Assembly (NCBI GenBank): GCA_016842085.1 | Contig: JAEVEX010000074.1 | Location: 1 to 64,000 of the forward strand | Direction of reading: 5' to 3' | Length of the DNA: 64,000 bases | Source of the DNA: Candidatus Thermoflexus tengchongensis | GTDB taxonomy: Bacteria; Chloroflexota; Anaerolineae; Thermoflexales; Thermoflexaceae | Part shown: piece after piece, positions 1-64,000 of the stretch | How positions within the stretch are numbered: position 1 is the stretch's first letter | How the letters are laid out: every line of letters starts with the position of its first letter | Translations under genes and position numbers: made by a program | Notes under the pieces: model-generated | Seen by the model: only the letters and a program-made list of their open reading frames with translations | Told to the model about the DNA's origin: nothing | Database searches by the model: none

Positions 1-176
1 GGATCCCGTTCCTTTAACAAGCCGTGTTTCGCCACCCAGTAGGCGGCCTTCCCATCGGCAACCTTCAGAATGGCAGCACAGCGTTCCCGCACATAGGGAC
101 GAGGATCGTGATCTCGATGGTTAATCAGTTGTTGGCGTTCCTCTTCCGTCAATGTTACTGTTCTACGTCGGGCCAT
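1..176 (-). CDS. IS630-type transposase, N-terminal part (runs off window start)
   Basis: Read leftward from an ATG at 176, this frame stays open to the window edge (58 residues). The start codon follows a good ribosome binding site (AGGAG, reading leftward). The product begins MARRRTVTLTEEERQQL and continues with an arginine- and alanine-rich helical segment (RERCAAILKVADGK). This is typical of the helix-turn-helix N-terminus of IS630-family transposases, which bind the element's terminal repeats. The DDE catalytic domain would lie outside the window. The element sits directly against a truncated coxL gene, so it probably interrupted that gene. The family call rests on overall resemblance of a short fragment. 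Confidence 0.6.
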   Translation of the reverse strand, partial: MARRRTVTLTEEERQQLINHRDHDPRPYVRERCAAILKVADGKAAYWVAKHGLLKERD

Positions 177-205
177 CTTTCGCTCCTTTCATGCGTGATG
201 ACCCG

Positions 206-234
206 AGTATGCCTTTACCGATCTTGATTGTCAA
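206..234 (-). promoter_or_regulatory. Predicted promoter of the IS630-type transposase
   Basis: Reading leftward, TTGACA (229-234) is separated by 17 bases from CATACT (206-211), which matches 4 of 6 positions of the -10 consensus. It lies about 30 bases upstream of the transposase start. It is probably carried on the end of the insertion element. Confidence 0.5.
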
Positions 235-240
235 AACTCA

Positions 241-1125
241 TCAGGCAAGATCCTGGCCCGCTTCGGCACCCGCCACCAGGGGCAGGGCCACGAGACCACG
301 TATGCCCAGATCGTCGCTCACGAGCTCGGGGTCTCGGTGGAGGATGTGCTGGTGGAGGAAGGGGACACGGACACTGCTCCCTATGGCCTGGGCACTTATG
401 CCAGCCGCAGCACCCCGACCGCAGGGGCGGCCGCCGCCATGTGTGCCCGCCGCATCCGCGAGAAAGCCCGCAAGATCGCCGCGCATTTGCTGGAGGCGGC
501 TGAAGACGATGTGGTATGGGAGGAAGGCCGCTTCATGGTCCGTGGCGTCCCCGGGAAGTCGGTGACCTTCCCCCAGGTGGCCTTCGCTGCCTACACCAAC
601 CCACCTCCGGGAATGGAGCCCGGGCTGGAGGCGGTTTATTACTATGATCCACCCAACCTCACGTTCCCCTTCGGCACTTACGTGTGTGTGGTGGACATCG
701 ATAAGGGGACCGGACAGGTGAAGGTCCGCCGGTTCGTGGGGGTCGACGATTGTGGAACAGTGATCAATCCTATGATCGTGGAGGGGCAGATCCACGGCGG
801 CCTGACCGAGGGCTTCGCGATCGCCTTCATGCAGGAGATCGCCTACGATGAGAACGGCAACTGCCTCTCCTCGAACTTCACCGAATATCTGATCCCCACA
901 GCGGTGGAGACGCCCCGCTGGGAGCTGGACCGCACGGTGACGCCGTCCCCGCATCACCCGCTGGGGGCGAAGGGGGTGGGCGAGTCCGCCAATGTGGGCT
1001 CCCCGGCGGCCTTTGTGAACGCCGTTGTGGATGCCCTCTCCCATCTGGGGGTGCGCCACATCGATATGCCCATCACCCCATGGAAGATCTGGAAGATCCT
1101 GCGGGAACACGGGATCCGTGAGTAA
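241..1125 (+). pseudogene. coxL: Aerobic CO dehydrogenase large subunit (CoxL), C-terminal fragment truncated by an insertion element
   Basis: CoxL is the molybdenum-copper catalytic subunit of aerobic CO dehydrogenase in the xanthine oxidase family. About 295 C-terminal residues are present where the full protein has about 800. Recognisable parts include the HQGQGHETTYAQI motif near residue 12, the GDTDTAPYGLGTYASRS stretch, and near the end TPSPHHPLGAKGVGES, the family's cofactor and active-site loop. The frame is open from 202 but has no plausible start or homologous sequence before about 241. There it abuts the leftward IS630-type transposase and its promoter. The AYxCSFR/AYRGAGR signature that separates form I from form II lies in the missing half. 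The next gene is a CoxI-type maturation protein, as in cox clusters. If the upstream half survives beyond the element, it is outside this window. Confidence 0.8.
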
Positions 1126-1303
1126 GGGGGAGTGCTCTCAGGATTCAGGCGTTGCGCGGCTGGCTCTCTCCCCGGGGCTTCCAGGGGGCAACTACCGAAA
1201 GTGACCGGGCCCGTCCTGAGGAGTGTTTTTCTCCCCCTCCCCGTGGCCCGGAGAGCCACAGGTTTTAGGTTCAACTGGTCATTCCTGAACGTGAGGCTCC
1301 GTT

Positions 1304-2299
1304 ATGGGCTGGCGTTTGAGTGGCGGAATTCGACTGGACGAATTGATCCGGGATCTGGAGGCCCGGGGGGAAGCTTTCGTGATCGCCACGGTAGTGCGGC
1401 GGCAGCCTCCGGTGTCAGCGCGGGTAGGGGATCGGGCGGTGATCACGGCCGACGGCCAGATCTATGGGTGGGTGGGCGGCGGCTGTGCCCATGATCTGAT
1501 CCTCCGGGAGGCCCGGACCGTGCTGGCGAGCCGTCGTCCGCGCCTCCTCCGTATCACGCCCGAGGCTGTCGGGGAGGATTTAGAGGAAGAGGCCCGCTCA
1601 GTAGCGACCATGGCCTGCCCCAGCCGGGGGGAACTGGAGATCTTCCTGGAGCCATGGGTCCGTGAACCGCAGTTGCTGATTTTCGGGGAATCCCCTCTGG
1701 CTCGCGCGCTGGCGCTGTTCGGCCAGGCTCTGGGATTTGAAGTCACGCAGGTGATCCAGAGGGAAGCCCTCCAGGAGGCCCTGGAGGGAGTCCGGATCGT
1801 CCCTCTGGGAGCGATGCCGGTTTTCTCTTCCCGGGATGAGCTCTATGTCGTGGTGGCTTCTATGGGCCATTACGATGAGGAAGCGCTGGCAGCTGCCCTG
1901 CGCACCTCCGCTCGCTATATCGGACTGGTGGCCAGCCGCCGCCGGGCTCAGGTGATCCTCGACCTCCTGCGGCAATCTGGATGGCCTGAAGCGGATTTGG
2001 GGCGAATTCGGGCCCCTGCGGGCCTGGACCTCGGGGCGGTGACCCAGGAGGAGATCGCCCTCTCCGTGATGGCGGAGATTATGCAGGAGCGACGGCGGGC
2101 AATGGCCGAACAGATGGTTCCGGTGGAATCGACCCCCGTGCGAGCTCGAGATCCGGTCTGCGGGATGGAAGTGGAGGTGGTGACAGCCCGCTATCATGCG
2201 GAATGGGAAGGGCAACGTTTCTACTTCTGTTGCGCCCATTGCCGACAGGCCTTCCTCGCCGATCCTGCCCGCTACGCGCCAGCGGTCGCGCAGCCATAA
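1304..2299 (+). CDS. CoxI/XdhC-type molybdoenzyme maturation protein with C-terminal YHS domain
   Basis: This 331-residue protein has an XdhC/CoxI N-terminal domain with the GGGC motif at residues 58-61. A Rossmann-like C-terminal XdhC domain follows at roughly 125-255, where the glycine-rich strand reads LLIFGESPLARAL. XdhC/CoxI proteins bind molybdopterin cofactor and help insert or sulfurate it in enzymes such as CO dehydrogenase. Unusually, a YHS-type metal-binding domain is appended at about 281-325 (DPVCGMEV, then FYFCCAHCRQAF). YHS domains are found in copper-transport proteins, so a link to the Mo-Cu site of CoxL is conceivable but is inference. The gene follows the coxL fragment and precedes a molybdopterin nucleotidyltransferase. 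The start is the ATG at 1304. Confidence 0.8.
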   Translation: MGWRLSGGIRLDELIRDLEARGEAFVIATVVRRQPPVSARVGDRAVITADGQIYGWVGGGCAHDLILREARTVLASRRPRLLRITPEAVGEDLEEEARSVATMACPSRGELEIFLEPWVREPQLLIFGESPLARALALFGQALGFEVTQVIQREALQEALEGVRIVPLGAMPVFSSRDELYVVVASMGHYDEEALAAALRTSARYIGLVASRRRAQVILDLLRQSGWPEADLGRIRAPAGLDLGAVTQEEIALSVMAEIMQERRRAMAEQMVPVESTPVRARDPVCGMEVEVVTARYHAEWEGQRFYFCCAHCRQAFLADPARYAPAVAQP

Positions 2300-2364
2300 C
2301 GGGGGTGGTGAACGGACCGCACACTTGCCCGCCTGCTCTTTCCATTTCTCCCCGCCCAGGGGGC

Positions 2365-2982
2365 ATGACAGCCATGAGCGATGTGAGGGGGATCATCCTG
2401 GCAGCAGGTCGCTCCCGTCGGCTCGGCCAGCCGAAGCATCTGCTTCCCTGGGATGGGCGGACGGTGCTGGAGCATATCGTGGGGAGGATTATGGGTTTAC
2501 CCCTCCGGCAGGTTGTGGTCGTCCTGGGCCCTTCGTCAGCCTCGCTCGCTTCCCGGCTGGAGGCCCTGGGGGCGATCCCGGTGAAGGTGCCGGAGGGGGC
2601 GCAGGCCTGCGCGGTCTCGATCCAGACCGGGCTGCAGGCCGCGCGGGAGGCGGATGCCGTGATGTTCTTTCTGGGGGATCAGCCAACCCTTCCATTGTCA
2701 GCCGCGCAGGTTATGCTGGATGGATGGCAGAAGCGCGGACGGCCCCTTCAGGTGATCCGTTATCGGGAGGGGCGCGGGCATCCCGTTCTGATCACCCGGG
2801 CCCTGTTTAAAGCCCTGGAAGCACGGACCGGGGAGAAGGTCCTCTGGGAGCTGATGGCGGAACACCCGGAATGGGTGATAGAGGTCCCCATGGACCTTCC
2901 GCTTCCGCGGGACATTGATACATGGGAGGATTACCGGATGCTCCGGGCAGAGGCGGGGTTGCCACCTGTAGATTACGGTTAG
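2365..2982 (+). CDS. Molybdenum cofactor cytidylyltransferase-like nucleotidyltransferase (MocA/MobA family)
   Basis: This 205-residue protein has the nucleotidyltransferase signature LAAGRSRRLGQPK at residues 12-24 and a GDQPTL metal-binding segment in the middle. MocA-type enzymes transfer CMP onto molybdopterin to make the dinucleotide cofactor used by CO dehydrogenase and related enzymes. MobA uses GTP instead. The position directly behind coxL and coxI favours the cytidylyl version. Two ATGs, 2365 and 2374, are possible starts. The open frame reaches further upstream but overlaps the end of the preceding gene, so it is not a likely start. It converges with the Rieske gene, about 35 bases away. 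Confidence 0.75.
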   Translation: MTAMSDVRGIILAAGRSRRLGQPKHLLPWDGRTVLEHIVGRIMGLPLRQVVVVLGPSSASLASRLEALGAIPVKVPEGAQACAVSIQTGLQAAREADAVMFFLGDQPTLPLSAAQVMLDGWQKRGRPLQVIRYREGRGHPVLITRALFKALEARTGEKVLWELMAEHPEWVIEVPMDLPLPRDIDTWEDYRMLRAEAGLPPVDYG

Positions 2983-3017
2983 CAGTATCACGGGTGATCG
3001 AACATGGGCCCAGAAGC

Positions 3018-4787
3018 TCAGCGTTCCCCTCCCTCTATCTCTGCAAGCTCCTCATACAGGCGCTCGCCCCGATGAAGGCGCTCGGCGATGCGGTAAGTCT
3101 GCTCCTGGGCCCGTCGGGTTGGGACGTGGGCAGCCAGATAGCGGGCGGCGGCGATCAACGCCCAGTCCCCCAGAGGGGTTCCGCGCCAGATCGAGAACTG
3201 GCGGAAGGCGGCTTCCATCATCTGGATGGTGTGGAAGTTTCGATCCTCGCGCAGTAACCCATGCCCCAGGGCTGCCAGCAAGCGGCCCGCCTCGCCCCCT
3301 GCCCGCAGATAGCTGGCCACCACGGAGGCGACCTCCTGCACCGCGGTCTGCCGGTTAAGGAGCGCCTGGAGCGTTTCCTCCACATGGTCGGGATCTCCCA
3401 CGGCGGAGCCCTCCTCGGGGAGAGGGGCCGGTGGGATGTTCAGGAAGCGATCCAGATAGACACTCATCGCCGCGTCGAAAACTCCCCGCAGGAGGGCGCG
3501 GGAGGGGAACCGGCGCATCGCCTGATGAACGGCGCTGGCGAAACTGAAAGTATGCAGCGCAGTGTCCCAATCGCTGAACTCGTTGTTCAGGGAGAACCGG
3601 GCGATCCGCAGGGCCGCCGCAGCAGCCACCGTGCCGGCCACTTCCTCCCACGGTGCCCCTTCCCGCAGGGCTTCCAGAAGGGCCTCGACGATGTCCCCCG
3701 GATGATCCCCCAATAACACGGGGATCAGCTTCTCCGGGCCGGCCCATTTCCCCTTTGAGGCTGGATCCGCCGCCGGGATGGCGGGCAATATCTCAAAGGC
3801 TCGCTCCAGGAGGGCCACCAGGTCCACCGGATGACGCCAGGCCGCGTTCTCCTCCATACGCTCCCCGCTCACCAGGACCGGGACGAGGCTGGTCAGCGTT
3901 GGGCTGGCGTGTTGCCAGCCTGCAATCTCCAGCGCTTCGAACGCTTTGTTCGCAAAATCCAGGGCATGGCCCGCCGCCACGTAGCGGTGGTCAGTGGCGG
4001 CAGCGAAAATCATGTCGGCGATGACAACGGGGGGGAGGCCCGCCTCGACCGCCGAAGCCAGGCAGCGTTCCGCCCCCTCCGCGTCCCGCACCTCCACGAA
4101 CTGTCGAAACCAGCGGTGAAGACGCGTGGGATCCGAAGCTGGGCCCGGGAGCGGGCGGACCGGGAATCGAGGGGAAGCATCCTCGCAATCCTCGGCCACC
4201 GCGGCCAGGCCGTGGTAAAGGGCGCGGGGGCGATCCTGGGGATCCAGATGGGGGAGCATGTTCATCATCGCCGTCAGGATCGTCAGCCCGGGTCCCCAGC
4301 CGGCCTGGCGATAATGCACGCCGAACGCCAGCCCGACCCGGAAGATCTCCACCGGATCCTCCCCCAGGTCCAGGAGGCGCAGGACCGATTTGGCCAGGAC
4401 CAGGGGTAGATGGTGCTTCAGGCCATCCTCCAGACGGGCTCGGGTCTGGGCGTGCCGATCCCACCGCGGATGCAGGTTGACCCACACCTCCTCTCCACGG
4501 ATCTCCACCGGGAAGACGATCAGGTCATCCGCCCACAGGTCGAATGTGCCTCCCGTCTGCAGGTCGAAGCGAGCGTGATGCCAGTGGCAGGTAAGCAGGC
4601 CCTCGCGAAGGGTTCCCCGATGGAGGGGGAAGCCCATATGCGGGCACCGGTTGTCGATCGCGTAGATGCGATCCCCCTCGGCGAACAGGGCGATCGTGTG
4701 ACGGCCGGCCTGGACCACCAGGGTTCCTGCGGCCTGAACGTCCGAAACCCGGGCCACCCGGAGCCAGGTCTCGGATGTCGTGTTCAT
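3018..4787 (-). CDS. Rieske [2Fe-2S] protein with long C-terminal helical domain
   Basis: The protein has 589 residues. The first 110 form a Rieske ferredoxin-like domain. The cluster ligands are visible as C48-P-H50 and C67-H-W-H70 (CPHMGFPLHRG and CHWHHARFD). The remaining 470 residues are helical and rich in Leu, Ala and Asp, with several His-containing stretches (HYRQAGWGPG, DHRYVAAGHALDF). I recognise no family in this part. Rieske domains carry electrons to or from a partner, and here no oxygenase catalytic domain is apparent. The start at 4787 was chosen because GGAGG lies six bases upstream of it but touches the alternative ATG at 4793. It is the last gene of the leftward 2-oxoacid dehydrogenase operon, about 140 bases behind E2, so co-transcription is likely. 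Confidence 0.75.
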   Translation of the reverse strand: MNTTSETWLRVARVSDVQAAGTLVVQAGRHTIALFAEGDRIYAIDNRCPHMGFPLHRGTLREGLLTCHWHHARFDLQTGGTFDLWADDLIVFPVEIRGEEVWVNLHPRWDRHAQTRARLEDGLKHHLPLVLAKSVLRLLDLGEDPVEIFRVGLAFGVHYRQAGWGPGLTILTAMMNMLPHLDPQDRPRALYHGLAAVAEDCEDASPRFPVRPLPGPASDPTRLHRWFRQFVEVRDAEGAERCLASAVEAGLPPVVIADMIFAAATDHRYVAAGHALDFANKAFEALEIAGWQHASPTLTSLVPVLVSGERMEENAAWRHPVDLVALLERAFEILPAIPAADPASKGKWAGPEKLIPVLLGDHPGDIVEALLEALREGAPWEEVAGTVAAAAALRIARFSLNNEFSDWDTALHTFSFASAVHQAMRRFPSRALLRGVFDAAMSVYLDRFLNIPPAPLPEEGSAVGDPDHVEETLQALLNRQTAVQEVASVVASYLRAGGEAGRLLAALGHGLLREDRNFHTIQMMEAAFRQFSIWRGTPLGDWALIAAARYLAAHVPTRRAQEQTYRIAERLHRGERLYEELAEIEGGER

Positions 4788-4931
4788 CCTCATCCTCCAG
4801 CGTGCTGGTATCCGTGGCGATCCTGCCTCATCCGCAAAGGATGGCCTTCATCCTGGATGTCGCGCGGCCCCTATCGCTTCCGTGCAGCTGCACGCTCTCC
4901 GTTTCTGAAAGATCTGCCCCGGATGGTCTCC

Positions 4932-6314
4932 TTACGTCCAGTTCTCCAGCACGGCCTTCACTTTGCTCATGAAGGCGTCTGCCTGGGCACCATCGATGAT
5001 ACGATGGTCGAAGGTCAGGGTGAGGTAGACCATGGGGCGGATGGCCAGCACATCCCCCTGAGGGGTCTCCAGAACCACCGGGCGCTTGTGGACCCGGCCG
5101 ACGCCCATGATGGCGCACTGGGGCTGGTGGATAATCGGGGTGGCGAACAGGCTGCCGGAGACGCCGTGGTTGGTGATGGTGAACGTGCCCCCCTGCACGT
5201 CATCGGGCTTCAGCTGCCGCCTGCGGGCCCGCTCCGCCAGGTCGTTGACCGCCCGGGCCAGCCCGATCAAACTGTAAGTGTCCGCGTTCTTGATCACCGG
5301 GACGATGAGCCCTTCCTCCCCCAGCGAGACGGCGACCCCGATATGGTAGACCTTGTAAACCCGGATCCCTTCCTCGGTCCATGTGCTGTTCAGGATGGGA
5401 TAGGCCTTGAGGGCCGCCACGGCGGCCATGATGAAATACGGCGTCAGCGTCAGCCGCACGCCTTCCCGCTCGAAAGCCGCCCGGTTCGCCTCGTAATGGG
5501 CCATCACCCGGCTCATGTCGACCTCGAAGACGGTGGTCACGTGAGGCGAGGTGTGCTTGGAACGGACCATGTGCTCGGCGATGGCCCGACGCATGGAGGT
5601 GAGGGGAACCACTTCGTAAGGCATGGTCGGAGCCGTGGGCGGGGGCGGCGGAGGGGGTGGAGCCGCCGGCGCAGGGGCCACGGCTGGCGCCGGAGCCGCC
5701 CGCAACACCTCCTCGGTGGGTCGGAAGAGCTCCCCGGTCCCCGGTTGCTCCCAGGGCGGCAGCTCCGCCTCCCGGGCCGCTGCCGGGGCGCCCACGGGCT
5801 GGAGCTTCATCCGCTCGATGTAAGCCAGCAGATCCTTCTTGGTCACCCGTCCCCCCTCCCCGGTCCCCGGCACCTTCGAGAGATCGATGCCGTATTCGGC
5901 GGCCATCTTCGCCACTACGGGGGAGATGCGGGGGCCCCCGGAAGGGCGGCCGGCCGGGGCAGGCTCGGGGGCAGGCGAGGGGGGCGGTGCCGCGGGCGCA
6001 ACCGCGGGGGTCTCCTCCAGCGGCTCGATCTCCCCCCCGTGGCCCACCCGATAGGGCCGTTCGGGGACTGGCTCACCGGGCTGCCCCACCATCGCGATCA
6101 GGGTTCCCGCCCGCACGGTGACGCCTTCGGGAAAGTAGATCTTGAGCAGCACGCCATCGGCCGGTGCCGTCACCTCGGTGGTGACTTTCTCGGTCTCCAC
6201 CTCCAGCAAGGGCTCGAACTGACGGACCGGCTCCCCCTCCCGTTTCAGCCAGCGGAGGATCTTCCCCTCCACCACGCTTTCGCCCAGCTGAGGCATGATC
6301 ACCTGGGTCGGCAT
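4932..6314 (-). CDS. 2-oxoacid dehydrogenase E2 (dihydrolipoamide acyltransferase)
   Basis: This 460-residue E2 subunit transfers the acyl group from E1 to CoA. The lipoyl domain is at residues 1-77, with the lipoylated lysine at K43 (ETEKVTTE). A long Pro/Ala linker follows. The peripheral subunit-binding domain is at about 118-155 (RISPVVAKMAAEYG). The catalytic domain follows, with the conserved His near residue 437 in FDHRIIDGA. A second Pro/Ala-rich stretch separates the binding and catalytic domains. The start at 6314 was chosen because GAAGGAGA precedes it at the right distance; an in-frame TTG lies 21 bases further up. It follows E1-beta in the same operon. The substrate could be branched-chain 2-oxoacids or pyruvate, and the sequence alone does not decide. 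No E3 gene is in the window. Confidence 0.9.
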   Translation of the reverse strand: MPTQVIMPQLGESVVEGKILRWLKREGEPVRQFEPLLEVETEKVTTEVTAPADGVLLKIYFPEGVTVRAGTLIAMVGQPGEPVPERPYRVGHGGEIEPLEETPAVAPAAPPPSPAPEPAPAGRPSGGPRISPVVAKMAAEYGIDLSKVPGTGEGGRVTKKDLLAYIERMKLQPVGAPAAAREAELPPWEQPGTGELFRPTEEVLRAAPAPAVAPAPAAPPPPPPPPTAPTMPYEVVPLTSMRRAIAEHMVRSKHTSPHVTTVFEVDMSRVMAHYEANRAAFEREGVRLTLTPYFIMAAVAALKAYPILNSTWTEEGIRVYKVYHIGVAVSLGEEGLIVPVIKNADTYSLIGLARAVNDLAERARRRQLKPDDVQGGTFTITNHGVSGSLFATPIIHQPQCAIMGVGRVHKRPVVLETPQGDVLAIRPMVYLTLTFDHRIIDGAQADAFMSKVKAVLENWT

Positions 6315-6447
6315 CGGAAGGTCTCCTTCGCGCAAAGGTGATCTCCGGGGTCAGGGGGCGCCGAGGGTGCCTCCCCAACCCCAAAAGCCCTTCATAGGAA
6401 GAGCAATGGCGAGGCGCGGTCCTGCCTCGCCGGCTCGATATGGCCTC

Positions 6448-7431
6448 TCAGTAGCGGGCCAGCCGCCGGATGGCCTCAGCGATCTTCTGCGGGCTGGGCA
6501 TGAAGAAATCCTGCATCGGCGGGCTGAAGGGAACCCCCGGCACGTCGGGCCCTGCCAGCCGCATCACCGGGCCGTCCAGGTATTCGAAACCTTCCTCCGC
6601 CAGGATGGCGGCCACCTCCGCCCCATAGCCCAGCGTGAGATTGTCTTCATAGACGATCAGGGCCTTGCCCGTCTTCTTCACGGAGTTCAGGATCGTGGCC
6701 TTGTCCACCGGGGCCAGGGTGCGCAGGTCCACCACCTCCACATCGATCCCCTCCTTCGCCACCATCTCGGCCGCCTGCAGGGCATAATAGTGCATCATCC
6801 CGTAGGCGAAGACGGTGAGATCGCTCCCCTCCCGGGTGACCTTCGCCGGGCCGATGGGGACGATGTAGTCGCCGTCGGGGACTTCCCCTTTGATCAGCCG
6901 GTAGCCCTTCTTCGGCTCGAAGAAGAGCACCGGGTTCGGGTCACGGATGGCTGCCTTGAGGAGCCCCTTGGCGTCATAGGGGTTGGAGGGGATAACGACC
7001 TTCAGGCCAGGGACGTGGGCGAAGAAGGCCTCCACGCTCTGGCTGTGATAGAGGCCGCCGCTGATCCCGCCCCCGTAAGGGGCGCGGATGACCATGGGCA
7101 CGTTGTAGACGCCGCCCGATCGATAGAAGAAGCGGGCGGCCTCGTTGACGATCTGGTTGAAGGCGGGATGGATGAAGTCGGCGAACTGGATCTCACAGAT
7201 GGGGCGGAAGCCGTTGAGGGCCGCCCCGATGCCGATCGCCACGATGGAGAGTTCGGCCAGCGGGGAGTCGATGACGCGCCACTCTCCATATTTCTGCCAC
7301 AGGCCCATAGTGGCCCGGAACACGCCGCCCCGCGGCCCCACATCTTCCCCGACCACAAAGACCCGCGGGTCCCGGGCCATCTCCTCATCGATCGCCTCGC
7401 GGATCGCCTCGATCAGCGTCTTCTCCGGCAT
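6448..7431 (-). CDS. 2-oxoacid dehydrogenase E1 component, beta subunit
   Basis: This 327-residue protein begins with the family's hallmark opening (TLIEAIREAIDEEM, then VFVVGEDVG). It retains the central pyrimidine-binding part of transketolase-like E1-beta subunits (FADFIHPAFNQIVNEAA) and the C-terminal transketolase domain (KALIVYEDN). Together with E1-alpha it forms the thiamine diphosphate-dependent decarboxylase that loads E2. The length is normal for E1-beta of bacterial heterotetrameric enzymes. It lies between E1-alpha and E2 in a leftward operon with gaps near 140 bases on each side. The resemblance is closest to branched-chain and acetoin-type E1-beta proteins. Confidence 0.92.
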   Translation of the reverse strand: MPEKTLIEAIREAIDEEMARDPRVFVVGEDVGPRGGVFRATMGLWQKYGEWRVIDSPLAELSIVAIGIGAALNGFRPICEIQFADFIHPAFNQIVNEAARFFYRSGGVYNVPMVIRAPYGGGISGGLYHSQSVEAFFAHVPGLKVVIPSNPYDAKGLLKAAIRDPNPVLFFEPKKGYRLIKGEVPDGDYIVPIGPAKVTREGSDLTVFAYGMMHYYALQAAEMVAKEGIDVEVVDLRTLAPVDKATILNSVKKTGKALIVYEDNLTLGYGAEVAAILAEEGFEYLDGPVMRLAGPDVPGVPFSPPMQDFFMPSPQKIAEAIRRLARY

Positions 7432-7572
7432 GGATCATCCCTCCGGACGTTCGTTCGGAACAGGCTGTTTCAGCACCCGTCTCCGGGTTTCGAGCCTCCT
7501 CCTGGCTGGGCGAAAGGGGGTCAGCGATCGCACCGGCAGGGGCAGGAGGTGCCGGGTGCCTGCTGGAGAAAA

Positions 7573-8664
7573 CTATTCCCCCCACCATCCGGACCGATCT
7601 TCGGTGGCGAAAACCGGGGCCAGCGCTTCCTCCGGGGCCGGGTAAGGAGCCTCCTCGGCCAGCCGCTGGGCCTCGTCCACCTCCGCCCGCACCCGTTCCT
7701 CCAGCTCGTCCTCGAGCCGCTGGGTGAGCAGGCTCCGCCGGTAGAGGTAATCCCGCAGACGGGGCAGCGGATCCCGCAGCTTGCCCTGCTCCACCTCCTC
7801 CCGCGTCCGGTAGGTCCGGTCATCATCGTCGGACGAATGGGGGGTCCAGCGGTAGGTCACCGCCTCGATCAGGGTCGTTCCCTCCCCCGCCCGCGCTCGA
7901 TCCACCGCTTCTTTCACCACCTGATAGACTTCCAGGACGTTGCCGCCATCGCAGACGGCTCCGCGAATGCCGTAGGCGGCCGCCCGATCGGCCACCCGTT
8001 TGACGGCCATCTGCTTCCAGACCGGCACGGAGATCGCATACTGGTTGTTGTGGACCAGGACGATGAGGGGGAGCTTGTAGATGCCGGCCCAGTTCAACGC
8101 CTCGTGGAAGTCGCCCTCGCTGGTGCTGCCCTCGCCGGTGGAGGTGAGCACCACCCGCATCTCCCGGCTCACCTGGAACCCGGCGGCCTCCAGCTGGGGG
8201 CGGAGCTTTTGCTTGAGGACCTCCGCGAGGGCGATGCCGGCGGCTTGAGGGAGCTGGGTGGCGACGGGGCTGGAGCCGGAGATGATGTTGAGGCGGCGGA
8301 GGCTGAAGTGGGAGGGCATCTGACGGGCGGCGCTGTGGGGGTCACCTTTCTTCCCGTAGAGGGCCAGCATGAACTCCACCGGCTTCATCCCCAGGGCGAT
8401 GGAGAGGGCGAGGTCCCGGTAATAGGGGTGCACGATGTCAAAGCCCTTGCGCAGCGCGTAAGCCGCCCCCACGCCGATGCCCTCGTGGGCGATGCCGGAG
8501 ATGTGGAAGGGAACACGGCCCTGGCGCTGGAGGACCCAGCAGCGCTCATCCAGCCGGCGGGAGAGGAGAAGATGGTAATACATCTGGAGGACGGTCTCGT
8601 CGGCTAAACCCAGCTCCTCATGGCGCTGGGTGATCGGAAGGAGCTCTTTCACCTCAACCGCCAT
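7573..8664 (-). CDS. 2-oxoacid dehydrogenase E1 component, alpha subunit (branched-chain type)
   Basis: This is a 363-residue thiamine diphosphate-binding subunit. The metal and cofactor segment reads GEGSTSEGDFHEALNWAG and continues to NNQYAISVP, as in branched-chain E1-alpha proteins. The phosphorylation-loop region contains YRWTPHSSDDDD. Thiamine-dependent decarboxylation of a 2-oxoacid starts here, and the product passes to the lipoyl group of E2. The gene directly follows the DUF169 gene (21 bases between them), so both are likely in one transcript. The sequence motif set points to branched-chain 2-oxoacids more than pyruvate, with moderate certainty. Confidence 0.9.
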   Translation of the reverse strand: MAVEVKELLPITQRHEELGLADETVLQMYYHLLLSRRLDERCWVLQRQGRVPFHISGIAHEGIGVGAAYALRKGFDIVHPYYRDLALSIALGMKPVEFMLALYGKKGDPHSAARQMPSHFSLRRLNIISGSSPVATQLPQAAGIALAEVLKQKLRPQLEAAGFQVSREMRVVLTSTGEGSTSEGDFHEALNWAGIYKLPLIVLVHNNQYAISVPVWKQMAVKRVADRAAAYGIRGAVCDGGNVLEVYQVVKEAVDRARAGEGTTLIEAVTYRWTPHSSDDDDRTYRTREEVEQGKLRDPLPRLRDYLYRRSLLTQRLEDELEERVRAEVDEAQRLAEEAPYPAPEEALAPVFATEDRSGWWGE

Positions 8665-8685
8665 CGCTGCCTCCTGAGCAGGGGT

Positions 8686-9471
8686 TCAATCCTTTCCTTC
8701 CCTCCACTGGCGTTCCATTTCCATGTAGTGATCCGGATAGATCCCGGTGTAGCGGAGGAATTTGGGGATGGGGTAGCGGATGCCGCCCTTGTGGGTGCCC
8801 TCCAGCCCCTCGATGATCCACTCGATTTTGCTGTTCGGGATGGTGAAGGCCATCTCGTCGTCCTGGGCCTGGCCGAACACCCGATCGCCGTAGCAGGGGA
8901 GGATCACCTGGCATTCGTCGGTCTTCATCGTGGTGATCACCGCGTCGGCGCAATCGATGCGCCCGGAGAAGGAGGAGGTCAGGCGCCCTCCGGTCTTCCA
9001 GAGGCGGGCCACCACCAGGCGCATCACCTGGGCGGAGTTCCCGTAGATGAGGATGATGTGGGGCTCAAAGGTGGTCCGGTGGAGGGGAGCGGCGACGACG
9101 CCTTCCCATTGGCGGTATTCCCATTTATCGACCTGGGCCTCGCTCACCGCTCCGGCGGCCGGGGTCTCGGTATACATCCCGGCGCAGGTCATGCCGTTGA
9201 GGTAGTAGTCCAGCATGGGCTCGAAGCCCCACACCACTTTCGCGAGGGGGCAGGAGAGATCCTCCCCTCGCATCCCGATGACCCATCCGTAATGGCGGGC
9301 GATGGCGAAGCCCTGACAGATAGCGATCTGCTGTCCGAAATCCCGTTTTGGAAAGCGGGTCTTCTCCGGCCACGGCTCTCCCGGGGCGATCATGCGGATC
9401 GCTACCGGGAAGGTGGCCGGGCGCACATGAGTCTGAAGGGCTTCCTGCAGGCGTTGAAGCCTGTCCGGCAT
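8686..9471 (-). CDS. DUF169 family protein
   Basis: This 261-residue protein matches the DUF169 pattern. It has an N-terminal half with RFPKRDFGQQIAICQGFAIA and a CPLAKVVWGFEP segment. A central APLHRTTFEPHIILIYG motif follows, then a C-terminal YPIPKFLRYTG. The family's function is unknown to me. The conserved cysteines (ICQ, SCP, TCAG, DCAD, PCYG) suggest a possible metal or cofactor role, which is inference. The start at 9471 has a GGAGG five to six bases before it; a longer frame continues upstream without such a site. As the first gene of the five-gene leftward operon it may be functionally tied to the 2-oxoacid dehydrogenase. Confidence 0.75.
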   Translation of the reverse strand: MPDRLQRLQEALQTHVRPATFPVAIRMIAPGEPWPEKTRFPKRDFGQQIAICQGFAIARHYGWVIGMRGEDLSCPLAKVVWGFEPMLDYYLNGMTCAGMYTETPAAGAVSEAQVDKWEYRQWEGVVAAPLHRTTFEPHIILIYGNSAQVMRLVVARLWKTGGRLTSSFSGRIDCADAVITTMKTDECQVILPCYGDRVFGQAQDDEMAFTIPNSKIEWIIEGLEGTHKGGIRYPIPKFLRYTGIYPDHYMEMERQWREGKD

Positions 9472-9837
9472 CCCGGCCTCCTGAGGGGATGTTCTCCTTA
9501 CCCGCCGTTCATAGATCCGGCAGACCCCTCGCCCCGGGAAGGGGCACCGAGAGCCCACCGCTGGGAACCATCCCGGTCGCCCCAGGAGGATTCCCCGAAA
9601 TTTCGCTTCTGGTTTTCATTTTAACTCGAGGCGATATCCGGCGGCAAGAGAGGGGGAGATTCTTCCTGGGCGAGAGACGAGGCATCCGTGCGCACCCGGA
9701 ATCCCGGGAGTCTGGGGGGTAGGGGAAGACATCCCGGTGTCCCTGAGGGGCCATCCAGCTTGTTGGCCCGGTGGGATCCGTTGCACAATAGCTGAGGTCA
9801 GCGGATGTTTGTCATCATCCCACGGAGGGAGGCATCG
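9472..9837. other. Divergent intergenic region between the DUF169 operon and fabI
   Basis: These 366 bases hold no convincing gene. A leftward promoter is visible near 9618-9647. For fabI, a weak rightward candidate is TTGTTG (9760) and CACAAT (9784), 18 bases apart. The ribosome binding site of fabI (GAGGGAGG) is just before 9838. I see no operator palindrome. Confidence 0.5.
9618..9647 (-). promoter_or_regulatory. Predicted promoter of the leftward 2-oxoacid dehydrogenase operon
   Basis: Reading leftward, TTGCCG (9642-9647) and TAAAAT (9618-9623) are separated by 18 bases, matching the -35 and -10 consensus at 4 and 5 positions. The spot is AT-rich within GC-rich flanks. It would leave a 5' leader of about 140 bases before the DUF169 start at 9471. 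Confidence 0.55.
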
Positions 9838-10638
9838 ATGGGGCTGCTGGATGGAAAGATCGCACTGATCTTCGGGGTGGCGAATGACCACTCCATCGCC
9901 TGGGGTATCGCCAAAGCCATGCACGCGGAGGGGGCCACCCTGGCCTTCTCCTACGCCGGCCCGGCCCTGGAACGGCGGGTTCGTCCCCTGGCGGAGAGCG
10001 TGGGGGCGACGTTCATCGAACCGTGCGATCTGAGCGATGACGAACAGATCGCCGCCCTTTTCGAGAAATACCGTCAAACTTACGATCGACTGGACATCCT
10101 GGTCCATGCGGTCGCTTTTGCGAAGCGGGAGGAGCTGAGCGGCCCGTATTATCTGACCTCCCGCGAAGGGTTCCGGATCGCCATGGACGTGAGCGTGTAT
10201 TCCTTCACGGCCCTGGCCCGGGAGGCGGCCCCCCTGATGAAAAACGGCGGTGCGCTGCTCACCATGACTTACTACGGCTCCGAGAAAGTGGTCCCCCACT
10301 ACAATGTGATGGGGGTGGCCAAGGCCGCCCTGGAGGCCTCGGTCCGCTACCTGGCCTACGACCTGGGGCCCCGGGGCATCCGGGTCAACGCCATCTCCGC
10401 CGGGCCCATCCGAACCCTGGCGGCGACCGGCATCCCCGGGTTCCGCTCCCTCTATAGCCTGTTCCGGGAGATCGTCCCCCTTCGCCGCAACGTGACCATC
10501 GAGGATGTGGGGGCGCTGGCCGCATGGCTGTGCAGCGACCGGGCCGCGGCCATCACGGGCGAGGTGATCTTCGTCGACGCCGGCTATCACATCCTCGGCG
10601 TCACCGAGCGCCTGGTCGAGGAAAGCCCGGCCGCCTGA
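9838..10638 (+). CDS. fabI: Enoyl-[acyl-carrier-protein] reductase (NADH), FabI
   Basis: This 266-residue short-chain reductase catalyses the last reduction of each fatty acid elongation cycle. The nucleotide-binding motif is in the FabI-specific form [13 protein letters not shown] (residues 13-25) rather than the usual TGxxxGxG. The catalytic Y155 and K162 are spaced Y-x6-K, as in FabI. The start at 9838 follows GAGGGAGG; an in-frame ATG 33 bases upstream lacks such a site. The small unknown gene at 10666 follows after 27 bases and is probably co-transcribed. Confidence 0.92.
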
Positions 10639-10665
10639 ATCCTGCTTGCCGCGGAGGAAGACGCC

Positions 10666-11004
10666 ATGGGGTTCTGGAAACGCCGCGCGTTCAACCAGCC
10701 GGAGGAAGCCCTGACGCCGGAGGCGCAGCGCCAGCGCCTCTGGGAGCGGGCGATGCAACGTCTTCAGCCCACCCTGCCTCCGGACTCCCCTTCATGGATC
10801 CTGGACGAGGCCTTTGATCTCCAGAACCGCCTGGTCTGGTTCGATGTGGTGATGCGGGTCGGCCCGCACTGGGCGAAGCGGCGCTACCGTTACGATGAGG
10901 AGGTCGACGTGCTCTATTTCAGCGGCGAGGTTCCTTTCCCCGAGACGGAACTGGATCGACTTCCCCCGGAGCGCATGGTCTGGCCGGGTCATCCGCTCTT
11001 GTAG
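10666..11004 (+). CDS. Small protein of unknown function
   Basis: This 112-residue soluble, charged protein begins MGFWKRRAFNQPEEA. It contains a central FDLQNRLVWFDVVMRVG stretch and a Tyr/Asp-rich segment (RYRYDEEVDVLYFSGE). I do not recognise a family. It has no signal peptide or membrane helix. It follows fabI closely in the same direction. Its stop codon lies inside a perfect inverted repeat (11001-11028) that may end transcription. Confidence 0.7.
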   Translation: MGFWKRRAFNQPEEALTPEAQRQRLWERAMQRLQPTLPPDSPSWILDEAFDLQNRLVWFDVVMRVGPHWAKRRYRYDEEVDVLYFSGEVPFPETELDRLPPERMVWPGHPLL

Positions 11005-11028
11005 GGCAACTGCAAGCAGTTGCCCTAC
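11001..11028 (+). terminator. Perfect 12-bp inverted repeat at the end of the fabI operon
   Basis: GTAGGGCAACTG (11001-11012) and CAGTTGCCCTAC (11017-11028) can form a stem with a CAAG loop. A pyrimidine-rich TCTCCTCC follows instead of a T-run. It could act as a terminator or as an RNA stability element. It lies before the tRNA promoter. Confidence 0.45.
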
Positions 11029-11114
11029 TCTCCTCCAGGTGCGGCTGGAGGATTCAGCTCTCGGCCAGGGCCGCGTCTGATCTCCTCTCAAGGTCAACCA
11101 TGCGGGTGCGGGCC

Positions 11115-11143
11115 TTGCTGAATCCAGAAGGCCGGATTATAAT
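11115..11143 (+). promoter_or_regulatory. Promoter of tRNA-Pro
   Basis: TTGCTG (11115-11120) and a perfect TATAAT (11138-11143) are separated by 17 bases. The tRNA begins 12 bases after the -10 box, a typical distance for a tRNA gene whose transcript starts a few bases upstream. Confidence 0.75.
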
Positions 11144-11154
11144 AAAAACGGCAA

Positions 11155-11229
11155 CGGGACGTGGCGCAGCCAGGTTAGCGCACTGCAATGGGGTTGCAGG
11201 GGTCGGCGGTTCAAATCCGCCCGTCCCGA
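11155..11229 (+). tRNA. tRNA-Pro (anticodon GGG)
   Basis: The 75 bases fold as a cloverleaf. The acceptor stem CGGGACG (11155-11161) pairs with CGTCCCG (11222-11228), and A is the discriminator. The anticodon stem CTGCA/TGCAG encloses the loop ATGGGGT, giving anticodon GGG, which reads the proline codon CCC. The T arm is GGCGG-TTCAAAT-CCGCC. The 3' CCA is not encoded. A terminator hairpin follows after three bases. Confidence 0.93.
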
Positions 11230-11232
11230 CAT

Positions 11233-11269
11233 GTCGGGGGTGGCCTCGGCCACCCCCGACCTTTTTATT
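11233..11269 (+). terminator. Rho-independent terminator after tRNA-Pro
   Basis: GTCGGGGGTGGCC (11233-11245) pairs with GGCCACCCCCGAC (11248-11260) and is followed by CTTTTTATT. The top one or two pairs must open to make a loop. This is a strong intrinsic terminator for the tRNA transcript. Confidence 0.85.
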
Positions 11270-11415
11270 GGAGTTACGTCCCTGGTCCTCTCCTGGAGGC
11301 TTCTGGAACGGGCTGGCCACCCGAGGCCGCCCCCAAAGCCTCCCAGGAAAGCATCGAGGATCCAGCGCGAGCTGCCCGAACCGCTTCTTCCCACCTTCGG
11401 GTGGATACCTCTGCC

Positions 11416-12117
11416 ATGAGCGAGAGGAAACCGGAAGAGCTCCCACGAGGGCTGGTGATCCGCGCGGCCGTTTTGCTAACGCTCCTGGGTGCCGGTCTCC
11501 TGGCCTTCCCTTACCTGTGGCCGCTTCTGACGGAGCGGGAGCGTATTGAATCGTGGCTGGCCGCCAACCGGACCGCCGGCGCGTTCGGGTTGATCGTGCT
11601 GAACGCGCTCCAGGTGATCGTGGCGCCGCTGCCGGGGGCGTTGCTGGGATGGATCAGCGGTTACTGGTTCGGGCCGTGGTGGGGCTCCCTGCTCACATGG
11701 GTGGGGGTGAGCCTGGGCAACGGCTTCACGATGGCGCTGGCCCGCGGGCTGGGCCGTCCCCTTCTGATCGCCTTCCTGCCGGGGGAACGCCTGGCCCGGA
11801 TGGAACGCCTGATCCAGCGCTACGGGCTCACCGTGGTGATCGTGGTCTTCCTGCTGCCGTTCACCCCCGATGACCTCCTCGCCTGGGCGATTGGCCTTTC
11901 GCCCCTTCCGCTGATCCCCGCTTTCGCCGTGAGCACGCTGGCCCGTCTGATCCATGTGCTGATCGCCAATGCGGTAGGGGCCTATTTACGCTCCGGGGAG
12001 TTCCTCTGGCTGGCGGTGGCGGCCTTGCTCAGCATCGGCGCCCTCCTCCTGGCCTGGCGCATCGCCTGGATGGCCCGTCTTTCCCCCTTCGAGATCTATC
12101 GGGAGGACGCATCGTAA
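11416..12117 (+). CDS. VTT-domain (TVP38/TMEM64, DedA-like) membrane protein
   Basis: This 233-residue protein has about five to six membrane helices. The first lies near residues 14-36, and the central region contains the family's glycine-rich re-entrant motif (PLPGALLGWISGYWFGPWWG, then VGVSLGNGFTMALARGLG). The Pro in LPFTPDDLLAWAIG matches the second re-entrant loop. VTT proteins are thought to move lipids across the membrane; the substrate here is not known. The start at 11416 was chosen because the longer open frame runs back into the tRNA gene and terminator. It stands alone, with mdh 140 bases downstream behind its own promoter. Confidence 0.75.
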   Translation: MSERKPEELPRGLVIRAAVLLTLLGAGLLAFPYLWPLLTERERIESWLAANRTAGAFGLIVLNALQVIVAPLPGALLGWISGYWFGPWWGSLLTWVGVSLGNGFTMALARGLGRPLLIAFLPGERLARMERLIQRYGLTVVIVVFLLPFTPDDLLAWAIGLSPLPLIPAFAVSTLARLIHVLIANAVGAYLRSGEFLWLAVAALLSIGALLLAWRIAWMARLSPFEIYREDAS

Positions 12118-12213
12118 ACGCATGGGGCATGTCTTGCCCGGTTACCGCGACAGCGCTGCGCCCAGGAAGGGTGCGCTTCTCAAAACCTCTTATCCCCAAT
12201 GCTGGGATTGAGC

Positions 12214-12219
12214 TATAAT
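12214..12219 (+). promoter_or_regulatory. Likely -10 box of mdh
   Basis: A perfect TATAAT lies 39 bases before the mdh start in an AT-rich pocket. No good -35 hexamer is visible at 16-18 bases upstream. The mdh ribosome binding site is the AAGGAG at 12245-12250. Confidence 0.45.
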
Positions 12220-12227
12220 TTCTGTGA

Positions 12228-13193
<966 letters not shown>

Positions 13194-13197
13194 GGCG

Positions 13198-13899
13198 ATG
13201 TTCCAGCTTCCCACCGTGGCGACCCGCTGGGCGGGGCGTGTCTTCCTCTGGGGAGCCGCCCCGCCCTTTCCTCTGGAAGACCTCGAGGAGGCTCTCCGAC
13301 GCCGGGGGATGGAGATCCTCCGGGCCGGTATGATGGAGATCGTTTTCGCCTTCCCGGAGTGGACCCGACCCCATCGCGTGATCCCCCGGCAGATCCTGAC
13401 CGAGCGCGGCCTGAGGATCCGGGAACCGTGGGCCACGCTGTGGTTGATCCGCTTCGGATACGAAGAGCCCCGGGCCGATGTGGAAGGGATCACCCTGGAT
13501 GGAGAGGCGATCCATCTGCTGGCGCGGGATCTGGATCTGGATGCCATGGAAGCCTATGTGGCCGCGCAGGGCTGGCAACGCTGTATGGCCGGGTGGTGGG
13601 TCGAGAGCGGGCCTGCGGTTCGAATTCAGCCGGGCCCGGAAGAAGCGGCATGGGCGGCGGCCTGGCTGAAGGGGATGCTTCCCCCTGAAGCTCGTTATAC
13701 GTTTGAGGGGATCCTCCAGGAGGCCGCACAGCGGGGGATCGGGTGGAGTGTTCTCTATCGGGAGCGGGAAGCCCGGCTGGATCTGGAGAGCCGCCGGCAG
13801 ATCGAGGGCATGCTCCTGCTGGCTCGCGCCCTGCAACGCTATCGGATGGAGATCCCCGGGCTGGAGGCTCTGGAAACTGTTCCTCTGGACGAGCTTTAA
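13198..13899 (+). CDS. Protein of unknown function behind mdh
   Basis: This is a 233-residue soluble protein with an even mix of charged and aliphatic residues. It has recurring segments such as LEEALRRRGMEILRAGMMEIVFAF near the start and RRQIEGMLLLARALQRY near the end. I recognise no family. It starts at the ATG four bases after mdh, so translational coupling is likely. It converges with mutS, 125 bases away. Confidence 0.65.
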   Translation: MFQLPTVATRWAGRVFLWGAAPPFPLEDLEEALRRRGMEILRAGMMEIVFAFPEWTRPHRVIPRQILTERGLRIREPWATLWLIRFGYEEPRADVEGITLDGEAIHLLARDLDLDAMEAYVAAQGWQRCMAGWWVESGPAVRIQPGPEEAAWAAAWLKGMLPPEARYTFEGILQEAAQRGIGWSVLYREREARLDLESRRQIEGMLLLARALQRYRMEIPGLEALETVPLDEL

Positions 13900-14024
13900 A
13901 GATCATCGCCTGCACCCCCCAATGGCCCTCGGGGTGGTGGGAGCTGGGAAAAACGACCCTGGAGGACGGGCGGGCCGCCTTCGGCAACCTCCAACCTCGC
14001 TCCCTGAAGGTTCCCGGAGAACGA

Positions 14025-16643
14025 TCAGCCGTTCCGCACGAGCTGGCGCAATCGTCCCTGGAGTTCATTCAGGGTCAGCAGGGCCTGCAACGGCGTCATG
14101 TTCACGAGATCCAGCCCGAGGAGCTCGTGCAGGAGACGCCGGACTTCTTCGAACTCCTCCGGGAGGGCGGGGGGGCGCTCCCGATGGGGCGCGGGCAGCT
14201 CGCGTTCCCCTCGCTTCCCCTCCAGCTCCTCCAGCACCTGGCGGGCCCGCCGGATCACCCGTTCGGGCAGGCCGGCCAGCTGCGCGACGTGGATCCCGTA
14301 GGATTTATCGGCTGCCCCCGGCACCACCCGTCGCAGGAACACCACCTGATCCCCCACTTCCCTCACCGCCATGGTCATATTGCAGGCCCCTTCCAGATGG
14401 TCCGCCAGACGGGTGAGCTCCAGATAGTGGGTAGCGAAGAGGGTGCGGGCCTGAACTTCATCGTGTAACGCTTCGGCCACCGCCCAGGCCAGGCTCATCC
14501 CATCATAGGTGCTGGTCCCCCGCCCCACCTCATCCAGGATCACCAGGGAACGGGGGGTCGCGTGGTGGAGGATATAGGCGGTTTCCAGCATCTCCGCCAT
14601 GAACGTGGAGATCCCCGCGGTGATGTCATCGCTGGCCCCCACACGGGCAAACAGACGGTCCACCACGCCGATGCGGGCGGACCGGGCTGGCACGAAGGAG
14701 CCCATCTGGGCCATCAGGGCGATCAGGGCGACCTGGCGGATGTAAACCGACTTGCCGCTCAGGTTGGGTCCCGTCAGGATGATCAGCCGGCGCGAAGGGC
14801 TGAGCTCGGCATCGTTGGGGACGAAGGGCTCGCCGGGGGGGAGGTATCGTTCCACCATGGGATGCCGGCCCTCCCGGATCTCAATCCGATCGCTGTCCTC
14901 CACAATGGGCCGTGTGTAGCCGTATCGAGCGGCGGCCTCCGCCAGCGCCTGGTAGACGTCCAGCTCCGCCAGCCGGCGGGCGACCCCCTGGAGCCGCTCG
15001 ATATGCTCGGCGACCTTCCCCCGGACTTCCACAAAGAGCTCGTATTCCAGATCCTCGATCCGCTCCTGGGTGGCCAGGATCTCCGTCTCCCGCGCTTTGA
15101 GCTCCGGCGTGACGAACCGTTCCGCGTGGGTGATGGTCGCCCGGCGTTCGTAATCGGGGGGAACCTGATTCGCTTTGGAACGGGGGACCTCGATGAAGAA
15201 CCCGAAAACCTCGTTATACCGGACCCGGAGGCTATCGATGCCGGTGCGGGCCCGCTCCCGCTGCTCCAGTTCCGCCAGCCAGCGCCGGCCCTCCTCCTCG
15301 GCCCGGCGGAGCCGGTCGAGCTCCTCGTGGTAGCCCGGTTTGATCAACCCGCCTTCCCGGAGCAGGATCGGCGGATCATCCACGATGGCTCGCTCGATCA
15401 GCGAGACCACCTCGACGCACGGGTCGAGCTCATCCCGGAGGGCCTGAAGCCGGGCGGCCTGGACCCACAGCAGCCGGCTGCGGATCTGGGGGATGCGTTG
15501 CAGCGTCCGCTTCAGGGCGACCAGATCGCGGGCGTTGGCGTTGCCGAAGCCGATGCGCCCCACCAGCCGTTCCACATCGTAAAGCCCATCCAGCAGCCGT
15601 CGCAGATCCTGTCGGAGCAACCCGTCGCGCACCAGCTCCTCCACCGCGTCGAGCCGCATCTGGATGGCATCGATGTCCACGAGGGGCTGGAGGAGCCAGC
15701 GACGCAGCAGGCGGGCCCCCATGGCCGTCACCGTGTGATTCAGCACCGAGAAGAGACTCCCCTCCGTCCGGCGTTCCCGGATCGTCTCGGTGAGCTCCAG
15801 GTTCCGACGGGTGATGGGGTCAAGCCCCATATAGGCCTCGCGATGGTAGGTGGTGAGATGGCGCAGATGGCGGAGATCGGAGATCTGGGAGGTTTTCACG
15901 TAATGGAGGGCCGCGCCGGCCGCGGCGATCGCCCAGGGCAACCCCTCGCATCCGCAGGCCTGGAGGGAGGGGACCTGGAAGTGCTCCAGAAGACAGCGGC
16001 GCGCCTGGTCTGGATCGAAGGCCGCATCAGGGATGGGGGAGATCCGGACCGTGCGTTCCCCTTTCAGGCGAGCCACCCATGCCTCATCCCCCGCCCGGGA
16101 TTCCGGGAGCACCAGCTCGGCCGGGTTCAGGCGGGCCAGCTCCTCCAGGAGGAGGGATTCTGCCTCCGGGCCTTCCAGCTGGGTGGTGAAGAACTCACCG
16201 GTGGAAAGATCCATGGCCGCCAGGCCGAAGGCCCGGCCGTCCGGGGATGGGGCGATGGCGGCCAGGTAGTTCTCCAGCCGGTCCCGGAGCAGCGCCTCCT
16301 CCACAACCGTGCCGGGGGTGATCACCCGCACCACGTCCCGCTTCACCAGCCGCCGGACCTTTTTGGGGTCCTCCAGCTGTTCGACGACGGCGACCTTGTA
16401 GCCTTTGGCGATGAGCTTGCCGATGTAGGAGGTGACATGGTTCGCCGGCACCCCGGCCATAGGGAGGCGCACATCCTTCGAGAACGAGCGGGAGGTCAGG
16501 GCCAGCTCCAGCTCGCGGGCGGCGATCTTTGCGTCCTCTTCAAACATCTCGTAGAAATCGCCCAGGCGGAACATGACGATGGCATCGGGGAAGCGGGCCT
16601 TGATCCGGCGATACTGGGCGAGCATGGGGGTCTCGGCGCTCAT
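14025..16643 (-). CDS. mutS: DNA mismatch repair protein MutS
   Basis: This 872-residue protein recognises mismatches. The N-terminal mismatch-binding domain has FRLGDFYEMFEEDA near residues 23-36 (the Phe-x-Glu wedge) and LPMAGVPANHV. The C-terminal ATPase has the Walker A LTGPNLSGKSVY, the Walker B VILDEVGRGTSTYDG and the dimer segment FATHYLELTRL. The length is that of a classical MutS1. The start at 16643 follows GGAGGTG. The frame is open for 273 more bases upstream, but that part looks like noise and crosses the divergent lipoprotein gene. Confidence 0.95.
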   Translation of the reverse strand: MSAETPMLAQYRRIKARFPDAIVMFRLGDFYEMFEEDAKIAARELELALTSRSFSKDVRLPMAGVPANHVTSYIGKLIAKGYKVAVVEQLEDPKKVRRLVKRDVVRVITPGTVVEEALLRDRLENYLAAIAPSPDGRAFGLAAMDLSTGEFFTTQLEGPEAESLLLEELARLNPAELVLPESRAGDEAWVARLKGERTVRISPIPDAAFDPDQARRCLLEHFQVPSLQACGCEGLPWAIAAAGAALHYVKTSQISDLRHLRHLTTYHREAYMGLDPITRRNLELTETIRERRTEGSLFSVLNHTVTAMGARLLRRWLLQPLVDIDAIQMRLDAVEELVRDGLLRQDLRRLLDGLYDVERLVGRIGFGNANARDLVALKRTLQRIPQIRSRLLWVQAARLQALRDELDPCVEVVSLIERAIVDDPPILLREGGLIKPGYHEELDRLRRAEEEGRRWLAELEQRERARTGIDSLRVRYNEVFGFFIEVPRSKANQVPPDYERRATITHAERFVTPELKARETEILATQERIEDLEYELFVEVRGKVAEHIERLQGVARRLAELDVYQALAEAAARYGYTRPIVEDSDRIEIREGRHPMVERYLPPGEPFVPNDAELSPSRRLIILTGPNLSGKSVYIRQVALIALMAQMGSFVPARSARIGVVDRLFARVGASDDITAGISTFMAEMLETAYILHHATPRSLVILDEVGRGTSTYDGMSLAWAVAEALHDEVQARTLFATHYLELTRLADHLEGACNMTMAVREVGDQVVFLRRVVPGAADKSYGIHVAQLAGLPERVIRRARQVLEELEGKRGERELPAPHRERPPALPEEFEEVRRLLHELLGLDLVNMTPLQALLTLNELQGRLRQLVRNG

Positions 16644-16905
16644 TGCGTTCACCTCCCAGCGTGGAGCCAGCCCCCATAGCTGCCCTGATCCAGGGGCGCC
16701 TCCAGTAGACACCCCGTTCGGGCCAGCCGGGGGCCTGCCCCGGCAGAGGGAATCGCACCCGCGTCGTTTCACGGCGGGCTTATCCTTATCCATTGTAAGC
16801 CCGGGCGTCAAATTCAGAGGGAGATGGGCGCGTTTCCCTCCCTGGAACCGGTTCGGTGTCTCCGGCGTCCTGTAGATGGATTCCAGATATCCCGGAGCGT
16901 TTGCG

Positions 16906-17712
16906 ATGAAGGGCACGAAAGGAACCTTCTTTTTTGTGGCGCTGATGGTTCTTGTGCTTTCCCCATCCTGTGGCCCCGGCCTTCCCCCGGGCGCTTCCCC
17001 GACGGCTCGCCCTTCCCTCTGGGAGGGCGCGATCCCGATTGGGGAGATCCTGGCCCATCCGGAGGCCTACCTGGGGCGCGAAATCGTGATCGTGGCGTAT
17101 TACCGGGGATGGGATTTGTTTGGGGAAGTTGGCCATGGCCCACCGCTCACCCGAAGCGATGTGGCTGTAGCCGATGCCACCGGGGCGATCTATATCGCGC
17201 CGGCCGGGCCGGAAGCGCTTCCATGGGGGCCTTCCCTGCGGCCGTTCGATCCAGCCTCCACGGGGATCCTGCTGCGACTGCGAGGGACGGTGGAGCGAAC
17301 GCCGGCCGGCGTGCTCTACCTTCGAGTCGCGGAGGGGAAGGAGGTGAAGGGGCTACCGGTGGGCGTCCTCCTCCGGATCCACCGTCAGGGGGGACTGGCT
17401 GGATTCGACCAGGAGCTGATGGCCACGGAGCAGGGGATCCTCTATCTCCTCGATCGGCGGATCCGCCGTCAAACGCGCGTCCGGATCGATCCGCTTGAGG
17501 TTCACCGGGTGCTTGGAAAACTCCCCTCCCTCTCCGAGCCGGAGTATGGGACCCCGGTTCCGGATGGCTTCGCCTATACGTTGAGCTTCTGGGCGGGGGA
17601 TCAGCTCCGAACCCTTGTTCTCCACGATCCCAGCAAGGGGCCAACCCCCGCAGCCGTCCAGGAAGTTCTGGAAGCCGTTCGCTCATGGTTTGCAATGGGC
17701 ATGACCCCATGA
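16906..17712 (+). CDS. Lipoprotein of unknown function
   Basis: The 268-residue product opens with a lipoprotein signal peptide (MKGTKGTFFFVALMVLVL, then lipobox SPSC near residue 22). A Pro/Ser/Thr-rich linker follows. The first folded part (residues 45-140) has IGEILAHPEAYLGREIVIVAYYRG and a strand pattern resembling OB-fold-like domains of cell-surface proteins. I do not recognise the rest. It is divergent from mutS and is followed by the tad locus promoter region, so it is probably a single-gene unit. Confidence 0.6.
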   Translation: MKGTKGTFFFVALMVLVLSPSCGPGLPPGASPTARPSLWEGAIPIGEILAHPEAYLGREIVIVAYYRGWDLFGEVGHGPPLTRSDVAVADATGAIYIAPAGPEALPWGPSLRPFDPASTGILLRLRGTVERTPAGVLYLRVAEGKEVKGLPVGVLLRIHRQGGLAGFDQELMATEQGILYLLDRRIRRQTRVRIDPLEVHRVLGKLPSLSEPEYGTPVPDGFAYTLSFWAGDQLRTLVLHDPSKGPTPAAVQEVLEAVRSWFAMGMTP

Positions 17713-17920
17713 CCCATCGTTCCGGCCCGGTCCGCGGAGCGGTGGATACGCGGGCGGAGTGATCGGGGATTCTCCAGGTCACGGACTTCTGTTCACACCC
17801 TGTTCCGTGATCGGATATAAACTGTGTGCGGAGGGGCTGGGATTCAGGATACCTGGGCTTGAGGCAACCAGCTTGTAGACCATTTTTCAAACCACAATCA
17901 AACTTTAAAGATAATGAAGC

Positions 17921-17948
17921 TTGACATTGCGGATGACTGCTATACAAT
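17921..17948 (+). promoter_or_regulatory. Predicted promoter of the tad operon
   Basis: A perfect TTGACA (17921-17926) and TACAAT (17943-17948) are separated by 16 bases. They lie in an AT-rich pocket about 55 bases before cpaB. A second candidate, TTCACA-N18-TATAAA, lies at 17792-17821. The 290-base gap 17713-18004 holds nothing else I can identify. Confidence 0.65.
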
Positions 17949-18004
17949 AAAGTCAGACTTTTCACACCTTATCCTGGCTTTGCCAGGAGGTGGAGCAGCG
18001 GAAG

Positions 18005-18739
18005 ATGAGGCGGACGGCGTGGATTCTGACAGGCGCGGCACTGGTCATTGGACTGGTGACCGTAGGGATCGGGTTCGGCATTGTGCAACAGGCCACTCAG
18101 ATCACGGGGGAGCAGCTGGAAGTGCTGGTGGCCCAGAAAGAGGTGCCCCCATTCACCGTCCTGCGTAGAGACAATGTGGGGGAATATTTCCGGCGTGCCC
18201 GTCTGCCGGTTTACTACTTTAATCAGCTGCAGGGTCTGGTACGGGCTGGCGACGATCTGGACGGGTGGGTGGTGATGGTTCCGATCCCCAAGGACTCGGT
18301 GCTGGCGTGGAGCATGCTGGATCGGAACCTGGGGCTGGAGCCCGGACGGCGGGCGGTGGCCATCAGCGTGAATTCGGAGACTGGCCTGTCCGGTCTGATC
18401 CGACCGGGCAACCATGTGGACGTGCTGGTCTCCATGGAAGGAGGTGCCGATGGGGGCGGGCAAACCATGGTGATGCTGCAGAACGTCCGGGTTCTGGCGG
18501 TGAGCAGTTTGCTGCCGCGGGAAGGGGAGCTGGTGGGGGCAACCGTCGGGCGGCTGCTGCCCAGCGGCCAGCTGGCCCCGGATATGGTGGTGATCCTGGA
18601 TCTCAGCCTGGAAGACGCGGCCCGCCTGACTTACATGCGCAACTTTGCGAAGGAAATCCGATTCGTCCTGCGCCGCTTTGGGGACGAGCAGATCGAGAGC
18701 GTTCCATTCATTGGTCGGGATCGGGCGATCGGCCCGTAA
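18005..18739 (+). CDS. cpaB: CpaB/RcpC-type Flp pilus assembly protein
   Basis: This 244-residue protein has an N-terminal membrane anchor (residues 4-27) followed by a SAF domain (about 40-105, EVLVAQKEVPPFTVL). A C-terminal RcpC/CpaB region follows, with the typical RRAVAISVNSETGLSGLIRPGNHVDV pattern. CpaB proteins are periplasmic or extracytoplasmic parts of Tad pilus machines. The ATG at 18005 gives a clean signal-anchor. A GTG at 17990 overlaps the AGGAGG and is less likely. It is the first gene behind the predicted tad promoter, and cpaE follows after 54 bases. Confidence 0.85.
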   Translation: MRRTAWILTGAALVIGLVTVGIGFGIVQQATQITGEQLEVLVAQKEVPPFTVLRRDNVGEYFRRARLPVYYFNQLQGLVRAGDDLDGWVVMVPIPKDSVLAWSMLDRNLGLEPGRRAVAISVNSETGLSGLIRPGNHVDVLVSMEGGADGGGQTMVMLQNVRVLAVSSLLPREGELVGATVGRLLPSGQLAPDMVVILDLSLEDAARLTYMRNFAKEIRFVLRRFGDEQIESVPFIGRDRAIGP

Positions 18740-18793
18740 ACTGGATCCTTTGATCGCCAGGCACATGGTGTGGATCCGTAGAGGGGGCCCGGG

Positions 18794-20137
18794 ATGGAGC
18801 GACGAGCGGATTTGATTCCGGTGGTTCTGATCACCAGTGATCCGGAGTGGGAGAGAGGTATCCGGGAGTTTCTGGTGAACAGCGGGCGAGTGCACCTCGC
18901 CCGGGTTTTCCAGAATCCGGAGCAGGCGATTCAGTTGCTGCCGCATGTGCGGCCGGCTCCTGAGATCATTCTGATCACAGAGAACGCCGGCGGAGTCCCC
19001 GAGCTGAGCACATGCAGACAGATCTCCCAGCTGATGCCCCATGTAGCGGTGATCCTCGTGGTGAGCGAGGCCCTCTTCGATGACCCGCGCTACCTCCGTA
19101 GCGCTATGGCTTCAGGGGCTGATGATGTGCTCCGCATCACCCGCCCCATGCGATTCCAGGGCTGGATCGAGTCCATGGAGCGGGTGCGGGATCTGCTGCG
19201 GGCCCGTGCTGTAGCAACCCGGCGGGAGACCGGGCGGGTGGTGGCGGTGTTCAGCCTGAAAGGGGGTGTCGGCAAAACCACGCTGGCTCTGGGTCTGGCG
19301 GATCGCCTGGCGGGCATGTCGGAATCCTCCCGGGTGGTCTATGTGGACATGAACTGGCATGCCGGGATGACAGAGACCCTTACGGGGCATCCTTCCTCCC
19401 GCTCCTGGCTGGAGAGCCTGGACTTTCAGCAGTGGTCTCCCGCAATCGTGGACGCGCTGATCACCCGGGCCCGGGATACGTTGCGTTTCGATATCCTTGC
19501 TGCCCCACGGGAGGAGGATCATCGGGGAATGCTCAGGGACCTTCTCCTGCTCAACCGGCTGCCTCCCGAAGAGGCCCCGGAGCTGGAGCGTCTGGCCCGT
19601 GTTCTTTCCGACGGACGTCCCATCGAGGATGAGATCCTCCAGGATGTGGCCCGGCGGTGCATCCAGCACGCCCGGGTTGAGCACGCCCTGGCCACAGCCC
19701 TTCATCACCTGCTGATCAACCTGCGGGCTTACTATCAGTATGTGGTTCTGGACCTCCCACCGGCAGCGGATTTCCTGACCATGCTGGCGCTGCAGCGAGC
19801 CGACCGAATTCTGATCATCCTCACTCCGGACCTGGCGGCTCTGCGAGCAGCTCATCTGGCTATCGATTTGCTGCAATGGGGCGCGGTGCCCGGAGAGATC
19901 GGCGTGGTGCTGAATCGGGCCACCCGCCGCAGTGAGATCCGTCCGGATACGCTCCAGCGGCTTCTGAAGGGGATCAGCTGGCTGGCGGCCATCCCGGAGG
20001 ATCCCTGGATGACCAACGATCGGGCGCCGGCGGATGTGTTGAGGCGGCCCGGCCTGCTGGAGGCCATTGGCCGGGTGGCTGCTCAGATGTTCCCCGTCGC
20101 CCAGGAAGCGGCAAGATCCGGGCGGGATGCCCGATAA
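18794..20137 (+). CDS. cpaE: CpaE/TadZ pilus localisation ATPase
   Basis: This 447-residue protein has a receiver-like N-terminal domain (residues 8-120). A MinD/ParA-type ATPase domain follows, with the deviant Walker A KGGVGKTT at 156-163 and YVDMNWHAG as the switch I region. The strand before the second switch reads YVVLDLPP. TadZ/CpaE proteins place the Tad machine in the cell and recruit TadA. The receiver-like part lacks a clear phospho-aspartate pocket, as is usual for TadZ. An atypically long insert of about 100 residues (220-315) sits inside the ATPase. It is in line with the genes on both sides. Confidence 0.85.
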   Translation: MERRADLIPVVLITSDPEWERGIREFLVNSGRVHLARVFQNPEQAIQLLPHVRPAPEIILITENAGGVPELSTCRQISQLMPHVAVILVVSEALFDDPRYLRSAMASGADDVLRITRPMRFQGWIESMERVRDLLRARAVATRRETGRVVAVFSLKGGVGKTTLALGLADRLAGMSESSRVVYVDMNWHAGMTETLTGHPSSRSWLESLDFQQWSPAIVDALITRARDTLRFDILAAPREEDHRGMLRDLLLLNRLPPEEAPELERLARVLSDGRPIEDEILQDVARRCIQHARVEHALATALHHLLINLRAYYQYVVLDLPPAADFLTMLALQRADRILIILTPDLAALRAAHLAIDLLQWGAVPGEIGVVLNRATRRSEIRPDTLQRLLKGISWLAAIPEDPWMTNDRAPADVLRRPGLLEAIGRVAAQMFPVAQEAARSGRDAR

Positions 20138-20172
20138 GTCGATTCGGATCGTTCCGGCGTTGGGGCGCAAAC

Positions 20173-21651
20173 ATGAGAACGCGACGGCGCATTGGAGCTT
20201 ATCGGATCGAACAGGAAATCCATCAGGGAAAGCTCGGGATCCTGTATCGGGTTCGCGATGAACAGGGAACGCCACGGGCGTTAAAGGTCATCCATGCTTT
20301 CCTCATCCAGGATCGCGATCGGCTGGAGCAGGCACTGAGGGATCTGGTGACCTGTCTGCGGCCCCTTGCTCATCCCTATCTGGTATCTCCGCTTGATACA
20401 GGCTACGATCCCGATGAGGATGTTGTCTATATCGTTTACCCATGGATCGACCGGGCAACATCCCTGGACGGAATCCTGCAACAGGAGGGCGGGCGCCTGC
20501 CCTTCAGCCGGGTGGCCGAGTATCTCTGGCGGGCCATGCTGGCGCTTCGGGCGCTGAGCCAGACCCTGGGGATCCACGGCTCCCTGAAGCTAACCAACAT
20601 GGTCCGGGATGCCAGAGGGTGGTTTTATGTGACGGATCCCGGCCTGGCTCGCGCAGTGTATCGCACTCAGCCTGGGGTCAGCCCGTGGGATGCCCTTGGG
20701 ACCTCGGATTATCTGGCCCCAGAACTCCTGGAGGGGCGGGAAGTAGGCTTTGCTACGGATCTCTATGCTCTGGCGGCCATTGCCTATCATCTCCTGGAGG
20801 GCCGTCCGCTCTTTACCTACGACGATCCGGCCCGTCGACGCGAGGCCCATCGCACCCAGCCTCCTCCCCCATTGCAGCGTTCTGATGTGCCTCCATCTTT
20901 CCAGCGCTGGCTTTTGCAATCTCTCTCCAAAGATCCCCGCGCTCGCTTTCAGGATCCGGATGCCGCTCTGGAAGCCCTGGCGGCGATCATGCTGGAGCGT
21001 GGCTGGGCGCTGGATTTCTGGCGCGCCGAGGCGCAGGCGCTCCTGGAGTTTCCAGCGCTGGACCTCGCCGCGGAGCATGTCGATCGTATCCTCCAGCGCC
21101 AGCCCAACCATCCGGAAGCATTGATGTTAAAGGGGGAGATCGAAAAAGCCCGTCTCCAGCAGGAGATCGCCCAGCGGCTGGAGCAGGCTCGCCGGTTTCT
21201 GGAGGAGGGGCATCCGGGAGCGGCCCGGGAGCCCATCCAGTGGATCCTGGAGCGCGCTCCTCAGCATTCGGAGGCCCTCACGCTTCTCGATCAGCTGGAG
21301 AAGATCCTGTCCTCGCCTCCCGTTCTAGTGCTGCGGACGGCTCGAGGACGGGTGTTCCGGCTGGAACGGGAAGGGATCCTGGGGCGTTCCAGCCGGGAGG
21401 GTTTCTGCCCGGAGGTGGATCTGGGGCCGGAAGACACGGGGCGTTATGTCTCCCGTCGCCATGCCCGCCTGTGGTGGGAGAAAGGCGCCTGGTGGATCCA
21501 GATCTTCCCCGAGACGGTCAACACGACATGGATGGACGGCGTTCCGATGGATCGGGGCCGGCCCTATCCGCTCCATGAGGGGGTTCGGCTGCGCATCGGG
21601 GATATGGAACTGCAGGTGGCCTTTGAATATCCGAAACGGGGGGATCCATGA
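20173..21651 (+). CDS. Pseudokinase with C-terminal FHA domain
   Basis: The 492-residue protein has a protein-kinase fold at residues 1-265. It keeps the ATP-site lysine (ALKVI, K38) and the later helices (DLYALAAIAYHLLEGRPLF). The catalytic loop HRD is replaced by HGS (135-137) and the DFG motif by DPG (155-157), and the glycine loop is degenerate. It is therefore expected to be inactive or scaffold-like. A helical TPR-like part (285-365) follows. A forkhead-associated domain at about 370-485 (GRSSREGF, RYVSRRHARL) would bind phosphothreonine. The gene overlaps the next by four bases (ATGA), indicating coupling. No membrane segment is visible. Confidence 0.8.
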   Translation: MRTRRRIGAYRIEQEIHQGKLGILYRVRDEQGTPRALKVIHAFLIQDRDRLEQALRDLVTCLRPLAHPYLVSPLDTGYDPDEDVVYIVYPWIDRATSLDGILQQEGGRLPFSRVAEYLWRAMLALRALSQTLGIHGSLKLTNMVRDARGWFYVTDPGLARAVYRTQPGVSPWDALGTSDYLAPELLEGREVGFATDLYALAAIAYHLLEGRPLFTYDDPARRREAHRTQPPPPLQRSDVPPSFQRWLLQSLSKDPRARFQDPDAALEALAAIMLERGWALDFWRAEAQALLEFPALDLAAEHVDRILQRQPNHPEALMLKGEIEKARLQQEIAQRLEQARRFLEEGHPGAAREPIQWILERAPQHSEALTLLDQLEKILSSPPVLVLRTARGRVFRLEREGILGRSSREGFCPEVDLGPEDTGRYVSRRHARLWWEKGAWWIQIFPETVNTTWMDGVPMDRGRPYPLHEGVRLRIGDMELQVAFEYPKRGDP

Positions 21652-23648
21652 AGCGGATGCGCCGGTTGTGGATGGTTTTCATCCTGCCCCTGATCTCTCT
21701 GGGGGGGCTGGGCCTGTTGCTGGATCCCGGGGCTCCGGCCGCTTCGGCTCAGGGTGGCCTCCTGAAGGCGCAGCCCCTCGGCGTGGACATCACCCGTTTT
21801 CCCACGGTGACGGTCTTCTTTCAGCTGGTGGATCTCTCACAAGGGTTGCCTGCCACCCAGCAGGTGGAGGTCCGATCCGTGCGGGAGGATGGCCAGGAGA
21901 TCCCGTCGGGCGAATGGAAGCTTGATCTGGAGGATCGGGGGGCAGATATTGTGGTCCTCCTGGATGCCAGCCAGAGCATCATCAGCCCCCAATCCCGGGG
22001 CTACACGGGGGACTCCCGTCTGAACGAGGCCCGGGAATTTGTCTCCAGGGTGGCCCAGGGCAAGACCGGGTCTTCCCGGATGGTGCTGATCGCCCCGGTT
22101 AGCGATCGGATCGATTTCATTGGCCCCCGGCAATTAACGAACAATGGCGGGGAAGTCTCGAACGCTCTACAACAATTCCAGTTCCCTTCTCGCCCGAAGG
22201 GGAAGGAGGCCACGCCTCTCTTCGATCTGCTTAGCCGTGCTGTGGAGATCCTGACGCAGCGGCCAGACGCTATGGGCCGTCCCGGAATGGTGATCGTATT
22301 GTCGGACGGCATCGATTTCCTGAGCGATCAGCAGGTCGTCGATGTCACCGGACGTGCCATGAATCACCATATCGTGGTCCATGCCGTTCAGATCGGGCCG
22401 GCCCAGGGCAGGGGCAGCGAGCGGGCCATGGAGAACCTGCGTCGCATCGCCGGGCAGACCGGCGGGCAGGTTCTGATTTTCGGCCGGAGCGATCTGGAGC
22501 CCTTTTATCAATCCCTCAAGGCGTGGGCCAAGGTTCAGACCCTGCACTACCGTTCCCGGGTCCGTCAGAGCGGGACGCACCAGATCGATCTGCAGATGGC
22601 TTCCGGCGGGCAACCCCTGGGCGTTTCGGCCAGCTATGCGATCCATCTGAGCCCGCCTCAGGTCGAGCTGGATTGGGAGGGCCGTTCCGAGGGTCGGGGA
22701 GGGGAGAGTTCCCCCATCCAGGTGAGCGAGACGCCTTCCCTTCCGCTCACGATCCGTATCCGATGGACGGATTCGTATGCACATGGGAGCGTGGCGATCC
22801 GTCAGGTTCGGATTGGGGAGAGCGTGGCAGGTTTTGAGAGGACCAGCGATCGGGTGGAGGAGGGTGTTGTCATCGTGGAGGGCATCGTGGACCTGAGTCA
22901 GGCCCCCCAGGGCATCTATCCGCTCCGGGTCGACGTGGAGGATGGCCTGGGGCTATCTGGCACAGGAGAAGGCCCGCTGATCCGTCAGCGGATCGTGCCC
23001 CCATCGCCGGCCGGGCGAGGATTGCTCGACGTCCTGCCGCTGGCTTCATGCGGGGTTGCTCTGGTCGCCCTGATGGTGGCGGCCATCGCCATCGCCCGGG
23101 TGCCTCGCCTCCGGGAGGCCGCCGTCTCCATGACCCAGCCCGTCGTCCAGCGGATCAAGGAGGTCACCGAACCTTTCTTCCCATCGGGAGCCGCCCGGGG
23201 TCCAGAGCCGGCTCGAGCCTGGCTGGTCGTGGTGGAAGGGGAGGCGGAGCGGCGCACCATCCCGATCCGCAGCACGCACGTTCGTCTGGGGAGGGATGAA
23301 ACCCTGGCCAATATCACCTTCACCGATCGTTCGGTCTCCCGTTTGCACTGCCGGATTGAGGAGGTGGAGGAGGGCGTCTTCTGGATCTATGATGAGGGGA
23401 GCACCAGCGGAACGTATGTGAATTATGAGCAGGTGCCCATCAATGGCGCTCGACTTCAGGACGGGGATCTGATCAACCTGGGCCGGGTGCAATTGCACTT
23501 CCGGCTGCGGCTGGATCAGCAGGAGATCCGTCCGCCCGGGCCTGTCTCGAAGCCGGAGGAGAAGAAAACCCAGGACGAGGACAAAACCCAGCCGTTGCGG
23601 GAGGTGGATGATCGAACCCAGGTTTTCCATGAGCCCGGCGCTGGGTGA
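21648..23648 (+). CDS. Membrane protein with extracellular VWA domain and cytoplasmic FHA domain
   Basis: The 666-residue protein has a signal peptide (1-35) and a von Willebrand factor A domain starting near residue 98. The metal-site motif DASQS is at 106-110. Beta-rich segments follow, then a membrane helix at about 459-485. A cytoplasmic FHA domain occupies about 545-620 (LGRDETLANI, SRLHCRI, GTYVNYE), and the tail is Lys/Glu/Thr-rich. It could sense an extracellular ligand or pilus component and bind a phosphothreonine protein inside. Its neighbours are a pseudokinase-FHA and a true Ser/Thr kinase. TadG proteins of other Tad systems also carry VWA domains, so a role analogous to TadG is possible. 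Confidence 0.8.
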   Translation: MKRMRRLWMVFILPLISLGGLGLLLDPGAPAASAQGGLLKAQPLGVDITRFPTVTVFFQLVDLSQGLPATQQVEVRSVREDGQEIPSGEWKLDLEDRGADIVVLLDASQSIISPQSRGYTGDSRLNEAREFVSRVAQGKTGSSRMVLIAPVSDRIDFIGPRQLTNNGGEVSNALQQFQFPSRPKGKEATPLFDLLSRAVEILTQRPDAMGRPGMVIVLSDGIDFLSDQQVVDVTGRAMNHHIVVHAVQIGPAQGRGSERAMENLRRIAGQTGGQVLIFGRSDLEPFYQSLKAWAKVQTLHYRSRVRQSGTHQIDLQMASGGQPLGVSASYAIHLSPPQVELDWEGRSEGRGGESSPIQVSETPSLPLTIRIRWTDSYAHGSVAIRQVRIGESVAGFERTSDRVEEGVVIVEGIVDLSQAPQGIYPLRVDVEDGLGLSGTGEGPLIRQRIVPPSPAGRGLLDVLPLASCGVALVALMVAAIAIARVPRLREAAVSMTQPVVQRIKEVTEPFFPSGAARGPEPARAWLVVVEGEAERRTIPIRSTHVRLGRDETLANITFTDRSVSRLHCRIEEVEEGVFWIYDEGSTSGTYVNYEQVPINGARLQDGDLINLGRVQLHFRLRLDQQEIRPPGPVSKPEEKKTQDEDKTQPLREVDDRTQVFHEPGAG

Positions 23649-23713
23649 GCGGCCCGGCGGGCTTCCCAGGACGCGCATCCGGGCTTTCCGCGAATCCGAC
23701 CACGGAGGTGAAG

Positions 23714-24985
23714 ATGCAAAGCGGTTCTCTGTCGCGCATCGATCATTTCGAGATCGAGCGCCCTCTCCATGAAGGAGGGATGGGGATCCTGTATCTGGCC
23801 CGCGATACCCGGCGGGGCGCGTGGGTGGTCCTCAAGGTTTCCCGACAGGTGAAGCCCCGTGCCGATCACGATCGGGAGCGCACAGCCGCCGAACAGGCTT
23901 TCTACGAAGAGGCGCTCCAGGCAGAGGTGGAGGTCCTGCGGGATCTCCATCATCCTCATATCGTGCGGTTGTATCCTCTGGAGGAAGGACCTCGGGCGAT
24001 TTACAGCAAGAGAGCTCCGAATGGCTCCTGGTATTTCGCCATGGAGCGGCTGGAAGGGGGCAGCCTGGAGGAGCTGCTCAAACGGCATCCCCGCCTGCCC
24101 ATCGAGGTGGCGGTGGAGATCGCCTACCAGGTGGCGATGGCTCTGGAGTATCTCCACGCCCGCGGGATCGCCCACCGGGATATCAAACCGAATAATATCC
24201 TGTTCCGACGGCCGGTCCGGGAGGGGATCGAGGCCGTGCTCGTGGATTTCGGCCTCGCCCAGCGCCAGCGGGCCCGGGGGCTGGAGGCGGGGACCCTGCT
24301 CTACATGGCCCCGGAGCAAATCGAGCAGGAAAAGGGAGGAACGGCCCGGCCGGATCCGCGGCCGGCGGATATTTATGCCCTGGGGGTGGTGCTGTATCGA
24401 ATGGTGACCGGCCGCCTGCCTTTCGAGGGGCGGGATCGGGACCAGCTGACCAGTGCGATCCGCAAGAGCATGCCGACCCGTCCATCGGTCCTCCGGAAGG
24501 AGATCCCGGCCCCACTGGATGATCTGATCGCCGAGATGCTGGCCAAGGATCCCGAGCGACGGCCGACGGCCTCCCTGGTGGCCCGCCGATTGAACGAGGC
24601 GGTGCCATGGCACCGTCGCTTCATTGAAGAGGAGGGGGATCTCTCCCCTCGGGGCCCCACCCCGTCCAGGCCAGCCGCCTCATCCTCCGGTTTCTCTCCG
24701 GTGTGGGGATTCATCACCCTGGCCCTGCTGGTTCTGGCGGTGGCGGGCTGGGGCCTGTATCTCAGCGGTGGGCAGGGCATTCGCCTCTCCGAACCCACGG
24801 TCACGCCGACTCCCGTGGTGCGTGTAAGCCCTACCCCTTTGATCGTGACGGGGGGAGGGCAGGGGACGATGCCCACTCCAACGATCTCCATCCCATCGGG
24901 GCCCACCTCCACGCCGATTCCGAGCCCCACACGCCTGCCCACACCCACACCGCTTCCAGTATCCACACCTTTGCCGACGCCATGA
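23714..24985 (+). CDS. Membrane-anchored serine/threonine protein kinase
   Basis: This is a 423-residue Hanks-type kinase. The ATP lysine is K41 (VVLKVS), the catalytic loop HRDIKPNN is near 154-161, and DFG is near 178. The APE-like helix reads YMAPEQIEQEK. A membrane helix at about 330-352 leads to an extracellular tail rich in Thr and Pro with no obvious ligand domain. It is expected to phosphorylate threonines recognised by the neighbouring FHA domains, with the PP2C next door reversing this. The start at 23714 has GGAGGTGA five bases before it, and the longer frame upstream has none. Confidence 0.88.
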   Translation: MQSGSLSRIDHFEIERPLHEGGMGILYLARDTRRGAWVVLKVSRQVKPRADHDRERTAAEQAFYEEALQAEVEVLRDLHHPHIVRLYPLEEGPRAIYSKRAPNGSWYFAMERLEGGSLEELLKRHPRLPIEVAVEIAYQVAMALEYLHARGIAHRDIKPNNILFRRPVREGIEAVLVDFGLAQRQRARGLEAGTLLYMAPEQIEQEKGGTARPDPRPADIYALGVVLYRMVTGRLPFEGRDRDQLTSAIRKSMPTRPSVLRKEIPAPLDDLIAEMLAKDPERRPTASLVARRLNEAVPWHRRFIEEEGDLSPRGPTPSRPAASSSGFSPVWGFITLALLVLAVAGWGLYLSGGQGIRLSEPTVTPTPVVRVSPTPLIVTGGGQGTMPTPTISIPSGPTSTPIPSPTRLPTPTPLPVSTPLPTP

Positions 24986-25048
24986 AAACCCCAATCTCCC
25001 TTCGAGCCAGGCGAAGGGTACGCCTGCATAGGGGAAAGGAGGTTCAGG

Positions 25049-26335
25049 ATGGCGGTTCGCACCCGTCCGAAGGCCCCAGAGGCCAGGAAGACCCAGTATC
25101 CCCGCCGGGTTCCTTCCGATGCCCAGGCCCCCCGGTTGTTTCAGGAGACCCACCCGGGAATGAGCGGGAAGAATAATGAGGACGCCGTGGAGACCGGAGT
25201 GATTCCGGGCCCGAATGGACGGCCGCGTTATGTGGCGATCGTGGCCGATGGCATCGGCGGCCACGCCTCCGGCGAGGTGGCCAGCCACCTGGCCCTCCGC
25301 CATGTGATGGAGTTCCTGAACCAGCATCCAGCGGCTCCCCTGCCCCAGGCTCTGGTTCAGGCGGTGACCCAGGCCAACCGGGCGGTGTTTGCCGAGAGCC
25401 AGAAGAAGGAGCTCTGGAAGGGCATGGGCACCACGCTGACCATCGCGGTGGTGGAGGATGGCCGTCTGTATCTGGCTCACGTGGGCGACTCCCGGGCCTA
25501 CCTCATCCGGGGGGAACGGATCGTGCAGCTGACGGTGGACCACACATGGGCTCAGGAAGCCATTGAGGCCGGCCGGCTGACCCCGGAGGAGGCTCGCACC
25601 CATCCCAATCGGAACGTCCTGAAACGCTATGTGGGCATCCAGCCGGAGGTGGAAGTGGATCTTCGGATCGCGCCGCCGAACGGGGATGGTCCCCCGGATC
25701 CCTGCTATCAGCCCCTCGCCCTTCAGCCGGGCGATGTGGTCCTGCTGTGCACCGATGGGCTTCATGATCTGATCTCCGACGAGCGGATCCTGGAGATCGT
25801 CCGCACCCATCCCGGGGATCAGGCGGTGAAGGCCCTGGTGGCGGCGGCCAATGCGGCGGGTGGTCCGGACAACATCTCGGTCGCCATGATCGAGATGCCG
25901 GGGCGCAAAATCGCGCGTCCTCCCCTCCGGCTTTCTCCGCCTCCCCTGACGCTCCCGATGGCGGCGGGTGCCCTTGTCCTCGGTCTGGGTCTGATCCTGG
26001 CCTGGGCCTGGCTCTTCCGGGGAGGGTCAGGGGAGGAGGATGCCGGCGGATTTCGCCGTTCCCGTTCTGGAACGCCGATCGTCATCCAGGGCGGAGGGGC
26101 GACTTCCCATGCTCCGGTGATCGGTCCATCCGGGGAGCCGACCTCTACGCCCGTGCCCACTCTGACCCCATCGCCGACTCCAACCCCCCGGCCCTCGCCG
26201 ACCTTCACCCGCATCCCCACGCCCACGTCGACCTTTACACCGACGCCTTCTCCGATGCCATCGGGTGGTGGCGGCGGTGGAGGTGGTGGGGGTGGTGGAG
26301 GTGGAGGAAATCCCACCCCTTCCATTGGACCATAG
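25049..26335 (+). CDS. PP2C-type protein phosphatase with membrane anchor
   Basis: The 428-residue protein has a PP2C catalytic domain at about 30-285. The metal-binding motifs DGIGGH (67-72), GDSRAYL (near 147) and DGLHD, and a C-terminal GGPDNIS, are all present. A membrane helix lies at about 304-324. A Thr/Pro-rich stalk follows, and a run of glycines sits near the C-terminus. It is the natural partner of the kinase just upstream, removing phosphate from Ser/Thr. AAGGAGG precedes the start. The stalk architecture matches that of the kinase, so both probably sit in the same membrane assembly. Confidence 0.88.
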   Translation: MAVRTRPKAPEARKTQYPRRVPSDAQAPRLFQETHPGMSGKNNEDAVETGVIPGPNGRPRYVAIVADGIGGHASGEVASHLALRHVMEFLNQHPAAPLPQALVQAVTQANRAVFAESQKKELWKGMGTTLTIAVVEDGRLYLAHVGDSRAYLIRGERIVQLTVDHTWAQEAIEAGRLTPEEARTHPNRNVLKRYVGIQPEVEVDLRIAPPNGDGPPDPCYQPLALQPGDVVLLCTDGLHDLISDERILEIVRTHPGDQAVKALVAAANAAGGPDNISVAMIEMPGRKIARPPLRLSPPPLTLPMAAGALVLGLGLILAWAWLFRGGSGEEDAGGFRRSRSGTPIVIQGGGATSHAPVIGPSGEPTSTPVPTLTPSPTPTPRPSPTFTRIPTPTSTFTPTPSPMPSGGGGGGGGGGGGGGGNPTPSIGP

Positions 26336-26506
26336 ATTCCGGGCCTTCCTGTGAGGAAACTCTCGGAAGGGTGACGATGAAGCATGGGGCCTGGTGCCGC
26401 TCTGCTTTCGAGGTGGAGGGGATGCGAACGGTGGGCGAGGATGTTTGAAAGCATGACCCGAGCCCTTGGATCGACCTCAGGATTCCGCCCTGTGGGGAGG
26501 CAGACG

Positions 26507-28552
26507 ATGAGCGAGTTCCGTCGCGTGGGACGTCTCGTGGCGCTTCTTCTCTTCGGGTTCGTTTTGCTGATCGGAGTGGTGGCCCTGGGATCCACGCCCG
26601 CCCATGGGACGACATCGGATCCAGCCTTCCGGGGGATCACGGCGACCGCGTCGCTGCCCATCTCGGACACGCTCCCCGGCGTCGGGATCAGCCGGGCGAT
26701 CTGGTTTTCGGGAGTCGGGGTGCTGACCTTCACCGTGGATCTGAGCGGTACGCCCCCGCTGACCCTCACCGCGGGCCCGGCCTTTGAGTGGGCCAGCGCC
26801 CGGAAGTTCACCACCTCCAGCTCTCCGGTTGCTTTCGATGTCACCTATACAGCTCAGCTGACTGACCCGCTCCTTTATACGGTGGTCCTCACGGCCGAAA
26901 GCAGCGCGCCGGGCCTGAACCGGGTCGCCCTCGATGTCCTGCCGGATATGGTCCCCCCGACGGTGACGCTGGAATCCGCCCTTCCTTCGCTGATCACGAC
27001 GGCGCATCCCTCCCCTCTGGTGATGACGGGGACGGTCACCGACACCGCCCAGGTGGGGGCCAGCCGCATTCCGGGCTCCGGGGTTCAGTCCGTGCGGGTG
27101 CTCACGGCGACGGAAACCCCCGCGTCTCTGGATCCGGTCATGGGGATCTGGACCGCCGCCTGGCCGCTGCCCGCCAGCGATCGGGTCACCCGAACGCTGC
27201 GGATCACCGCCACGGATTTTCTGGGGAACGCTTCCTGGATCACCCGTGAAGCGGTGATCGATCGGCGAGGGCCGGCGATCACATGGATCTCGCCGATCGC
27301 CGGGGCGATCTTCACCCAGGCTCAGCTCCCGACCCCGGTGGTGATCTCCGGAACCGCTTCGGATGCTTCCGGGGTTCAGGAGATCCGTGTGCTGACCGAC
27401 ACCGAATCCCTGGCAAGCTGGGATGGTTCGACCTGGCAGGCCTCGTGGAGTCTCCCTCCGGACCAAGACTGGGTCACCTACACCTTGCGGGTGACGGCTA
27501 CGGATGGGGTGGGCAACTCTTCCACCGTGACCCGGGCGGTCGGCGTGGACACCCGGGCCCCGGAGGTCCCACCGCTGTTCAGCCCCGTTCCCACGAACAC
27601 CTGGGTGCGGCTCTCGGCGGGTCTGCCGGTCACATGGGTCCCTGTTTCCGACAACGCTGGTGTCTGGTATGAGGCGATCCTCTCTGGAGATGCCTCCGAC
27701 AGCCGGATCACCACAACTACAGCGGTGACGTTCCCCGTCGGATCCGGGATCTACACGGTCACCCTAGGGACCCGGGATGGATGGGGGAACCGCCGGTCGG
27801 CGACCTCCCAGATCGGGCCGTTCAAAGTGGACAACACGCCGCCCTCGGTCTCTCTGGATCTTCCGGCCACAGCGTATCGCACGTTTCCGGTTACGATGAC
27901 GGCCAGCGATAACCACAGCGGGATCGTCTCTTACACGGTTGCCTACACATGTGATGCGTGCGCCGGCTGGACTGAGTTTCTGACCGGCACCACATCCCCG
28001 CTGGGATCCATCGCGGTTTCGCGAATCTTCTCCGCGCCGGTTTTCTATTTCACCCAGACCCTGGTCTATACCTTCACCGCTCGGGTGGAGGATGCGGCGG
28101 GGAACATCGGCGTGGCCACGGGAACCGTTCGCGTTCGCCCCGCCGTGATCGCCCTCCCCCTGGTCCTGCGGAATTACTGCCCGCCGGTCACTGCCGAAAT
28201 CGAGCCCAACAATACGCGCAGCCAGGCCAATTGCATCCGGGTTCCGTCCACGGTTCAGGGGTATGCCAATGATCCAGCGGATCAGTATGATTTCTTCCAG
28301 TTTTATATAGATACGACTGGGCCCATCACCTTAACGCTTCAGGTGCCATCTGGAGTGGATCTGGATCTGTATCTCCAGCATCAGTCGGATGTGGGCGTGC
28401 GATGGACGGCCTGGTCCAATCGAACGGGCGCGGGGGTCAATGAGCAGATCGTTTATCCGGTCGATGACCCCCATCGCGGCCTGTTCTATGTGCTGGTCTA
28501 TCGATACAGTGGCCTCAGCGCGGCCCCTTATTCTTTGACGGTCACGCGCTGA
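26507..28552 (+). CDS. Large secreted protein with Ig-like repeats and PPC domain
   Basis: The 681-residue protein has a signal peptide (hydrophobic stretch 10-33, then THG). At least four beta-rich Ig/Big-like repeats follow. They are recognisable from recurring patterns such as VTYTLRVTATDGVGNSSTV and RVTRTLRITATDFLGNASWI. The C-terminal 120 residues form a bacterial pre-peptidase C-terminal (PPC) domain (AEIEPNNTRSQANCI, then GVDLDLYLQ). Such proteins are surface-exposed or secreted. Within the tad locus it may be an accessory adhesin or a pilus-associated surface protein. GGGGAGG precedes the ATG at 26507; an upstream start lacks such a site. Confidence 0.75.
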   Translation: MSEFRRVGRLVALLLFGFVLLIGVVALGSTPAHGTTSDPAFRGITATASLPISDTLPGVGISRAIWFSGVGVLTFTVDLSGTPPLTLTAGPAFEWASARKFTTSSSPVAFDVTYTAQLTDPLLYTVVLTAESSAPGLNRVALDVLPDMVPPTVTLESALPSLITTAHPSPLVMTGTVTDTAQVGASRIPGSGVQSVRVLTATETPASLDPVMGIWTAAWPLPASDRVTRTLRITATDFLGNASWITREAVIDRRGPAITWISPIAGAIFTQAQLPTPVVISGTASDASGVQEIRVLTDTESLASWDGSTWQASWSLPPDQDWVTYTLRVTATDGVGNSSTVTRAVGVDTRAPEVPPLFSPVPTNTWVRLSAGLPVTWVPVSDNAGVWYEAILSGDASDSRITTTTAVTFPVGSGIYTVTLGTRDGWGNRRSATSQIGPFKVDNTPPSVSLDLPATAYRTFPVTMTASDNHSGIVSYTVAYTCDACAGWTEFLTGTTSPLGSIAVSRIFSAPVFYFTQTLVYTFTARVEDAAGNIGVATGTVRVRPAVIALPLVLRNYCPPVTAEIEPNNTRSQANCIRVPSTVQGYANDPADQYDFFQFYIDTTGPITLTLQVPSGVDLDLYLQHQSDVGVRWTAWSNRTGAGVNEQIVYPVDDPHRGLFYVLVYRYSGLSAAPYSLTVTR

Positions 28553-28681
28553 AACGGGAGGCTGGCGTCCCTTCACGGATGGGGTGGGATCCTTTTCCGG
28601 GGTTCTTCTGGCGCGGGGAAAGAAGCCTGCTGGCCTCTCGAAAGCTCCATCTCGCGATCTGTTCCGAGGAGGAGGAATCCG

Positions 28682-31186
28682 ATGGCGGTCCTGGAGCGAC
28701 TGGAAGCCGCGCGGCGGGGGGATGGCACCCGGACGGAGGAGCGATCCTCCCTGCGGGCCCTGGCCAAGCACTATCGGCGGCGCCTGATGGAAGAAGGGGA
28801 CCTGGGGACATTGCTTCAGCTCCCCCGTTCTCTCCTCCGGGCCCGCCTGGAGGCGATGCTGGCCCAGATGATCCGCGAGGAGGGGGAGATCCTCTCCCCC
28901 TCCCTCCAGGGGGAAATCGTCAACCTGATCCTGGATGAAACCGTCGGCCTCGGCCCTCTGGAGCCCCTGCTTCGTGATCCCCAGATTACGGAGATCATGG
29001 TCAACTGGCGGGCGCGGCCGGGAGAGGAGGGACGGGCCGAGGTGTTCGTGGAGCGCTTCGGCCGTCTGGAGCGCCGGGAGGATGTGGAGTTCGAAAGCCG
29101 GGAGCACCTGCTCCACATCATCGACCGGATCCTCTCCCCGCTGGGGCGGCGCCTCGACGAGAGCAACCCCCGGGTGGATGCCCGGCTGGCCGACGGGAGT
29201 CGGGTGGCGGCTGCCATTCCCCCCATCGCCGTGGATGGCCCGGTCCTGAGCATCCGGCGCTTCCGGGAGCGGCCGTTCACCATGGAGGATCTCATCGCCA
29301 ACGGCACCCTCACTGAGACCATGGCCGCTTTCCTGAAGGCCGCCGTGCGGGCCCGCCTGAATATCCTGGTCTCTGGGGGGACCGGGTCTGGCAAGACCAC
29401 GCTCCTCAACGTGCTGGCCGGCTTTATCCCACCCGAACAGCGGGTGATCACCATTGAGGATATCGCGGAACTGCGCTTCTATGAACAGCACCCCCACGTG
29501 GTGCGCCTGGAGGCTCGCCCTCCGAATGTGGAAGGAAAGGGCGAGATCACCATCCGGGATCTGGTGCGCCTTTCCCTGCGCATGCGGCCGGATCGGATCG
29601 TGGTGGGGGAGGTCCGGGGCGGTGAGGCCCTGGATATGCTCCAGGCGATGAACACCGGCCATGAGGGATCCATGACCACGGTGCATGCGAACTCTCCCCA
29701 GGAGGCCTTTTCCCGGCTGGAGACGATGGTCATGTGGGCGGAGGCGGCCCAGCAGCTCTCCCTGCGGGCGATCCGGGAGCAGCTGGCCACCATCGATCTG
29801 GTGGTCCAGATGGCCCGCCTGCCGGGCGGCGAGCGCAAGGTGGTGACCATCACCGAGGTCCAGGGATTGAAGGGGGATCAGCTGATCCTCAAGGATCTGT
29901 TCGTCTACTATCAGCTCGGCGTCGATGAGATGGGGCGGGCCTACGGATATTTCACCCCCACGGGGGTGCGACCGCGCAGCCTGGCCCGCATGCGCCGCTG
30001 GGTGGATCCCGCAGAAGTCGATCGGATCGAGGCGGCCCTGCGGGTGGATCCCCTGGAGGGGCGCCTGCCTCCCGATGTGCTGCGGGATCCTTCGGTCACC
30101 GAGATCATGATCAACGGCCCCCGCCAGGTGTTTGTGGAGCGTCGGGGCCAGCTGCAACCGGTCTCTCCGGATCGTCTGAACATCCGGGACGAGCTGCAGC
30201 TGATGGAGATGGCGGCGGTGATGGCCGCCCATGCCGGCCGGCGCATCGATGAGAAACGCCCTCTGGTGGACGCCCGGCTGCCGGATGGAAGCCGGGTGAA
30301 CATTGTGCTGCCGCCTCTCTCCCTCAATGGGCCGGTGATCACCATCCGCCGGTTCCGCAAGGAGCTGATCCACCCCGAGGATCTCATCCGTCGGGCCTCT
30401 CTGGAACGCCGGATGGCCATCTTCCTGCGGCGGGCCGTGCAGGCCCGGCTGAACATCCTGGTCATCGGCGGCACCGGCAGCGGGAAGACCACCCTGCTCA
30501 ACCTGCTGGCCTCTTATATTCCAGAGGAGGAGCGATTGATCACCATCGAGGACACCGCGGAGCTCCGCCTGAACCGGCCCCACTGGGTTCGCCTGGAGAC
30601 CCGTTCGGCGGATGAATTCGGGGAAGGGGAAGTCACCATCCGGGATCTGGTGATCAACGCGTTGCGGATGCGACCGGACCGGATCATTGTGGGGGAGGTG
30701 CGCGGGGGCGAGGCCCTGGATATGATCCAGGCCATCAACACGGGCCATCAGGGCTCCATGACCACCCTGCACGCCAACTCGCCGGAGGACGCCTTCGCCC
30801 GGCTGGAGACGATGCTGCGGATGGCCCGGGAGGGGGCCGATCTCCCGGAGGCCGCCCTCCGGCGCCTGATCTGCGCCTTTAATCTGGTGGTCCAGGTGGC
30901 CCGCCTCATCGATGGCACCCGCAAGGTGATCCGGATCGACGAGGTGGTGGGCGTGCAGGAGGGCCTGATCCGCACGGAGCCGATTTACACGTTCCGCCCG
31001 GCCGGAACCGCGGAGGATGAGGAAACGGTGCGAGGATATTTCATGGCGACCGGGTATCGCCCGGCCCTCTGCCTGCGGCGCTTTGAGGAACACGGAGTGA
31101 CCTGGTCACCCGATCTGTTCGATCCCAATCCACGGATCTGGGTGGAGGGCGAACGCTGGATCCAGGCACCGGAAGAGGGAGCCTGA
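28682..31186 (+). CDS. tadA: Tandem double TadA/CpaF pilus assembly ATPase
   Basis: TadA is the secretion ATPase that drives Flp pilus assembly. At 834 residues this is about twice the usual size and contains two complete copies. Copy one has Walker [13 protein letters not shown] near 233-244. Copy two repeats it near 596-607. Both keep the Asp box (TIEDIAEL and TIEDTAEL), the Walker B region ([18 protein letters not shown] and its twin) and the His box ([10 protein letters not shown] and [10 protein letters not shown]). Each copy also has its own N-terminal domain segment (EIMVNW and EIMING). All catalytic residues appear intact in both, so this is a true fusion and not a decayed duplicate. 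GGAGGA precedes the start. The flp-type fusion gene at 31285 follows. Confidence 0.9.
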
Positions 31187-31284
31187 TCCGACAGTTCCCG
31201 GATGGGCTCAGGTTTCCAGCTGGAGAGCGCTGAAGTTCCCGATGGGCTGCGCTGAACGGGACAGCTCCGGTCAGGGGGTGAGCC

Positions 31285-32499
31285 ATGGAAGAAGAGATGA
31301 AAGAAAGGAAAAGCAGGTGGCTGGAAGAGAGGGGGCTTCAGACGCTGGAGTGGGTGGCGATCGGGCTGGTGATCCTGGCCCTGATGGGGGCGGTGGCCTT
31401 CTGGATCACGTATCGAGCTTCGGAGTCGACCGGGCGGACAGTCGGGGAGACGATCGCGCATTTCTTTGAGTGCGTGAAGCGGATGGACCTTGACTGTGTC
31501 CGGGAGGGATTTGGGAGCGCCGGGCAGCCCCAGGCCCGTCGGGATCTGGGATGGTGTTTGACCCATCCCCTGGACTGCTGGCGGGAGGTGGTGTGGCCGG
31601 GGATTCAACGGGGGGCCAGGGCGTTCTGGGAGGGCGTGAAGTGGGTGAGGCGTCAGATCGCGGAGGCCGGACGGCAGGCATGGGCGTGGATAGGTCGGCA
31701 ATGGAATACATGGCTGAAAGGGGCCGTGGCCGGGTTGCTGGCGGCGATCGTGGTGATTGGCCTGATCGCTCTGGCAGTTTTGGGCGGATTGATCACGTTG
31801 CCTGTTGCTGTGATTGCCGCGATTCTGGTGCTGGTGACTACAATTGGGGTGGGGATCTGGCAGCAGATGCAGGGCAAGGGGTTCTGGGAATGCTTTAGCT
31901 TCGCCCTGATGGTGGGATTCCTGGTAGCTGGATTTGTGATCAGTCTCTCGGTGGCTCTGGCAGGTGGATGGGCGGGAATCACGAATTGGTTACTCGGTGC
32001 TCTCCGAAATTCCGTTATTGCTACTTTTTTCAATTTAACAATGAAACCCGAGATGATCGCTCAAGCATTCAAAGGAGATCAGAGTGTTCTACAGGAAATT
32101 GGTTTAATGTTCGCTTCCAATTTGCTTGTATCTCTATGTACCTTTGGATTCATGCAAGGGTTCAAAGCCAAACTTCCAGCGTTTAAAGGAAAGCCAGTCA
32201 ATTTAAATATCCTTATTAACCGAATTAAATGGACTTTTTCGACTCCGATAACAAGACAACTGTTTTTCTCTGTTATTTCGGTTATATCAGTGAACATCTT
32301 TGGATCTTATGCACAATCAAGGATGATGGGAAAGGATTTTGATCTTGGAGAAAGCTTGATAACCAGTGTGTTTATCCTTCCGATTGCCATTGGATTGGAC
32401 ACGACTGGGTGGAACAAGTGGGTTGTAGATTCAATTAAGACTGTTTCCAAATGGGCTATTAAAAATTTGTATAAGAATTCATTGGGAGGCAATAAATGA
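31285..32499 (+). CDS. Flp-prepilin fusion protein 1 (large variable C-terminus)
   Basis: This 404-residue protein has a Flp-type leader ending in G17, with LQTLEW after it (Glu at +5) and a membrane helix at about 24-43. The family signature follows: C63 to C71, then C91-LT-HP-LD-C98. A charged amphipathic linker (100-150) and a hydrophobic region (about 155-230) come next. Last is a mainly aliphatic C-terminal 180 residues with no recognised fold. The gene's base composition changes inside it: a 60-base sample is 67% GC at 31321 but 42% at 32041 and 35% at 32221. The last four bases (ATGA) start the next gene. TadV should process the leader. The C-terminal part may be an effector, an adhesive tip or a structural domain; I cannot tell. 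Confidence 0.7.
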   Translation: MEEEMKERKSRWLEERGLQTLEWVAIGLVILALMGAVAFWITYRASESTGRTVGETIAHFFECVKRMDLDCVREGFGSAGQPQARRDLGWCLTHPLDCWREVVWPGIQRGARAFWEGVKWVRRQIAEAGRQAWAWIGRQWNTWLKGAVAGLLAAIVVIGLIALAVLGGLITLPVAVIAAILVLVTTIGVGIWQQMQGKGFWECFSFALMVGFLVAGFVISLSVALAGGWAGITNWLLGALRNSVIATFFNLTMKPEMIAQAFKGDQSVLQEIGLMFASNLLVSLCTFGFMQGFKAKLPAFKGKPVNLNILINRIKWTFSTPITRQLFFSVISVISVNIFGSYAQSRMMGKDFDLGESLITSVFILPIAIGLDTTGWNKWVVDSIKTVSKWAIKNLYKNSLGGNK

Positions 32500-32813
32500 C
32501 AGATAAAGATGAAAAGATAAGTCTAATTCTAGGGGCAGTCGGGGCCATCTGGATGTTTGGAGGGCTTGTCCTCTTTACATTCCTGGCTCGATGGCTAAGG
32601 ACGGCATGGGGAATGACATACCCGGGGCTGGAAGAGGGATTAGCTGTTCTCTATATCATATCATTGGGGATTATTGTGGTGGCTTCTATTTATTTTCAGG
32701 TCCGATCTTATATCAAATCTGGCGATATATCTGGAATTATTTTGTTTGTTTTTCAGATAATTTTGATTTTTGTTCTCGGGCGGGCGATCTGGCAGCTTCT
32801 GCGCGGAGGATAA
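32496..32813 (+). CDS. Small membrane protein coupled to fusion protein 1 (candidate immunity partner)
   Basis: This 105-residue protein has three probable membrane helices (about 8-30, 49-68 and 78-99) and charged ends. It overlaps the preceding gene by four bases (ATGA) and shares its low GC content, so the two were probably acquired together. No family is recognised. By analogy with polymorphic toxin loci, a membrane immunity protein is a reasonable idea, but an accessory role in pilus assembly is also possible. The sequence shows only the coupling and the topology. Confidence 0.6.
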   Translation: MTDKDEKISLILGAVGAIWMFGGLVLFTFLARWLRTAWGMTYPGLEEGLAVLYIISLGIIVVASIYFQVRSYIKSGDISGIILFVFQIILIFVLGRAIWQLLRGG

Positions 32814-32960
32814 GGGATCGGGTGGGGAAGGGGCTTAAGATCGATGGGTTCATTCTACTTGCCCGGATGATCCTCCGCGTGTTCTGTCCCTGAAGGAGGC
32901 GTGGGAGCTCCTGGAATGGGGAGGACCCGGAGGGCGTTCTGGATGGGGGGAAGGGTTCCG

Positions 32961-33257
32961 ATGTCGGCACAGGATCGTGGAGGGGCTCGTTCGGGAACGC
33001 CGGGCCTGGGATGGCTGACTATCGGGTTGCTGGGGGTGATGATCGCCGGGCTGGCGGGAGGCCTGGATCTCAATCCCCTGGGGAGCTGGGCGATGACGGC
33101 GGTGGCCGCCATGGGTATGGCCTCGGGCCTCCTGTTGCTCTGGGAGAGCGGGCCGCCCCGGGAATCCCGGTCCGCTCGCTGGGCCCGCGTGCTCCTGCTG
33201 TTGCTGCCCATCGGGCTGCTGTGGCTGTGCCGGGCGATCGCCATGACCGCGCCTTGA
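32961..33257 (+). CDS. Small membrane protein, paralogue of the one at 46628
   Basis: The 98-residue protein has three hydrophobic stretches (about 16-35, 43-58 and 75-92). Its C-terminal half closely matches the 46628 product (LWESGPPRESRSARWARVLLLL there versus LWENGPARETRHARVLRVMLWL), so they are paralogues. Function is unknown. It lies in the cassette between fusion protein 1 and the large secreted protein at 33351. The start at 32961 is the best ATG, though an upstream start is not excluded. Confidence 0.55.
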   Translation: MSAQDRGGARSGTPGLGWLTIGLLGVMIAGLAGGLDLNPLGSWAMTAVAAMGMASGLLLLWESGPPRESRSARWARVLLLLLPIGLLWLCRAIAMTAP

Positions 33258-33280
33258 AGGGCGGATGAATCGGGATCTCT

Positions 33281-33311
33281 CCCCGAGGATCGGGATCCCG
33301 ATGGGGTTTTT
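33281..33311 (+). terminator. Candidate terminator between the fusion-1 cassette and the tad genes
   Basis: A palindrome ATCGGGATCCCGAT (33289-33302) is flanked by CCCC (33281-33284) and GGGG (33303-33306), and a run of five T's follows. It could form an intrinsic terminator or attenuator just upstream of the gene at 33351. Confidence 0.45.
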
Positions 33312-33350
33312 GAGAAGACATTCCATGCTCCTGGTGAAACGGAGGCCGCT

Positions 33351-35318
33351 TTGCCTCTCCGTCGTCTCATCCAGATCCTTCCCTGTCTCGCGCTGGGGAT
33401 GCTGATCGTTCGCATCCATCCCGCTCCTGCCCTTGCGCAGGGGAGGGGCGATGCGGTGGACGTGGTGGTCGTGGCCGATCGCTCCGGCCGCGCGCCGGAT
33501 CCCGGGCTTCGCGACGCGATGGGGGATTTGCTGACCCTATGGGGCGCCACGGCCGCCCCCCAGGATCGGCTGTTCCTGTTGCGAGGCGGGCCCTTCCCCC
33601 GGATGATGGGGGAGGTTTTCTCCATGCGGGATGCGGAGGATCGGGTCGCCTTCCAGAGGATGCTTGCTCGCCTGGGCGGATTTGATCGAGGGGATGCCCG
33701 CTGGCCCTCGATCGCCCAGCTGGCGGTCCGCAGCTTGAGCAGACTTCCGGACCCCGCGCCTTCCAGCGGTTTGCTCGCGCTGGCTCGCGCCGATCCGGCG
33801 GATCCGGAGGTCCTGTCGTCGGCCGCCGCCTCTCTGGCAGGCCCACCCGCTCGCCCGTTCTTCGCGCTCTCGCTGGAGCAGAGTCTGGGCCGCCTGGACG
33901 CCACGCTGGCGAAAGCCTCCGGCGGCGTCGCGGCCATGGCCCCGCTGGATGAAGGACGTTACCCGGCGGCCCTCCGCCTCTGGGGGGCGCTCTCCCCCTA
34001 TCGCTGGACAACCTGGCTGGTGCTCCCTCCCGGGCTGGAGCAGCGCCTGGAGTTGCCCCCCGACACCGTCTGGGCCGCCTTTGTCCTCGTCCGTCCGTCT
34101 CCTTCCATCCGTCTGGTGAACCTGATCCATGAGGGCACGGACTGGCTGGGCCCCGCCGCTCAGGCGCGCATCCATCGGGTTTCCACCGATCGCCTGGAGA
34201 TCGTTACCCTGTTGACGTTCGGATCTTATGAGGGGGAGTGGCGCATCCGGTCGGAGGGAGAGCGGGAGGCCGGATTGGGCGTGGTGGTCAGTGTAAGAAG
34301 CCCCCTGCTTCCCCAGGAGCCGGCTCCAGCCCGTCGGTGGACGGTCCCTGCCGGCGCGCCTCTCTTCCTGGAGGCGATCGTCCCTCGCTGGCCGCCGGAC
34401 GCTGCCCTGGAGTGGCAGGCCGGGGATCTTCGGATCCCTCTGCGGGACGATGGGGGAGAAGCCGATCGGGAGGCGGGAGACGGGCGGGCCAGTGGCCTGT
34501 TCGATCCGGGCACCCTCTCCGGACGGGTGGAGGGGGCTTTCCGTTTGAGCTGGAAGGGAGGGATCTGGGAGCAGCCGGCATGGCTGGATCTGGAGCCGGA
34601 CCTCCCGATCCTGAAGGCTCAGGTTCCGATCTCCCCCACACCGGGCATGCCCATCACCATCACCGTGGATCGCCCGGACGGGGTGGAAACGGTGAGCTGG
34701 CGCTGGGCCGGATGGCGGCTGGGAAGCGCTCGTTATCAGCCTCCGGAGGCGGCGATCGCCGCTGAGTCGGGCTGGCAATGGACGTTCCGGACGCCAACGG
34801 GGGGGAAGGTCCGCTTCCTGGCCCTGGGGGAGGTGCGGACATCGACGGCGCGGGTCTATCCGCAGGCGGTCGTGGTGGATCTGGCGGTGGTCGCTCCCAC
34901 GGAGGGCCGTCTGTTCGTGACCATGGAGAAACGGCCGCAGCGCCTGACCCTGCCGGGGGAGCTCACCCTCGTGATCACCTCCACCCTGGATCGTCCCGCC
35001 CAGCTCCGCCTGGAGGTCGTGGAGGGGAAGGATCGGGTGCAGGTTATCCCCGCCCTGGTCCCGGTTCCTGCCCGGGAGGTGATCCGCCGGAAGATCCAGG
35101 TGCGCGGGGAGGGGATTTCGGATTCCCAGTCCATTCGGATCCGGGCGCGAGAGGAGAAAGGCGCCCCGGTGGAAGGGGGCGATCTCTCCCTTACGGTGAC
35201 CTCCGGTGGGGGAGGCGGGTTCTCGCCGGCCTGGCTCTGTCTGACTGCTGCGGTGGGGGCGGGCGGCTTTTTGCTCCTCCGGATCCTGATGCGGCGCTCA
35301 CGGGAGCGATGGCCATGA
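33351..35318 (+). CDS. Large extracytoplasmic protein with C-terminal membrane anchor (degenerate VWA-like start)
   Basis: The 655-residue protein has a signal peptide (residues 1-29, ending ALA-Q). A segment resembling the first strand of a VWA domain follows (VDVVVVADRSGR, with the MIDAS only partly conserved). Long beta-rich regions and a C-terminal membrane helix (about 628-648) complete it, leaving a short cytoplasmic RRSRERWP tail. It overlaps tadB by four bases (ATGA), so it belongs to the pilus operon. The start is a TTG with GGAGG five bases upstream. It may be an anchored assembly or TadG-like factor. A decayed piece of a related gene lies near 46.9-47.1 kb. Confidence 0.65.
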   Translation: MPLRRLIQILPCLALGMLIVRIHPAPALAQGRGDAVDVVVVADRSGRAPDPGLRDAMGDLLTLWGATAAPQDRLFLLRGGPFPRMMGEVFSMRDAEDRVAFQRMLARLGGFDRGDARWPSIAQLAVRSLSRLPDPAPSSGLLALARADPADPEVLSSAAASLAGPPARPFFALSLEQSLGRLDATLAKASGGVAAMAPLDEGRYPAALRLWGALSPYRWTTWLVLPPGLEQRLELPPDTVWAAFVLVRPSPSIRLVNLIHEGTDWLGPAAQARIHRVSTDRLEIVTLLTFGSYEGEWRIRSEGEREAGLGVVVSVRSPLLPQEPAPARRWTVPAGAPLFLEAIVPRWPPDAALEWQAGDLRIPLRDDGGEADREAGDGRASGLFDPGTLSGRVEGAFRLSWKGGIWEQPAWLDLEPDLPILKAQVPISPTPGMPITITVDRPDGVETVSWRWAGWRLGSARYQPPEAAIAAESGWQWTFRTPTGGKVRFLALGEVRTSTARVYPQAVVVDLAVVAPTEGRLFVTMEKRPQRLTLPGELTLVITSTLDRPAQLRLEVVEGKDRVQVIPALVPVPAREVIRRKIQVRGEGISDSQSIRIRAREEKGAPVEGGDLSLTVTSGGGGGFSPAWLCLTAAVGAGGFLLLRILMRRSRERWP

Positions 35319-36265
35319 CGGGGGCGGTGCAGGGCATCGGATATCTGGTCGGGTTGCTCCTGACCGGCATCCTGGCGGGCCTGGCGGTGGGGGCCCATCT
35401 GGTGCATTACCTGGAGCGCCGGGAGATCAGCGGCCGTGCTCAATCTCTGGTGGCTCGCTCCGCAGAGGCCCGCAGCTTCCTGCTGGATCTGGGGGCGCGT
35501 TTCGACGCCAGCCCACGGGGCCAACGGCTGGCCCGGCAGCTGGAGGCCGCGGACCTCTCGTTGCGGCCTCATGAGCTGCTGGCCCTTCAGGGGTTTGCGG
35601 TGTTCGTGGCCTTCTACCTGAACGCCCTGTTTCTTCACCTGGACCCCTTCCTGATCCTTTCCCTGGCGCTATTCGGCGTGCGCTTCGCGACCGGTCGCTA
35701 CCTGGCCCATCGAGCCCGACGCCGGGCGCTGCGCTTCGCCGAGCAGCTCCCGGAGGTGGCCGATACCCTGGCCCGGGGGCTGGGGGCCGGGCAGACGATT
35801 GTCCAGGCCATCGGGGAGGCGGCCGGCCGTCTCCCCCCGCCGGCTGCCGGAGCCCTCCGGCGGGTCTACCAGCAGCTTCTGCTGGGATACTCGCTGGGGG
35901 AGGCGCTTGAGCATCTCTATCAGCTCTATCCTTCCCCGGACCTGGAGCTGATGATCACCGCCATCCTGGCCCAGCAGCGGGCGGGCGGGAATCTGGCGCG
36001 GGTGCTGCAGCGCCTGGCGATCACAATGGCCGAACGCCGGAGCATGCAGCGGGAGATCCGCGCCCTCACCGAGGAGCCCCGCTTCAGCGCGATCCTGGTG
36101 ATCGCCCTTCCCCTCGCTTTCCTGCTCCTCTTTCGAACCATCATGCCGGGAATGGTGGATGCGCTGATCACCCAGCCCCTGGGCTGGGTCATCCTGGGGA
36201 TCAGCCTGGCCATGCAGATCGGGGGATTCCTGTTGATCCGTCGCATCACCCGGGTGGAGGTATGA
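35315..36265 (+). CDS. tadB: TadB-type pilus assembly membrane protein
   Basis: This 316-residue protein has an N-terminal helix, a central T2SSF (GspF) domain, and the characteristic motif LPEVADTLARGLGAGQTIVQAI (about 148-170). C-terminal membrane helices span 255-305. TadB forms the inner-membrane platform with TadC, above the TadA ATPase. The ATG at 35315 overlaps the upstream stop (ATGA). An ATG at 35309 in the same frame is an alternative. tadC follows after four bases. Confidence 0.9.
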   Translation: MTGAVQGIGYLVGLLLTGILAGLAVGAHLVHYLERREISGRAQSLVARSAEARSFLLDLGARFDASPRGQRLARQLEAADLSLRPHELLALQGFAVFVAFYLNALFLHLDPFLILSLALFGVRFATGRYLAHRARRRALRFAEQLPEVADTLARGLGAGQTIVQAIGEAAGRLPPPAAGALRRVYQQLLLGYSLGEALEHLYQLYPSPDLELMITAILAQQRAGGNLARVLQRLAITMAERRSMQREIRALTEEPRFSAILVIALPLAFLLLFRTIMPGMVDALITQPLGWVILGISLAMQIGGFLLIRRITRVEV

Positions 36266-36269
36266 GCCT

Positions 36270-37172
36270 TTGCTGGAGCTGTGGGCCTGCATGGGTTTGC
36301 TCACCGTGACCCTGGCCGCGGCCGCGGTCTGGCACTGGTCTGTTCCCTCGGAGACCCGGCTGCGTCTGGAACGGACTTACCCTATGGGGATCAGTGGTCC
36401 GTCTTTCTCGGAGCGCATCCACCGCTGGTCCCTCCGGCTGGCCCGCGAGGTCCCGGCGTTCTGGAGCCTGCTAGGGCGGGAACGCCTCGCCCGCACCCTG
36501 ACTCAGGCCGGACATCCCTACGGGTTGACGGTGGAGGCCTTCTACGGGATGCATATCCTGGGCGGCCTCGCCGGCGCTGCCCTGGGGGCTTTTCTCTATC
36601 TGATGGACATCCTGCTGGGCTTCGGCGGCTGCATGCTCATCTTCGCCGTTCTGTCCGTGGCCGGAGGATTTCTCGCCCCCACGTTCTGGATGAACCGCCT
36701 GATGGAGCGGCGTCAGAAACAGATCGATCTGGCCGTTCCAGATTTCCTCGACACTCTGGCGGTGTTGCTGGAAGCCGGCCTTGCTTTCGAGGCGGCGCTG
36801 CGTCACCTGGCCGACCGGCTGCGGAACCCTCTGGGGGAGGAGTTGCGCCGCTTCCTCCAGGAGCTGGAGATGGGGGTTCCGCGAATGGAAGCCTATCGGG
36901 GGCTGGTGGAACGTAACAGCGCCCCCGCTCTGCGGATCTGGGTGGAGGCGATGATGCAGGCCGAACGCCTGGGCCAGCCCCTCACGCCCACCGTCACCCG
37001 GATCGCCGCTGATATGCGCGCTCGCCGCATCCAGAAGGCCCGCGAATGGGTCGGCCGGGTGGGTCCGGTGGCTTCCATGCTGGTGGCCCTCATTATCGGG
37101 CCCGCTGTGATGTGCATGCTGGCCGGCGGCCTGATCCTTCAGCTTCTCGGCCAGGGGCTCGTCCCCCGTTAA
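36270..37172 (+). CDS. tadC: TadC-type pilus assembly membrane protein
   Basis: This 300-residue protein contains a T2SSF domain with the family core VPDFLDTLAVLLEAGLAFEAALRHLA (about 155-180). Membrane helices lie near 5-22, 95-135 and 275-295. It pairs with TadB in the inner-membrane platform. The start is a TTG with GGAGG about ten bases upstream; an in-frame ATG at 36291 is the alternative. It is directly behind tadB, and the WD40-type protein follows after 26 bases. Confidence 0.88.
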   Translation: MLELWACMGLLTVTLAAAAVWHWSVPSETRLRLERTYPMGISGPSFSERIHRWSLRLAREVPAFWSLLGRERLARTLTQAGHPYGLTVEAFYGMHILGGLAGAALGAFLYLMDILLGFGGCMLIFAVLSVAGGFLAPTFWMNRLMERRQKQIDLAVPDFLDTLAVLLEAGLAFEAALRHLADRLRNPLGEELRRFLQELEMGVPRMEAYRGLVERNSAPALRIWVEAMMQAERLGQPLTPTVTRIAADMRARRIQKAREWVGRVGPVASMLVALIIGPAVMCMLAGGLILQLLGQGLVPR

Positions 37173-37198
37173 GGAAGGTTTCCTCCAGGAGAATTGAG

Positions 37199-39706
37199 AT
37201 GGAGCCGCATGGGGAAGGAGACGCCCCGGAGATCCTCGCCCGCAGCCTGGAGCGGGCCCGCCGCTGGGAAGATGCGGGGCTCTGGGAGGAGGCCGCGCAG
37301 ATCTATGCCTGGCTCATGGAACGCTTCCCGGAGGCCCCGGAACGGTCCCAATGGGAGGCGGGCTATCAGCGATGCCGGAAGAGGCTCCAGCTGGAGGCGG
37401 ATTGGACGGCCGCGGAGGAAGCAGATCGGGCCGGCGATTGGGAAGCCGCACGGGCAGCCCTCCGTCGTATCGTGGAGCAGGATCCGGAGTTCCAGAGGGG
37501 GGGACGCGTAGCCCACGTCTGGCTGGAGGATCTGGAACGGAAGCGGGCGGCCCGTCAGAGACGTTACCGGGCCTTCACCGCCGTCTTCGGATTCGTCCTG
37601 GCCGCGCTGGGGTGCGGAGCCGGGATCGCCCTGGCCGCCTTCGTCTGGCACAGCGCGGCGGGCCTCTTCCCCAGCATGCCCTCCCCAGCCCCCACATCCC
37701 TCATTCTGGAAACACCCTCTCCCTCGCCTTCCCCTGTCCCACCGGCCGAAAACGAACCCCCGGTCTTCTCGCTCCCCGCGATGCCGTTGAGCGCTGCCCC
37801 TGAGCGCATCGCTGTTCTGGCTCGCTGGGGGACGGAAGGGGTTCCGGCCGGAGCGGCTCTCTCCCCCGATGGGCGCTGGATCGCCTTTCCCATCGGAAAT
37901 CGAGTGGAATGGCTCGAGGCCAGCACCCTCCGCCCCGTTCGCACCCTGGAGATCCCGGCGGCCGATTCCATCTCCCGCCTGGCCTTCTCCCCGGATGGCC
38001 GCTGGTTCGCGGTGGGGACGGAAGGGGGAAGGATCTATCTGGGCCCGGTCGCCGGGCAGGCGCTGGTCCACGCCCTGGCCCCGAAACGCCGTCAGGGGCT
38101 GGTGGAGAGCCTGGCGTTTTCCCCGGATTCCGCCTGGCTGGCGGCCGGGCAGCCGGGCGAGGTCGATCTCTGGGCAATCCCGGTTGCCTCTACGAGCTGG
38201 GAACTTCCCGCTTCCTCCACCATCACCCTGGAGACCACTCTCCGCATCTCGCTCTCATCCTTCCGGGTGATCTCTCTGGAACGGGATCCATCGCGCATCT
38301 TCGACCTGATGTTCGCGCCCGACGGAAGAACGCTCATCGCCGCGAGCGCGGCCGGCGCGATCCACTTTCTGGATCCCCGAACGGGATGGGAGATCCGCCG
38401 TCTGGAGCCGGGCGGGGCATGGGTGATCGCCCTGGCCCGAAGCCCGGACGGAGCCCTCATGGCGGCCGGGGACTCCGAGGGCCGGATCTCCATCTGGCGG
38501 CTGACGGACGGGACCATGATGGCGGTTCTTTCCGGCCATACTGGTGCGGTGACCACCCTGGCCTTCCTCCCGGATGGATCCGCTCTCCTCTCCGGAGGCA
38601 CGGATCGAACCCTTCGGGTGTGGTCTTTGAAAGATCGGACCGGGAAGGTATGGTATGAAGATCGGATCGCCTGGGTGGACCGCGTGGAGGTCACCACGGA
38701 TGGGCGGGTGATGGCCTCGTTCTCGGATGGACATCTGCGGATCTGGCGGTGGCCGGATGGACAACCGGAGCGGGAGATCCAGCGGCCCTCCGGCATGTAT
38801 CCCCGCGCCCTCGCGTTCGACCCCGCCGGACGCTGGCTGGCCGCCGGCTTCGCCGACGGCACCCTCCGGATCTGGCCCATCTCCTCCACCCGACCGCTTG
38901 CGACGTGGGGTGCCCATACGCTCTGGATCGATCGGATCGCTTTCCATCCGGAGGGCCAGTGGCTGGCCTCCACGGGCATGGATGGAAGGATCTATGTGTG
39001 GAGCCTTCCGGAAGGACGGCGGATCGCCGCCTTCGAGGGCGATCCGGGATGGCCTTCCGATCTGACCATCACCCCGGATGGGGAGTTTCTGATCGCCGGC
39101 GGTTATGATCTCCGGATCTACCGGTTCTCCCTCCGCACCGGAGAACGGGAGATGGTGGAGACCGGCTTTTTGAGGATCCAGGATGAGGCGGGGCGCCGGC
39201 TGAGCTATCCTCGGATCGCTGAGTTCGGGCTGCGCTCCCTGCTGGCCCTCAGCCCGGATGGGCAGCTCCTGGCTATGCTGATCCCGTTCGAAGGAGAGAT
39301 CGTGCTGGATTCGGCGGCGGCCTTCGGCCGCTCACCCCGGCGGTTTCAGATCTTCCCGGAATGGTCAGCCCCCGGGACGGCCATGGCGTTCAGCCCCGAT
39401 GGCCGGTGGCTGTTTGTGGGAACCCGGGCGGAGGTGGAGCGTTTCCCTATCCCCGAGGGTTCGCCAGCGGATCTGCTGATCCGTGAGCCGGTCCTCAGCA
39501 TGGCGATCTCCCGGCAGGGGGATCTTCTGGCCCTGGGAGGGTTCTCCGGGCGCATCGACCTGATCCGCCTTCCGGATGGCATGTGGGTCCGTACTCTGTA
39601 TGGACATCGAGGGGAACCTGTGATCGCCCTCGCCATCTCCCCCGATGGCCGGCTGCTGGCCTCGGGAGGGGAGGATGGAACCATCACCCTGTGGGGCGTG
39701 CGCTGA
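37199..39706 (+). CDS. Membrane protein with extracytoplasmic WD40-type propeller
   Basis: The 835-residue protein has an N-terminal helical, TPR-like cytoplasmic part (1-120), a membrane helix at about 125-148 and a short Pro/Ser-rich linker. About eleven blades of WD40-like repeats follow. Each is marked by the SPDGRW-type turn (for example FSPDGRWFAVGT, FLPDGSALLSGG, ISPDGRLLASGG). These propellers usually bind proteins or peptides. It lies between tadC and the two-component genes, so it could sense pilus status or a surface ligand. The start at 37199 has AGGAGA just before it. Confidence 0.8.
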   Translation: MEPHGEGDAPEILARSLERARRWEDAGLWEEAAQIYAWLMERFPEAPERSQWEAGYQRCRKRLQLEADWTAAEEADRAGDWEAARAALRRIVEQDPEFQRGGRVAHVWLEDLERKRAARQRRYRAFTAVFGFVLAALGCGAGIALAAFVWHSAAGLFPSMPSPAPTSLILETPSPSPSPVPPAENEPPVFSLPAMPLSAAPERIAVLARWGTEGVPAGAALSPDGRWIAFPIGNRVEWLEASTLRPVRTLEIPAADSISRLAFSPDGRWFAVGTEGGRIYLGPVAGQALVHALAPKRRQGLVESLAFSPDSAWLAAGQPGEVDLWAIPVASTSWELPASSTITLETTLRISLSSFRVISLERDPSRIFDLMFAPDGRTLIAASAAGAIHFLDPRTGWEIRRLEPGGAWVIALARSPDGALMAAGDSEGRISIWRLTDGTMMAVLSGHTGAVTTLAFLPDGSALLSGGTDRTLRVWSLKDRTGKVWYEDRIAWVDRVEVTTDGRVMASFSDGHLRIWRWPDGQPEREIQRPSGMYPRALAFDPAGRWLAAGFADGTLRIWPISSTRPLATWGAHTLWIDRIAFHPEGQWLASTGMDGRIYVWSLPEGRRIAAFEGDPGWPSDLTITPDGEFLIAGGYDLRIYRFSLRTGEREMVETGFLRIQDEAGRRLSYPRIAEFGLRSLLALSPDGQLLAMLIPFEGEIVLDSAAAFGRSPRRFQIFPEWSAPGTAMAFSPDGRWLFVGTRAEVERFPIPEGSPADLLIREPVLSMAISRQGDLLALGGFSGRIDLIRLPDGMWVRTLYGHRGEPVIALAISPDGRLLASGGEDGTITLWGVR

Positions 39707-39707
39707 G

Positions 39708-40421
39708 ATGGCGGAAGGAGCGTTCCTGCCTCGACCCCGGATTCTGCTCGTGGAGGATCATCCGGATCTGGGCCCTTCGATCCGGCAGGGGTTGATCCGG
39801 GAAGGGTTCGAGGTGGAGCTGGTGTCCACTCTGCAGACAGCTTTGCAGCGGGTGTCCCGAGCCCCCCGACCGCAGATTGTGGTTCTCGATCTCTCGCTGC
39901 CGGACGCGGATGGACTGGAGGCGGTTCAGGCCCTCCGGGCCGTTCCTCTCCCCGATCCGCCCATCCTGCTTGTCCTCACCGTCTACCGGGAGCTCGACCT
40001 GCGGGTTCGGGCCCTGGAAGCCGGGGCGGATGATTTTATGGTCAAGCCCTTTGCGATGGAGGAGCTGGTCGCGCGGCTGCGCGCCCTGGCCCGCCGGGGG
40101 CGATCGGACCGACGGGCTCCCCTGACCTTCGGCCCCCTGATCCTGGATCCTTCCCATCGCATGGTTCGGCTGGGCGGTCGAGTGACGGAGCTGACGCCCG
40201 GGGAGTTCACGATCCTCTACCGCCTGGCGCTGGCCGGCGGGGGCCCCCTTCGGGCCGGGGATCTGGGAGAAGCCCGGGCCGGAGATCCCATCGCGTTCAG
40301 CGAAGGAGCCGTGCGGGTGCTGGTCCATCGGATCCGGCGCAAGCTTCATCAGGCCTTTGGCGGGCGGGTGGAGATCCGCTGGCATCGCCTGGAGGGCTAT
40401 CATCTGGAGGTCCGGGAATGA
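39708..40421 (+). CDS. OmpR-family response regulator
   Basis: This 237-residue regulator has a receiver domain (1-128) with acidic pocket EDHPD (16-20), phospho-acceptor D61 (VVLDLSLPD) and K113 (VKPF). A C-terminal winged-helix DNA-binding domain (about 140-235) follows, ending VLVHRIRRKLHQ and EGYHLEV. It overlaps the histidine kinase gene by four bases, so the two form a pair. OmpR/PhoB regulators bind pairs of direct repeats 11 bases apart. Such repeats precede the canonical flp gene and the fusion gene at 53509, which are the most likely local targets. Confidence 0.88.
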   Translation: MAEGAFLPRPRILLVEDHPDLGPSIRQGLIREGFEVELVSTLQTALQRVSRAPRPQIVVLDLSLPDADGLEAVQALRAVPLPDPPILLVLTVYRELDLRVRALEAGADDFMVKPFAMEELVARLRALARRGRSDRRAPLTFGPLILDPSHRMVRLGGRVTELTPGEFTILYRLALAGGGPLRAGDLGEARAGDPIAFSEGAVRVLVHRIRRKLHQAFGGRVEIRWHRLEGYHLEVRE

Positions 40422-41662
40422 AGCGCCGGGCGCCGATGTGGCGGGTTCAGTATCTGACCGTCGCCCTGCTGGGGGCGATCACCGTTTATCTCAACCTGTT
40501 CATCAGCCTCCCCCGGGAGATCACCGGCATGCTGGAGCGTCAGGAGGCGCTGCATCGGGAGGCCTTCGCCGGGCTCCTCGGGGCTTACCTGCGGGCCCGG
40601 GAGCGCGACGGCGTCCCCCTCGAACAGGCCCTGCGGGAAGTGGGGCCATGGCTCACCGGCTACGCCTTCTACGCCTTCCCCCCGGAGGTCCCCGAGCTCC
40701 CGGTTGGGGTCTCCTCCCTGGGGGTCGCGCTTCCGGACGGCCGGCGGCTGGCGATCGGGTCGAATCCGGTGGGCTGCGCGGCGTGTTCGGCCCCGGGCTT
40801 CTGGATCCGGCTGTTTGGCCTTTCCATAGCGATCTGGCTGGCCCTGGTCGCCGTGCATTTGTGGCTCTGGATCCGGTTCTCGACATGGCTGAGAAGGATC
40901 CAGATGACGGCCCAGGCCATCGTCGCCGGGGAGGTCCATCCTCCGCTTCCGCCGGTCTCTCCGGACGAGCTGGGGCAGATCGCGGAGGCCCTGGGGCAGA
41001 TCGCCGCGGCCCTGGCCCGCTTCCGGGAAGCTCGCCGCCGCTTCCTGATGGCTGCCGCTCACGAGCTGCTCAATCCCCTCAGTGTCCTGGTTCGCGAGCT
41101 GGAAGATCTTCGAGCCCTCGGGCTGGTCGGGGAAGCGGCGGATCGGGCGCGACGGGCCCTGGACCAGGGGCGGCATCTGCAGCGCCTGATCGAGGATCTG
41201 CTCATCGCCGCCCGGGAGGACCAGGCGGCCTTCCCGATGCGGACGGAGCCGCTGGATCTGGCCGATCTCCTGGTTTCCGTGGTGGAAGCCTACGCGCCGC
41301 GCATCGAGGCCGGGGGGCGCAGGGTGAAGCTCCAGCTCCAGGCGGCTTCCCTTCCCATTCGTGGGGATCCCACCCGTCTGCGCCAGATCCTGGGGAACCT
41401 GCTGGAGAACGCCCTGCGATACAGCCGCCCGGGGGAGACCATCCAGGTGATCGCCGGACAGGGGGAGCGGGTGGTGGTGGAGATCTGCGGCGGGACGTCG
41501 GAGGCAGAGGGATCCGGACTGGGACTGGGGTGGGCCATCGTCGAGGAGCTCATGCGGGGGCATGGGGGATCCATGGAATTCCTGGAGGGGGCGGAGGGGG
41601 TCCTGCATGTCCGCCTCATCTTCCCGCTGGATCCCTCCGCCAGGGTTCCGCCGCCGGCATAA
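40418..41662 (+). CDS. Sensor histidine kinase with atypical ATP-binding domain
   Basis: This 414-residue protein has two membrane helices (about 12-32 and 131-152) around a small extracytoplasmic region with a CxxC pair (GCAACS). A HAMP-like helix follows, then the phospho-acceptor H215 (AAAHELLNPLSVL) and the N box (NLLENALRYS). The G1 box (DxGxG) and the F box are missing; only the G2 motif SGLGLGWAIV remains. The ATP lid is therefore unusually short. It may still be active, or it may work mainly as a phosphatase. It is coupled to the response regulator upstream and lies just before the prepilin peptidase gene, suggesting a role in pilus regulation. Confidence 0.82.
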   Translation: MKRRAPMWRVQYLTVALLGAITVYLNLFISLPREITGMLERQEALHREAFAGLLGAYLRARERDGVPLEQALREVGPWLTGYAFYAFPPEVPELPVGVSSLGVALPDGRRLAIGSNPVGCAACSAPGFWIRLFGLSIAIWLALVAVHLWLWIRFSTWLRRIQMTAQAIVAGEVHPPLPPVSPDELGQIAEALGQIAAALARFREARRRFLMAAAHELLNPLSVLVRELEDLRALGLVGEAADRARRALDQGRHLQRLIEDLLIAAREDQAAFPMRTEPLDLADLLVSVVEAYAPRIEAGGRRVKLQLQAASLPIRGDPTRLRQILGNLLENALRYSRPGETIQVIAGQGERVVVEICGGTSEAEGSGLGLGWAIVEELMRGHGGSMEFLEGAEGVLHVRLIFPLDPSARVPPPA

Positions 41663-41705
41663 CGGCGCAGCGCCCCTGCGCCCTTCTTTATCCGGGAGGC
41701 ATGCC

Positions 41706-42143
41706 ATGCATCCGGTAGAGATCCTTCTGCGAGCCGCGATGACGATCGGGGTGCTGATCGCCGCCGTCACCGACCTGCGGGCGCGGCGTATCCCGAACGC
41801 CTTCACCCTCCCGGCCATCGGGATCACCCTGGGGGTCCGGCTGGCGCAGGGGGAGGCGATCAGCGCCGTCGCCGGGGCGCTGATCGCGGCCCTCGTTTTT
41901 TTCCTTCCGGTGGCCATCGTAGGGCCGGAGCGGGCGGGGGCGGGGGATCTCAAGCTGGGGGTGGCCCTGGGGTTGCTCGCGGGGTTCCCCCGGGTGATCG
42001 AGCTGCTGCTGATCGCCTTCGGGGTCACCGCTATGGCCGGCCTGGTTCTGTGGATCGGCCGCCGCTTGCCGGCCGATCGAACCCTTCCGATGGCCCCCGG
42101 GCTGGCCCTGGGTGCCCTGTGGATCATGTGGGGCCCCGCCTGA
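41706..42143 (+). CDS. tadV: TadV/CpaA-type prepilin peptidase
   Basis: This 145-residue aspartic membrane protease removes the leader from Flp prepilins and pseudopilins. The catalytic aspartates are D23 (TDLRARRIPN) and D81 (GAGDLKLG, the GxGD motif). There are about four membrane helices and no methyltransferase domain, as is usual for TadV. It is directly upstream of the flp gene, which has its own promoter. It is expected to process the canonical Flp, the large Flp fusions and the TadE-like protein in this window. Confidence 0.9.
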   Translation: MHPVEILLRAAMTIGVLIAAVTDLRARRIPNAFTLPAIGITLGVRLAQGEAISAVAGALIAALVFFLPVAIVGPERAGAGDLKLGVALGLLAGFPRVIELLLIAFGVTAMAGLVLWIGRRLPADRTLPMAPGLALGALWIMWGPA

Positions 42144-42205
42144 CCCCGAAGGGCGGCATCGATCCGTCAGGGCTGATCGTGGTGTTGTGGTGCTCAAATC
42201 GAAAC

Positions 42206-42249
42206 TGTAACATCCAGTTAACGCATCGGGGAACCCCTTTGGGTAAGAT
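42206..42249 (+). promoter_or_regulatory. Activated promoter of flp: 11-bp direct repeats plus -10 box
   Basis: TGTAAC (42206-42211) and GTTAAC (42217-42222) lie 11 bases apart, and TAAGAT (42244-42249) starts 27 bases after the second repeat. There is no good -35 hexamer, as in promoters where an OmpR/PhoB-type regulator binds at that position. The same layout with the same spacing occurs at 53273-53316. Confidence 0.6.
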
Positions 42250-42312
42250 GGGACTGGAAAGCGGATCCCGGGACCGCGATCTTTCTCCAGATCCTGAAGG
42301 AGGTGAACGACC

Positions 42313-42567
42313 ATGATGCGCAAGGTGATGGACCGGATGGTGGAGGGGTATGTCCGTCTTCGCGTGGGGCTGGGGGGCCTCGTGGAGGACGCCCGCGGCC
42401 TCCAGACCCTGGAGTGGGTGGCGCTGGCCATCGTCATCCTGGCCCTGCTGGGTGCAGTTGCAGCTATTGTGGGCAAGCAGGATAGTGGCGTGGCCCAGGC
42501 GGTGGCGAATGCGATCCAGAATTTCTTCGAGAGGCTCCTCGCCTGGGAATGGAAAAGTGCCAAGTAA
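42313..42567 (+). CDS. flp: Flp pilin (canonical major pilin)
   Basis: This is an 84-residue prepilin. The leader ends at G29 and the mature part starts LQTLEW, with Glu at +5, followed by a hydrophobic helix (35-55). The second position after Glu is Trp rather than the usual Phe or Tyr. The mature pilin is about 55 residues, the normal Flp size. AAGGAGGTGA precedes the ATG, and a second ATG follows directly. It lies after the prepilin peptidase gene behind its own regulated promoter and ends in a strong terminator, so it is probably highly expressed. Confidence 0.9.
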   Translation: MMRKVMDRMVEGYVRLRVGLGGLVEDARGLQTLEWVALAIVILALLGAVAAIVGKQDSGVAQAVANAIQNFFERLLAWEWKSAK

Positions 42568-42600
42568 TCCTCGCAACCCTATCGTGCACATCGCTCGCTG

Positions 42601-42637
42601 GGGGCAGGGGTCAACGGTGCCCCTGCCCCTTGTTTTG
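42601..42637 (+). terminator. Rho-independent terminator after flp
   Basis: GGGGCAGGGG (42601-42610) pairs with CCCCTGCCCC (42620-42629), with a nine-base loop, and TTGTTTT follows. The 10-bp perfect stem makes this one of the strongest terminators in the window. It separates flp from the array of fusion genes. Confidence 0.88.
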
Positions 42638-42800
42638 GTTCCCCTCCGGCGAAACTCCAGAGGGATCTCCCCGTTCGAAGGGAGGACACTAAGGAAAGGG
42701 ATGCCCCTTTATGTTCGCTGTCCCATTGCCTGAGCCCTGTGGCGCAGTGGAATTCCGGCATGATCTCCAGAAACCCATCCCTGGATGAGGGGGGTGGAAG

Positions 42801-43589
42801 ATGCGGCGGTGGGCGAAAGGGGAGCGAGGCTTATAGACGCTGGAGTGGGTGGCGATCGGGCTGATGATCCTGGCCCTGAGGGGGGCGGTGGCGCTGGTCC
42901 TGGCCCGTCCCTCGACGGGGGCGGGGGAGGCGGTGGCGGAGGCCATCGCGCGGATGTTCTGGTGTCTCACGGACGCCCGGGGTTGCCCGGGGGCGGGGGA
43001 GGGGAACGCCTTTGGGGCGAACCCGCCGGGGGCGAATCCACTGGGAGAGAACATGCCGGATCGGACGTGATGTGGAACCCATCCGGTGTGGTGTGTCTCG
43101 AATGTGGGAAAGGGGGTGGCGGATCGATGGGAAGATGCGACCCAGGGGTTCAGACAGGTGTGGGAGGGCTCGAAGGCCCCAGTGCAGGGAGTATGGGGGA
43201 AAGTTTGGAACATTGTCCTGGCTTCGATGGTAGGTATGCTCATGCTTCTCGGAACTGGATTTCTGGCTGATCGGAGGCTTCCCGGAGATCCAGGGAACGG
43301 GAATGGTTCCGGAATCTCCTTCCCGAAACGGGTATTAGCTGTTGCTATGTTGGTGCCATTTCTTTTGCTTGTCGATGTCTCGCTGTTCCTTCTCACGTTA
43401 AGCAACACGGTCTTCTTGTTGACCTCTCCTGACCCCTCATCCAGGATCCTGGCTCTATCTGCAGAGGTCATTCTCATCATCGGTGACCTGTTCCTGGTTT
43501 TTGTGCACGTGCAGCTCGTTCATTGGGCGATCACGGGGAGGTGGATACGAAGTGTAAAGGATATGACGGACTGGTCGTTGCGGCCGTGA
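42801..43589 (+). pseudogene. Flp-prepilin fusion gene with two in-frame stop codons
   Basis: The frame from the ATG at 42801 encodes a Flp-type leader (MRRWAKGERGL) and then TAG (42834-42836) where the intact relatives have CAG. TLEWVAIG follows. A second stop, TGA (43068-43070), replaces the TGG (Trp) before the CxxHPxxC motif. After it the frame reads CGTHPVWC and continues to a hydrophobic C-terminus ending at 43589. Both changes are single transitions in an otherwise intact frame. The C-x6-C motif (CLTDARGC) and Gly/Pro-rich linker are preserved. It is probably a recently inactivated copy. Readthrough of both stops is possible but unlikely. Confidence 0.8.
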
Positions 43590-43620
43590 GGGGGTGGAGA
43601 AGCGCCCTGGGAGGGAGGCG

Positions 43621-43977
43621 ATGGCCTTGTGGAGCGGGTTTTGCTTCAGCGGGCTCTATCCGCAATCTGGACCTCTGGGGACCTTGCCCCCCGGGTCCGG
43701 GAGGCCGCTCTGGCAGCGAGCGCTCACGATCCTTCCGGCCCTGACGGGCTTTCTGGTGCTCGATGGGACCCTGGCGGCTCTGACCGTTGCGAACTCGCTG
43801 GCTCGGATGGCAGCCCCGGATTCGGTCTCGAAGGGCGTTCGGGTGGTGAACGAGCGGACCCTGGTGGAGGCGGATGGGGTGGTGGCCTGGGCGCATCTTT
43901 CCCATGCTCACCGAGTATGGACCGGGCGTCCGATCCGGTCGTGGAGGGATCTTCGAGATGGGAGGCCGCGGCCATAG
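43621..43977 (+). CDS. Small protein resembling the C-terminal part of the fusion pseudogene at 42801
   Basis: This is a 118-residue product. Its C-terminal 80 residues resemble those of the preceding pseudogene (TGRPIRSWRDLRDG versus TGRWIRSVKDMTDW near the ends), but it lacks the Flp leader and helix. The hydrophobic middle stretch suggests membrane contact. It may be an orphan C-terminal module or a partner protein. ATG 43621 follows GGAGGGAGG; a GTG at 43594 in the same frame is an alternative. The 3' end of the gene is also found duplicated at 48235-48301. Confidence 0.5.
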   Translation: MALWSGFCFSGLYPQSGPLGTLPPGSGRPLWQRALTILPALTGFLVLDGTLAALTVANSLARMAAPDSVSKGVRVVNERTLVEADGVVAWAHLSHAHRVWTGRPIRSWRDLRDGRPRP

Positions 43978-44040
43978 AGGCGGATTGGGGAAGGTGCCGA
44001 CGCTGAACAGGGATCCTTTGGCATCAGGAGGAGGCGAAGG

Positions 44041-45048
44041 ATGATCCGGAGGTGGATGCGGGGATCGAAGGGCTTGCAGACGCTGGAGTGGGTGGCGATC
44101 GGGCTGGTGATCCTGGCCCTGATGGGGGCGGTGGCGCTGGTCCTGGCCCGTCCCTCGACGGGGGTGGGGGAGGTGGCGGCGGAGGCCATCGCGCGGATGT
44201 TCCGGTGTCTTACGGATGTTTCGGCCTGCATCGGGCTGGCATCCGGGGCGACTCCGGTTTCGATATGGGCGGCGGTGGGGGAATGCTTCATGCATCCGGA
44301 GCGCTGTATTGTGCGGTGGTGGACGTGCTGGCGGCAGGGGACGTGTGGGCCGGCGGACTGGGTGGGGTTGCTGGGGTTGCTGCCCTGGCTGTTGACGCCC
44401 TTTGGGGTGCTGGCGGTCGGCATTCGGGCGGTGCCGATCCCGTGGTGGAAGCGGGCGGGAGATCTCGTTAACTCCTGGCTGGATGAGGCTGTCGGGTTGT
44501 ATCAGACGGTGCGGGATATCCTGAAGGTGCGGCACCTGCAGTTCATCCGCCGACCGGGAGGCAGGGTGAGCATCCGGGCCCTGAAGCCGCCCGGAGCCCG
44601 GGAGGCGTATCGGGTGGGGCTTCGGTCTGATTGGGAATTTATCTCCCGTCGAGGAGGGCTTTATAAGCCCGGGACGATTGCGGCGGGGACAGCGAAGGGA
44701 TTGCTGAAGTCCTCGGTTTCGAAGGGAAGCCTGATCACCAGTGCAGTGGTGTCGCTGGTGCAGAACCTGTGGACCTTTGGGACGGATCCTTCTCAGGGGG
44801 CGACTTTCTGGGATCGGACGGTGAAGAACCGGAAGTTCTGGATTTCGACGGGGGTGGATTTCGCCCTCAGCGTGGCCACCGGCGTGGCCGCCGCCGCGAT
44901 CGTGGGCGGTGTTCTCGTTGCCACCGCTGCCACCTCGCCTCTTGCAGTTGCAATAGGGCTTACATTTGTGGCATCGGTTTTGCTGAGCATGGCCCTGGAT
45001 CAACTGGGTGTTCCGGATCGGATCAAATCCTGGCTGGGGGGGCGGTGA
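44041..45048 (+). CDS. Flp-prepilin fusion protein 2
   Basis: This 335-residue protein has the leader MIRRWMRGSKG, then LQTLEW (Glu16 at +5), a membrane helix (about 18-36), C56-x6-C63 and C82-FM-HP-ER-C89. The C-terminal 190 residues contain basic segments, then Gly/Ala/Val-rich hydrophobic helices (ATGVAAAAIVGG, then LAVAIGLTFVASVLLSMA). They end SWLGGR at the stop. The hydrophobic hairpin pattern resembles C-termini of polymorphic toxins, but I cannot assign a family. The 5' half is almost identical to the gene at 48365. The ATG of the next gene begins one base after the stop, so they are coupled. GGAGGAGGCGAAGG precedes the start. Confidence 0.7.
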   Translation: MIRRWMRGSKGLQTLEWVAIGLVILALMGAVALVLARPSTGVGEVAAEAIARMFRCLTDVSACIGLASGATPVSIWAAVGECFMHPERCIVRWWTCWRQGTCGPADWVGLLGLLPWLLTPFGVLAVGIRAVPIPWWKRAGDLVNSWLDEAVGLYQTVRDILKVRHLQFIRRPGGRVSIRALKPPGAREAYRVGLRSDWEFISRRGGLYKPGTIAAGTAKGLLKSSVSKGSLITSAVVSLVQNLWTFGTDPSQGATFWDRTVKNRKFWISTGVDFALSVATGVAAAAIVGGVLVATAATSPLAVAIGLTFVASVLLSMALDQLGVPDRIKSWLGGR

Positions 45049-45049
45049 G

Positions 45050-45724
45050 ATGGTTCGGTGGCGTAAGCTTTCTCGAAAGCGGCGCTCGGAGATCCTGTGG
45101 GGGATCGCCGGGTTCTTATATTTGCTGATCATCCTTCCTTTCCTGGCGTGGATGGCGAATTCGGCGCGGCTTCGGAACTTCAACCGTTTCCCCTCCTGGG
45201 CGGAGATCTTCCCCGCTTTCCTCATCAGCCCGCTGGTCCTGGTGGCGCGGCTCAGCGGGGAACGGCGGGGGTGGATCCCCTGGCTGTCCCGAACGCTGTG
45301 GATGGGGATTGCGGGTCTGTGGGTCCTCTCCTATCCGGTGGTTTACTGGCCGCTGCTTCTGCCGAAGGGGTGGGGGTGGGTTCCTGTCGTCACCTATGGG
45401 CTGGGGCTGGTCATCGGCCTGGCCTATGGGTGGTGGCGCGGGTGGGATGCGCTGACGGATCGCCTGGAGCGGATGCTCTGGGTGGTGGCTCTGTTCAGCG
45501 GTGGGAGCGCGGCGGGTCCGCTGGGGGCGCATCTGGGGATGCAGGCCTCCCGTTCGGGGGGGTATGGGCTGGTGGATGTTTTGCTGATCCTGGTGATGAC
45601 GGGGATCGGATACTGGGCGTTTTTTGCGGGGATCGCCCAGAACTGGCATCTGCGCCCCCTGGGCTTGCGCCTCGGGGCGAGGGCGGCGTCGGGCCTGGGG
45701 GAGGAGCCGGGGATGAAATCCTAA
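45050..45724 (+). CDS. Multi-pass membrane protein, paralogue of 49470
   Basis: This 224-residue protein has about six membrane helices and a basic N-terminus (MVRWRKLSRKRRSEI). It is nearly identical to the product at 49470 over most of its length. No family is recognised. It starts one base after the stop of fusion gene 2 and is probably its functional partner, perhaps a membrane immunity or assembly protein. The ATG at 45050 was preferred over an upstream start inside fusion gene 2. Confidence 0.6.
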   Translation: MVRWRKLSRKRRSEILWGIAGFLYLLIILPFLAWMANSARLRNFNRFPSWAEIFPAFLISPLVLVARLSGERRGWIPWLSRTLWMGIAGLWVLSYPVVYWPLLLPKGWGWVPVVTYGLGLVIGLAYGWWRGWDALTDRLERMLWVVALFSGGSAAGPLGAHLGMQASRSGGYGLVDVLLILVMTGIGYWAFFAGIAQNWHLRPLGLRLGARAASGLGEEPGMKS

Positions 45725-45754
45725 ACATAAGCCATCCACGGATGGGGAGGGCCC

Positions 45755-46060
45755 ATGATCTCCCCCAATCGGACCGAGATGATGTGGTTTGCCCTGGGCC
45801 TGGTGTGGTTTGTCCTGGTGGGCCCTCTCTTGATCGGGCTATCGATGGAGTTGGGCTTATGGCCGAAGCTGTCGTTCTGGATCGCCTTCCTCTATGTCCT
45901 GATCTGGGTTCTGCTAACGGGGATAGGGTTTTCTCTTTACTCGCGCCGTGTGGCCCGGGAGATGGGGATGGGAGGTCTGGTGGTGACGGTGATCTGGATC
46001 GGGCTGGCGATCCTGCTGGCCCGGGGGCTTCTGGTGGCTTTTCGCTTGGTGGGGCACTGA
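45755..46060 (+). CDS. Small membrane protein, tandem copy 1
   Basis: This 101-residue protein has three probable membrane helices (about 11-30, 38-58 and 75-95). The last 40 residues are almost the same as those of the next copy at 46276, and 88 bases of DNA are identical (45942-46029 versus 46463-46550). The N-termini differ (NRTEMMWFALGLVWFVLV versus DRREMTLIILSFVWFFVI). Function is unknown. Its place behind fusion 2 makes it a candidate partner or immunity protein. Confidence 0.55.
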   Translation: MISPNRTEMMWFALGLVWFVLVGPLLIGLSMELGLWPKLSFWIAFLYVLIWVLLTGIGFSLYSRRVAREMGMGGLVVTVIWIGLAILLARGLLVAFRLVGH

Positions 46061-46275
46061 GACGGGCTTCCCGGGGGTGCAAGGATGCGATGCCGATCCT
46101 GCCTGCCGGAGGCGATCCTTCAGCGGATCTCGCAGGGCCGGGAGGTGCGGGATGGCTGCAAAGCCGGCACCGGCAGGAAGTCAGGGTCTCCAGTCACCCC
46201 TTCTCCCTGTTTCACGATTCGCCTGTTTAGAACCGATCCCATGGTTTTTGACTTCGAACGTGGAAAGAGGAAGCG

Positions 46276-46581
46276 ATGATCTCTCCAGATCGAAGGGAGA
46301 TGACGTTGATTATCCTGTCATTTGTATGGTTTTTTGTGATAAGTCCCCCTTTGCTATGGCTGTCTATACGTTTGGGGTCGCCTCCCACGACGAGGGTCTG
46401 GATAGGGTGGGCCGTTTTCTTGATTTTTGCCCTGCTGGGTGGGACAGCGGTTTTTCTCTATACGCGCCGTGTGGCCCGGGAGATGGGGATGGGAGGTCTG
46501 GTGGTGACGGTGATCTGGATCGGGCTGGCGATCCTGCTGGCCCGGGGGCTGCTGTCGGCTCTTCGCTCGATGGGGCACTGA
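46276..46581 (+). CDS. Small membrane protein, tandem copy 2
   Basis: This 101-residue paralogue of the gene at 45755 has the same three-helix layout and an identical 3' stretch. The N-terminal two thirds have diverged, and the 5' part is less GC-rich. Function is unknown. The 215 bases between the two copies (46061-46275) hold no gene I can support. An AGAGGAAG precedes the start. Confidence 0.55.
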   Translation: MISPDRREMTLIILSFVWFFVISPPLLWLSIRLGSPPTTRVWIGWAVFLIFALLGGTAVFLYTRRVAREMGMGGLVVTVIWIGLAILLARGLLSALRSMGH

Positions 46582-46627
46582 GGCCCGCTTCCCGGATGAG
46601 GCGATACGGATTGGGGGAGGATGCCCG

Positions 46628-46888
46628 ATGGGATACTGGATGGGGTTGACGCTGGGCCTTCTGGGGACACTGGTCGTGGGCCTGGCGACCGGTGTGGATC
46701 GCGATCCCTCTGGCCGCTATGCCATGGCCGTCATCGCGGCCCTGACGCTGGTGGCAGGGATTGGGGTCCTCTGGGAGAACGGGCCAGCGAGGGAGACCCG
46801 GCACGCTCGGGTTCTCCGGGTGATGCTCTGGCTGTTGCCAGTCTTCCTGTTCCTGCTGTGCCGTGTCATCGCGCTGGCTGCTCCATAG
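46628..46888 (+). CDS. Small membrane protein, paralogue of 32961
   Basis: This 86-residue protein has three hydrophobic stretches (about 5-22, 30-47 and 63-80). It is a paralogue of the 98-residue protein at 32961, which follows the fusion-1 cassette. Its presence here, followed by a decayed piece resembling the 33351 gene, suggests that a block like 31.3-33.5 kb once existed at this place. Function is unknown. GGAGGATG precedes the ATG. Confidence 0.55.
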   Translation: MGYWMGLTLGLLGTLVVGLATGVDRDPSGRYAMAVIAALTLVAGIGVLWENGPARETRHARVLRVMLWLLPVFLFLLCRVIALAAP

Positions 46889-46907
46889 GATCTGGAGGGA
46901 AGATCGT

Positions 46908-47126
46908 GCTCCCCTGCGATCCGGATGGATCCCCCTCGTTCTCGTTCTGGTGCGGGTGTTTCGGTCTCCCATGTCGGGAGTGGCTGCTCCGTCAAATGAG
47001 GATCCGTTGGGAAGGGTTCCGGATCCGGGGCTCCGGGAGCGGAGGACGGATCTCCTTCTTCTCTGGACCGCCGCCTCGCCCTTTGATCGGATCCTGCGGA
47101 TTCGGTCTGGCCTCTTGCCCCACCTT
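46908..47126 (+). pseudogene. Decayed fragment related to the gene at 33351
   Basis: The translation of this stretch includes GRVPDPGLRERRTDLLLLWTA. It matches GRAPDPGLRDAMGDLLTLWGA near the start of the 33351 product, in the same relative position to the paralogous small gene upstream. It has no start, and the similarity ends after about 40 residues. It is best read as a remnant of a duplicated cassette. Confidence 0.5.
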
Positions 47127-47142
47127 CTCATCGACCCTTCTC

Positions 47143-47181
47143 TTTATTTTGATAACAGGGATTGGATTTCACGATACAGTA
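47143..47181 (+). pseudogene. 5' remnant of a 49133-like gene, cut by the IS element
   Basis: Thirty-nine bases match 49157-49195 (about 36 identical by eye), which encode the start of the first membrane helix (LFILITGIGFH). The match stops exactly at the TA that borders the IS element. The rest of the gene is missing on the other side. Confidence 0.5.
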
Positions 47182-48232
47182 GACTCGTTGCACAATAAGA
47201 GCAGAAGAGGGATGCCCTATGCATTTCCGAATGGATCAAGCCTTTTCGAGTGCCAAGCGTTCTTGAGTCCGACGGTTCACGATGGCGGCCACAAGGATAA
47301 AGATGGCATCGTGAATCTCGAGACTATGACGGAAGCGTTCACTCAGCGCCCGAAACTGTTTTATCTGCGCCAGGACATGTTCTATCACGATGCGCACGCG
47401 GGACAACTCCCGGTTCATCAACTTCTGATCCGCTGTCAAGGGATGGTTGCGCCGCGCCTTGTGGGGGGTAGCCACACTGTGGAGGGGCAAATCCTTATGC
47501 AGACCGTCAAAGCCGGCGTCGCCCATCACCCCAACCTCCTGGGGAATCCGCCTCAGGACACCCGACTCCCGAAAGTGACGCAGGTCGTGCACCGAACCGG
47601 GGGTCGAGGGAGTCACCGCGCGAATCAGCCCCTCTTCGTTCACGACCAGACCGTTCTTAACCGTGTGCCGCTTCTTCTTGCCCGAGTAGAACACCCGCTG
47701 GCGTTCGGGATCCGCAGGCCGCTGTATGGGTTGCTCCGTCCCATCCAAAATGGCGAACAGGTCGGGGCAAGTGGCCAGCATTTCGGGCAGGTCCTTCCCC
47801 CGCGAGGGCGGGTCGGGCCATTCCATCTCCCCCTCCGGGACCTGACGCAACACCGCCAGAATCCGCCGCCCATTGCGACTCACCGTGGCCTTGTCCACCC
47901 CAAACAGCGCGGCCAAGGCCGCCGTCGACAAGTAGAGCCGCACCCACATCATCGTCATCAACAGGTAGGTCGCCAGGTCCAACTTGTAAGCGCGTCCCGC
48001 TCCCACGGCTCGCTGCCGGTCCGGTCGGCTCAGGCGTTTCCGTTCCGCTTCTTCCCAAACCGGCAAGAAACGCTTGCACAGCTCTTCGAATTCCTCACGG
48101 CTCAGGCCTGTAAGAGCTCTCAGAGCTTCAGGACGGCGCTTCAGGATGTCACACCGGAGCATTCTTCCTCCCCTCGCCTCGTGAGGTTGGGAAGAATATT
48201 GTCCTCCATTCCTCCCTACTGTGCAACGACTC
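47182..48232 (-). mobile_element. IS5-superfamily insertion sequence, 1051 bp
   Basis: The ends carry imperfect inverted repeats: GACTCGTTGCACAATA at 47182 and, read inward from 48232, GAGTCGTTGCACAGTA. Both ends are bordered by TA (47180-47181 and 48233-48234), fitting a two-base target duplication. One transposase gene fills the element. The flanks belong to different genes, so an adjacent deletion or recombination probably occurred after insertion. Confidence 0.8.
47236..48162 (-). CDS. IS5-type DDE transposase
   Basis: This 308-residue transposase has an N-terminal helix-turn-helix region (residues 70-110, ALFGVDKATVSRNGRR). A DDE-superfamily endonuclease domain follows, with aspartates in FAILDGTEQPI and VMGDAGFDG. 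The glutamate is in IEHVLAQIKQFRAL. The catalytic set looks complete and the frame is uninterrupted, so the element may be active. The family is the HARBI/IS5 type (DDE_4). The start is the ATG at 48162, 70 bases inside the element's right end. Confidence 0.85.
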   Translation of the reverse strand: MLRCDILKRRPEALRALTGLSREEFEELCKRFLPVWEEAERKRLSRPDRQRAVGAGRAYKLDLATYLLMTMMWVRLYLSTAALAALFGVDKATVSRNGRRILAVLRQVPEGEMEWPDPPSRGKDLPEMLATCPDLFAILDGTEQPIQRPADPERQRVFYSGKKKRHTVKNGLVVNEEGLIRAVTPSTPGSVHDLRHFRESGVLRRIPQEVGVMGDAGFDGLHKDLPLHSVATPHKARRNHPLTADQKLMNRELSRVRIVIEHVLAQIKQFRALSERFRHSLEIHDAIFILVAAIVNRRTQERLALEKA

Positions 48233-48234
48233 TA

Positions 48235-48301
48235 CTGGGTATGGACCGGGCGTCCGATCCGGTCGTGGGGGGATCTTCGGGATGGGAGGCCGCGGCCATA
48301 G
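48235..48301 (+). pseudogene. 3' remnant of a second copy of the 43621 gene
   Basis: The 67 bases encode a VWTGRPIRSWGDLRDG-type tail and stop, matching the end of the 43621 gene at a constant offset of 4324 bases. The rest of the copy is missing, and the IS element lies directly upstream. Confidence 0.65.
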
Positions 48302-48364
48302 AGGCGGATTGGGGAAGGTGGCGACGCTGAACAGGGATCCTTTGGCATCAGGAGGAGGCGAAGG

Positions 48365-49129
48365 ATGATCCGGAGGTGGATGCGGGGATCGAAGGGCTTG
48401 CAGACGCTGGAGTGGGTGGCGATCGGGCTGGTGATCCTGGCCCTGATCGGGGCGGTGGCGCTGGTCCTGGCCCATCCCTCGACGGGGGCGGTGGAGGCGG
48501 TGGCGGAGGCCATCGCGCGGATGTTCCGGTGTCTTACGGATGTTTCGGCCTGCATCGGGCTGGCATCCGGGGCGACTCCGGTTTCGATATGGGCGGCGGT
48601 GGGGGAATGCTTCATGCATCCGGAGCGCTGTATTGTGCGGTGGTGGACGTGCTGGCGGCAGGGGACGTGTGGGCCGGCGGACTGGGTGGGGTTGCTGGGG
48701 TTGCTGCCCTGGCTGTTGACGCCCTTTGGGGTGCTGGCGGTCGGCATTCGGGCGGTGCCGATCCCATGGTGGAAGCGGGTGGGAGATCGCGTCTACTCCG
48801 GCTCGATAAAGCTGCCGGGTTGTTCCAGTGACAGTAGGGATATCGGGAAAGGACAGCCTCTGAGCCCAGAGGAGCAGATAGGCTTGATTGTAACAGGTGG
48901 AGCGGTTGTAATTGGTTTTACATTTGCTGAACTCACGCTCGCTATATTGGGAGTTGCAGCAGCGCATGCAGGTCCTCCGGGTGTTGTTTTTGATATCCTG
49001 ATTATCTTCCCTATCGAGCTATTTTTAATAGATATGGAGGTATCAATTATAGTTTCAATTTATCGAAGCATCTCCACAGGTAAGAAACAGCCTGTAATCC
49101 TGCTTCCGCCATGGGGACTGGAGGAATAA
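48365..49129 (+). CDS. Flp-prepilin fusion protein 3 (chimeric C-terminus)
   Basis: This 254-residue protein has the same leader, membrane helix, C-x6-C and CFMHPERC signature as fusion 2. The DNA is about 98% identical to 43916-44462 (11 mismatches by eye over some 545 bases). After residue 140 (VPIPWWKR) it switches to an unrelated 115-residue C-terminus with aliphatic helices (GLIVTGGAVVIGFTFAELTL, then LIIFPIELFLID). The new part is AT-rich: a 60-base sample is 30% GC at 49021 against 72% at 48421. It was probably joined by recombination. The next gene starts three bases after the stop. Confidence 0.7.
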   Translation: MIRRWMRGSKGLQTLEWVAIGLVILALIGAVALVLAHPSTGAVEAVAEAIARMFRCLTDVSACIGLASGATPVSIWAAVGECFMHPERCIVRWWTCWRQGTCGPADWVGLLGLLPWLLTPFGVLAVGIRAVPIPWWKRVGDRVYSGSIKLPGCSSDSRDIGKGQPLSPEEQIGLIVTGGAVVIGFTFAELTLAILGVAAAHAGPPGVVFDILIIFPIELFLIDMEVSIIVSIYRSISTGKKQPVILLPPWGLEE

Positions 49130-49132
49130 GGA

Positions 49133-49414
49133 ATGAAAGTATCTTCAATTGTTCTGTTTATTTTGATAACAGGGATCGGATTTCACGCTACAATATATTC
49201 TGCGTATTTTCTGCGTTATCGGGCTTACTTCTCGCCTTTCTTCTCGGCTTGCATTGTAGCGGGGATTTGGGGCTTGACATGGTTTCTGGCGGTCACCGTC
49301 CCGGCGGGTTTTGTAAAGGATTCCGTTGTAGTGGGGAGTTTGCTGGCCTTGCCCCATCTTGTCATCAGCCACATCATGGCCCGGATTTGGTTTCAGGCTG
49401 GGGGGCGAAGGTGA
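49133..49414 (+). CDS. Small membrane protein coupled to fusion protein 3 (candidate immunity partner)
   Basis: This 93-residue protein has three probable membrane helices (about 4-24, 33-56 and 62-85). It is AT-rich at its start like the end of fusion 3, and begins three bases after it, so the two form one module. A fragment of a related gene is at 47143-47181. No family is recognised. An immunity role is inferred from position and topology only. Confidence 0.6.
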   Translation: MKVSSIVLFILITGIGFHATIYSAYFLRYRAYFSPFFSACIVAGIWGLTWFLAVTVPAGFVKDSVVVGSLLALPHLVISHIMARIWFQAGGRR

Positions 49415-49444
49415 ATTGGGCGCGCGCCCGGATGACCTCGGGAT

Positions 49445-49468
49445 AGCTCCCGGCTGGGGGGGCGGTGA
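49445..49468 (+). pseudogene. Remnant of the old 3' end of a fusion-2-like gene
   Basis: These bases read S-S-R-L-G-G-R-stop and are almost identical to the SWLGGR-stop at the end of fusion gene 2 (45025-45048). The same ATGGTTCGGTGGCG follows. It marks the point where a displaced C-terminal module was left behind. Confidence 0.6.
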
Positions 49469-49469
49469 G

Positions 49470-50144
49470 ATGGTTCGGTGGCGGAGGCTTTCTCGAAAGC
49501 GGCGTTCGAAGATCCTGTGGGGGATCGCCGGGTTTTTATATTTCCTGATTGTTTTCCCCTTCCTGGCCTGGATGATGAATTCGGTGCGGCTGCGGGAGGT
49601 CGCGCGCTTTCCCTCGTGGGTGGAGATCTTCCCGGCCTTCATCCTCAGCCCGCTGGCTCCTGTCGCGTCTCTCGCCGGGGAACGGCGGGGGTGGATCCCC
49701 TGGCTTTCCCGAACGCTGTGGATGGGGATCCTGGGCCTGTGGGTGCTCTCCTATCCGGTGGTTTACTGGCCGCTGCTTCTGCCGAAGGGGTGGGGGTGGG
49801 TTCCTGTCGTCACCTATGGGCTGGGGCTGGTCATCGGCCTGGCCTATGGGTGGTGGCGCGGGTGGGATGCGCTGACGGATCGCCTGGAGCGGATGCTCTG
49901 GGTGGTGGCTCTGTTCAGCGGCGGGAGCGCGGCGGGCCCGCTGGGGGCGCATCTGGGGATGCAGGCCTCCCGTTCGGGGGGATATGGGCTGGTGGACATC
50001 CTGGTGATCCTGGTGATGACGGGGATCGGATACTGGCTGGTCTTTGCGGGGATCGCCCAGAACTGGCATCTGCGCCCGCCGGGCCTGCGCCTCCGCCGAG
50101 GCTTTTCCCATCCTTCGTCCCACGATGAGCCGGCCGTCGGATGA
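49470..50144 (+). CDS. Multi-pass membrane protein, paralogue of 45050
   Basis: The 224-residue product has about six membrane helices and is nearly identical to that of 45050 except in the N-terminal 80 residues and the C-terminal tail. Here the gene follows the remnant of a fusion gene's end rather than an intact one. So it is a leftover from the ancestral fusion-2-type cassette. No family is recognised. The ATG at 49470 follows the duplicated junction and not the longer open frame upstream. Confidence 0.6.
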   Translation: MVRWRRLSRKRRSKILWGIAGFLYFLIVFPFLAWMMNSVRLREVARFPSWVEIFPAFILSPLAPVASLAGERRGWIPWLSRTLWMGILGLWVLSYPVVYWPLLLPKGWGWVPVVTYGLGLVIGLAYGWWRGWDALTDRLERMLWVVALFSGGSAAGPLGAHLGMQASRSGGYGLVDILVILVMTGIGYWLVFAGIAQNWHLRPPGLRLRRGFSHPSSHDEPAVG

Positions 50145-50174
50145 ATGGTCCCGGGCGGGAGAAGGGAGCAGACC

Positions 50175-51122
50175 ATGGAAAACCTCCTGATCGGTTTGTG
50201 TGTGGCCGCTGGATTTCTGCTGTTGGTGGTCTTCGCGCTCCTGATAGGAGCCAGACGGCCTCGCCTTCCGTCCCTGGCCCCTGGGGTCCGGTTCCAGATC
50301 CCCCTTCCCGTGGAGCAGGTTCTGGATCGCTTGGGGAAGGCGGCGGAGATGCGGGAGGAAGGGGATTTCCTGACCGGATGGAAGGCCATTGGGCGGATCG
50401 GGGTGATGGCGGACCCATCGGTTCTGGACCTGGGCGGCTATGGATATAGCCGGCAGAAAGCCCGGTATGAGGGATTGGTGGTCGTGTGGGGGGAGGACCA
50501 TTCGACGAACCTGCTCTTCCTATCCGCCCGGGGGGAACGGGGTGCCCGGGATGCTCGATCCTTCGCGGAGCGCCTGGGGCGGTTGACGGGCCTTCCGATG
50601 GAGGAGATGGGCGGGGAGGACAAGGCCTGGGAGGAATTCCGGAAATCCGCCCCGATGGGGTTTCCGGAATTCCTGGAGGCATATCGGTTTCGGCAGAACC
50701 CGATTGGGGTGGCGAGCGCCCGGCGGATGGCCTTCGGGGTTGTCCTGGAGCTCCTTCTCTCCGTGTGGGCCGCCCTAACGGTGGGGCCGGATCGGCTCGG
50801 CGACTTCCTCATCATCGCTCTCCCGATGGGGGCGATCAGCACGCTGATCGGGTGGATGTTCCTGAGCGTTCTTCGCGTCTCCCGGGCGATGGCCAGGATC
50901 CTGGAGGCCGGCGCGGGCCTGGACCTGAGGGCCTGCTCCGTTCCTCCCTGGGGGGCCATTCTGCTGGGCGCCCTGGCGGGCGCGGTGGGCGTGGCGCTGG
51001 GCGCGGTGGACCCGATCGCCGGGGCCGCCTATCTCTTCTTTGGTCCTGCCTTTCTGATCCCCCTGCTGGGCGGCCTGCTCTGGAAGATCCCGGAATCCGA
51101 GGCCGTCGGCGAAGGCGGGTGA
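50175..51122 (+). CDS. Membrane protein of unknown function
   Basis: This 315-residue protein has an N-terminal membrane helix (about 3-25) and a soluble middle domain (30-180). It ends in a hydrophobic C-terminal half with four or more helices (195-290). I recognise no family. It lies in the array between fusion proteins 3 and 4 in the same direction. The ATG at 50175 follows AAGGGAGCAG. It may be an accessory protein of the system. Confidence 0.6.
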   Translation: MENLLIGLCVAAGFLLLVVFALLIGARRPRLPSLAPGVRFQIPLPVEQVLDRLGKAAEMREEGDFLTGWKAIGRIGVMADPSVLDLGGYGYSRQKARYEGLVVVWGEDHSTNLLFLSARGERGARDARSFAERLGRLTGLPMEEMGGEDKAWEEFRKSAPMGFPEFLEAYRFRQNPIGVASARRMAFGVVLELLLSVWAALTVGPDRLGDFLIIALPMGAISTLIGWMFLSVLRVSRAMARILEAGAGLDLRACSVPPWGAILLGALAGAVGVALGAVDPIAGAAYLFFGPAFLIPLLGGLLWKIPESEAVGEGG

Positions 51123-51280
51123 TCGACCGGATCGGCACGTTTCCTGGGGTGGTCGAGGGATGGAAGCTTTCCAGGGAAAGGCGCCCGAAGATCCTCCGGA
51201 GGGGCGGGGATCTTCCCGGGGGTAGGGGATCACGGAGACGAGGGATCCGGAAGGGCATCTGAACACTGGGAGGTGCAGAG

Positions 51281-51391
51281 ATGGAAGCGTGGATCTGGAT
51301 GATCGCGGCGGGGATCCTTGGGGCGTGGATCGGGATGGGGTTGAGCCGCTGGCTGCGGCGCCGGGGGCAGGCCCGCCGATCCCGCCGGTGA
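51281..51391 (+). CDS. 36-residue single-helix membrane peptide
   Basis: An ATG preceded by GGGAGGTGCAGAG opens a 36-codon frame. It has one hydrophobic helix (MIAAGILGAWIGMGL) followed by a strongly basic tail (SRWLRRRGQARRSRR). The topology matches small membrane or toxin-like peptides, but no family is recognised. It lies between the gene at 50175 and the TPR gene. The good ribosome binding site supports it. Confidence 0.45.
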   Translation: MEAWIWMIAAGILGAWIGMGLSRWLRRRGQARRSRR

Positions 51392-51427
51392 GCCCGTTTC
51401 TATTCCATCCGGGAAAGGAGGCCAACG

Positions 51428-52120
51428 ATGGGGATCCTGGAGGCGCTGTTCGGGAAGGATGACATGGGGGAGGGCATGCAGAGGCTGTTGCGCGGGGAGT
51501 ATGAAGAGGCCATTGAGCGGTTCACCCGGGTTCTGGAGCGGGATCCCGGGAATGCGCCGGCGTGGTTTCATCGGGGGATGGCGTATCTGGAGAGCGGGCG
51601 GCCGGAAATGGCGATCCGGGATTTCACGGAGAGCCTGCGGCGGAAGGAGGATCCGGATACGTATTACAACCGGGCGATGGCCTGGCTGGATTTGCGGGAT
51701 CTGGAGCGGGCGCTGGCCGATCTGGACGCCGCCCTGCGGCTGGATCCGGAGGATGTGGAGGCCTGGAACATGCGGGCCATCGTGGAGGCGGAGCGGGGGA
51801 ATTATGCGCGGGCATTGCGGGACATCGAGCGGGCGATCGAGCTGGGGCATCCCTCCGGGTTCGTGAATCGAGCGACCATCCTGGAGCGGGCGGGGCGGCT
51901 GCGGGAGGCGCTGGCGAGCCTGGATCAGGCGATCGAAGATCGCCCGGACGATGCGATGGCCTGGGCGAAGCGGGGCCTCCTGCGGGAGCGGCTGGGGGAT
52001 CGGGAAGGGGCACGGCGGGATCTCCTGGAGGCGTGGCGGCAGCGCAGGAAACTGGAGGACGAGGGCCGTGAGGAGCTGCTGGCCCGGGTGGAAGAGGCCC
52101 TGCGGCGACTGCAGGGATAA
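51428..52120 (+). CDS. TPR-repeat protein
   Basis: This 230-residue soluble protein contains about five tetratricopeptide repeats from residue 15 to 205. The repeat consensus is visible in AWFHRGMAYLESGRPEMAI, YYNRAMAWLDLRDLERAL and AWAKRGLLRERLGDREGA. TPR proteins hold complexes together. The C-terminus is a charged helix. It lies close to the lipoprotein gene that follows, with only about 20 bases between them. Confidence 0.75.
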   Translation: MGILEALFGKDDMGEGMQRLLRGEYEEAIERFTRVLERDPGNAPAWFHRGMAYLESGRPEMAIRDFTESLRRKEDPDTYYNRAMAWLDLRDLERALADLDAALRLDPEDVEAWNMRAIVEAERGNYARALRDIERAIELGHPSGFVNRATILERAGRLREALASLDQAIEDRPDDAMAWAKRGLLRERLGDREGARRDLLEAWRQRRKLEDEGREELLARVEEALRRLQG

Positions 52121-52139
52121 AACCATCCGATGGATCGGG

Positions 52140-53150
52140 ATGGGACTCGCCCTGGCCCTCGCGAGCGCATGTGGGCCAGGTGCCCCCACTCCGGTCCTTC
52201 CAGGGGAATCCCCCACGGTCCCGGCTGGCCTCGAACGGGAAATCCTTGACCGGATAGAGGTGCAGCGCCTTCGCCGGCTGCCGCTGGGAACCCCCGCCCT
52301 GGCCGGATTTTATGAGGTGCGGATCCGGAGCGCGAGGGTGGAGGAAGGCCACGTCGAGGCCCTTCTCCACCTGCGCCGCCTCTCTAAGGAAGAGGCCGAA
52401 CGCCAGAAGTTTTTCAACCCGCTCTTCTTCTCCATCAGCGAGGAGTACGGCTTCGGTCTGGAGCTGGTAACCCTGGATCCCCTTTCCGGGACCTTTTCCG
52501 CTTCAGGGATGACCGCTGATGGGGGCTACTGTACGGCCGCCGGGGACCATCCTCCGGGCATGGAAATGGAGGTAACGTGTTCGTTTCCTGTGCCCGGGGG
52601 TCAGCTTCCCGCTTACCTGCGTCTGGTGGGCCTGAGAAGGGGCGCTGCGGTCTGGCTACCGGTTCCGTTTGAGGGCAGGACGCCCCTGGCCCTGATCCCC
52701 TTAAGGCTTCCCCTTCCGGGGGCGGAGGGGCTGGTTCCCGAAGCGCCGATCGCCCCCGGCGCGGTGGCCCGCCTTCCGGATGGCACGGAGATTGCGGTGC
52801 GGGGAGCCAGGGTTCTCCCTTCTGTGCTTGTGGCCTCCCAGCCGACACCGTTTGAAAGGTCGCCTGGGGAGGGCTGGGCGTTCCTGGCGGTTCACCTTCA
52901 GCTCCATTGTCCGGAGGGGGGATGCCGGGGGGATTTCTCCATGCGTTTCGATGACTCCAATGGGGTTTGCTCGTATATTGGCCCTGCCCCCTATCGGGAT
53001 TGTGGGGGCAGCATGGGATTCGGGGCAGGCCCGCAGGAGGTGGAGCTGGTGTTCGAGGTTCCCCGCGAGGCCGTTCATCCCCAGCTGGTATACCATCTGC
53101 CGGATGGCTCCGGGCGTTTCTTTGCCCTTCCCGCTCCTTCCGGTCCCTGA
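52140..53150 (+). CDS. Lipoprotein of unknown function
   Basis: This is a 336-residue product. It begins MGLALALASAC with a lipobox (ASAC), so it is likely anchored in the membrane's outer leaflet. The rest is a beta-rich domain (40-330) with an isolated Cys pattern (HCPEGGC, YRDCGG). The chosen ATG gives a very short signal peptide. A non-ATG start up to eight codons earlier would supply the missing basic residues (KTIRW). I recognise no family. It follows the TPR gene. Confidence 0.55.
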   Translation: MGLALALASACGPGAPTPVLPGESPTVPAGLEREILDRIEVQRLRRLPLGTPALAGFYEVRIRSARVEEGHVEALLHLRRLSKEEAERQKFFNPLFFSISEEYGFGLELVTLDPLSGTFSASGMTADGGYCTAAGDHPPGMEMEVTCSFPVPGGQLPAYLRLVGLRRGAAVWLPVPFEGRTPLALIPLRLPLPGAEGLVPEAPIAPGAVARLPDGTEIAVRGARVLPSVLVASQPTPFERSPGEGWAFLAVHLQLHCPEGGCRGDFSMRFDDSNGVCSYIGPAPYRDCGGSMGFGAGPQEVELVFEVPREAVHPQLVYHLPDGSGRFFALPAPSGP

Positions 53151-53508
53151 GGGAGCGAGATTCCATCAGGAAATGCCCGCGCCAGCCCATGGCGATCCAT
53201 TGGGGGGGTGGGCTCCGCCTGGAGGGGAGGTGGGCCGGAAGACGGCACAGGTTGTATCGATCAAACAGGGGTTGTAACGTTCGGTTAACGCAGGGGGAGA
53301 TCGCCCGGATTAAGATGGGAAAGGAGGTCCCGTTGCTCTGGACGGGATGGATCATGCCGATCGCATTCAGGCATAAGGGGGGAGGGGCGACCCGCTGGAT
53401 CGCCCCCACCTGCTGTTTCGGTGTCCGGGGATCCGGATTGGCGTGGGCAGGATCGCAGCCCGGGGAGGTTGTTTCTGTGTCCACCGCATAGGCATGAGGA
53501 GGTGAACG
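53151..53508 (+). other. Intergenic region before fusion gene 4
   Basis: The 358 bases hold no gene I can support. The regulated promoter is at 53273-53316 and the ribosome binding site GAGGAGGTGA lies just before 53509. The transcript would have a leader of about 180 bases. Confidence 0.5.
53273..53316 (+). promoter_or_regulatory. Activated promoter of fusion gene 4: 11-bp direct repeats plus -10 box
   Basis: TGTAAC (53273-53278) and GTTAAC (53284-53289) lie 11 bases apart, and TAAGAT (53311-53316) starts 27 bases after the second repeat. Layout, spacing and the following GGGA are the same as upstream of flp (42206-42249). This points to one OmpR/PhoB-type regulator for both genes. Confidence 0.6.
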
Positions 53509-54663
53509 ATGCTGCGGAGGTGGATGCGGGGATCGAAGGGAGTGCAGACGCTGGAGTGGGTGGCGCTGGCGCTGGTGGTGCTGGCGCTGATTGGGGCGGT
53601 GACGGCCTGGATGAACGGGCCGGGGGGCGTCCAGGTGGCAGCGCCGATCCAGCAGGCGTTGCAACGGTATGCGTGGTGTCTGGAGGGTGCCGGGGGGTGC
53701 CCGGGGGCGGGAGGGGGAAGTCCCTTTGGGACGAATCCGCCGGGCGTCCGGCCTCCTGGGGTGAACCCGCCGGGAGGGAACCCACCCGGGAATCCACCGG
53801 GAGGGAAGCCGCCGGATCTGGGGTGGTGCGTGACCCATCCGGGGGATTGTCTCTCGAATTTGGGGAAGTGGGCGGCGGATAAGTGGGAGGATGTGAAACG
53901 GGGGGCTGGACAGGCATGGGAGGGCCTGAAGTCCACGGCGGAGGGTGTATGGAAATGGCTGGATGAGCATAAGGGGATCGTGGCGGGGGTTGTAGTTGGC
54001 CTGGCTGCTGCCGGTCTGATCTTGGCGACTGGCGGCCTGGCCCTTCCGGTGGTCCTGACAGCCCTGGCGGCGGGAGGAGGCGCTTTCCTGTTCGGTTGGC
54101 TCTATCAGCAATCGGGCCCCAAACCGGGCCTGCAGGGGTGGTTGGAGGCCTTCGCGCTTGCTGGCATAGGAGCGGTCATGGGTTATCTGGTCGCCCATGG
54201 TGGGGCTATGTTATTGAAAGAGGTTGGCTTGTCAGGTATTCTCCGCCTATTCGTTAGCAAGGGCATCATTGGAGGTGTTTCATCAGGAATTAGTTATTTG
54301 ATACTTACTCCGCCGGATCAGCGATCGTGGATTGGGGCGGGCGTAGCGATTGGAAGTGGGATCATAACAGAGATGCTCGCATGGCCAGCGGCGAAAGCGG
54401 CTGTGGTATCCATTGCTGGGGCGATAGAGGCCGCGCGCCGGAAGGAGCTGACTTGGCAGACCCCGGTACGGGCGTTTGGCCAATCCTTCTTTCTGGAACA
54501 GCCTGGGAGCAAAGTGTATAACCGGGTCTTCGGCCGGGGTGTGGGGAAGGGCCTCGGGTGGCTTTCGGGTAAAGGGATTTCCATATCTCCGCCCAATTTC
54601 GTAATGCGGGTCGCGAACCGGGTCTCCTGGGATGTGATCAAGAGCAAACTGTTTGGGATGTAA
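53509..54663 (+). CDS. Flp-prepilin fusion protein 4
   Basis: This is a 384-residue protein. The leader ends at G11, followed by VQTLEW with Glu16 at +5 and a membrane helix (18-34). C57-x6-C64 is followed by a Pro/Gly/Asn-rich linker (65-102) and C107-VT-HP-GD-C114. An amphipathic segment (116-150) and hydrophobic Gly/Ala-rich helices (155-215) follow. The C-terminal 170 residues are mixed and end near VIKSKLFGM. DNA after about 54180 is less GC-rich (48% in a 60-base sample). It has its own predicted promoter, so it may be co-regulated with flp. Two paralogous small membrane genes and a truncated third follow, starting 15 bases after the stop. Confidence 0.72.
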   Translation: MLRRWMRGSKGVQTLEWVALALVVLALIGAVTAWMNGPGGVQVAAPIQQALQRYAWCLEGAGGCPGAGGGSPFGTNPPGVRPPGVNPPGGNPPGNPPGGKPPDLGWCVTHPGDCLSNLGKWAADKWEDVKRGAGQAWEGLKSTAEGVWKWLDEHKGIVAGVVVGLAAAGLILATGGLALPVVLTALAAGGGAFLFGWLYQQSGPKPGLQGWLEAFALAGIGAVMGYLVAHGGAMLLKEVGLSGILRLFVSKGIIGGVSSGISYLILTPPDQRSWIGAGVAIGSGIITEMLAWPAAKAAVVSIAGAIEAARRKELTWQTPVRAFGQSFFLEQPGSKVYNRVFGRGVGKGLGWLSGKGISISPPNFVMRVANRVSWDVIKSKLFGM

Positions 54664-54678
54664 AACAAGGAGGCAGAA

Positions 54679-55014
54679 ATGTCGAATAAATCCTTCAACA
54701 CTCGGATTCACCCATTGTTCATCGTGGGCTTTTTAATCATGGTGGTGGATCTCATCGCTGCTGTTTACTGGGCGATAGAGATTCAAAAACCCCGAGCAAT
54801 TGCGCTGAAAGCGGCGGGGGCGTGGACGTGGTGGGATGAGATCCTGGATAAGCTGATCCTCATGGGGTTCTGGGTGATCGGCTACATGGGCTATGTGATC
54901 CAGAACCTGCCGGAATACCGCTGGAGCTGGAAGCAGGCGGCCCGGTCGGGGCTGGAGGCGGTGATCTCGGGGGCGATCGTTGGTGCCCTTTATGCCCTGA
55001 TGTCCCGCCGATAA
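54679..55014 (+). CDS. Small membrane protein A behind fusion 4 (candidate immunity partner)
   Basis: The 111-residue protein has two to three membrane helices (about 12-32, 53-71 and 92-108). It starts 15 bases after fusion 4 with AGGAGG before the ATG. It is a close paralogue of the next gene: the openings MSNKSFNTRIHP and MSGKSFDPKIYP and the ends SGAIVGALYALMSRR and SGAIVGALYAMISRR match. DNA is AT-rich near the start (40% GC in a 60-base sample). Duplication of a partner gene is typical of immunity genes but is not proof of that role. Confidence 0.62.
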   Translation: MSNKSFNTRIHPLFIVGFLIMVVDLIAAVYWAIEIQKPRAIALKAAGAWTWWDEILDKLILMGFWVIGYMGYVIQNLPEYRWSWKQAARSGLEAVISGAIVGALYALMSRR

Positions 55015-55086
55015 GATGAGCGAACCAGAAATCGAAGCTGGATAAACCGATGTATTCGGGGAAATGCAAGATGTGAGGAAGCGAAG

Positions 55087-55422
55087 ATGTCTGGTAAATC
55101 CTTTGATCCCAAGATTTATCCATTGAACATTGTGGGCTTTTTGATCATGGTGGCCGATCTCATTGCACTGGGATACTGGGCGCTGGCCATCGAGAAGCCC
55201 CGGGCAATCGCCAAGATGGCGGCGGGGCAATGGACGCTGTGGGATGAGATCATCGAAAAATTGATCATCATCGGGTTCTGGGTGATTGCCTATATGGGCT
55301 ACACGGTTGGGGCATTGCCGGACAACAAGTGGGACTGGAAACGTGCGGCCCAATCCGGTTTGGAAGCGGTCATCTCGGGAGCAATTGTTGGCGCCCTTTA
55401 TGCCATGATATCCCGGCGGTAG
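55087..55422 (+). CDS. Small membrane protein B, tandem paralogue of A
   Basis: This 111-residue protein has the same length, helix layout and conserved ends as the gene at 54679. Most differences are in the two loops (PRAIAKMAAGQWTLW versus PRAIALKAAGAWTWW). The 70 bases between the two genes hold no gene. It may protect against a related effector or be a second subunit. Confidence 0.62.
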   Translation: MSGKSFDPKIYPLNIVGFLIMVADLIALGYWALAIEKPRAIAKMAAGQWTLWDEIIEKLIIIGFWVIAYMGYTVGALPDNKWDWKRAAQSGLEAVISGAIVGALYAMISRR

Positions 55423-55454
55423 AACGTTATCTCAATTGCAACTGGGAGTTGGAG

Positions 55455-55584
55455 ATGCCGAGCAAGTCATCCGGCGGCCGGCTTCATCCGCTGGAGCTGG
55501 AAGCAGGTGGTCAAGTCAGGGTTGGAGGCAGTGATCTCGGGGGCGATCGTTGGTGCCCTTTATGCCCTGATCGCCCGGCGATGA
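55455..55584 (+). pseudogene. Truncated third copy of the A/B membrane gene
   Basis: The start reads MPSKSSGGRLHP as in copies A and B. About 200 bases are then missing, and the sequence continues in another frame with RWSWKQVVKSGLEAVISG up to a stop at 55584. The join lies near 55490. It is a deletion derivative of a third tandem copy. Confidence 0.7.
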
Positions 55585-55645
55585 GCCGTCCCGTTCCCGG
55601 GTTTTCCGGGACGTTCCATGGGCCAAGAGATTTGTGAGGTATAAA

Positions 55646-55942
55646 ATGAAAAAAGCCGTATCAATAATTGGGAGAATATTGCTTATTTTAAGTATTATCG
55701 CTCTCAATTATTATGCCCTTGTCTGGGCTAAGCCTCGTCTGGCCCGAGGGGAGATCACGTGGCTGGAGGACAAGCTCATTCTCCTGGGGATCTTCCTCGT
55801 GGGGCTCCTTGGCGGCGCGATGATTTTCATCCCCAAGGAGGGATGGGAGAAGGGCCGGCGGACGCTGGTGGATCTGATCCTCAGTAGGGTGGCGATTGGC
55901 CTCCTTGTCAGCCTGATGACCTATCTGGGGCTGGTGAAGTAA
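55646..55942 (+). CDS. Small membrane protein, unknown
   Basis: This 98-residue protein has three probable membrane helices (about 6-26, 43-62 and 78-97). The first 70 bases are AT-rich. The middle (KPRLARGEITWLEDKLILLGI) loosely resembles the KPRAIA...WDEILDKLILMGF of genes A and B, so it may be a distant relative. It is the last gene before tadE. No family is recognised. Confidence 0.55.
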   Translation: MKKAVSIIGRILLILSIIALNYYALVWAKPRLARGEITWLEDKLILLGIFLVGLLGGAMIFIPKEGWEKGRRTLVDLILSRVAIGLLVSLMTYLGLVK

Positions 55943-56018
55943 GGGAAGCCTCCACGCCACTCCTCCCCGAATCGGGGAAGGGTCGAGGGATCACCGATTG
56001 CAAGGAGGGGATGACGCC

Positions 56019-56396
56019 ATGCGTGGCCTTTGCGATGAGCGCGGCGCGGAGACGGTGGAGTTAATCGCCGGGCTGCCGCTCCTGTTTCTGTTTGTGCTGG
56101 TGGGATGGCAGTTGCTCGCAGTGGGCTACACGGCGATGGTGGCCTCGGCTGCCGCCCGGGAGTGCGCCCGACAGGAGGCGGTAGGCGCCAGCGGCATCGC
56201 CGCGGCCCAGCGGGTGATCGGAACCTGGGCGCCGGGAGCCCAGGTGCAACCCCTCGGGGGCGGGGATGCCCGGGGATGTCAGGTGACGCTGCGACCGCCC
56301 CAGGTGCCGTTGCCCTTCCGGCTCCATGAGCGCATCCAGTTGCCGCCCGTGGTGGTCACGGCCTGGATGCGCTGGGAGAGGAGGTTCGGATGGTGA
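56019..56396 (+). CDS. tadE: TadE-like pseudopilin
   Basis: This 125-residue protein has a short leader ending at G9, then AETVEL with Glu at +5, followed by a membrane helix (about 15-38). TadV probably processes it. TadE-type pseudopilins are minor components needed for pilus formation. The start at 56019 follows GGAGGGG. The next gene overlaps by seven bases. Confidence 0.82.
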   Translation: MRGLCDERGAETVELIAGLPLLFLFVLVGWQLLAVGYTAMVASAAARECARQEAVGASGIAAAQRVIGTWAPGAQVQPLGGGDARGCQVTLRPPQVPLPFRLHERIQLPPVVVTAWMRWERRFGW

Positions 56397-56998
56397 GGGC
56401 GTGGTGGCGGGAAGAACGAGGGGCCTCGACGCTGCTGATGATCATCCTGGGCTTCCTGCTAATGCTCGGGGCCGCCGTGCTCTTCAACTTCGCCCTCCTC
56501 GGCTACGTCCGGCACCGGGCGGTGACGGGGGCCGATGCCGCCGCCCTGGCCGGCGCGGAGGAGATCGCCCGGTATCTGAGCACCACGTGGGAGTTGTGCG
56601 CCCCTGCCGGGACGCCACCCGCGGAGATCGTGAGGGAATACGACATGGCCCGCCCTCAGGCGGCGGTGTGGTCCCAGATGGGGTTCGCCCAGGCTTCCGC
56701 TTATGCGGCCGCCAACGGAAGCCGCCTCACCCGCTACCGGGTGCGCTGGGGGGCCGAAACCTGGAACGTGCAGGGATACCCGCTGCGGCAGATCCTGGTC
56801 GATAGCGCCGTGAAGCGCCCCTACGGGCTGGCGGGACCGGTGGTGGGGGGGCGTCAGGGGGAGATGGGGGCGGAGGCGACGGCCGAGGTCTATCTGAGCC
56901 GATATGAATTCAACGCCTGGGATTGCAGCCCGAATCCGGAAACCCCCATGGTTTACTACTGGTTTCGCTTCACGTGGAGGATCCGTCTGGTACGGTGA
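56390..56998 (+). CDS. TadG-like (TadE/G family) pilus assembly protein
   Basis: This 202-residue protein has the basic leader MVRAWWREERG, then ASTLLMIILGFLLMLGAAVLFN and the GADAAALAGAEEIARY segment typical of TadG-like putative pilus assembly proteins. The Glu at +5 of true pseudopilins is absent. Beyond residue 60 it is a soluble extracytoplasmic domain. The gene overlaps tadE by seven bases, so they are coupled. Confidence 0.75.
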   Translation: MVRAWWREERGASTLLMIILGFLLMLGAAVLFNFALLGYVRHRAVTGADAAALAGAEEIARYLSTTWELCAPAGTPPAEIVREYDMARPQAAVWSQMGFAQASAYAAANGSRLTRYRVRWGAETWNVQGYPLRQILVDSAVKRPYGLAGPVVGGRQGEMGAEATAEVYLSRYEFNAWDCSPNPETPMVYYWFRFTWRIRLVR

Positions 56999-57120
56999 AG
57001 GCGATGCAGATGATCCCCTATCCTCTCCGCCGAGGGCAGATCCCTTCCAGCATCGCCCGACGGGCGCATGGATTGATTCCCATGGTGTCCTGCGGCAAAT
57101 CTGTTCTCCGGAGGTGAGCC

Positions 57121-57591
57121 ATGGAGGCAAAGGGCTTGCGTCTGGCTTCCCCGTTTCGGCGGCTGATGGCTGGGGTGGTGGAATCCCTGATCTTATCCAT
57201 CGCCCTTTTCGCTGTGCTGACTCCCCTGGGGGTGATCGGCGCGCTGCTGGATAATCGGCGTTCCTCCGCTTCTCAAACGGCTGGAGCCGCGATCGGCGGA
57301 ATTGGGCTCCTCCTGATCTGTGGCCTGGATCTGGCCTACCTGGCGATCACGCTCTATCTCTGGACCCGGGGCATGAGCCTGGGGAGGTGGTTGCTGGGCA
57401 TGCAGGTGGTGCATGAGGATGGGCGCCCCGCCAGCTTCTGGACGATGCTGGTGCGGGAGATCATCGGCAAGCCCCTTTCGGCGCTGGTCTTTTATCTGGG
57501 CTACCTGTGGGTGCTGATCGATCGGGAACATCAGGGGTGGCACGATAAGCTGGTGCGCACCTGGGTGGTGATGCGATCCGGATCAGGATGA
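57121..57591 (+). CDS. RDD family membrane protein
   Basis: This 156-residue protein has four membrane helices and the RDD pattern: RRLMAGVVESL at the first helix, TRGMSLGRWLLGMQVV in the middle and DREHQGWHDKL near the end. Function of the family is unsettled; some members are Na+/H+ antiporters. GGAGGTGAGCC precedes the ATG. It follows the Tad genes but is probably independent. Confidence 0.75.
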   Translation: MEAKGLRLASPFRRLMAGVVESLILSIALFAVLTPLGVIGALLDNRRSSASQTAGAAIGGIGLLLICGLDLAYLAITLYLWTRGMSLGRWLLGMQVVHEDGRPASFWTMLVREIIGKPLSALVFYLGYLWVLIDREHQGWHDKLVRTWVVMRSGSG

Positions 57592-57623
57592 TAGCGGTGA
57601 ATTCACGGAACGATGATCTGTGG

Positions 57624-57654
57624 GACGGGATGGGAATGGATCCCCCATCCCGTC
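57624..57654 (+). terminator. 11-bp inverted repeat after the RDD gene
   Basis: GACGGGATGGG (57624-57634) pairs with CCCATCCCGTC (57644-57654), with a nine-base loop. No T-run follows, so terminator function is uncertain. Confidence 0.4.
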
Positions 57655-57692
57655 CGTCGTGTATGGCGGAGACCTCATTCGGAGGCGTGGAT

Positions 57693-58145
57693 ATGTGGAG
57701 GATACTCATATACGGTCTGTCGGCGATCGCCGGGCTGGCGGGCGGCCTGCTGGCCAGCCTGCTCACGCCCCTGCTGACCTGCTTCTGCTGTGGCCCCCTG
57801 GGCGGGCTGGCGGGAGGGGCGGCCGCCTGCCTGGTCCCGCCCCCTCCGTCCCGGCCGGAGTATGCCCGGGTGGGGTTGCTGGGCGGGCTATCCTTCGGGG
57901 CCGGGGCCTTTATCGGATCGGCGCTGGCGGCCGGGCTGGGGCTGGCCACCGGGGCCATCCAGGCCACCCAGCGGGAGCTGTTGCGCCAGCTGGGTCAGAA
58001 CGTCCCCGAATCGCAGGCCCAAGCCGGTGCGATCATCGGTGTTCTCCTCGTCCTCTGTCTGGTCGCTCTGTCCACGATGGCGCTCTCCGCCGCCGGCGGC
58101 TATCTGGGCGCCGTACTGGTCCGCTCGATCCATCGGGAGCCATAA
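57693..58145 (+). CDS. Membrane protein of unknown function
   Basis: The 150-residue protein has four Gly/Ala/Leu-rich membrane helices. A Cys pair (CFCC near residues 30-33) and a conserved Pro-rich turn (VPPPPSRPEYARVG) lie in the first half. I recognise no family. GGAGGCG precedes the ATG at 57693; an in-frame ATG at 57663 is possible. No obvious partner is nearby. Confidence 0.55.
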   Translation: MWRILIYGLSAIAGLAGGLLASLLTPLLTCFCCGPLGGLAGGAAACLVPPPPSRPEYARVGLLGGLSFGAGAFIGSALAAGLGLATGAIQATQRELLRQLGQNVPESQAQAGAIIGVLLVLCLVALSTMALSAAGGYLGAVLVRSIHREP

Positions 58146-58259
58146 TCCTCGGAGCGATCGCGGAAACGGGGAAGGCCGCCCCTTTTTCGCTATCATTGTA
58201 AGAGGAGCGCCGGATCGATTCCTTTCCTTCTGGAACCCAACCCCTCCTGGAGGTGTCCG

Positions 58260-59519
58260 ATGCGCAAGCTCGTGCTGGTGATGGCGGTCGGGGCCTTCGT
58301 GCTGCTGGGCCTCTGCGCCGGCGGAGGCCTCGCCCTCTATTTCCTCCTCCGCCGTCCAGGCGAGATCGCCTCGGGAGTGACCGGACCGCAGAAAGTTCGG
58401 GCCGCGGACGGCTCGGAGATCGTCTACCCGTCTGCCTATGAAACGCTGGACCTCCGGGATCCCGCTGCTCTGATGCAGCGCGCGGAGAAATCCTTCCAGG
58501 AACCGGCACGATCTCTGCTCCGCAGCTTCTCCGACCGGCTGATCTTCGCCGCCCGTCAGGGGGATCGGATGCTCCTGGTCGCCGGTCAGGATGCGCTTCT
58601 GGAGGAGGTTCCGGAATCGGAGCGAGAGGCGTGGAGAGCCGATCAGGAGCAGCTCTACCGCCAGGCCTTTGAGTTCACCGCCGACGCGATCCGCTCTTCG
58701 GCCTCCGATGCCGAGGTCGCCCTGGATGGGATGACGTGGTCGGAACGGAAGGGCTCAATGGGCGTGCTGGAGATCCGGTTCTCCTACCATCAGGGCCAGA
58801 AGACCCAGGACGCGTGGATAGCCATCGTCTATTTCCCCCGGCGCATCTACAGCGTGCTGAGCGTGGGGGATGAAAAGGGGTTCCGTCTCCTGCTGGAATC
58901 CTCCCGGTTCGCTCCCGAGCGGGAGGAGGCCGCGCGAGCTCTCCCCGCACCAACGGCGACCCGCCGGGCCGTATCGACGCCCACGCCGACCCCGGCGCCG
59001 ACGGCCGTCACCCCCTTCGCTTTCCCGCCGGGATGGAAGGCTCTGACCTCCGAGGAGATCCAGCGCCTGATGTCTCCCGAGAGCGTCCCGCCGGAAGTCC
59101 GGCCCTACGTGGAAATCGTCCGACAGGGAGCCCAGGCGCTTGCCTATGATCCGAAGTCCCCCGGCTCGCTGATCATCGTGGTGCGCCAGAGTGGAGCCAT
59201 GACCCGGGAGCAGGCGGACCTGATCCGGCAGAGCTGGGAGAACGTTTCGGAGATGCTGGCTGAGCCCATGCGCTCCTTCATGGAGAACGCCGGATGGACG
59301 GATATCCAGATTGAGCCGCCCGAGCTTTTCGATCACCGCCCTTCCCGGGGCCGTGCGGCGCTGCTGGCCGTCCGTTTCCAGGGGAGCGGCGCGTATATGG
59401 GAGTCAACCGCGAGTTCCGGTCCGTCATCCTCTACTTCGAGGATGTGACCTGGGTGGTGACGGCCATGGACACCGACTGGAAGACCCTGGAGCTCGTCCT
59501 GGAGAACTCGAGGTGGTGA
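58260..59519 (+). CDS. Membrane-anchored extracytoplasmic protein with two related domains
   Basis: This 419-residue protein has an N-terminal membrane anchor (4-30). Two domains of about 160 residues each (42-225 and 255-419) are separated by a Thr/Pro-rich linker. The two halves end alike (LLLESSRF and LVLENSRW) and share strand patterns, suggesting internal duplication. The folds resemble the PsbP/DUF1795 type only loosely. Function is unknown. GGAGG precedes the start. Confidence 0.55.
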   Translation: MRKLVLVMAVGAFVLLGLCAGGGLALYFLLRRPGEIASGVTGPQKVRAADGSEIVYPSAYETLDLRDPAALMQRAEKSFQEPARSLLRSFSDRLIFAARQGDRMLLVAGQDALLEEVPESEREAWRADQEQLYRQAFEFTADAIRSSASDAEVALDGMTWSERKGSMGVLEIRFSYHQGQKTQDAWIAIVYFPRRIYSVLSVGDEKGFRLLLESSRFAPEREEAARALPAPTATRRAVSTPTPTPAPTAVTPFAFPPGWKALTSEEIQRLMSPESVPPEVRPYVEIVRQGAQALAYDPKSPGSLIIVVRQSGAMTREQADLIRQSWENVSEMLAEPMRSFMENAGWTDIQIEPPELFDHRPSRGRAALLAVRFQGSGAYMGVNREFRSVILYFEDVTWVVTAMDTDWKTLELVLENSRW

Positions 59520-59645
59520 GGGGGTTCGTGGAAGGCTCCCCAAGCCCACGGCGGGCATGGGCGGAGGATGAACCGGGCTCGGAAGCGGCGCTCTATGGGC
59601 CCTCGGCCGAGGGGTCCGGAATTCCTGGGACCGGATGGAGGCGTG

Positions 59646-61517
59646 ATGTCTCGATGGGCGTGGGCGGTGATTCTGATCGCGATCGCCGGCGCAGGGTGCG
59701 GGATCGGGTTCGCCCTCGGGGCGCTGGCCGGCCCGGAGCTCGCCCGACGTATGGGCACGGCATACCGTGCCCCTACCGTTCCTGCTGCCCCGATCGCCAC
59801 GCCGATCCTTCCAGCAGCCACTCTCCCCCTTCGCCCTTCTCCGTCGCCGGAGGAGGCGCTCGTTCCCACCGCCACACCCCTCCCGACGTATACTCCCACG
59901 CCGCCCCGGACGCGGACGGCGCCCCCGCCTGCCTTCCCCGAAACCCCAGAGGCCCTCCCGCTGGAGGTGCCGGATCCGCCATCCGAGCCGGAATGGCTCG
60001 TCGGGCTCTCCCCCCCGGCGAGGGCTGCGGGCGTGGACCGCCGTCCCGTTTACCGGATCGGCGGGGTGCTGGAGCCGCAGTCCGGATGGCTGCGGGGCCG
60101 CCTGATCCTGGCTTTCCCCTATGAAGAGGGACCACTTCTCCGGGCCCTCTGCTTCCGGGCGTGGGCCAACGCCCCGGCCTCCGGCGGTGCTCGCCTGGAG
60201 GTGGGAGGGATCTGGATCCGCGGTCAGCCTGCCTCGCCGGAATGGAGCGCCGATCGCACGGCCTTCACCGTGACGCTGCCTTCCCCCCTCCAGCCCGGCG
60301 AGACGGTCGAGCTGGAGATGCCCTTTACGGTGACGATCGGGACCCGGGCGGGCGGCTATGGCCTGATGCAGAAAACCGGCGATGGGCGTCTCGTCCTCTA
60401 TTACGGCTATCCGGAGCTGGCCCGGCTCCGGGAGGGCCATTGTGTCCTGGATCCGCCGTGGGAGAACGGGGATCTGCACCAGGCGGAGGCGGCGCACTTC
60501 GCGCTCCGCCTGCGCCTCCCCGAAGGGATGGCCCTGGCGGCGAGCGGCGTGACCGTTCGGGAATCCGCCGGGCCGGGGGGATGGCAGACCGTGGAGATCG
60601 TGGCGCCGTATACGCGGAACTTCGTGATCATCGCCGGCGATATGCAGAAGATCTCCATCGAGCGGGATGGGATCCGGGTGAACGGCTTCTACCGGAACGC
60701 GCCGGCGGCGGAGGCGCGCCGGGCCCTGGAGGACGCAGCCGACGCCCTGGAGCGGTTCGGAAAAGCGTTTGGCGATTATCCCCTGGCGGAACTGGATGTG
60801 GTGGAGGTCCCCCTGCAGGGTGGGGCCGCCGGCGTGGAGGCCAGTGGCCTGGTGATGATCGGCGAGGATGTTTATGGGATGGGGGATCTGAGCGGGCTGC
60901 TCGGGGGGCTTTCCCCCGGAAGCGGGTCCCTGGACCTTCTGGGCTTCGTGGTGGCCCACGAGGTGGCCCATCAGTGGTGGTATGGGGTGGTAGGGAACGA
61001 TGCCCATCGGGAACCGTGGCTCGACGAAGGGTTGACGAACTGGTCTTCGGCCTTCTGGGTGGAACAGGCGCATGGCCCGGAGGCCGCCCGGGCGACATGG
61101 GATCTCCTGGTGCTGCTTCCCTATCGTCTCCGGCTGATGGAGGGGGATCTCCCCCTGAGCTGGCCCGCCGAGCGCTACTCCGAGCTGGATTACGCGGCCA
61201 TCGTGTATGGGAAGGGGGCATGGATCTATGAAGTGTTGCGCCGGGAGATAGGAGAGGAGCGTTTCTTCGCCTTCCTGCGCCGGTATCTCCAGCGTCACCG
61301 CTGGGGCTGGGCGACGGGGGATTCATGGCGGGAGACCCTGGCGGAGTTCATGGGGAAGGAACGGGCGGAGGCCTTCTACCGGCGCTGGGTGGAGGGTCGG
61401 GAGATCACGGAGAAGGATCTGCCGCCCAGCCCGATGCTGGACCCCCTTTTCCAGGATCCGGCGCTGGGCGGGCTGTTGTGGGATCTCCTGCGGGCCCTGA
61501 TGCAGGCAGAACCTTAA
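59646..61517 (+). CDS. M1-type zinc aminopeptidase-like membrane protein
   Basis: This 623-residue protein has an N-terminal hydrophobic helix (about 4-28) and a Thr/Pro-rich linker. A gluzincin domain follows, with zinc motif HEVAH (about residue 438), then E after 18 residues (the DEGLTNW turn), as in M1 peptidases. The exopeptidase motif is replaced by GVEASGLVMI, so the specificity may differ. The ATG at 59646 has GGAGGCGTG before it; an upstream start at 59568 is an alternative. It is probably anchored outside the cell membrane. Confidence 0.78.
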   Translation: MSRWAWAVILIAIAGAGCGIGFALGALAGPELARRMGTAYRAPTVPAAPIATPILPAATLPLRPSPSPEEALVPTATPLPTYTPTPPRTRTAPPPAFPETPEALPLEVPDPPSEPEWLVGLSPPARAAGVDRRPVYRIGGVLEPQSGWLRGRLILAFPYEEGPLLRALCFRAWANAPASGGARLEVGGIWIRGQPASPEWSADRTAFTVTLPSPLQPGETVELEMPFTVTIGTRAGGYGLMQKTGDGRLVLYYGYPELARLREGHCVLDPPWENGDLHQAEAAHFALRLRLPEGMALAASGVTVRESAGPGGWQTVEIVAPYTRNFVIIAGDMQKISIERDGIRVNGFYRNAPAAEARRALEDAADALERFGKAFGDYPLAELDVVEVPLQGGAAGVEASGLVMIGEDVYGMGDLSGLLGGLSPGSGSLDLLGFVVAHEVAHQWWYGVVGNDAHREPWLDEGLTNWSSAFWVEQAHGPEAARATWDLLVLLPYRLRLMEGDLPLSWPAERYSELDYAAIVYGKGAWIYEVLRREIGEERFFAFLRRYLQRHRWGWATGDSWRETLAEFMGKERAEAFYRRWVEGREITEKDLPPSPMLDPLFQDPALGGLLWDLLRALMQAEP

Positions 61518-61559
61518 CGATGTCGGAACCCCGATAACGTGATCCAGGAGGGATCTCCG

Positions 61560-63833
61560 ATGGGATGGTGGCAACGATTCAAAAGCAACGGCGGAGATCG
61601 GCGGGGCGTCAGGTCCCTCGCGAGCGCATGGCAGGCCTTCCTCATCGGGATTGCGATGCTCCTTCTGCCCGCGTGTGGCCTTTCCCCAGCCGCTTCGCGG
61701 GCGACGCCGACGGCGACGCCGCGCCCCTCGCCTACCCGACCTGCGGCGACCCCTGCCCCGGAGGCCGGCGCCCTCCCCCAGGGACGGTTCGCGGTGGGGT
61801 TCGTCAGCGAGCCGTCCGCCGGGATCGTGATGGAGGTCCCGGCCTTCGAGATCCGGGATCATCGCCTGCGGGTGTATGCCGCCTTCGCCCACCGTGGGGA
61901 GCGGAGCCGATCCTTCTACGCCCCTCTGGAGCCGGGCCGATCCGCCGAGCTCCGGGTCGGAAGCCGGAGCCTGGAGCCGGCGGCGATGAGCGAGAACTTC
62001 GAGGAGGATATCTGCCCGGAGTATCCGCCCTCCCGGAGGATCTGCCTGTGGATCGTCGGAGCGGTGGAGCGGGGATGGTTCGAGTTCGAACTGCCGGAGA
62101 ACGCCTCGCCGCCCTTCGTCTTCCGCTTCCCGAACTTCGGTCGGGCCGAGCTCCATCCGGAGAAGCCGCTCTCCGGCGAGGTCTGGGATCTCCCGCCGGG
62201 TCCTTTCCCGCAGGGGGAGTGGACCTTTGAGGGCTCGCCCGCCTTCCGGCACCTGAGCGTCGGCGTCGATCTGATCTTCCGGCGCATCCAGGTCGATGGC
62301 CGCCGCATGCAGGTGGACCTGGAGCTCCGCAAGCCGAAGGGGCTGCTGGTGTTCGGGAGTCTCCCGGGGCCCGGGGAGCTCGGGGCCGTGGACGCCGCGG
62401 GACATCAGAGGTTCCCCATCCAGTTCCCGGAAGACCTGAAAGAGATGCTGCCGCCCGGGGATACCACCCGCCTGAGCGTCACGCTGGTGTATTCGGCCCC
62501 CGCGGTGGCCGGTCCGATCGTCTTCCGGCTGGAGGGCTGGCCGCTGGTCCGCTTCGATCCCGCCCGGAAGGAGCTGGTCGAGGTGGACTGGGACGGCCGG
62601 GCGTTCGTCCTGGCTCCCACGCCCACGCCTTCCCCGGCCCGGATCGCCCGCCAGGAGATCGAGGCCCTGATCGAAACCATGGCGGAAGCCCTCCGGCAGC
62701 GGGACCCCGAGGTCTTCCTCGCTTCCTTCGATCCGAAGGCAGAGGCGGACCGCGAGGGGATCCGGGCGGTCGTCTCCGGAGGCGGATGGCCCCTTCAGGA
62801 TCTCCGCCTGGAGGTGACCGGGGGCGATTTCGATCCCGAGGAGGCCCGGGACGTTTCGCTGGAACTTTCCGTTGGGCTGGAAGGGTTCCCCTCGGAGGAG
62901 CGATGGCATTACCCGGCGGAGGCGGATTTCCGCAAGATCGACGGCGTGTGGCGGGTGACCCGCTGGTCATGGGGGATGACCCCGCCCTGGGCGCGCCTTC
63001 CCGGGCGGTCGTGGACCTCGGAGCATTTCACACTGATCGGCCCGGAGAATCTCCAGGGAGAGACGGCGCAGGCCGTGCTGGGCGAGCTGGAGGAGGCCTA
63101 TCGGGATCTCTCCGCCCGGCTGCCCCGGGAAGCCATCCGCCCCCGATATCTGGCCCTCTACGCTCCGGATCGCCAAACCTTCGAGGCCCTGACCGGGAAG
63201 AACCCCCGGCTCACCCTGGGCGCGGCCTTCTACCGGACGGTTCCGGTGATCGCGGATGAGGAGGTGGTGGGCTTCCAGACCAGTGAGGTGATGCTGGCCC
63301 TCAACGCGGAAGGGGTGAAAAGCTACCGGGCCGCGGATCCCATCGGCGGACGGGCGGCGGTGCTGCGGCATGAGCTGGTCCACGTGATCCTGGCGCCGTG
63401 GACCCGGCCGTGGACTCCGGGGTGGCTGGTGGAAGGGGCGGCGATGACCTACGCCGGACAGCCTTACTGGCGGGAGCTGAAGGAAGAGATCCGGGGCCTG
63501 GAATCCATGACCTACACCACGGAGTTCGGCCACATCGGGGACATCTTCGGGACGGCGACGGCGCGCCAGTATGCGCTGGCCTCGGCGATGGCGGAGTTCG
63601 TCCGGGAGCGCTACGGGGATGCCGCCTTCCTCGCCCTCTACCGGGCCTATGCGGAGGTCCCGGTAGAGACCGTGGAGAAGCATCTGCCTTCCATCGGGTT
63701 GGGAACCCTCCTCCAGGCCTCTATGCAGGGCATCGCTCAGGAGGTCACCCCCGATCTCATGCGGAAGCATCTCGGCGTGGATCCGGCCGCCTTTGAGACC
63801 GCCTTCCTGGAGTGGTGGAAGTCGAAGCGATAG
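61560..63833 (+). CDS. Lipoprotein with peptidase-MA-like HELVH domain
   Basis: This is a 757-residue protein with a lipoprotein signal (lipobox LPAC near residue 40). A Thr/Pro-rich linker leads to two beta-rich domains (85-350) and a NTF2-like region (about 360-490). The C-terminal zinc peptidase-like domain has HELVH followed 16 residues later by E (GWLVEGAAMTY). The layout is like that of peptidase MA family proteins of thermophilic bacteria. The start at 61560 follows GGAGGGATCTCCG. It is next to the M1-type peptidase gene, so the two may share a task such as peptide use or cell-wall remodelling. Confidence 0.7.
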   Translation: MGWWQRFKSNGGDRRGVRSLASAWQAFLIGIAMLLLPACGLSPAASRATPTATPRPSPTRPAATPAPEAGALPQGRFAVGFVSEPSAGIVMEVPAFEIRDHRLRVYAAFAHRGERSRSFYAPLEPGRSAELRVGSRSLEPAAMSENFEEDICPEYPPSRRICLWIVGAVERGWFEFELPENASPPFVFRFPNFGRAELHPEKPLSGEVWDLPPGPFPQGEWTFEGSPAFRHLSVGVDLIFRRIQVDGRRMQVDLELRKPKGLLVFGSLPGPGELGAVDAAGHQRFPIQFPEDLKEMLPPGDTTRLSVTLVYSAPAVAGPIVFRLEGWPLVRFDPARKELVEVDWDGRAFVLAPTPTPSPARIARQEIEALIETMAEALRQRDPEVFLASFDPKAEADREGIRAVVSGGGWPLQDLRLEVTGGDFDPEEARDVSLELSVGLEGFPSEERWHYPAEADFRKIDGVWRVTRWSWGMTPPWARLPGRSWTSEHFTLIGPENLQGETAQAVLGELEEAYRDLSARLPREAIRPRYLALYAPDRQTFEALTGKNPRLTLGAAFYRTVPVIADEEVVGFQTSEVMLALNAEGVKSYRAADPIGGRAAVLRHELVHVILAPWTRPWTPGWLVEGAAMTYAGQPYWRELKEEIRGLESMTYTTEFGHIGDIFGTATARQYALASAMAEFVRERYGDAAFLALYRAYAEVPVETVEKHLPSIGLGTLLQASMQGIAQEVTPDLMRKHLGVDPAAFETAFLEWWKSKR

Positions 63834-63957
63834 GGCCGCATGAGCGGTTGCTTTTTCGATCGGGGACTCCAGATTCCGTGCGCTTCGTGTGGACGGCCCG
63901 GGGTTCGAGGAGTAGGATGAAGAGCGGTCGAATCTTCGGGTTTCAGGAGGCGAAGCG

Positions 63958-64000
63958 ATGCGACGCATGCTTGATCTCATAGCGGTGTGGGCGATCGTGG
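63958..64000 (+). CDS. Start of a further gene (truncated by window end)
   Basis: An ATG at 63958 follows CAGGAGGCGAAGCG and opens a frame whose first 14 codons read MRRMLDLIAVWAIV, consistent with a signal peptide or membrane helix. Nothing more can be said. Confidence 0.5.
   Translation, partial: MRRMLDLIAVWAIV

Follow-up and report, generated by a model that had tools for sequence, protein, structure and literature searches.

The 64,000-nucleotide stretch of DNA analysed here, referred to as the window (positions 1 to 64,000 of contig JAEVEX010000074.1, Candidatus Thermoflexus tengchongensis), encodes a tandem ATPase in which two CpaF/TadA-type units are joined in one chain. On balance, we consider it probable that the Tad motor ATPase was doubled by one ancient fusion and that three of the resulting chains, each with a first (A) and a second (B) half, would make up one ring, in which each half would face a different platform subunit. 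The arrangement bears on how a six-part ATPase ring drives the three-fold TadB/TadC platform in Tad and related pili.

Two CpaF-type ATPases in one reading frame

The gene is a single unbroken frame beginning with ATG, immediately preceded by the ribosome-binding-like gaggagg (Table 1), and the whole-genome search likewise placed both CpaF copies inside one open frame. Pfam T2SSE matches the protein twice. The best NCBIfam model is that of the TadA family ATPase, with 608.9 bits (both halves summed) and a cut-off of 373; the VirB11 and TrbB models also exceed their own cut-offs on the summed halves, with lower scores than TadA, and the FlaI model is not passed (369 bits, cut-off 550). Against Caulobacter crescentus CpaF, half A (residues 1-438) scores 351 bits and half B (residues 439-834) 310 bits, both far above VirB11 and FlaI. 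The first-pass annotation had described a tandem TadA/CpaF with two intact motif sets in one protein, and the single frame, the double T2SSE match and the retained residues bear this out. It had also given each half its own N-terminal segment, which is correct for the NTD, present in both halves, but not for the three-helix bundle: half A consists of the bundle, the NTD and the ATPase domain, and half B of the NTD and ATPase domain without the bundle, preceded by a linker of about 45 residues. In doubles with both landmarks matched, the landmark-to-landmark gap across this linker is 44-49 residues. With AlphaFold2 on 13 tandem proteins (mean pLDDT 82) both halves take the expected fold; with a pTM of 0.64, the monomer model does not fix the mutual placing of halves A and B. 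Structure comparison returned CpaF for half A (Z 36) and VirB11/PilT-type folds for half B.

Catalytic and arginine-finger roles were taken from two cryo-EM papers (PMC11300603, PMC12019362). Each of the 13 doubles has equivalents of K287, E312, R347, E357, R359, H382, R217 and R223 in its first as well as its second half, so that the kept set comprises the P-loop lysine, the Asp-box and Walker B glutamates, the His-box histidine and the arginine fingers R217, R223 and R347. A dead second half was rejected, the motifs of half B being intact, and both sites look active, with the same chemistry. The CpaF site is completed in trans by R347 from the adjacent subunit (PMC12019362), and each half should therefore need a neighbour. 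The earlier suggestion of two kinds of site thus stands in part: the platform contact surface differs between the halves, but the chemistry appears alike, with all catalytic residues kept.

Table 1. Features of the tandem CpaF gene, its neighbourhood and the triple CpaF genes (window positions unless a contig or residue numbers are given)
Feature	Position	Strand	Basis or remark
MinD/ParA-type ATPase, CpaE/TadZ-like	18794..20137	+	CpaE_hom model match below cut-off
Regulatory block: kinase-FHA, VWA-FHA, Ser/Thr kinase, PP2C phosphatase	20173..26335	+	
Tandem CpaF/TadA ATPase, 834 aa	28682..31186	+	frame, Pfam, NCBIfam, motifs
Walker A motifs	aa 232-240 and 596-604		
Asp boxes	E263 and E627		
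Walker B motifs	aa 309-313 and 671-675		
His boxes	H335 and H697		
N-terminal helical region (three-helix bundle), half A, sole copy	28739..28942	+	C. crescentus CpaF alignment from residue 89; model helices
NTD, half A	28943..29296	+	CpaF alignment, residue comparison, model; includes alpha5-equivalent helix ~29099-29134
ATPase domain, half A	29297..29962	+	motifs
Motifs, half A	Walker A 29375-29401; pore loop 29516-29545; Walker B 29606-29620; His box ~29678-29692	+	
Inter-half linker	29963..30091	+	landmark spacing, dN/dS
NTD, half B	30092..30388	+	includes diverged alpha5-equivalent ~30191-30226; no three-helix bundle before it
ATPase domain, half B	30389..31057	+	motifs
Motifs, half B	Walker A 30467-30493; altered pore loop with ADEFGEGE 30602-30631; Walker B 30692-30706	+	
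404-aa protein, putative giant pilin	31285..32499	+	sequence; Flp-like class III signal (RG/LQTLEWVAIGL...); no family match
VWA-like membrane-anchored protein	33351..35318	+	weak likeness to the VWA protein beside other tandem CpaFs; no Pfam match
TadB-like platform protein (T2SSF)	35360..36265	+	Pfam
TadC-like platform protein (T2SSF)	36270..37172	+	Pfam, relatives
Triple CpaF, G459 (f56), 1183 aa	L188:5712-9260	-	intact; three intact P-loops
Colinear triple CpaF, G455 (f56)	L191 ~7197-10735	-	broken by frameshifts

The platform-facing surface and the proposed ring

In Caulobacter, the CpaG/CpaH (TadB/TadC) platform is predicted to be a three-fold ring of heterodimers, with every CpaG or CpaH facing one CpaF, and an AlphaFold prediction has alpha5 (189-200), loop 8 (201-212) and the pore loop (325-337) of CpaF touching CpaG/CpaH (PMC12019362). 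Taking the interface positions from that work, we scored 11 first and 11 second halves for the sites that best separate them. Ten of the best 20 lie in alpha5, loop 8 or the pore loop, where 2.5 are expected (Fisher 1.8e-5; equalled by 1.3% of randomly slid windows in a sliding-window control, 0.013), the p-values being indicative, as we settled on the site score when the pore-loop difference was already known to us. Compared with ordinary CpaF, the second halves have 8 of 20 such sites at the platform surface (p 0.001), and the first halves 2 of 20 (p 0.73), with no concentration there. First halves have the pore-loop sequence N-V/L-E-G-x-G, where second halves mostly have D-E/R/Q-F/Y/D-G-E/D-G. 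By this comparison of sequences, the halves differ most at the published, predicted platform-contact surface. The B halves probably still contact the platform, since all but one of them retain D208 of loop 8.

We propose that an ancient tandem duplication with in-frame fusion would have yielded a permanently double Tad-pilus motor ATPase. Three double chains would close into a six-part CpaF-type ring with A and B halves alternating around it, each site taking its arginine finger from the adjacent half. The A halves, retaining the ancestral surface towards the platform, would face one of its subunits, and the B halves, whose surface is altered, would face the other; the motor would then have the same three-fold A/B symmetry as the TadB/TadC platform. 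A ring of three double subunits had been inferred in the first-pass annotation, and both the platform-facing divergence and the predicted three-fold platform lend it indirect support. A stricter version, in which A-B alternation is obligatory, each half is dedicated to one platform protein, the symmetry match is covalent and a ring of A-B-B chains consists of two such chains, is put forward tentatively. A natural double subunit of this kind would fix the A and B positions in the ring, so that single sites could be mutated at defined ring places without an engineered fusion, and a natural triple would offer a second ring geometry for comparison.

Alternatively, six chains could build two stacked rings in the manner of p97 and ClpB, with the A halves near the membrane and the B halves beneath. 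This would agree with the lack of the three-helix bundle in B, as the bundle sits on the platform side in CpaF, and with the retention in each half of all the residues that a homotypic ring needs. A lower ring would, however, be too far from the platform to touch it, whereas B has kept its loop-8 residues, its pore loop is conserved though different, and the divergence falls exactly at the platform surface; moreover, doubles and triples, 2 and 3 being divisors of 6, suit one six-part ring. We regard the stacked arrangement as unlikely, and it is the retained loop-8 residues that lead us to place the B half in the platform-facing ring and not in a remote second one. It is likewise improbable that a co-transcribed pair of paralogues was joined neutrally and forms an ordinary ring without division of labour. 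The two sites do look catalytically alike, and fusion could preserve stoichiometry without any further function; nevertheless, the tandem has been kept across several families and classes, its diagnostic A/B differences are conserved at one surface, and the linker is constrained.

The closest known system is CpaF/TadA of Tad (type IVc) pili, for example the CpaF of C. crescentus (PDB 9e24, 8rjf), which shares the sequence type, the fold, the catalytic and arginine-finger residues and the TadB/TadC neighbours. CpaF/TadA of these pili has one ATPase per chain and forms a homohexamer, whereas the window protein has two per chain; FlaI/ArlI and archaeal GspE2, single-motor systems of the same fold family, also have one. 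Among other motors, F1/V1-ATPase is a six-part ring of three unlike pairs, in which the alternate sites of F1 are non-catalytic, and p97 and ClpB are double-ring AAA+ proteins with two ATPase domains per chain. These belong to unrelated families and serve as analogies only; unlike in F1, both sites here look catalytic. A survey of 292 CpaF orthologues described three architectures, classes I-III, with the tandem absent (PMC12019362), and text searches of the open-access literature found no report of a tandem. The tandem represents a new architecture, one that derives from CpaF and falls outside these published classes, and CpaF architecture is accordingly less uniform than the three suggest.

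Origin, authenticity and spread of the tandem

The first-pass annotation had suggested a tree of the two halves. In our tree of 54 sequences, the first halves form a clade (UFBoot/SH-aLRT 100/93), as do the second halves (100/99), and the ordinary CpaFs, including the window genome's own, make up a third (94/78). Because first and second halves cluster separately, and apart from ordinary CpaF, the fusion most likely happened once, long ago. Branching order inside the two clades is largely concordant, with the same groups recovered in each (the window's genus with G678; G388, G471 and G459; G466 and G469; G668 and G616). Seven separate fusions, one per lineage, were rejected (delta lnL 207, p-AU 2.4e-4); a constraint keeping the halves of one lineage together was rejected in the case of the window's genus (p 0.032) and, taken singly, not in that of two others (p 0.19 and 0.098). 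A recent duplication inside the genus was also discarded, the window halves being just 53% identical and lying in distinct phylum-wide clades.

The same single-frame tandem was found in three of the nine genomes of the window's genus, the window's own included, the others being G004, a single 3.3-Mb contig (96% identity), and G002 (90%). No tandem was seen in the remaining six, one of which (G006) carries the cluster's TadC at 87% identity on a 3.6-kb contig, and its tandem gene may simply be absent from the assembly. Between the window and its two genus relatives, dN/dS is 0.04-0.07 in each half and 0-0.09 in the linker, a pattern indicating that each half, and the linker too, is under purifying selection. 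Most of the genomes compared are many-contig drafts and the G455 copy is frameshifted, but an artefact of assembly or sequencing, or a stop missed between two genes (an assembly error and a missed stop being what the first-pass annotation had named as its refutation), can be set aside at the window locus given the fused gene in the one-contig G004 and the low dN/dS, with the tandem recovered independently from many genomes and every intact copy lacking a stop between the halves.

Within Chloroflexota as GTDB defines it, the search for CpaF-CpaF fusions that had been recommended at the outset found the tandem in six further families and a triple in a seventh. Tandems occur in f35 (G678), f14 (G571) and f31 (G668, G616) of the window's class, and in f47 (G061, G073), f92 (G388, G471) and f95 (G466, G469) of other classes. 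The tandem is rare in class and phylum, being present in 7 of 396 genomes of the class sample, 5 of 400 of the phylum sample and, triples included, 6 of the 158 genomes from G388's class, frequencies that depend on thresholds and assembly gaps. Its spread may reflect either descent with losses or transfer. The triple, of the form A-B-B, occurs in two genera of f56 (Table 1); in the intact copy of G459, the tree assigns copies 2 and 3 both to the second type, and only there, in these two copies, is R217 missing. A 1217-aa open frame in G668 was at first taken as a triple and proved to be a double plus an open frame upstream. The G061 tandem is the same sequence as that of Chloroflexi bacterium NC_groundwater_1535, and G416, from the class of G388, is identical to Thermalbibacter longus, now placed under Thermomicrobiota at NCBI. 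Among the matches listed in a scan of genome contigs, NC_groundwater_1535 was the one named tandem and 79 other loci lacked tandem motifs, and the tandem may also occur in other phyla; on plasmids, the best 15 of 338 matches were single genes, each aligning to both halves.

Gene neighbourhood

In the window, the tandem CpaF is followed by the pilin-like protein of 404 aa, a protein of 105 aa, a VWA-like protein that has diverged, and then TadB and TadC, and thus adjoins a T2SSF pair. The order in most other lineages is the tandem, then a VWA protein, then T2SSF proteins, and in G571 TadB follows the tandem directly. A TadB-like gene lies near the tandem wherever the contig extends (those of G002 and G469 end earlier). 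On the short contigs of G388 and G459, TadB alone was seen, with no TadC-like gene found beside the tandem, and in G471 TadC stands apart on the opposite strand. Kinase, PP2C and VWA-FHA genes also adjoin the tandem in G004 and G668.

In G466, a separate diverged CpaF-like gene (L190:5930-7024, minus strand) separates the tandem CpaF from the VWA gene; it has GGTSTGKTT, and HAD in place of HAN. A second TadB/TadC pair of the window type, its TadC 76% identical, is present in the assembly on a short contig of 6930 bases (G000:C8, L232), on which no CpaF was found. Three window proteins of 335-404 aa (31285-32499, 44041-45048 and 53509-54663, all on the plus strand) have a common Flp-pilin-like start, G/[LV]QTLEWVA[IL][GA]L; they are far longer than Flp pilins, lack a family match and are putative giant pilins. 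The end of the Tad-like cluster is formed by a WD40 protein (37172-39706, plus strand) that has a predicted transmembrane segment and downstream of which lie a response regulator and then a histidine kinase.

What the first reader, a model, noticed from the sequence alone, without database searches (positions are those of the whole stretch)
31285..54663. Array of large Flp-prepilin fusion proteins with a shared CxxHPxxC signature
Seen: four intact genes (31285, 44041, 48365, 53509) and one pseudogene (42801) begin with a Flp leader, LQTLEW/VQTLEW and a membrane helix. All then show C-x6-C or C-x7-C and CxxHPxxC, followed by long C-termini that are largely unalike. Canonical Flp has about 55 mature residues; these have 240 to 390. 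Known: polymorphic toxin systems use a common trafficking N-terminus with variable C-termini, and a Tad-like apparatus (Kil) of Myxococcus kills prey on contact. Inference: a Tad prepilin could be a carrier for variable effectors or adhesins displayed by this machine.
Basis: partly seen in the sequence, partly recalled or inferred. Interest (0 to 1): 0.92.

Follow-up and report, generated by a model that had tools for sequence, protein, structure and literature searches.

The report
Tad prepilins carrying swappable toxin ends
A Chloroflexota bacterium seems to have turned the small building block of its Tad pilus into a carrier for interchangeable toxins, each next to a small membrane protein that looks like its antidote; if true, a pilus machine doubles as a weapon.

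Summary
Four intact genes (A 31285, B 44041, C 48365, D 53509) and one pseudogene (42796) start with a Flp prepilin leader, a membrane helix and two cysteine pairs, then carry 243-387 mature residues; an ordinary 55-residue Flp sits among them at 42313. All lie inside a tad locus. The inference of variable effectors gains real support. (1) The C-terminus of B belongs to a domain found in eight other Anaerolineae genomes on unrelated carriers (an RHS core, Big/LysM surface proteins, a stand-alone module); in the seven where the next gene could be read it is a 190-213-residue multi-membrane-span gene, as here. (2) B and C are one duplicated cassette with near-identical flanks and an exchanged middle. 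(3) At A, C and D the C-terminus and the small membrane gene change together between copies or species, and spare copies of the small genes are kept. Best reading: polymorphic toxin/immunity pairs that use a Tad prepilin as carrier, probably membrane-acting. Toxicity, immunity and export by this Tad machine are inferred. Flp pilins have been listed once in print as toxin carriers, so this is a new variant of a known kind. Confidence 0.75.

The parts
17990..18739 (+). RcpC/CpaB-like Tad assembly protein
   Evidence: Pfam RcpC E 1e-19
18794..20137 (+). TadZ/CpaE-like ATPase
   Evidence: AAA_31/ParA matches
28682..31186 (+). TadA/CpaF motor with two T2SSE ATPase domains in one polypeptide
   Evidence: Pfam T2SSE, 2 stretches, E 3e-112
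31285..32499 (+). A: Flp-prepilin fusion, 404 aa
32496..32813 (+). A2: 105 aa, 3 TM, overlaps the A stop; putative immunity of A
   Evidence: position and topology; not similar by BLASTP to the gene after A in G002
32901..33257 (+). X: small 3-TM protein (start uncertain), conserved after A in G002; paralogue at 46628
35309..36265 (+). TadB (T2SSF)
36270..37172 (+). TadC (T2SSF)
   Evidence: orthologues in G002, G004, G006
41562..42143 (+). TadV prepilin peptidase (Peptidase_A24); real start probably inside
42313..42567 (+). canonical short Flp, 55 mature residues, no C-terminal extension
42796..43589 (+). pseudogene of the same kind (TAG and TGA inside)
43594..43977 (+). ORF paralogous (30%) to the end of the pseudogene
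44041..45048 (+). B: Flp-prepilin fusion, 335 aa; residues about 141-335 = shared polymorphic-toxin-type domain
45050..45724 (+). B2: 224 aa multi-TM protein directly after B, putative immunity
   Evidence: same place and size as partner genes of the domain elsewhere, no detectable sequence similarity to them
45755..46060 (+). B3: orphan 3-TM gene, relative of the gene after A in G002
   Evidence: BLASTP E 2e-12
46276..46581 (+). B4: paralogue of B3 (60%)
46628..46888 (+). B5: paralogue of X
47010..47195 (+). fragments of the vWA-like gene (33351) and of C2, remnant of a cassette
47236..48162 (-). IS transposase (DDE_Tnp_4)
48365..49129 (+). C: Flp-prepilin fusion, 254 aa, duplicate of B with exchanged C-terminus
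49133..49414 (+). C2: 93 aa, 3 TM, putative immunity of C; part of the exchanged segment
49470..50144 (+). C3: copy of B2 left downstream of C
53509..54663 (+). D: Flp-prepilin fusion, 384 aa
54679..55014 (+). D2: 111 aa, putative immunity of D
55087..55422 (+). D3: paralogue of D2, 83% identical to the gene after D in G004
55488..55585 (+). fragment of another D2 copy
55646..55942 (+). D4: distant D2 paralogue
   Evidence: BLASTP E 5e-12
55998..56396 (+). TadE-like minor pilin
56390..56998 (+). TadE/G-like

Best explanation
The array is a set of polymorphic toxin/immunity cassettes whose trafficking part is a Tad (Flp) prepilin. Shown: a Flp leader, one membrane helix and a short neck with two cysteine pairs, joined to exchangeable hydrophobic C-terminal domains, each followed at once by a small multi-span membrane protein; one of the domains also sits on RHS and other surface carriers. 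Inferred: the prepilin part is inserted in the membrane, cut by TadV at G|LQTLEW and built into or displayed on the pilus by the TadA/B/C motor among ordinary Flp; on contact the C-terminus inserts into and disturbs a rival's cytoplasmic membrane; the neighbouring membrane protein protects the producer's own membrane. New C-terminus/immunity pairs enter by recombination at the conserved N-terminus and a conserved downstream flank, and displaced immunity genes are kept as orphans.
For: Carrier swap: a profile of only the two genus sequences of the B C-terminus found G133 (E 1e-31), G535 (1e-25) and G150 (2.5e-5); the widened profile found G869, G779, G845, G775 (1.8e-31 to 6e-12) and G888 (2e-5) in 251 genomes of that order. 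With both genus sequences left out, a profile of the others scores B at 146 bits; the A, C and D C-termini used as negatives score at most 1.9 there. Carriers: RHS core (TIGR03696, 39 bits, over its cut-off), Big/LysM surface proteins, stand-alone. Partner: in the seven loci where it could be read a 190-213 aa multi-TM gene follows. Cassette exchange: 43915-44520 vs 48239-48844 95.7%, 45028-45673 vs 49448-50093 90.6%, the middles unrelated. Co-variation: A and its partner differ together between the window and G002, while B3/B4 match the G002 partner (E 2e-12, 1e-9) and A2 does not; in D residues 226-300 fall to 56-67% identity with G004 against about 73-100% elsewhere, D2 is 71% and D3 83% identical to the G004 partner. 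Orphan partners: B3, B4, C3, D3, D4 and a fragment. Setting: tad genes on both sides; fusions in 4/4 genomes with this tad locus, 0/5 without.
Against: No toxicity, export or processing data. B2 shows no detectable sequence similarity to the partner genes of the relatives. C-termini of A and D found no relatives on other carriers in the genomes searched; C was not searched. Glycine-zipper motifs, typical of known membrane-depolarising toxins, are absent in A, B and C and only mildly enriched in D. Structure models failed (pLDDT 36-38). Between the window and G004, B and D as a whole (about 85%) are no more diverged than TadC (86%). Whether a 300-residue, span-rich subunit can pass a Tad machine is unproven.
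Confidence: 0.75

Rival explanations
1. Variable minor pilins: the large Flp-like subunits form exchangeable pilus tips or adhesins (as in the Kil tips of Myxococcus) and the small membrane genes are dedicated assembly partners.
For: Kil tips are interchangeable minor pilin complexes with variable ends and many predicted disulfides (PMC12075869); these proteins also have paired cysteines and sit in a tad locus.
Against: Kil tips are TadE/F/G-like, not Flp; no immunity gene is described there. The B C-terminus occurs on RHS and surface carriers with no pilin, and spare partner copies without an effector (B3, B4, D3, D4) are hard to explain for assembly partners. C-termini are hydrophobic and span-rich.
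Confidence: 0.12
2. Membrane-anchored surface toxins that merely borrow the Flp segment as a signal anchor: true toxin/immunity pairs, but not moved by the Tad machine.
For: The same domain is found on other surface carriers such as LysM/Big proteins; the C-termini are large and hydrophobic for a pilus subunit.
Against: The prepilin cleavage site and helix are kept almost unchanged in all copies; the genes lie inside the tad locus and follow its presence and absence.
Confidence: 0.2
3. Decaying duplicates of a pilin with fused neighbour sequence, without a selected function.
For: One pseudogene, an IS insertion and gene fragments are present.
Against: Four intact frames; B and D are about 85% identical over full length in G004 with frames kept.
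Confidence: 0.03

Closest known systems
Polymorphic toxin systems (Zhang et al. 2012, PMC3482391)
   Same: common trafficking N-terminus, exchangeable C-termini, adjacent immunity genes, arrays of spare immunity genes, cassette recombination
   Different: trafficking part is a Tad prepilin; the held text of that catalogue does not contain the words pilin or pilus
Flp-pilin fusions of the ARC (CD38-like) toxin (PMC12605009)
   Same: Flp pilins named among carriers of a toxin domain
   Different: one phrase in a list, an enzymatic domain; no tad locus, array, swap or immunity analysis of the Flp cases in the section read
Kil (Tad-like) system of Myxococcus xanthus and its tips (PMC8460266, PMC12075869)
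   Same: Tad machine linked to contact-dependent killing; variable minor pilins
   Different: variable parts are minor pilins of the KilLMN/TadE-G type that depend on a T3SS-like complex; no toxin domain or immunity gene identified there
Membrane-depolarising LXG toxins EsxX, TspA, TelE (PMC12744356, PMC7456083, PMC10434224)
   Same: hydrophobic C-terminal toxin, membrane immunity proteins, orphan immunity genes
   Different: T7SS carrier; glycine zipper, which is not convincing here

Membership tests
Flp/Tad prepilin | short leader ending in G, then a hydrophobic helix with E at +5 | tested here: met
   G|(L/V)QTLEW + helix in all; but Pfam Flp_Fap does not match them
Flp/Tad prepilin | about 50-60 mature residues | tested here: not met
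   243-387 residues; ordinary Flp present separately. Hence 'Flp-prepilin fusion', not 'Flp'.
Flp/Tad prepilin | encoded with tad machinery | tested here: met
   RcpC, T2SSE, two T2SSF, Peptidase_A24, TadE, Tad matches; co-occurrence 4/4 vs 0/5
Polymorphic toxin system | shared N-terminus with exchangeable C-termini | tested here: met
   B/C cassette; A vs G002
Polymorphic toxin system | C-terminal domain found on other trafficking carriers | tested here: met
   met for B; not found for A and D
Polymorphic toxin system | adjacent immunity gene and orphan immunity genes | tested here: met
   by position, topology and paralogy only
Polymorphic toxin system | toxicity neutralised by the neighbour | not testable with these tools
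   needs expression tests
Membrane-depolarising glycine-zipper toxin | extended glycine zipper near the C-terminus | tested here: not met
   no GxxxGxxxG in A, B, C; 4 vs 1 expected in D
Kil-type tip minor pilin | TadE/F/G-like pilin forming a trimeric tip | tested here: inconclusive
   N-termini are Flp-type by motif; structure models failed

The most novel reading that the evidence does not exclude
A Tad pilus whose own subunits are polymorphic toxins: the machine assembles or displays toxin-bearing prepilins as a contact weapon, a trafficking route distinct from T5SS, T6SS, T7SS and PVC, with several rounds of toxin/immunity replacement recorded in one locus.
Probability: 0.55. Interest if true: 0.88.

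Novelty: new variant of a known kind. Interest (0 to 1): 0.76.

Why it matters
How Tad-like machines kill, and whether they deliver toxins at all, is open: the first Kil paper says that the toxin remains to be discovered (PMC8460266). A locus in which prepilins are physically fused to toxin-type domains with partner genes makes the question directly testable, and would add pilus subunits, with real genomic detail, to the list of toxin carriers.

Tried and rejected
Pfam, NCBIfam and PADLOC on the window proteins: no family. PDB sequence search with the B and D C-termini: chance hits only. Plasmid tblastn with two B-type C-termini: none. First scan of named genomes: none; the second found only G133 and G535 again, which gave their names. 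D C-terminus in 350 phylum genomes: eight of the weak hits inspected, all in unrelated proteins or antisense frames. A C-terminus in 131 genomes: nothing, though no positive control was in that set. Long Flp frames in 141 Chloroflexota genomes: of six inspected, five are open frames upstream of a normal Flp and one is a Flp running into a TadE-like stretch. AlphaFold on the B C-terminus and on D: unusable, so no fold search was run. Glycine zipper as mechanism: not supported. Homology of B2 to the other partner genes: not detected.

Full report
WHAT IS THERE. The window is part of contig C47 of a 3.9 Mb draft genome. It belongs to the class Anaerolineae, phylum Chloroflexota: relatives that the tool places in the same class are named Anaerolinea sp. 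and Anaerolineales bacterium. Genome size, G+C and standing alone in its family suggest the genus Thermoflexus, but that is from memory and not tested. From 17990 to 56998 it holds a tad locus: RcpC/CpaB, a TadZ-like ATPase, a TadA-like motor with two ATPase domains in one chain, TadB, TadC, a prepilin peptidase, TadE and a TadE/G-like protein. An ordinary Flp (55 mature residues) is at 42313. Among these genes lie A, B, C, D and a pseudogene, each with the Flp leader and helix, two cysteine pairs and a long C-terminus.

DISTRIBUTION. An N-terminal profile finds the long form only in this genus. Of nine genomes of the genus, four (G000, G002, G004, G006) have the closely related tadC (78-88% identity) and these four have the fusions, in G006 only as fragments; the five others have only a distant TadC (about 35% identity) and no fusion. 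In 141 Chloroflexota genomes the six longest-looking Flp frames that were inspected held no comparable fusion. One search scored at most 16 candidates per genome, so rare distant cases could be missed.

CASSETTE STRUCTURE. Self-comparison of the DNA shows that B and C are a duplication: 606 bases covering the upstream region and the N-terminus are 95.7% identical, 646 bases downstream are 90.6% identical, and between them lie 507 and 603 unrelated bases. In B these encode the C-terminus; in C they encode a different C-terminus plus the small gene C2. The downstream flank holds B2 or its copy C3. This is what exchange of a toxin end together with its immunity gene, at a common carrier, would leave.

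THE C-TERMINUS OF B. Using only the B sequences of the window and of G004, a search of 350 phylum genomes found G133 (E 1e-31), G535 (1e-25) and G150 (2.5e-5). The genes: in G150 the domain follows an RHS core, in a tandem series of RHS ends with different C-termini (confirmed by TIGR03696, 39.4 bits against a cut-off of 32.5); in G133 it ends a repeat-and-linker protein; in G535 it stands alone in a row of similar pairs. A wider search of 251 genomes of that order added G869, G779, G845 and G775 at the end of secreted-looking proteins, two with Big and LysM domains and one with Big domains, and G888 more weakly; G720 gave only a short partial match. In G133, G535, G150, G779, G845, G775 and G888 the next gene is a 190-213-residue protein with several membrane spans (in G869 it is cut off by the contig end). 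Leave-one-out profiles, with both genus sequences removed, score B at 146 bits; the C-termini of A, C and D reach at most 1.9 bits in that test. In the window the next gene is B2, 224 residues, multi-span, starting one base after the B stop. The partner genes of the relatives form one family by leave-one-out profiles (one member, G535b, marginal); B2 does not detectably belong to it, so its immunity role rests on place, size and topology.

CO-VARIATION AT A AND D. Against G002, TadC is 78% identical, the A N-terminus 57%, and the A C-terminus 37% over a partial match. The gene after A in G002 is not similar to A2 but is similar to B3 and B4 of the window (E 2e-12 and 1e-9), which follow B2 with no effector of their own, next to a copy of X and a fragment of the vWA-like gene that normally follow A. 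So the window seems to keep orphan partners of the A type used by its sister species. Against G004, D is about 73-100% identical in 30-residue windows except residues 226-300 (56-67%); D2, directly after D, is 71% identical to the G004 partner while D3, the next gene, is 83% identical. The simplest reading is that part of D and its partner were replaced and the old partner was kept. This is inference from few genomes.

MECHANISM. Shown: architecture, exchange, carrier sharing, partner genes, setting. Inferred: cleavage by TadV, display by the Tad motor, insertion in a rival's membrane, protection by the partner. Membrane action is guessed from the hydrophobic C-termini and multi-span partners, as in EsxX, TspA and TelE (PMC12744356, PMC7456083, PMC10434224), but the glycine zipper that those share is not convincing here.

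COMPARISON. Flp pilins have been named, in one list, as carriers of the ARC toxin domain (PMC12605009). The 2012 catalogue of trafficking modes has no pilin or pilus in the text held. Kil tips (PMC12075869) are minor pilins with variable ends, without immunity genes in the text. The present locus is therefore a new variant: a polymorphic toxin system with a Flp prepilin as its carrier, in an array.

LIMITS. Few genomes of the genus; draft assemblies; no toxicity data; A, C and D are assigned by pattern, not homology; structure prediction failed; the C C-terminus and the end of the pseudogene were not searched outside the genus.

Noticed in passing
28682-31186: TadA/CpaF-like motor with two full T2SSE ATPase domains in one 834-residue chain (the halves about 70% identical in DNA over 690 bases); unusual for a Tad motor as far as I know.
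   Followed up: partly
20173-26335: From reading the translations: protein kinase-like, FHA/vWA-like and PP2C-like genes directly upstream of the Tad motor; FHA proteins also occur in the Kil cluster. Not tested by profile.
   Followed up: no
39645-41662: A response regulator and a histidine kinase-like gene sit inside the tad locus next to the prepilin peptidase.
   Followed up: no
43086-43977: The end of the pseudogene and the next ORF are paralogous (30%); in G004 several degenerate copies of the same module lie in the matching place. Meaning unclear.
   Followed up: partly
L066 (G000:C8:1-6930): A second, 78% identical piece of the same tad locus on a short contig of this draft genome: a second locus or a related strain in the bin.
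   Followed up: partly
L101:3000-6140: Tandem RHS ends with different C-termini in G150, one with DUF6973 (Pfam, E 1.6e-23): an RHS cassette array in Anaerolineae.
   Followed up: partly
L119:750-2310: In G888 the toxin-type domain is followed by two similar multi-span partner genes, a further case of doubled partners.
   Followed up: no
L128:1850-2818: In G383 one open frame runs from a Flp into a TadE-like stretch: fusion or frameshift.
   Followed up: no

What the first reader, a model, noticed from the sequence alone, without database searches (positions are those of the whole stretch)
43916..50144. C-terminal swap between two fusion genes, with the displaced end left behind
Seen: 43916-44462 and 48240-48786 differ at about 11 of 545 positions by eye, yet the sequences become unrelated after VPIPWWKR. 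After the new C-terminus (to 49129) and its small gene (49133), a remnant SSRLGGR-stop plus ATGGTTCGGTGGCG reproduces the exact junction that follows the intact fusion 2 (45025-45063). This is the footprint of module replacement, as described for polymorphic toxins with orphan modules.
Basis: seen in the sequence. Interest (0 to 1): 0.88.

Follow-up and report, generated by a model that had tools for sequence, protein, structure and literature searches.

The report
Pilin-carried toxin gene with swapped warhead
In a Chloroflexota bacterium, genes that join a pilus-subunit front end to interchangeable membrane-toxin-like back ends sit inside a pilus locus, and one of them shows where its toxin end and matching protection gene were swapped while the old protection gene was kept, suggesting that Tad pili in these bacteria may carry exchangeable weapons.

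Summary
In detail: 11 mismatches in 547 bases upstream, a sharp switch to unrelated sequence, then similarity again with 32 identical bases at the old stop/start junction. One correction: DNA similarity runs about 60 nt beyond the stated break, hidden by indels that shift and restore the frame. The replaced segments are 44524-45027 and 48849-49447. What returns is a whole copy of the old downstream gene, partly homogenised by gene conversion. A sister species has fusion 2 in place but no fusion 3. The window's low-GC islands (below 0.54) all lie over such units. Beyond the finding: the constant front end is Tad/type IV pilin-like. In another family of the class a homologous front end, in a similar Tad locus, carries PT-HINT and Endonuclea_NS_2 domains followed by a YezG-like immunity gene. 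I found no such pilin-type toxin carrier in the texts I could search. Toxicity and delivery through the pilus are inferred, not shown.

The parts
44041..45048 (+). Fusion 2 (F2), 335 aa: pilin-like N-terminus (GSKG^LQTLEW) + middle domain + C-terminal domain (CTD), inferred toxin
   Evidence: ORF; 86% full-length orthologue in G004; CTD homologues on other carriers
44524..45027 (+). Segment of F2 (CTD) that is replaced in F3
   Evidence: No similarity above shuffles to the F3 counterpart
45050..45724 (+). imm: 224-aa membrane protein, inferred cognate immunity of F2
   Evidence: Starts 1 nt after the F2 stop; membrane proteins of 204-212 aa directly follow the CTD in three other genomes, but sequence homology to them not detectable
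45755..46060 (+). s101, 101-aa 3-TM protein, inferred orphan immunity
   Evidence: ORF and hydropathy; not between F2/imm and the TPR gene in G004
46276..46581 (+). s101b, paralogue of s101 (60% identical)
47138..47181 (+). 44-nt fragment, 91% identical to the start of small gene 49133
   Evidence: blastn E 7.6e-11
47187..48227 (-). Insertion sequence with DDE_Tnp_4 transposase (47236-48162); 5-bp direct repeats GACTC at 47182-47186 and 48228-48232; single copy in the genome
48234..48848 (+). Duplicated 5' part: last ~65 nt of the 127-aa gene copy, F3 leader and pilin-like/middle domains, plus ~60 nt of decayed F2 CTD start
   Evidence: 97.2-97.6% to F2; residual homology test
48365..49129 (+). 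Fusion 3 (F3), 254 aa: same N-terminus, different CTD
   Evidence: ORF; alignment
48849..49129 (+). New CTD of F3, low GC; homologue in G129 at 36-37% behind another N-terminus
49133..49414 (+). s93, 93-aa 3-TM protein, inferred immunity of F3
   Evidence: Homologue in the same position in G129 (L057:415-714), BLASTP E 2e-5
49448..49471 (+). Remnant of the F2 3' end (..RLGGR-stop) and start of the duplicated immunity gene
   Evidence: 32-nt identical run 49452-49483
49470..50144 (+). imm': retained copy of the F2-type immunity gene, now orphaned behind F3/s93
   Evidence: 84% aa identity to imm; gene-conversion tract
42785..43589 (+). Fusion 1 (F1), decayed mosaic: F2-like pilin part, F4-like linker, own C-terminal part; in-frame TAG and further disruption
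43594..43977 (+). 127-aa protein gene between F1 and F2; its 3' end is duplicated upstream of F3
31285..32499 (+). Fusion 0 (F0), 404 aa, pilin-like N-terminus + hydrophobic CTD, lowest GC of the window; followed by a 105-aa 3-TM protein (32496-32813)
53509..54663 (+). Fusion 4 (F4), 384 aa; followed by 111-aa membrane proteins in tandem (54679-55014, 55087-55422, partial 55488-55585)
28682..31186 (+). TadA-type ATPase with two T2SSE matches (Tad locus)
   Evidence: Pfam
34778..37172 (+). Two T2SSF platform proteins (TadB/TadC type)
   Evidence: Pfam
41709..42143 (+). Prepilin peptidase (Peptidase_A24, TadV type)
   Evidence: Pfam
42313..42567 (+). Plain pilin-like protein, 84 aa (DARG^LQTLEW)
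56390..56998 (+). TadE/G-like protein
   Evidence: Pfam PF13400

Best explanation
F0-F4 are polymorphic toxins whose carrier is a Tad/type IV pilin-like N-terminus; the small membrane-protein genes behind them are their immunity genes. F3 arose when the F2 unit (5' part of F2 plus its immunity gene) was duplicated and the toxin end of the copy was exchanged for a low-GC CTD + immunity cassette from elsewhere, with joins ~60 nt inside the F2 C-terminal part and ~7 codons before its stop. The old immunity gene stayed, so the cell keeps protection against the old toxin, which it and its kin still encode. Shown: duplicated flanks, sharp replacement, cassette conservation on other carriers, gene conversion, Tad-locus setting. 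Inferred: the CTDs act on membranes (hydrophobic segments, membrane-protein partners, no enzyme family); the prepilin peptidase processes the N-terminus at G^xxxxEW; the Tad machine exports or displays the protein on contact with rival cells.
For: Duplication and break. G004 has F2-imm-TPR-F4 without F3. F2 CTD recurs in G112 (E 5.7e-26), G317 (1.4e-24) and G121 (2.3e-6) behind different carriers, with a 204-212-aa membrane-protein gene directly behind; the G121 copy begins with VNNNPVRYRDPTGH, an Rhs core end, and its two neighbours match Rhs_assc_core (5.6e-19, 6.2e-19). F3 CTD plus s93 occur as a pair in G129 behind another N-terminus. GC islands below 0.54 in the window lie only over CTD/immunity units of F0, F3 and F4. 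Fusions and plain pilin-like proteins keep G^[LV]Q[TA]LEW, in a locus with TadA, TadB/C, peptidase and TadE/G-type genes. Independent case: G480, another family of the class, has a Tad locus with a homologous pilin-like N-terminus (F4 against it E 2e-6; reciprocal profile hits 2.9e-10 and 1.2e-5) carrying PT-HINT (2.1e-16) and Endonuclea_NS_2 (8.6e-32), followed by YezG-like immunity (2.8e-11). Gene conversion: imm/imm' have a 176-nt identical run in a 10%-diverged pair (0 of 20000 permutations) where imm and its G004 orthologue differ.
Against: No CTD in the window matches a known toxin family (Pfam, NCBIfam, PADLOC). The F2-type immunity proteins of the four genomes share position, size and hydrophobicity but no detectable sequence homology. 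Structure predictions were too poor to use (pLDDT 40 and 45). The pilin-like genes do not match Flp_Fap, so 'pilin' rests on motif, hydrophobic stretch and locus. imm' is in part further from imm than the G004 orthologue is, so it may be an older paralogue later homogenised, not a fresh copy. No close strain caught before and after the swap is held.
Confidence: 0.72

Rival explanations
1. The swap and the toxin/immunity nature are right, but the pilin-like N-terminus is only a membrane anchor or export signal; delivery to rivals, if any, does not use the Tad pilus.
For: No experiment links these proteins to the pilus; the window's pilin-like proteins do not match Flp_Fap; the fusions carry further hydrophobic segments that would be awkward in a filament.
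Against: The fusions share the processing-site motif with plain pilin-like proteins and lie among Tad genes in two families of the class.
Confidence: 0.2
2. The proteins are structural minor pilins or surface proteins with diversified C-terminal domains (adhesion, antigenic variation); the small membrane proteins are assembly partners, not immunity proteins.
For: Minor pilins with variable tip domains are known for Tad pili (PMC12075869); F4 is found in three species of the genus.
Against: F2's CTD sits at an Rhs C-terminus and on another carrier in other genomes; a sister carrier has a nuclease toxin and a YezG-like immunity gene; the F3 CTD travels with its small gene and has foreign GC.
Confidence: 0.06
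3. The second copy is an assembly artefact of a draft genome with near-identical repeats.
For: The genome is a 100-contig assembly and the repeats are 97% identical over 550 nt.
Against: The copies carry their own substitutions; CTD + s93 are a conserved pair elsewhere; imm' is diverged 11% from imm with a conversion mosaic; flanks on both sides are syntenic with G004.
Confidence: 0.03
4. The F3 unit was transferred whole from another strain and only homogenised locally with F2, so the swap took place in another lineage (a variant of the best explanation, not exclusive with its toxin/immunity part).
For: imm' is in part less like imm than the G004 orthologue is; mismatches in the N region are clustered (permutation p 0.002).
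Against: Does not remove the swap, only moves it: the frame-shifted F2 CTD start and the F2 stop remnant inside F3 still need an F2-like precursor.
Confidence: 0.3

Closest known systems
Polymorphic toxin systems (Zhang et al. 2012, PMC3482391)
   Same: Constant N-terminus, variable toxin-like C-terminal modules shared with Rhs and other carriers, immunity gene behind, orphan immunity genes
   Different: Carrier is a Tad/type IV pilin-like N-terminus; the held text of that survey does not contain 'pilin' or 'type IV pil'; the window's CTDs match no listed family
CDI/Rhs orphan modules and the duplication model of Poole et al. 2011 (PMC3150448)
   Same: Poole et al. propose that recombination after tandem duplication exchanges modules without losing the original toxin/immunity pair; F2 intact plus F3 swapped is that layout
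   Different: No CdiA or Rhs carrier in the window; only the immunity gene, not the toxin module, is left as orphan
Sequential effector displacement in Vibrio cholerae T6SS (Kirchberger et al. 2017, PMC5361080)
   Same: A new effector-immunity pair displaces the old effector and the old immunity gene is retained downstream
   Different: T6SS clusters; here within a Tad locus, after duplication, with readable remnants of the old toxin at both joins
Kil Tad pilus of Myxococcus with minor-pilin tips (PMC8460266, PMC12075869)
   Same: Tad machinery and pilin-like proteins with variable C-terminal domains, tied to contact-dependent killing
   Different: Tips are not reported as fusions to toxin domains with immunity genes; the word 'immunity' does not occur in the main text of the 2025 paper
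YeeF/YezG LXG toxin pair of Bacillus (PMC7033585, listed)
   Same: The YezG-like immunity family follows the nuclease-type toxin of the G480 relative
   Different: LXG carrier (own knowledge) instead of a pilin-like carrier

Membership tests
Polymorphic toxin system | Constant N-terminus joined to different C-terminal domains | tested here: met
   F0, F2, F3, F4 share the N-terminus and differ after it
Polymorphic toxin system | Same C-terminal domain on unrelated carriers | tested here: met
   F2 CTD behind an Rhs end, a coiled carrier and alone; F3 CTD in G129
Polymorphic toxin system | Cognate immunity gene directly downstream | tested here: inconclusive
   Position met for F0, F2, F3, F4; homologous partner shown for F3/s93 (E 2e-5); for F2/imm only position and type
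Polymorphic toxin system | C-terminal domain of a known toxin family | tested here: not met
   No Pfam/NCBIfam/PADLOC family for window CTDs; met in the G480 relative (Endonuclea_NS_2). Many accepted systems have unclassified CTDs, so this does not exclude membership
Polymorphic toxin system | C-terminal domain is toxic and neutralised by its neighbour | not testable with these tools
   Needs expression experiments
Flp/Tad pilin | Leader ending in G, then E at +5 followed by aromatic, then ~20 hydrophobic residues | tested here: met
   G^[LV]Q[TA]LEW in all 15 aligned sequences
Flp/Tad pilin | Match to Flp_Fap (PF04964) | tested here: not met
   The family matches C20 (and weakly C17) of the genome, not the window genes
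Flp/Tad pilin | Gene lies in a Tad locus with ATPase, platform proteins, peptidase, TadE/G | tested here: met
Flp/Tad pilin | Processed by prepilin peptidase and assembled | not testable with these tools
   Needs biochemistry
Rhs / CdiA toxin | Rhs core or filamentous haemagglutinin repeats in the carrier | tested here: not met
   No such match in window fusions
Kil Tip minor pilins | Homology to KilL/KilM/KilN | not tested
   Reference sequences were not compared

The most novel reading that the evidence does not exclude
A class of polymorphic toxins built into Tad-pilus subunits: a pilin-like N-terminus is a general carrier on which Anaerolineae exchange toxin/immunity cassettes, so that the Tad pilus itself is a contact-dependent toxin delivery device.
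Probability: 0.5. Interest if true: 0.87.

Novelty: new variant of a known kind. Interest (0 to 1): 0.74.

Why it matters
How Tad pili kill neighbouring cells is open: in Myxococcus the pilus and its tips are needed, but the toxins are not identified. Here the toxin-like domain is part of the pilin-like protein, with an immunity gene behind it, and in one relative the domain is a recognisable nuclease with pretoxin HINT and YezG-like immunity. That makes delivery through a Tad pilus directly testable. The locus also gives an unusually legible record of duplication followed by module exchange with retention of the old immunity gene.

Tried and rejected
AlphaFold2 models of F2 and F3 had mean pLDDT 40 and 45 and were not used for fold searches. 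Immunity homology for F2-type partners by BLASTP failed, as did s101 against the F0 partner. F4's CTD was found only within the genus. Weak F2-CTD hits in G183 and G231 and weak F3-CTD hits in G153 and G323 were inspected and dropped: they lie in unrelated frames or transporters. G092 and G158 hits contain stops and were not pursued. The IS was considered as cause of the swap and rejected: it lies 600 nt upstream of the break with intact 5-bp repeats. A first alignment was too diverse for the scan.
Full report
Setting. The window lies on contig C47 of a 100-contig, 3.89-Mb genome. From memory the genus resembles Thermoflexus; that was not tested. The window holds a Tad-type locus: a TadA-type ATPase with two T2SSE matches (28682), two T2SSF proteins (34778, 36270), a Peptidase_A24 prepilin peptidase (41709), a plain pilin-like protein (42313) and a TadE/G-like protein (56390). 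Spread through it are five long genes with the same N-terminus: F0 (31285), F1 (42785, decayed), F2 (44041), F3 (48365) and F4 (53509).

The observation. The break is real but about 60 nt later than stated. Gapped alignment continues to 44523/48848 (score 34; best of 2000 shuffles 24), with indels that throw F3 out of the F2 frame and back into it. The following 504 nt of F2 and 599 nt of F3 are no more alike than shuffled sequence. Similarity returns at 45028/49448 with 32 identical bases across the F2 stop and the start of the next gene, and then runs through that gene at 90.6%. So F3 holds both ends of the lost F2 toxin part: a decayed start and the last ~7 codons.

Direction and order. G004, a complete genome of the same genus, has F2 (86% identical), its downstream gene, the TPR gene and F4 in direct succession. 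The window has about 5.5 kb more between imm and the TPR gene: two paralogous 101-aa membrane proteins, an 86-aa one, an IS, F3, s93, imm' and a 325-aa gene. F2/F3 are 97.2% identical in the N region against 85% for either with G004, so the F2-F3 likeness postdates the split from G004. imm and imm' are a mosaic: 176 identical bases in a row within an otherwise diverged pair (0 of 20000 permutations reach this), in a stretch where imm and its G004 orthologue differ clearly. Elsewhere imm' is further from imm than the G004 orthologue is. Gene conversion between the copies explains this; the age of the duplication therefore stays open.

What the exchanged parts are. F2's C-terminal domain was sought in 301 genomes of the phylum. 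It is found in G112, G317 and G121, each time directly followed by a membrane protein of 204-212 aa. In G121 it begins with the end of an Rhs core (VNNNPVRYRDPTGH) and lies behind two genes with Rhs_assc_core matches and other C-termini: an ordinary Rhs array with an orphan module. In G112 it is on a different carrier, and a neighbouring gene has the same carrier type with another C-terminus. F3's domain was found in one other genome, G129, behind another N-terminus, and the next gene there is a relative of s93 (37% and 29% identity; E 2.7e-6 for the domain in that genome, 2e-5 for the pairwise gene comparison). Homology to G129 starts at GQP, within a few codons of the join in F3. GC content says the same: 47.2% for 48849-49411 in a 64.9% window, and the 563-nt stretches below 54% in the whole window all overlie F0, F3 or F4 C-termini and their small genes.

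The carrier. The fusions and the plain pilin-like proteins of the genus share G^[LV]Q[TA]LEW followed by about 20 hydrophobic residues, the plan of Tad/Flp pilins (general knowledge). Flp_Fap itself does not match them. A profile of these N-termini, run over 337 genomes of the class, found the genus and G480, of another family (two further weak hits showed no pilin-like fusion). G480 has a Tad locus with double T2SSE ATPase, protein kinase, prepilin peptidase, T2SSF, TadE and TadE/G-like genes (the TadE/G match is just under its cut-off) and two long pilin-like fusions. One carries PT-HINT and Endonuclea_NS_2, both far above cut-off, and is followed by a YezG-like immunity gene. The profile from G480 finds the G004 fusions in turn. 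This shows, independently of the window, that this kind of pilin-like N-terminus carries polymorphic toxins in Tad loci.

Mechanism. Most likely the fusions are processed like prepilins, exported or displayed by the Tad machine, and bring their C-terminal domains to touching cells. The window's domains are hydrophobic and their partners are membrane proteins, which fits membrane-disrupting toxins with inner-membrane immunity, as with pore-forming colicins (general knowledge). None of these steps was shown. Keeping imm' behind F3, and the 101-aa and 111-aa genes elsewhere, fits retention of immunity against kin.

Comparison. The layout matches the duplication-then-exchange model for CdiA/Rhs (PMC3150448) and the sequential displacement model for Vibrio T6SS (PMC5361080). 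Contact killing with Tad pili and variable minor-pilin tips is known in Myxococcus (PMC8460266, PMC12075869), but I found no report of toxin/immunity cassettes on pilins. The held text of the main survey of polymorphic toxin carriers has no mention of pilins, and searches for pilin with polymorphic toxin or pretoxin gave nothing closer. Most subscription papers are not held, so absence is not proof.

Noticed in passing
L094 and L097 (G480:C125), minus strand: Tad locus in another family of the class with a pilin-like N-terminus fused to PT-HINT and Endonuclea_NS_2, followed by a YezG-like immunity gene, plus a second 580-aa pilin-like fusion with a 97-aa membrane protein behind it.
   Followed up: yes
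42785-43589: Fusion 1 is a decayed mosaic (F2-like pilin part with in-frame TAG, F4-like linker, own C-terminal part); its G004 counterpart is also disrupted and has a different N-terminal part.
   Followed up: partly
54668-55585: Two full and one partial copy of a 111-aa membrane protein in tandem behind F4; G004 has one.
   Followed up: partly
45755-46060 and 46276-46581: Two paralogous 101-aa 3-TM proteins without a neighbouring toxin, not found between F2/imm and the TPR gene in G004; candidate orphan immunity genes.
   Followed up: partly
46628-47130: Looks like a degenerate copy of 32960-33500 (118-aa membrane protein and the start of the next gene): 41 nt at 78% and a shared R-PDPGLR..DLL-LW stretch.
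   Followed up: partly
28682-31186: TadA-type ATPase with two T2SSE domains in one 834-aa protein; G480 has the same tandem form.
   Followed up: no
47187-48227: Single-copy insertion sequence with DDE_Tnp_4 transposase and 5-bp repeats GACTC, inserted next to the join between a small-gene fragment and the duplicated 5' part.
   Followed up: partly
31601-33060: Lowest GC of the window (down to 38%) lies over the C-terminal part of fusion 0 and its 105-aa partner.
   Followed up: partly
L044 (G121): Rhs array with three different C-termini, the last an orphan module with only the end of the Rhs core.
   Followed up: partly

Follow-up and report, generated by a model that had tools for sequence, protein, structure and literature searches.

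What is an open reading frame that begins as a pilin and ends in AT-rich DNA doing in a Tad locus, and why does the gene of a small membrane protein follow it so closely? The frame, here called fusion 3, is the third of four long pilin-leader frames in the window (the whole 64-kb stretch of DNA that was analysed). We put the probability at about three in four that fusion 3 and the adjacent 93-residue gene form a putative toxin-immunity cassette of a polymorphic toxin system with a Flp/Tad class-III prepilin as its trunk. The initial annotation had presented the two genes as an effector-like protein and its partner, and this reading is supported by the presence of the pair in another family, by an older C-terminal domain (CT) that was displaced, and by a related Tad locus with recognised toxin and immunity domains.

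A prepilin leader joined to an AT-rich tail

The pair and its parts are as follows.

48365-49129, forward strand: fusion 3, 254 aa, trunk plus AT-rich CT2 tail
48365-48790, forward strand: N-terminal trunk of fusion 3, with class-III prepilin leader, pilin helix and a spacer of ~100 aa
48791-48844, forward strand: transition, where alignment still recognises the start of the fusion-2 tail via a compensated frameshift
48845-49129, forward strand: CT2, foreign AT-rich C-terminal domain of ~95 aa, putative membrane-active toxin
49133-49414, forward strand: 93-aa partner gene, three transmembrane helices, putative cognate immunity protein

The leader of fusion 3 is of the Flp/Tad class-III type (RGSKG|LQTLEW, with E at +5 and then a hydrophobic helix), and in the prepilin leader test (RGSKG|LQTLEWVAIGLVILAL) the G, T, E and W columns were invariant across the aligned leaders. 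The curated Pfam Flp profile gave no match, even for the short pilin of the locus, and fusion 3 is therefore classed as bearing a Flp-type prepilin leader, not as a Flp pilin. A domain search of the window showed that Tad ATPase, platform proteins and A24 peptidase are encoded together with fusion 3, and the four long frames share leader and pilin helix (consensus ..G|[LV]QTLEWVA...VILALxGAV), with a small multi-transmembrane frame directly 3' of each of these four intact pilin fusions.

28682-31186, forward strand: CpaF/TadA-type ATPase, two T2SSE units in one 834-aa frame (tandem double)
31285-32499, forward strand: fusion 1, 404 aa, AT-rich tail
32496-32813, forward strand: fusion 1 partner, 105 aa, three transmembrane helices
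34778-37172: two platform proteins, T2SSF (TadB/TadC-like), downstream of the ATPase
Within the frame 41562-42143, forward strand: prepilin peptidase (Peptidase_A24), expected to be the leader-cleaving enzyme
42313-42567, forward strand: short Flp-type pilin of the Tad locus
42785-43589: degraded pilin fusion, with a stop codon in the pilin part
44041-45048, forward strand: fusion 2, the parental module, with the same trunk as fusion 3 and another C-terminal domain, CT1
45050-45724, forward strand: fusion 2 partner (p1), 224 aa, multi-transmembrane; pair conserved in the closest complete genome (G004)
53509-54663, forward strand: fusion 4, 384 aa, followed by tandem small transmembrane genes
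56390-56998: TadE-like protein, in the downstream part of the locus

The trunks of fusion 3 and fusion 2 (44041-44469) are 94% identical in protein sequence over ~142-143 residues, beyond which the two proteins are unrelated. The foreign segment had originally been started at 48787; we move its border to about 48845, because the alignment with fusion 2 does not stop at 48793 but crosses a one-base deletion, made good within ~50 bases, and fusion-2 homology reaches 48844.

The contrast in base composition on which attention was first drawn to the pair is borne out, with 30.0% GC at 49021-49080 against 71.7% at 48421-48480. Overall, GC content is 45% in CT2 and 49% in the partner gene, compared with 64.9% in the window. 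When the 64 kb were scanned in 285-bp windows, values below 47% occurred only at 48781-49335 and 31861-32925, both of which are the tail and partner of a pilin fusion (fusions 3 and 1, respectively), and the contrast is for this reason not a chance dip. The most AT-rich stretch of the window is fusion 1 with its partner (31285-32813, down to 35% GC), which is probably a second imported cassette.

CT2 contains two long hydrophobic helices according to both hydropathy and structure prediction, although the two-helix model is of low confidence (pLDDT 65) and a Foldseek search of the PDB with this fold returned no match. Three acids (E189, D223, and E225) that lie within or beside these helices are conserved between CT2 and its one clear relative in another genome (G165, below), as is a short tail, LLPPWGL[ED][ED]. 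The partner gene begins three bases past the fusion, as had been read from the sequence initially (stop codon at 49127-49129, spacer exactly GGA), and a Shine-Dalgarno-like GGAGG stands ahead of it within the last codons of fusion 3. The three helices ascribed to its product are seen in hydropathy (transmembrane segments 3-21, 36-54, and 65-83), by which the protein is nearly all membrane-embedded, and in an AlphaFold2 model with helices at 3-29, 35-55, and 58-90, again of low confidence (pLDDT 64, pTM 0.37). Both models are weak because only two homologues exist. The partner and its G165 homologue are positively charged in loop 1 and at the C-terminus, a pattern that suggests a topology that is probably N-out/C-in.

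Searches of Pfam, NCBIfam, PHROGs, PADLOC, and PDB sequences returned nothing meaningful for CT2 or the 93-aa partner and no recognised toxin domain in CT2, such as is present in a related protein of another genome (G203, below). No CT of the 64-kb window matched a known toxin family, and plasmid, phage, and viral-contig searches likewise returned nothing.

A cassette displaced the older tail of a duplicated module

Comparison of fusion 2 with fusion 3 shows how the pair came to its present place. The DNA of the two is ~96% identical from the upstream region (43910 vs. 48234) to the end of the trunk; fusion-2 homology then returns at 45028 vs. 49448 and continues through a copy of the old partner.

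49448-49469, forward strand: scar, in which the displaced fusion-2 tail survives as its final seven codons and stop
49470-50144, forward strand: orphan partner, a 224-aa membrane protein 89% identical to the fusion-2 partner

From the break in homology and its return at the scar it follows that the fusion-2 module underwent duplication and that CT2 and the 93-aa gene replaced or displaced the tail of the copy; 49470-50144 is a putative orphan immunity gene left by this displacement. Trunk and CT are thus modular, CT and partner travel together, and in a duplicate of the module an older tail gave way to the cassette. The closest complete genome has fusion 2 and fusion 4, each with its own partner, and lacks fusion 3. 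It had been proposed that the pattern of fusion 1 has arisen here again with unrelated sequences. The likeness of pattern stands, and the two pairs are indeed unrelated, with partner against partner at chance level (z 0.24); an origin in place does not, as the fusion-2 duplicate most likely received the CT2 and 93-aa pair by import, in the form of an AT-rich cassette.

An insertion sequence and a fragment of a second partner gene lie to the left of the duplicated block.

47138-47181, forward strand: partner-gene remnant, what is left of a second 93-aa gene (nt 20-63), interrupted by the insertion sequence
47177-48237, reverse strand: IS5-group insertion sequence, transposase 47236-48162, inverted ends CAGTAGA[CG]TCGTTGCACA

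The right end of the IS5-group element is exactly the left edge of the duplicated block. No target-site duplication was seen at 47177-48237 and the element is present as a single copy in the genome assembly, and it is for these reasons that we regard a role in the rearrangement as possible; the element may have taken part in it. The piece of a related small gene noticed early near 47143 is the remnant listed above (44 bp, 89% identity, truncated by the IS). Partner nt 211-234 have a short match of their own at 47107-47132, and the order within 47107-47181 is scrambled, with a stretch from the 3' part of the 93-aa gene directly before one from the 5' part, as if a deletion had fused two tandem copies of the gene.

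Small transmembrane genes are also found elsewhere in the window without a fusion of their own.

45755-46060 and 46276-46581, forward strand: two orphan 101-aa genes, three transmembrane helices, kin of the partner gene found after a pilin fusion in another genome (G002)
54679-55014, 55087-55422, and 55634-55942, forward strand: tandem array after fusion 4, three related small transmembrane genes, homogeneous and immunity-like

An 86-aa, three-transmembrane frame at 46628-46888 has no relative among the partners and may be one more orphan immunity gene. Taken together, these genes and the remnant amount to a heterogeneous array of orphans (45755, 46276, 46628, and 49470), a tandem array (54679, 55087, and 55634), and a decayed 93-aa copy (47138). 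In the region of the degraded fusion (42785-43977) two paralogous frames follow, at 43086 and 43594 (31% identical), and related frames stand in the same place in G004.

CT and partner types co-vary (CT1-p1, CT2-p2, CT4-p4). The CT1-p1 pair occurs in two genomes (kept in G004) and the CT4-p4 pair in three (kept in both G004 and G002). Fusion 1, too, has a relative in G002, with a diverged tail and with a partner of the same family as the orphans at 45755 and 46276. That all of the small partners belong to one family was considered and is unsupported by hhalign, which found no convincing mutual homology among p1, p2, p4, and pA/pB; the exceptions were p4 with the gene at 55634 and a weak full-length similarity between pA and pB.

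Relatives in other genomes and the toxin reading

CT2 was searched for in 396 genomes of the class. The search yielded one clear relative, in another family (G165; E 3.8e-6, 39% identity on the alignment), at the start of a contig, and directly after it comes a 99-aa frame related to the 93-aa partner (BLASTP E 2e-5; shuffle z 8.0, compared with z ≤3.0 for 15 further small membrane proteins from these loci). Both frames were by a wide margin the best of the 20-kb region against their respective queries. The joint sequence search proposed at the outset thus finds CT2-like and partner-like frames side by side; since they occur in only two genomes, conservation of CT2 rests on this one pair. The trunk in G165 is cut by the contig start; the upstream residues that are visible (EQERWAARRQAMLEED...) are unlike the trunk of the window, and a search of the other contigs for the start of this trunk did not find it. 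A partner that is common away from Flp fusions had been named as evidence against the pairing, and the 93-aa protein was not found widely alone in ~400 genomes of the class.

Two scans of genome contigs, one with the trunk and one with the CT2 alignment, gave no confirmed relative. Weak CT2-like or partner-like matches in G199, G281, and G013, opened among several with E of about 0.001-0.1, were set aside as chance similarity; the match in G199 has a stop inside it and no partner frame after it. A 1,764-aa open frame with a pilin match (G003) is an artefact that arose from a masked run of N, and inspection of a pilin match in G703 showed no fusion with a partner.

A search with the leader profile found a Tad locus in a third family (G203), where two long pilin-leader frames accompany a short Flp pilin and TadE-like proteins. 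One of these (580 aa) has a glycine-rich hydrophobic tail and is followed by a 97-aa, three-transmembrane frame, a design like that of the window. The other (641 aa) carries PT-HINT (PF07591, E 2e-16) and Endonuclea_NS_2 (PF13930, E 9e-32), both above Pfam cut-offs; the next gene codes for a YezG-like immunity protein (PF04634, E 3e-11, above cut-off) whose closest solved relative is EsaG. A PilS-like Pfam match of the G203 partner was weak, fell under the cut-off, and was rejected. A further pair stands in a Tad locus of another family of the phylum (G542), outside the sampled class.

L115 (G203:C125) 2622-5089, reverse strand: pilin-leader toxin and immunity gene, inside the Tad locus
L136 (G542) 3706-5199, reverse strand: 227-aa pilin-leader frame, three bases, then a 268-aa Ntox37 frame

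Pilin-leader proteins of this phylum therefore bear recognised polymorphic toxin domains, in at least one case within a single frame, namely the 641-aa frame of G203.

Several features by which polymorphic toxins are recognised are present at this locus: a shared trunk with abruptly different CTs, a downstream gene that co-varies with them, and scars and orphans. A recognised toxin domain is not strictly required, as polymorphic toxin systems are as a kind open to new ones. We infer that CT2 may be a membrane-depolarising toxin, exported by the Tad machine and neutralised in the membrane by its partner; delivery by Tad is suggested by the prepilin leader together with the Tad locus. In the mechanism that we propose, the leader peptidase would cleave fusion 3 at G|LQTLE, and the Tad ATPase and platform would handle the protein as a pilin or pseudopilin, taking it either into the envelope or out of it. 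On contact, CT2 would enter the cytoplasmic membrane of the neighbour as a two-helix hairpin, where E189, D223, and E225 could conduct protons or ions so that the membrane potential collapses. The 93-aa protein in the membrane of the producer would block assembly of its own toxin, and older immunity genes might be retained as orphans against kin that still bear the older tails.

The same data can be read in other ways. Fusion 3 might be an ordinary large minor pilin or pseudopilin whose tail anchors or caps the pilus, with the small transmembrane protein as a non-toxic assembly helper. We judge this improbable: the prepilin leader is a true one, the gene is in a tad locus, and the tail matches no toxin family, but a structural part of a pilus would not be expected to exchange its C-terminus along with the next gene, and orphan and tandem copies of a helper, or its occurrence on another trunk, would be just as unexpected. 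The module is also missing from a closely related complete genome that retains the neighbouring Tad-locus genes, and in G203 a pilin-leader protein of the same architecture bears a nuclease-toxin domain and is followed by an immunity gene. Very improbable, in our estimate, is that fusion 3 is decaying debris, an accidental join from IS activity that is functionless at present. Leader, reading frame, CT end motif, and partner frame are all intact, the frameshift is compensated, and residues of CT2 are common to a distant homologue, even though the left edge is occupied by an IS, the junction has a short frameshifted stretch, and decayed relatives occur at 42785-43589 and, as the remnant, at 47138.

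Within the polymorphic toxin reading itself, CT2 might be something other than an ionophore, its helices serving as a translocation or entry segment or its target being a membrane enzyme (lipid or cell-wall). We think this unlikely, if less so than the two preceding explanations. Separate entry domains mediate the membrane insertion of CDI ionophore toxins (PMC11630599), and the conserved tail LLPPWGL[ED][ED] is polar; however, only ~20 residues follow the two helices, too few for a separate enzymatic domain, and the near-total membrane embedding of the partner fits a membrane target. The reading of fusion 3 and its neighbour as a toxin-immunity cassette is well supported. A broader proposal, for which we see the odds as even, is that the Tad-pilus machines of this phylum are a general platform for contact-dependent toxins, in which pilin-leader proteins would be a class of polymorphic toxins, CT cassettes (depolarising hairpins, HINT-nucleases) would be swapped together with immunity genes, and the pilus subunit would be the carrier of the warhead.

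Comparison with known systems

The locus resembles polymorphic toxin systems (PMC3482391) in its constant trunk, exchangeable C-terminal domain, and immunity gene directly downstream, as well as in its homogeneous and heterogeneous immunity arrays; it differs in that the trunk is a Flp/Tad prepilin and the CT has no named toxin domain. The portions of the 2012 survey available to us (Zhang et al., 2012, PMC3482391) make no mention of pilin, Flp, or TadE, and the tip displacement described here thus occurs on a trunk type absent from those portions of the standard survey of polymorphic toxins. In the G203 protein, as distinct from fusion 3, there is a further likeness to the EsaD/EsaG-type and LXG nuclease toxins of the T7SS, namely the Endonuclea_NS_2 end and the YezG/EsaG-like immunity protein, but that protein has a prepilin leader in a tad locus and not an LXG/WXG trunk.

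The nearest functional analogues are the CDI ionophores with their CdiI proteins (CdiA-CT EC93 type; PMC11630599), whose small helical CT depolarises the membrane of the target and is blocked by a hydrophobic immunity protein of 72-100 aa; the pair described here has in common with them a small, hydrophobic CT, predicted to be helical, and a small hydrophobic protein as its putative immunity partner. Fusion 3 has neither a CdiA trunk nor a VENN motif, as checked in its translation, and its trunk is a prepilin. CT2 has two predicted helices (pLDDT 65) where the CDI toxins have a five-helix bundle, the two being likened by description, and the partner is a hydrophobic three-transmembrane protein of 93 aa where the CDI immunity protein is a two-helix hairpin. 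The membrane-acting toxin/immunity candidate described here is without sequence relatives in the toxin libraries searched.

A toxin domain on a Flp pilin has been described for CD38-like ARC domains, in one sentence and one figure of the part of the source available to us (PMC12605009). There the domain is an ADP-ribosyl cyclase and the bacteria are others, and that part describes no array, membrane-active CT, or displacement. Flp pilins with toxin domains were otherwise absent from the literature searched, the scope of which excluded subscription journals and preprints, and delivery of a toxin by a pilus subunit, as is probable here, is a route that has hardly been described. In the T6SS of V. 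cholerae an incoming effector-immunity module takes the place of the old effector, whose 3' end is pushed back, and the old immunity gene is left as an orphan (PMC5361080); the displacement is the same here, in a Tad locus and in a duplicated copy beside an IS5 element. The Kil Tad-like apparatus of Myxococcus xanthus is needed for contact-dependent killing, with toxin secretion left open by its authors (PMC8460266). Both are Tad-type machines, and toxin-bearing pilins are not reported for Kil. Toxin delivery by type IV filaments has thus been suspected without an identified cargo, for which cassettes with a prepilin leader are a concrete candidate, and exchangeable toxin-immunity cassettes in tad loci point to a possible route by which Tad systems could kill their neighbours.
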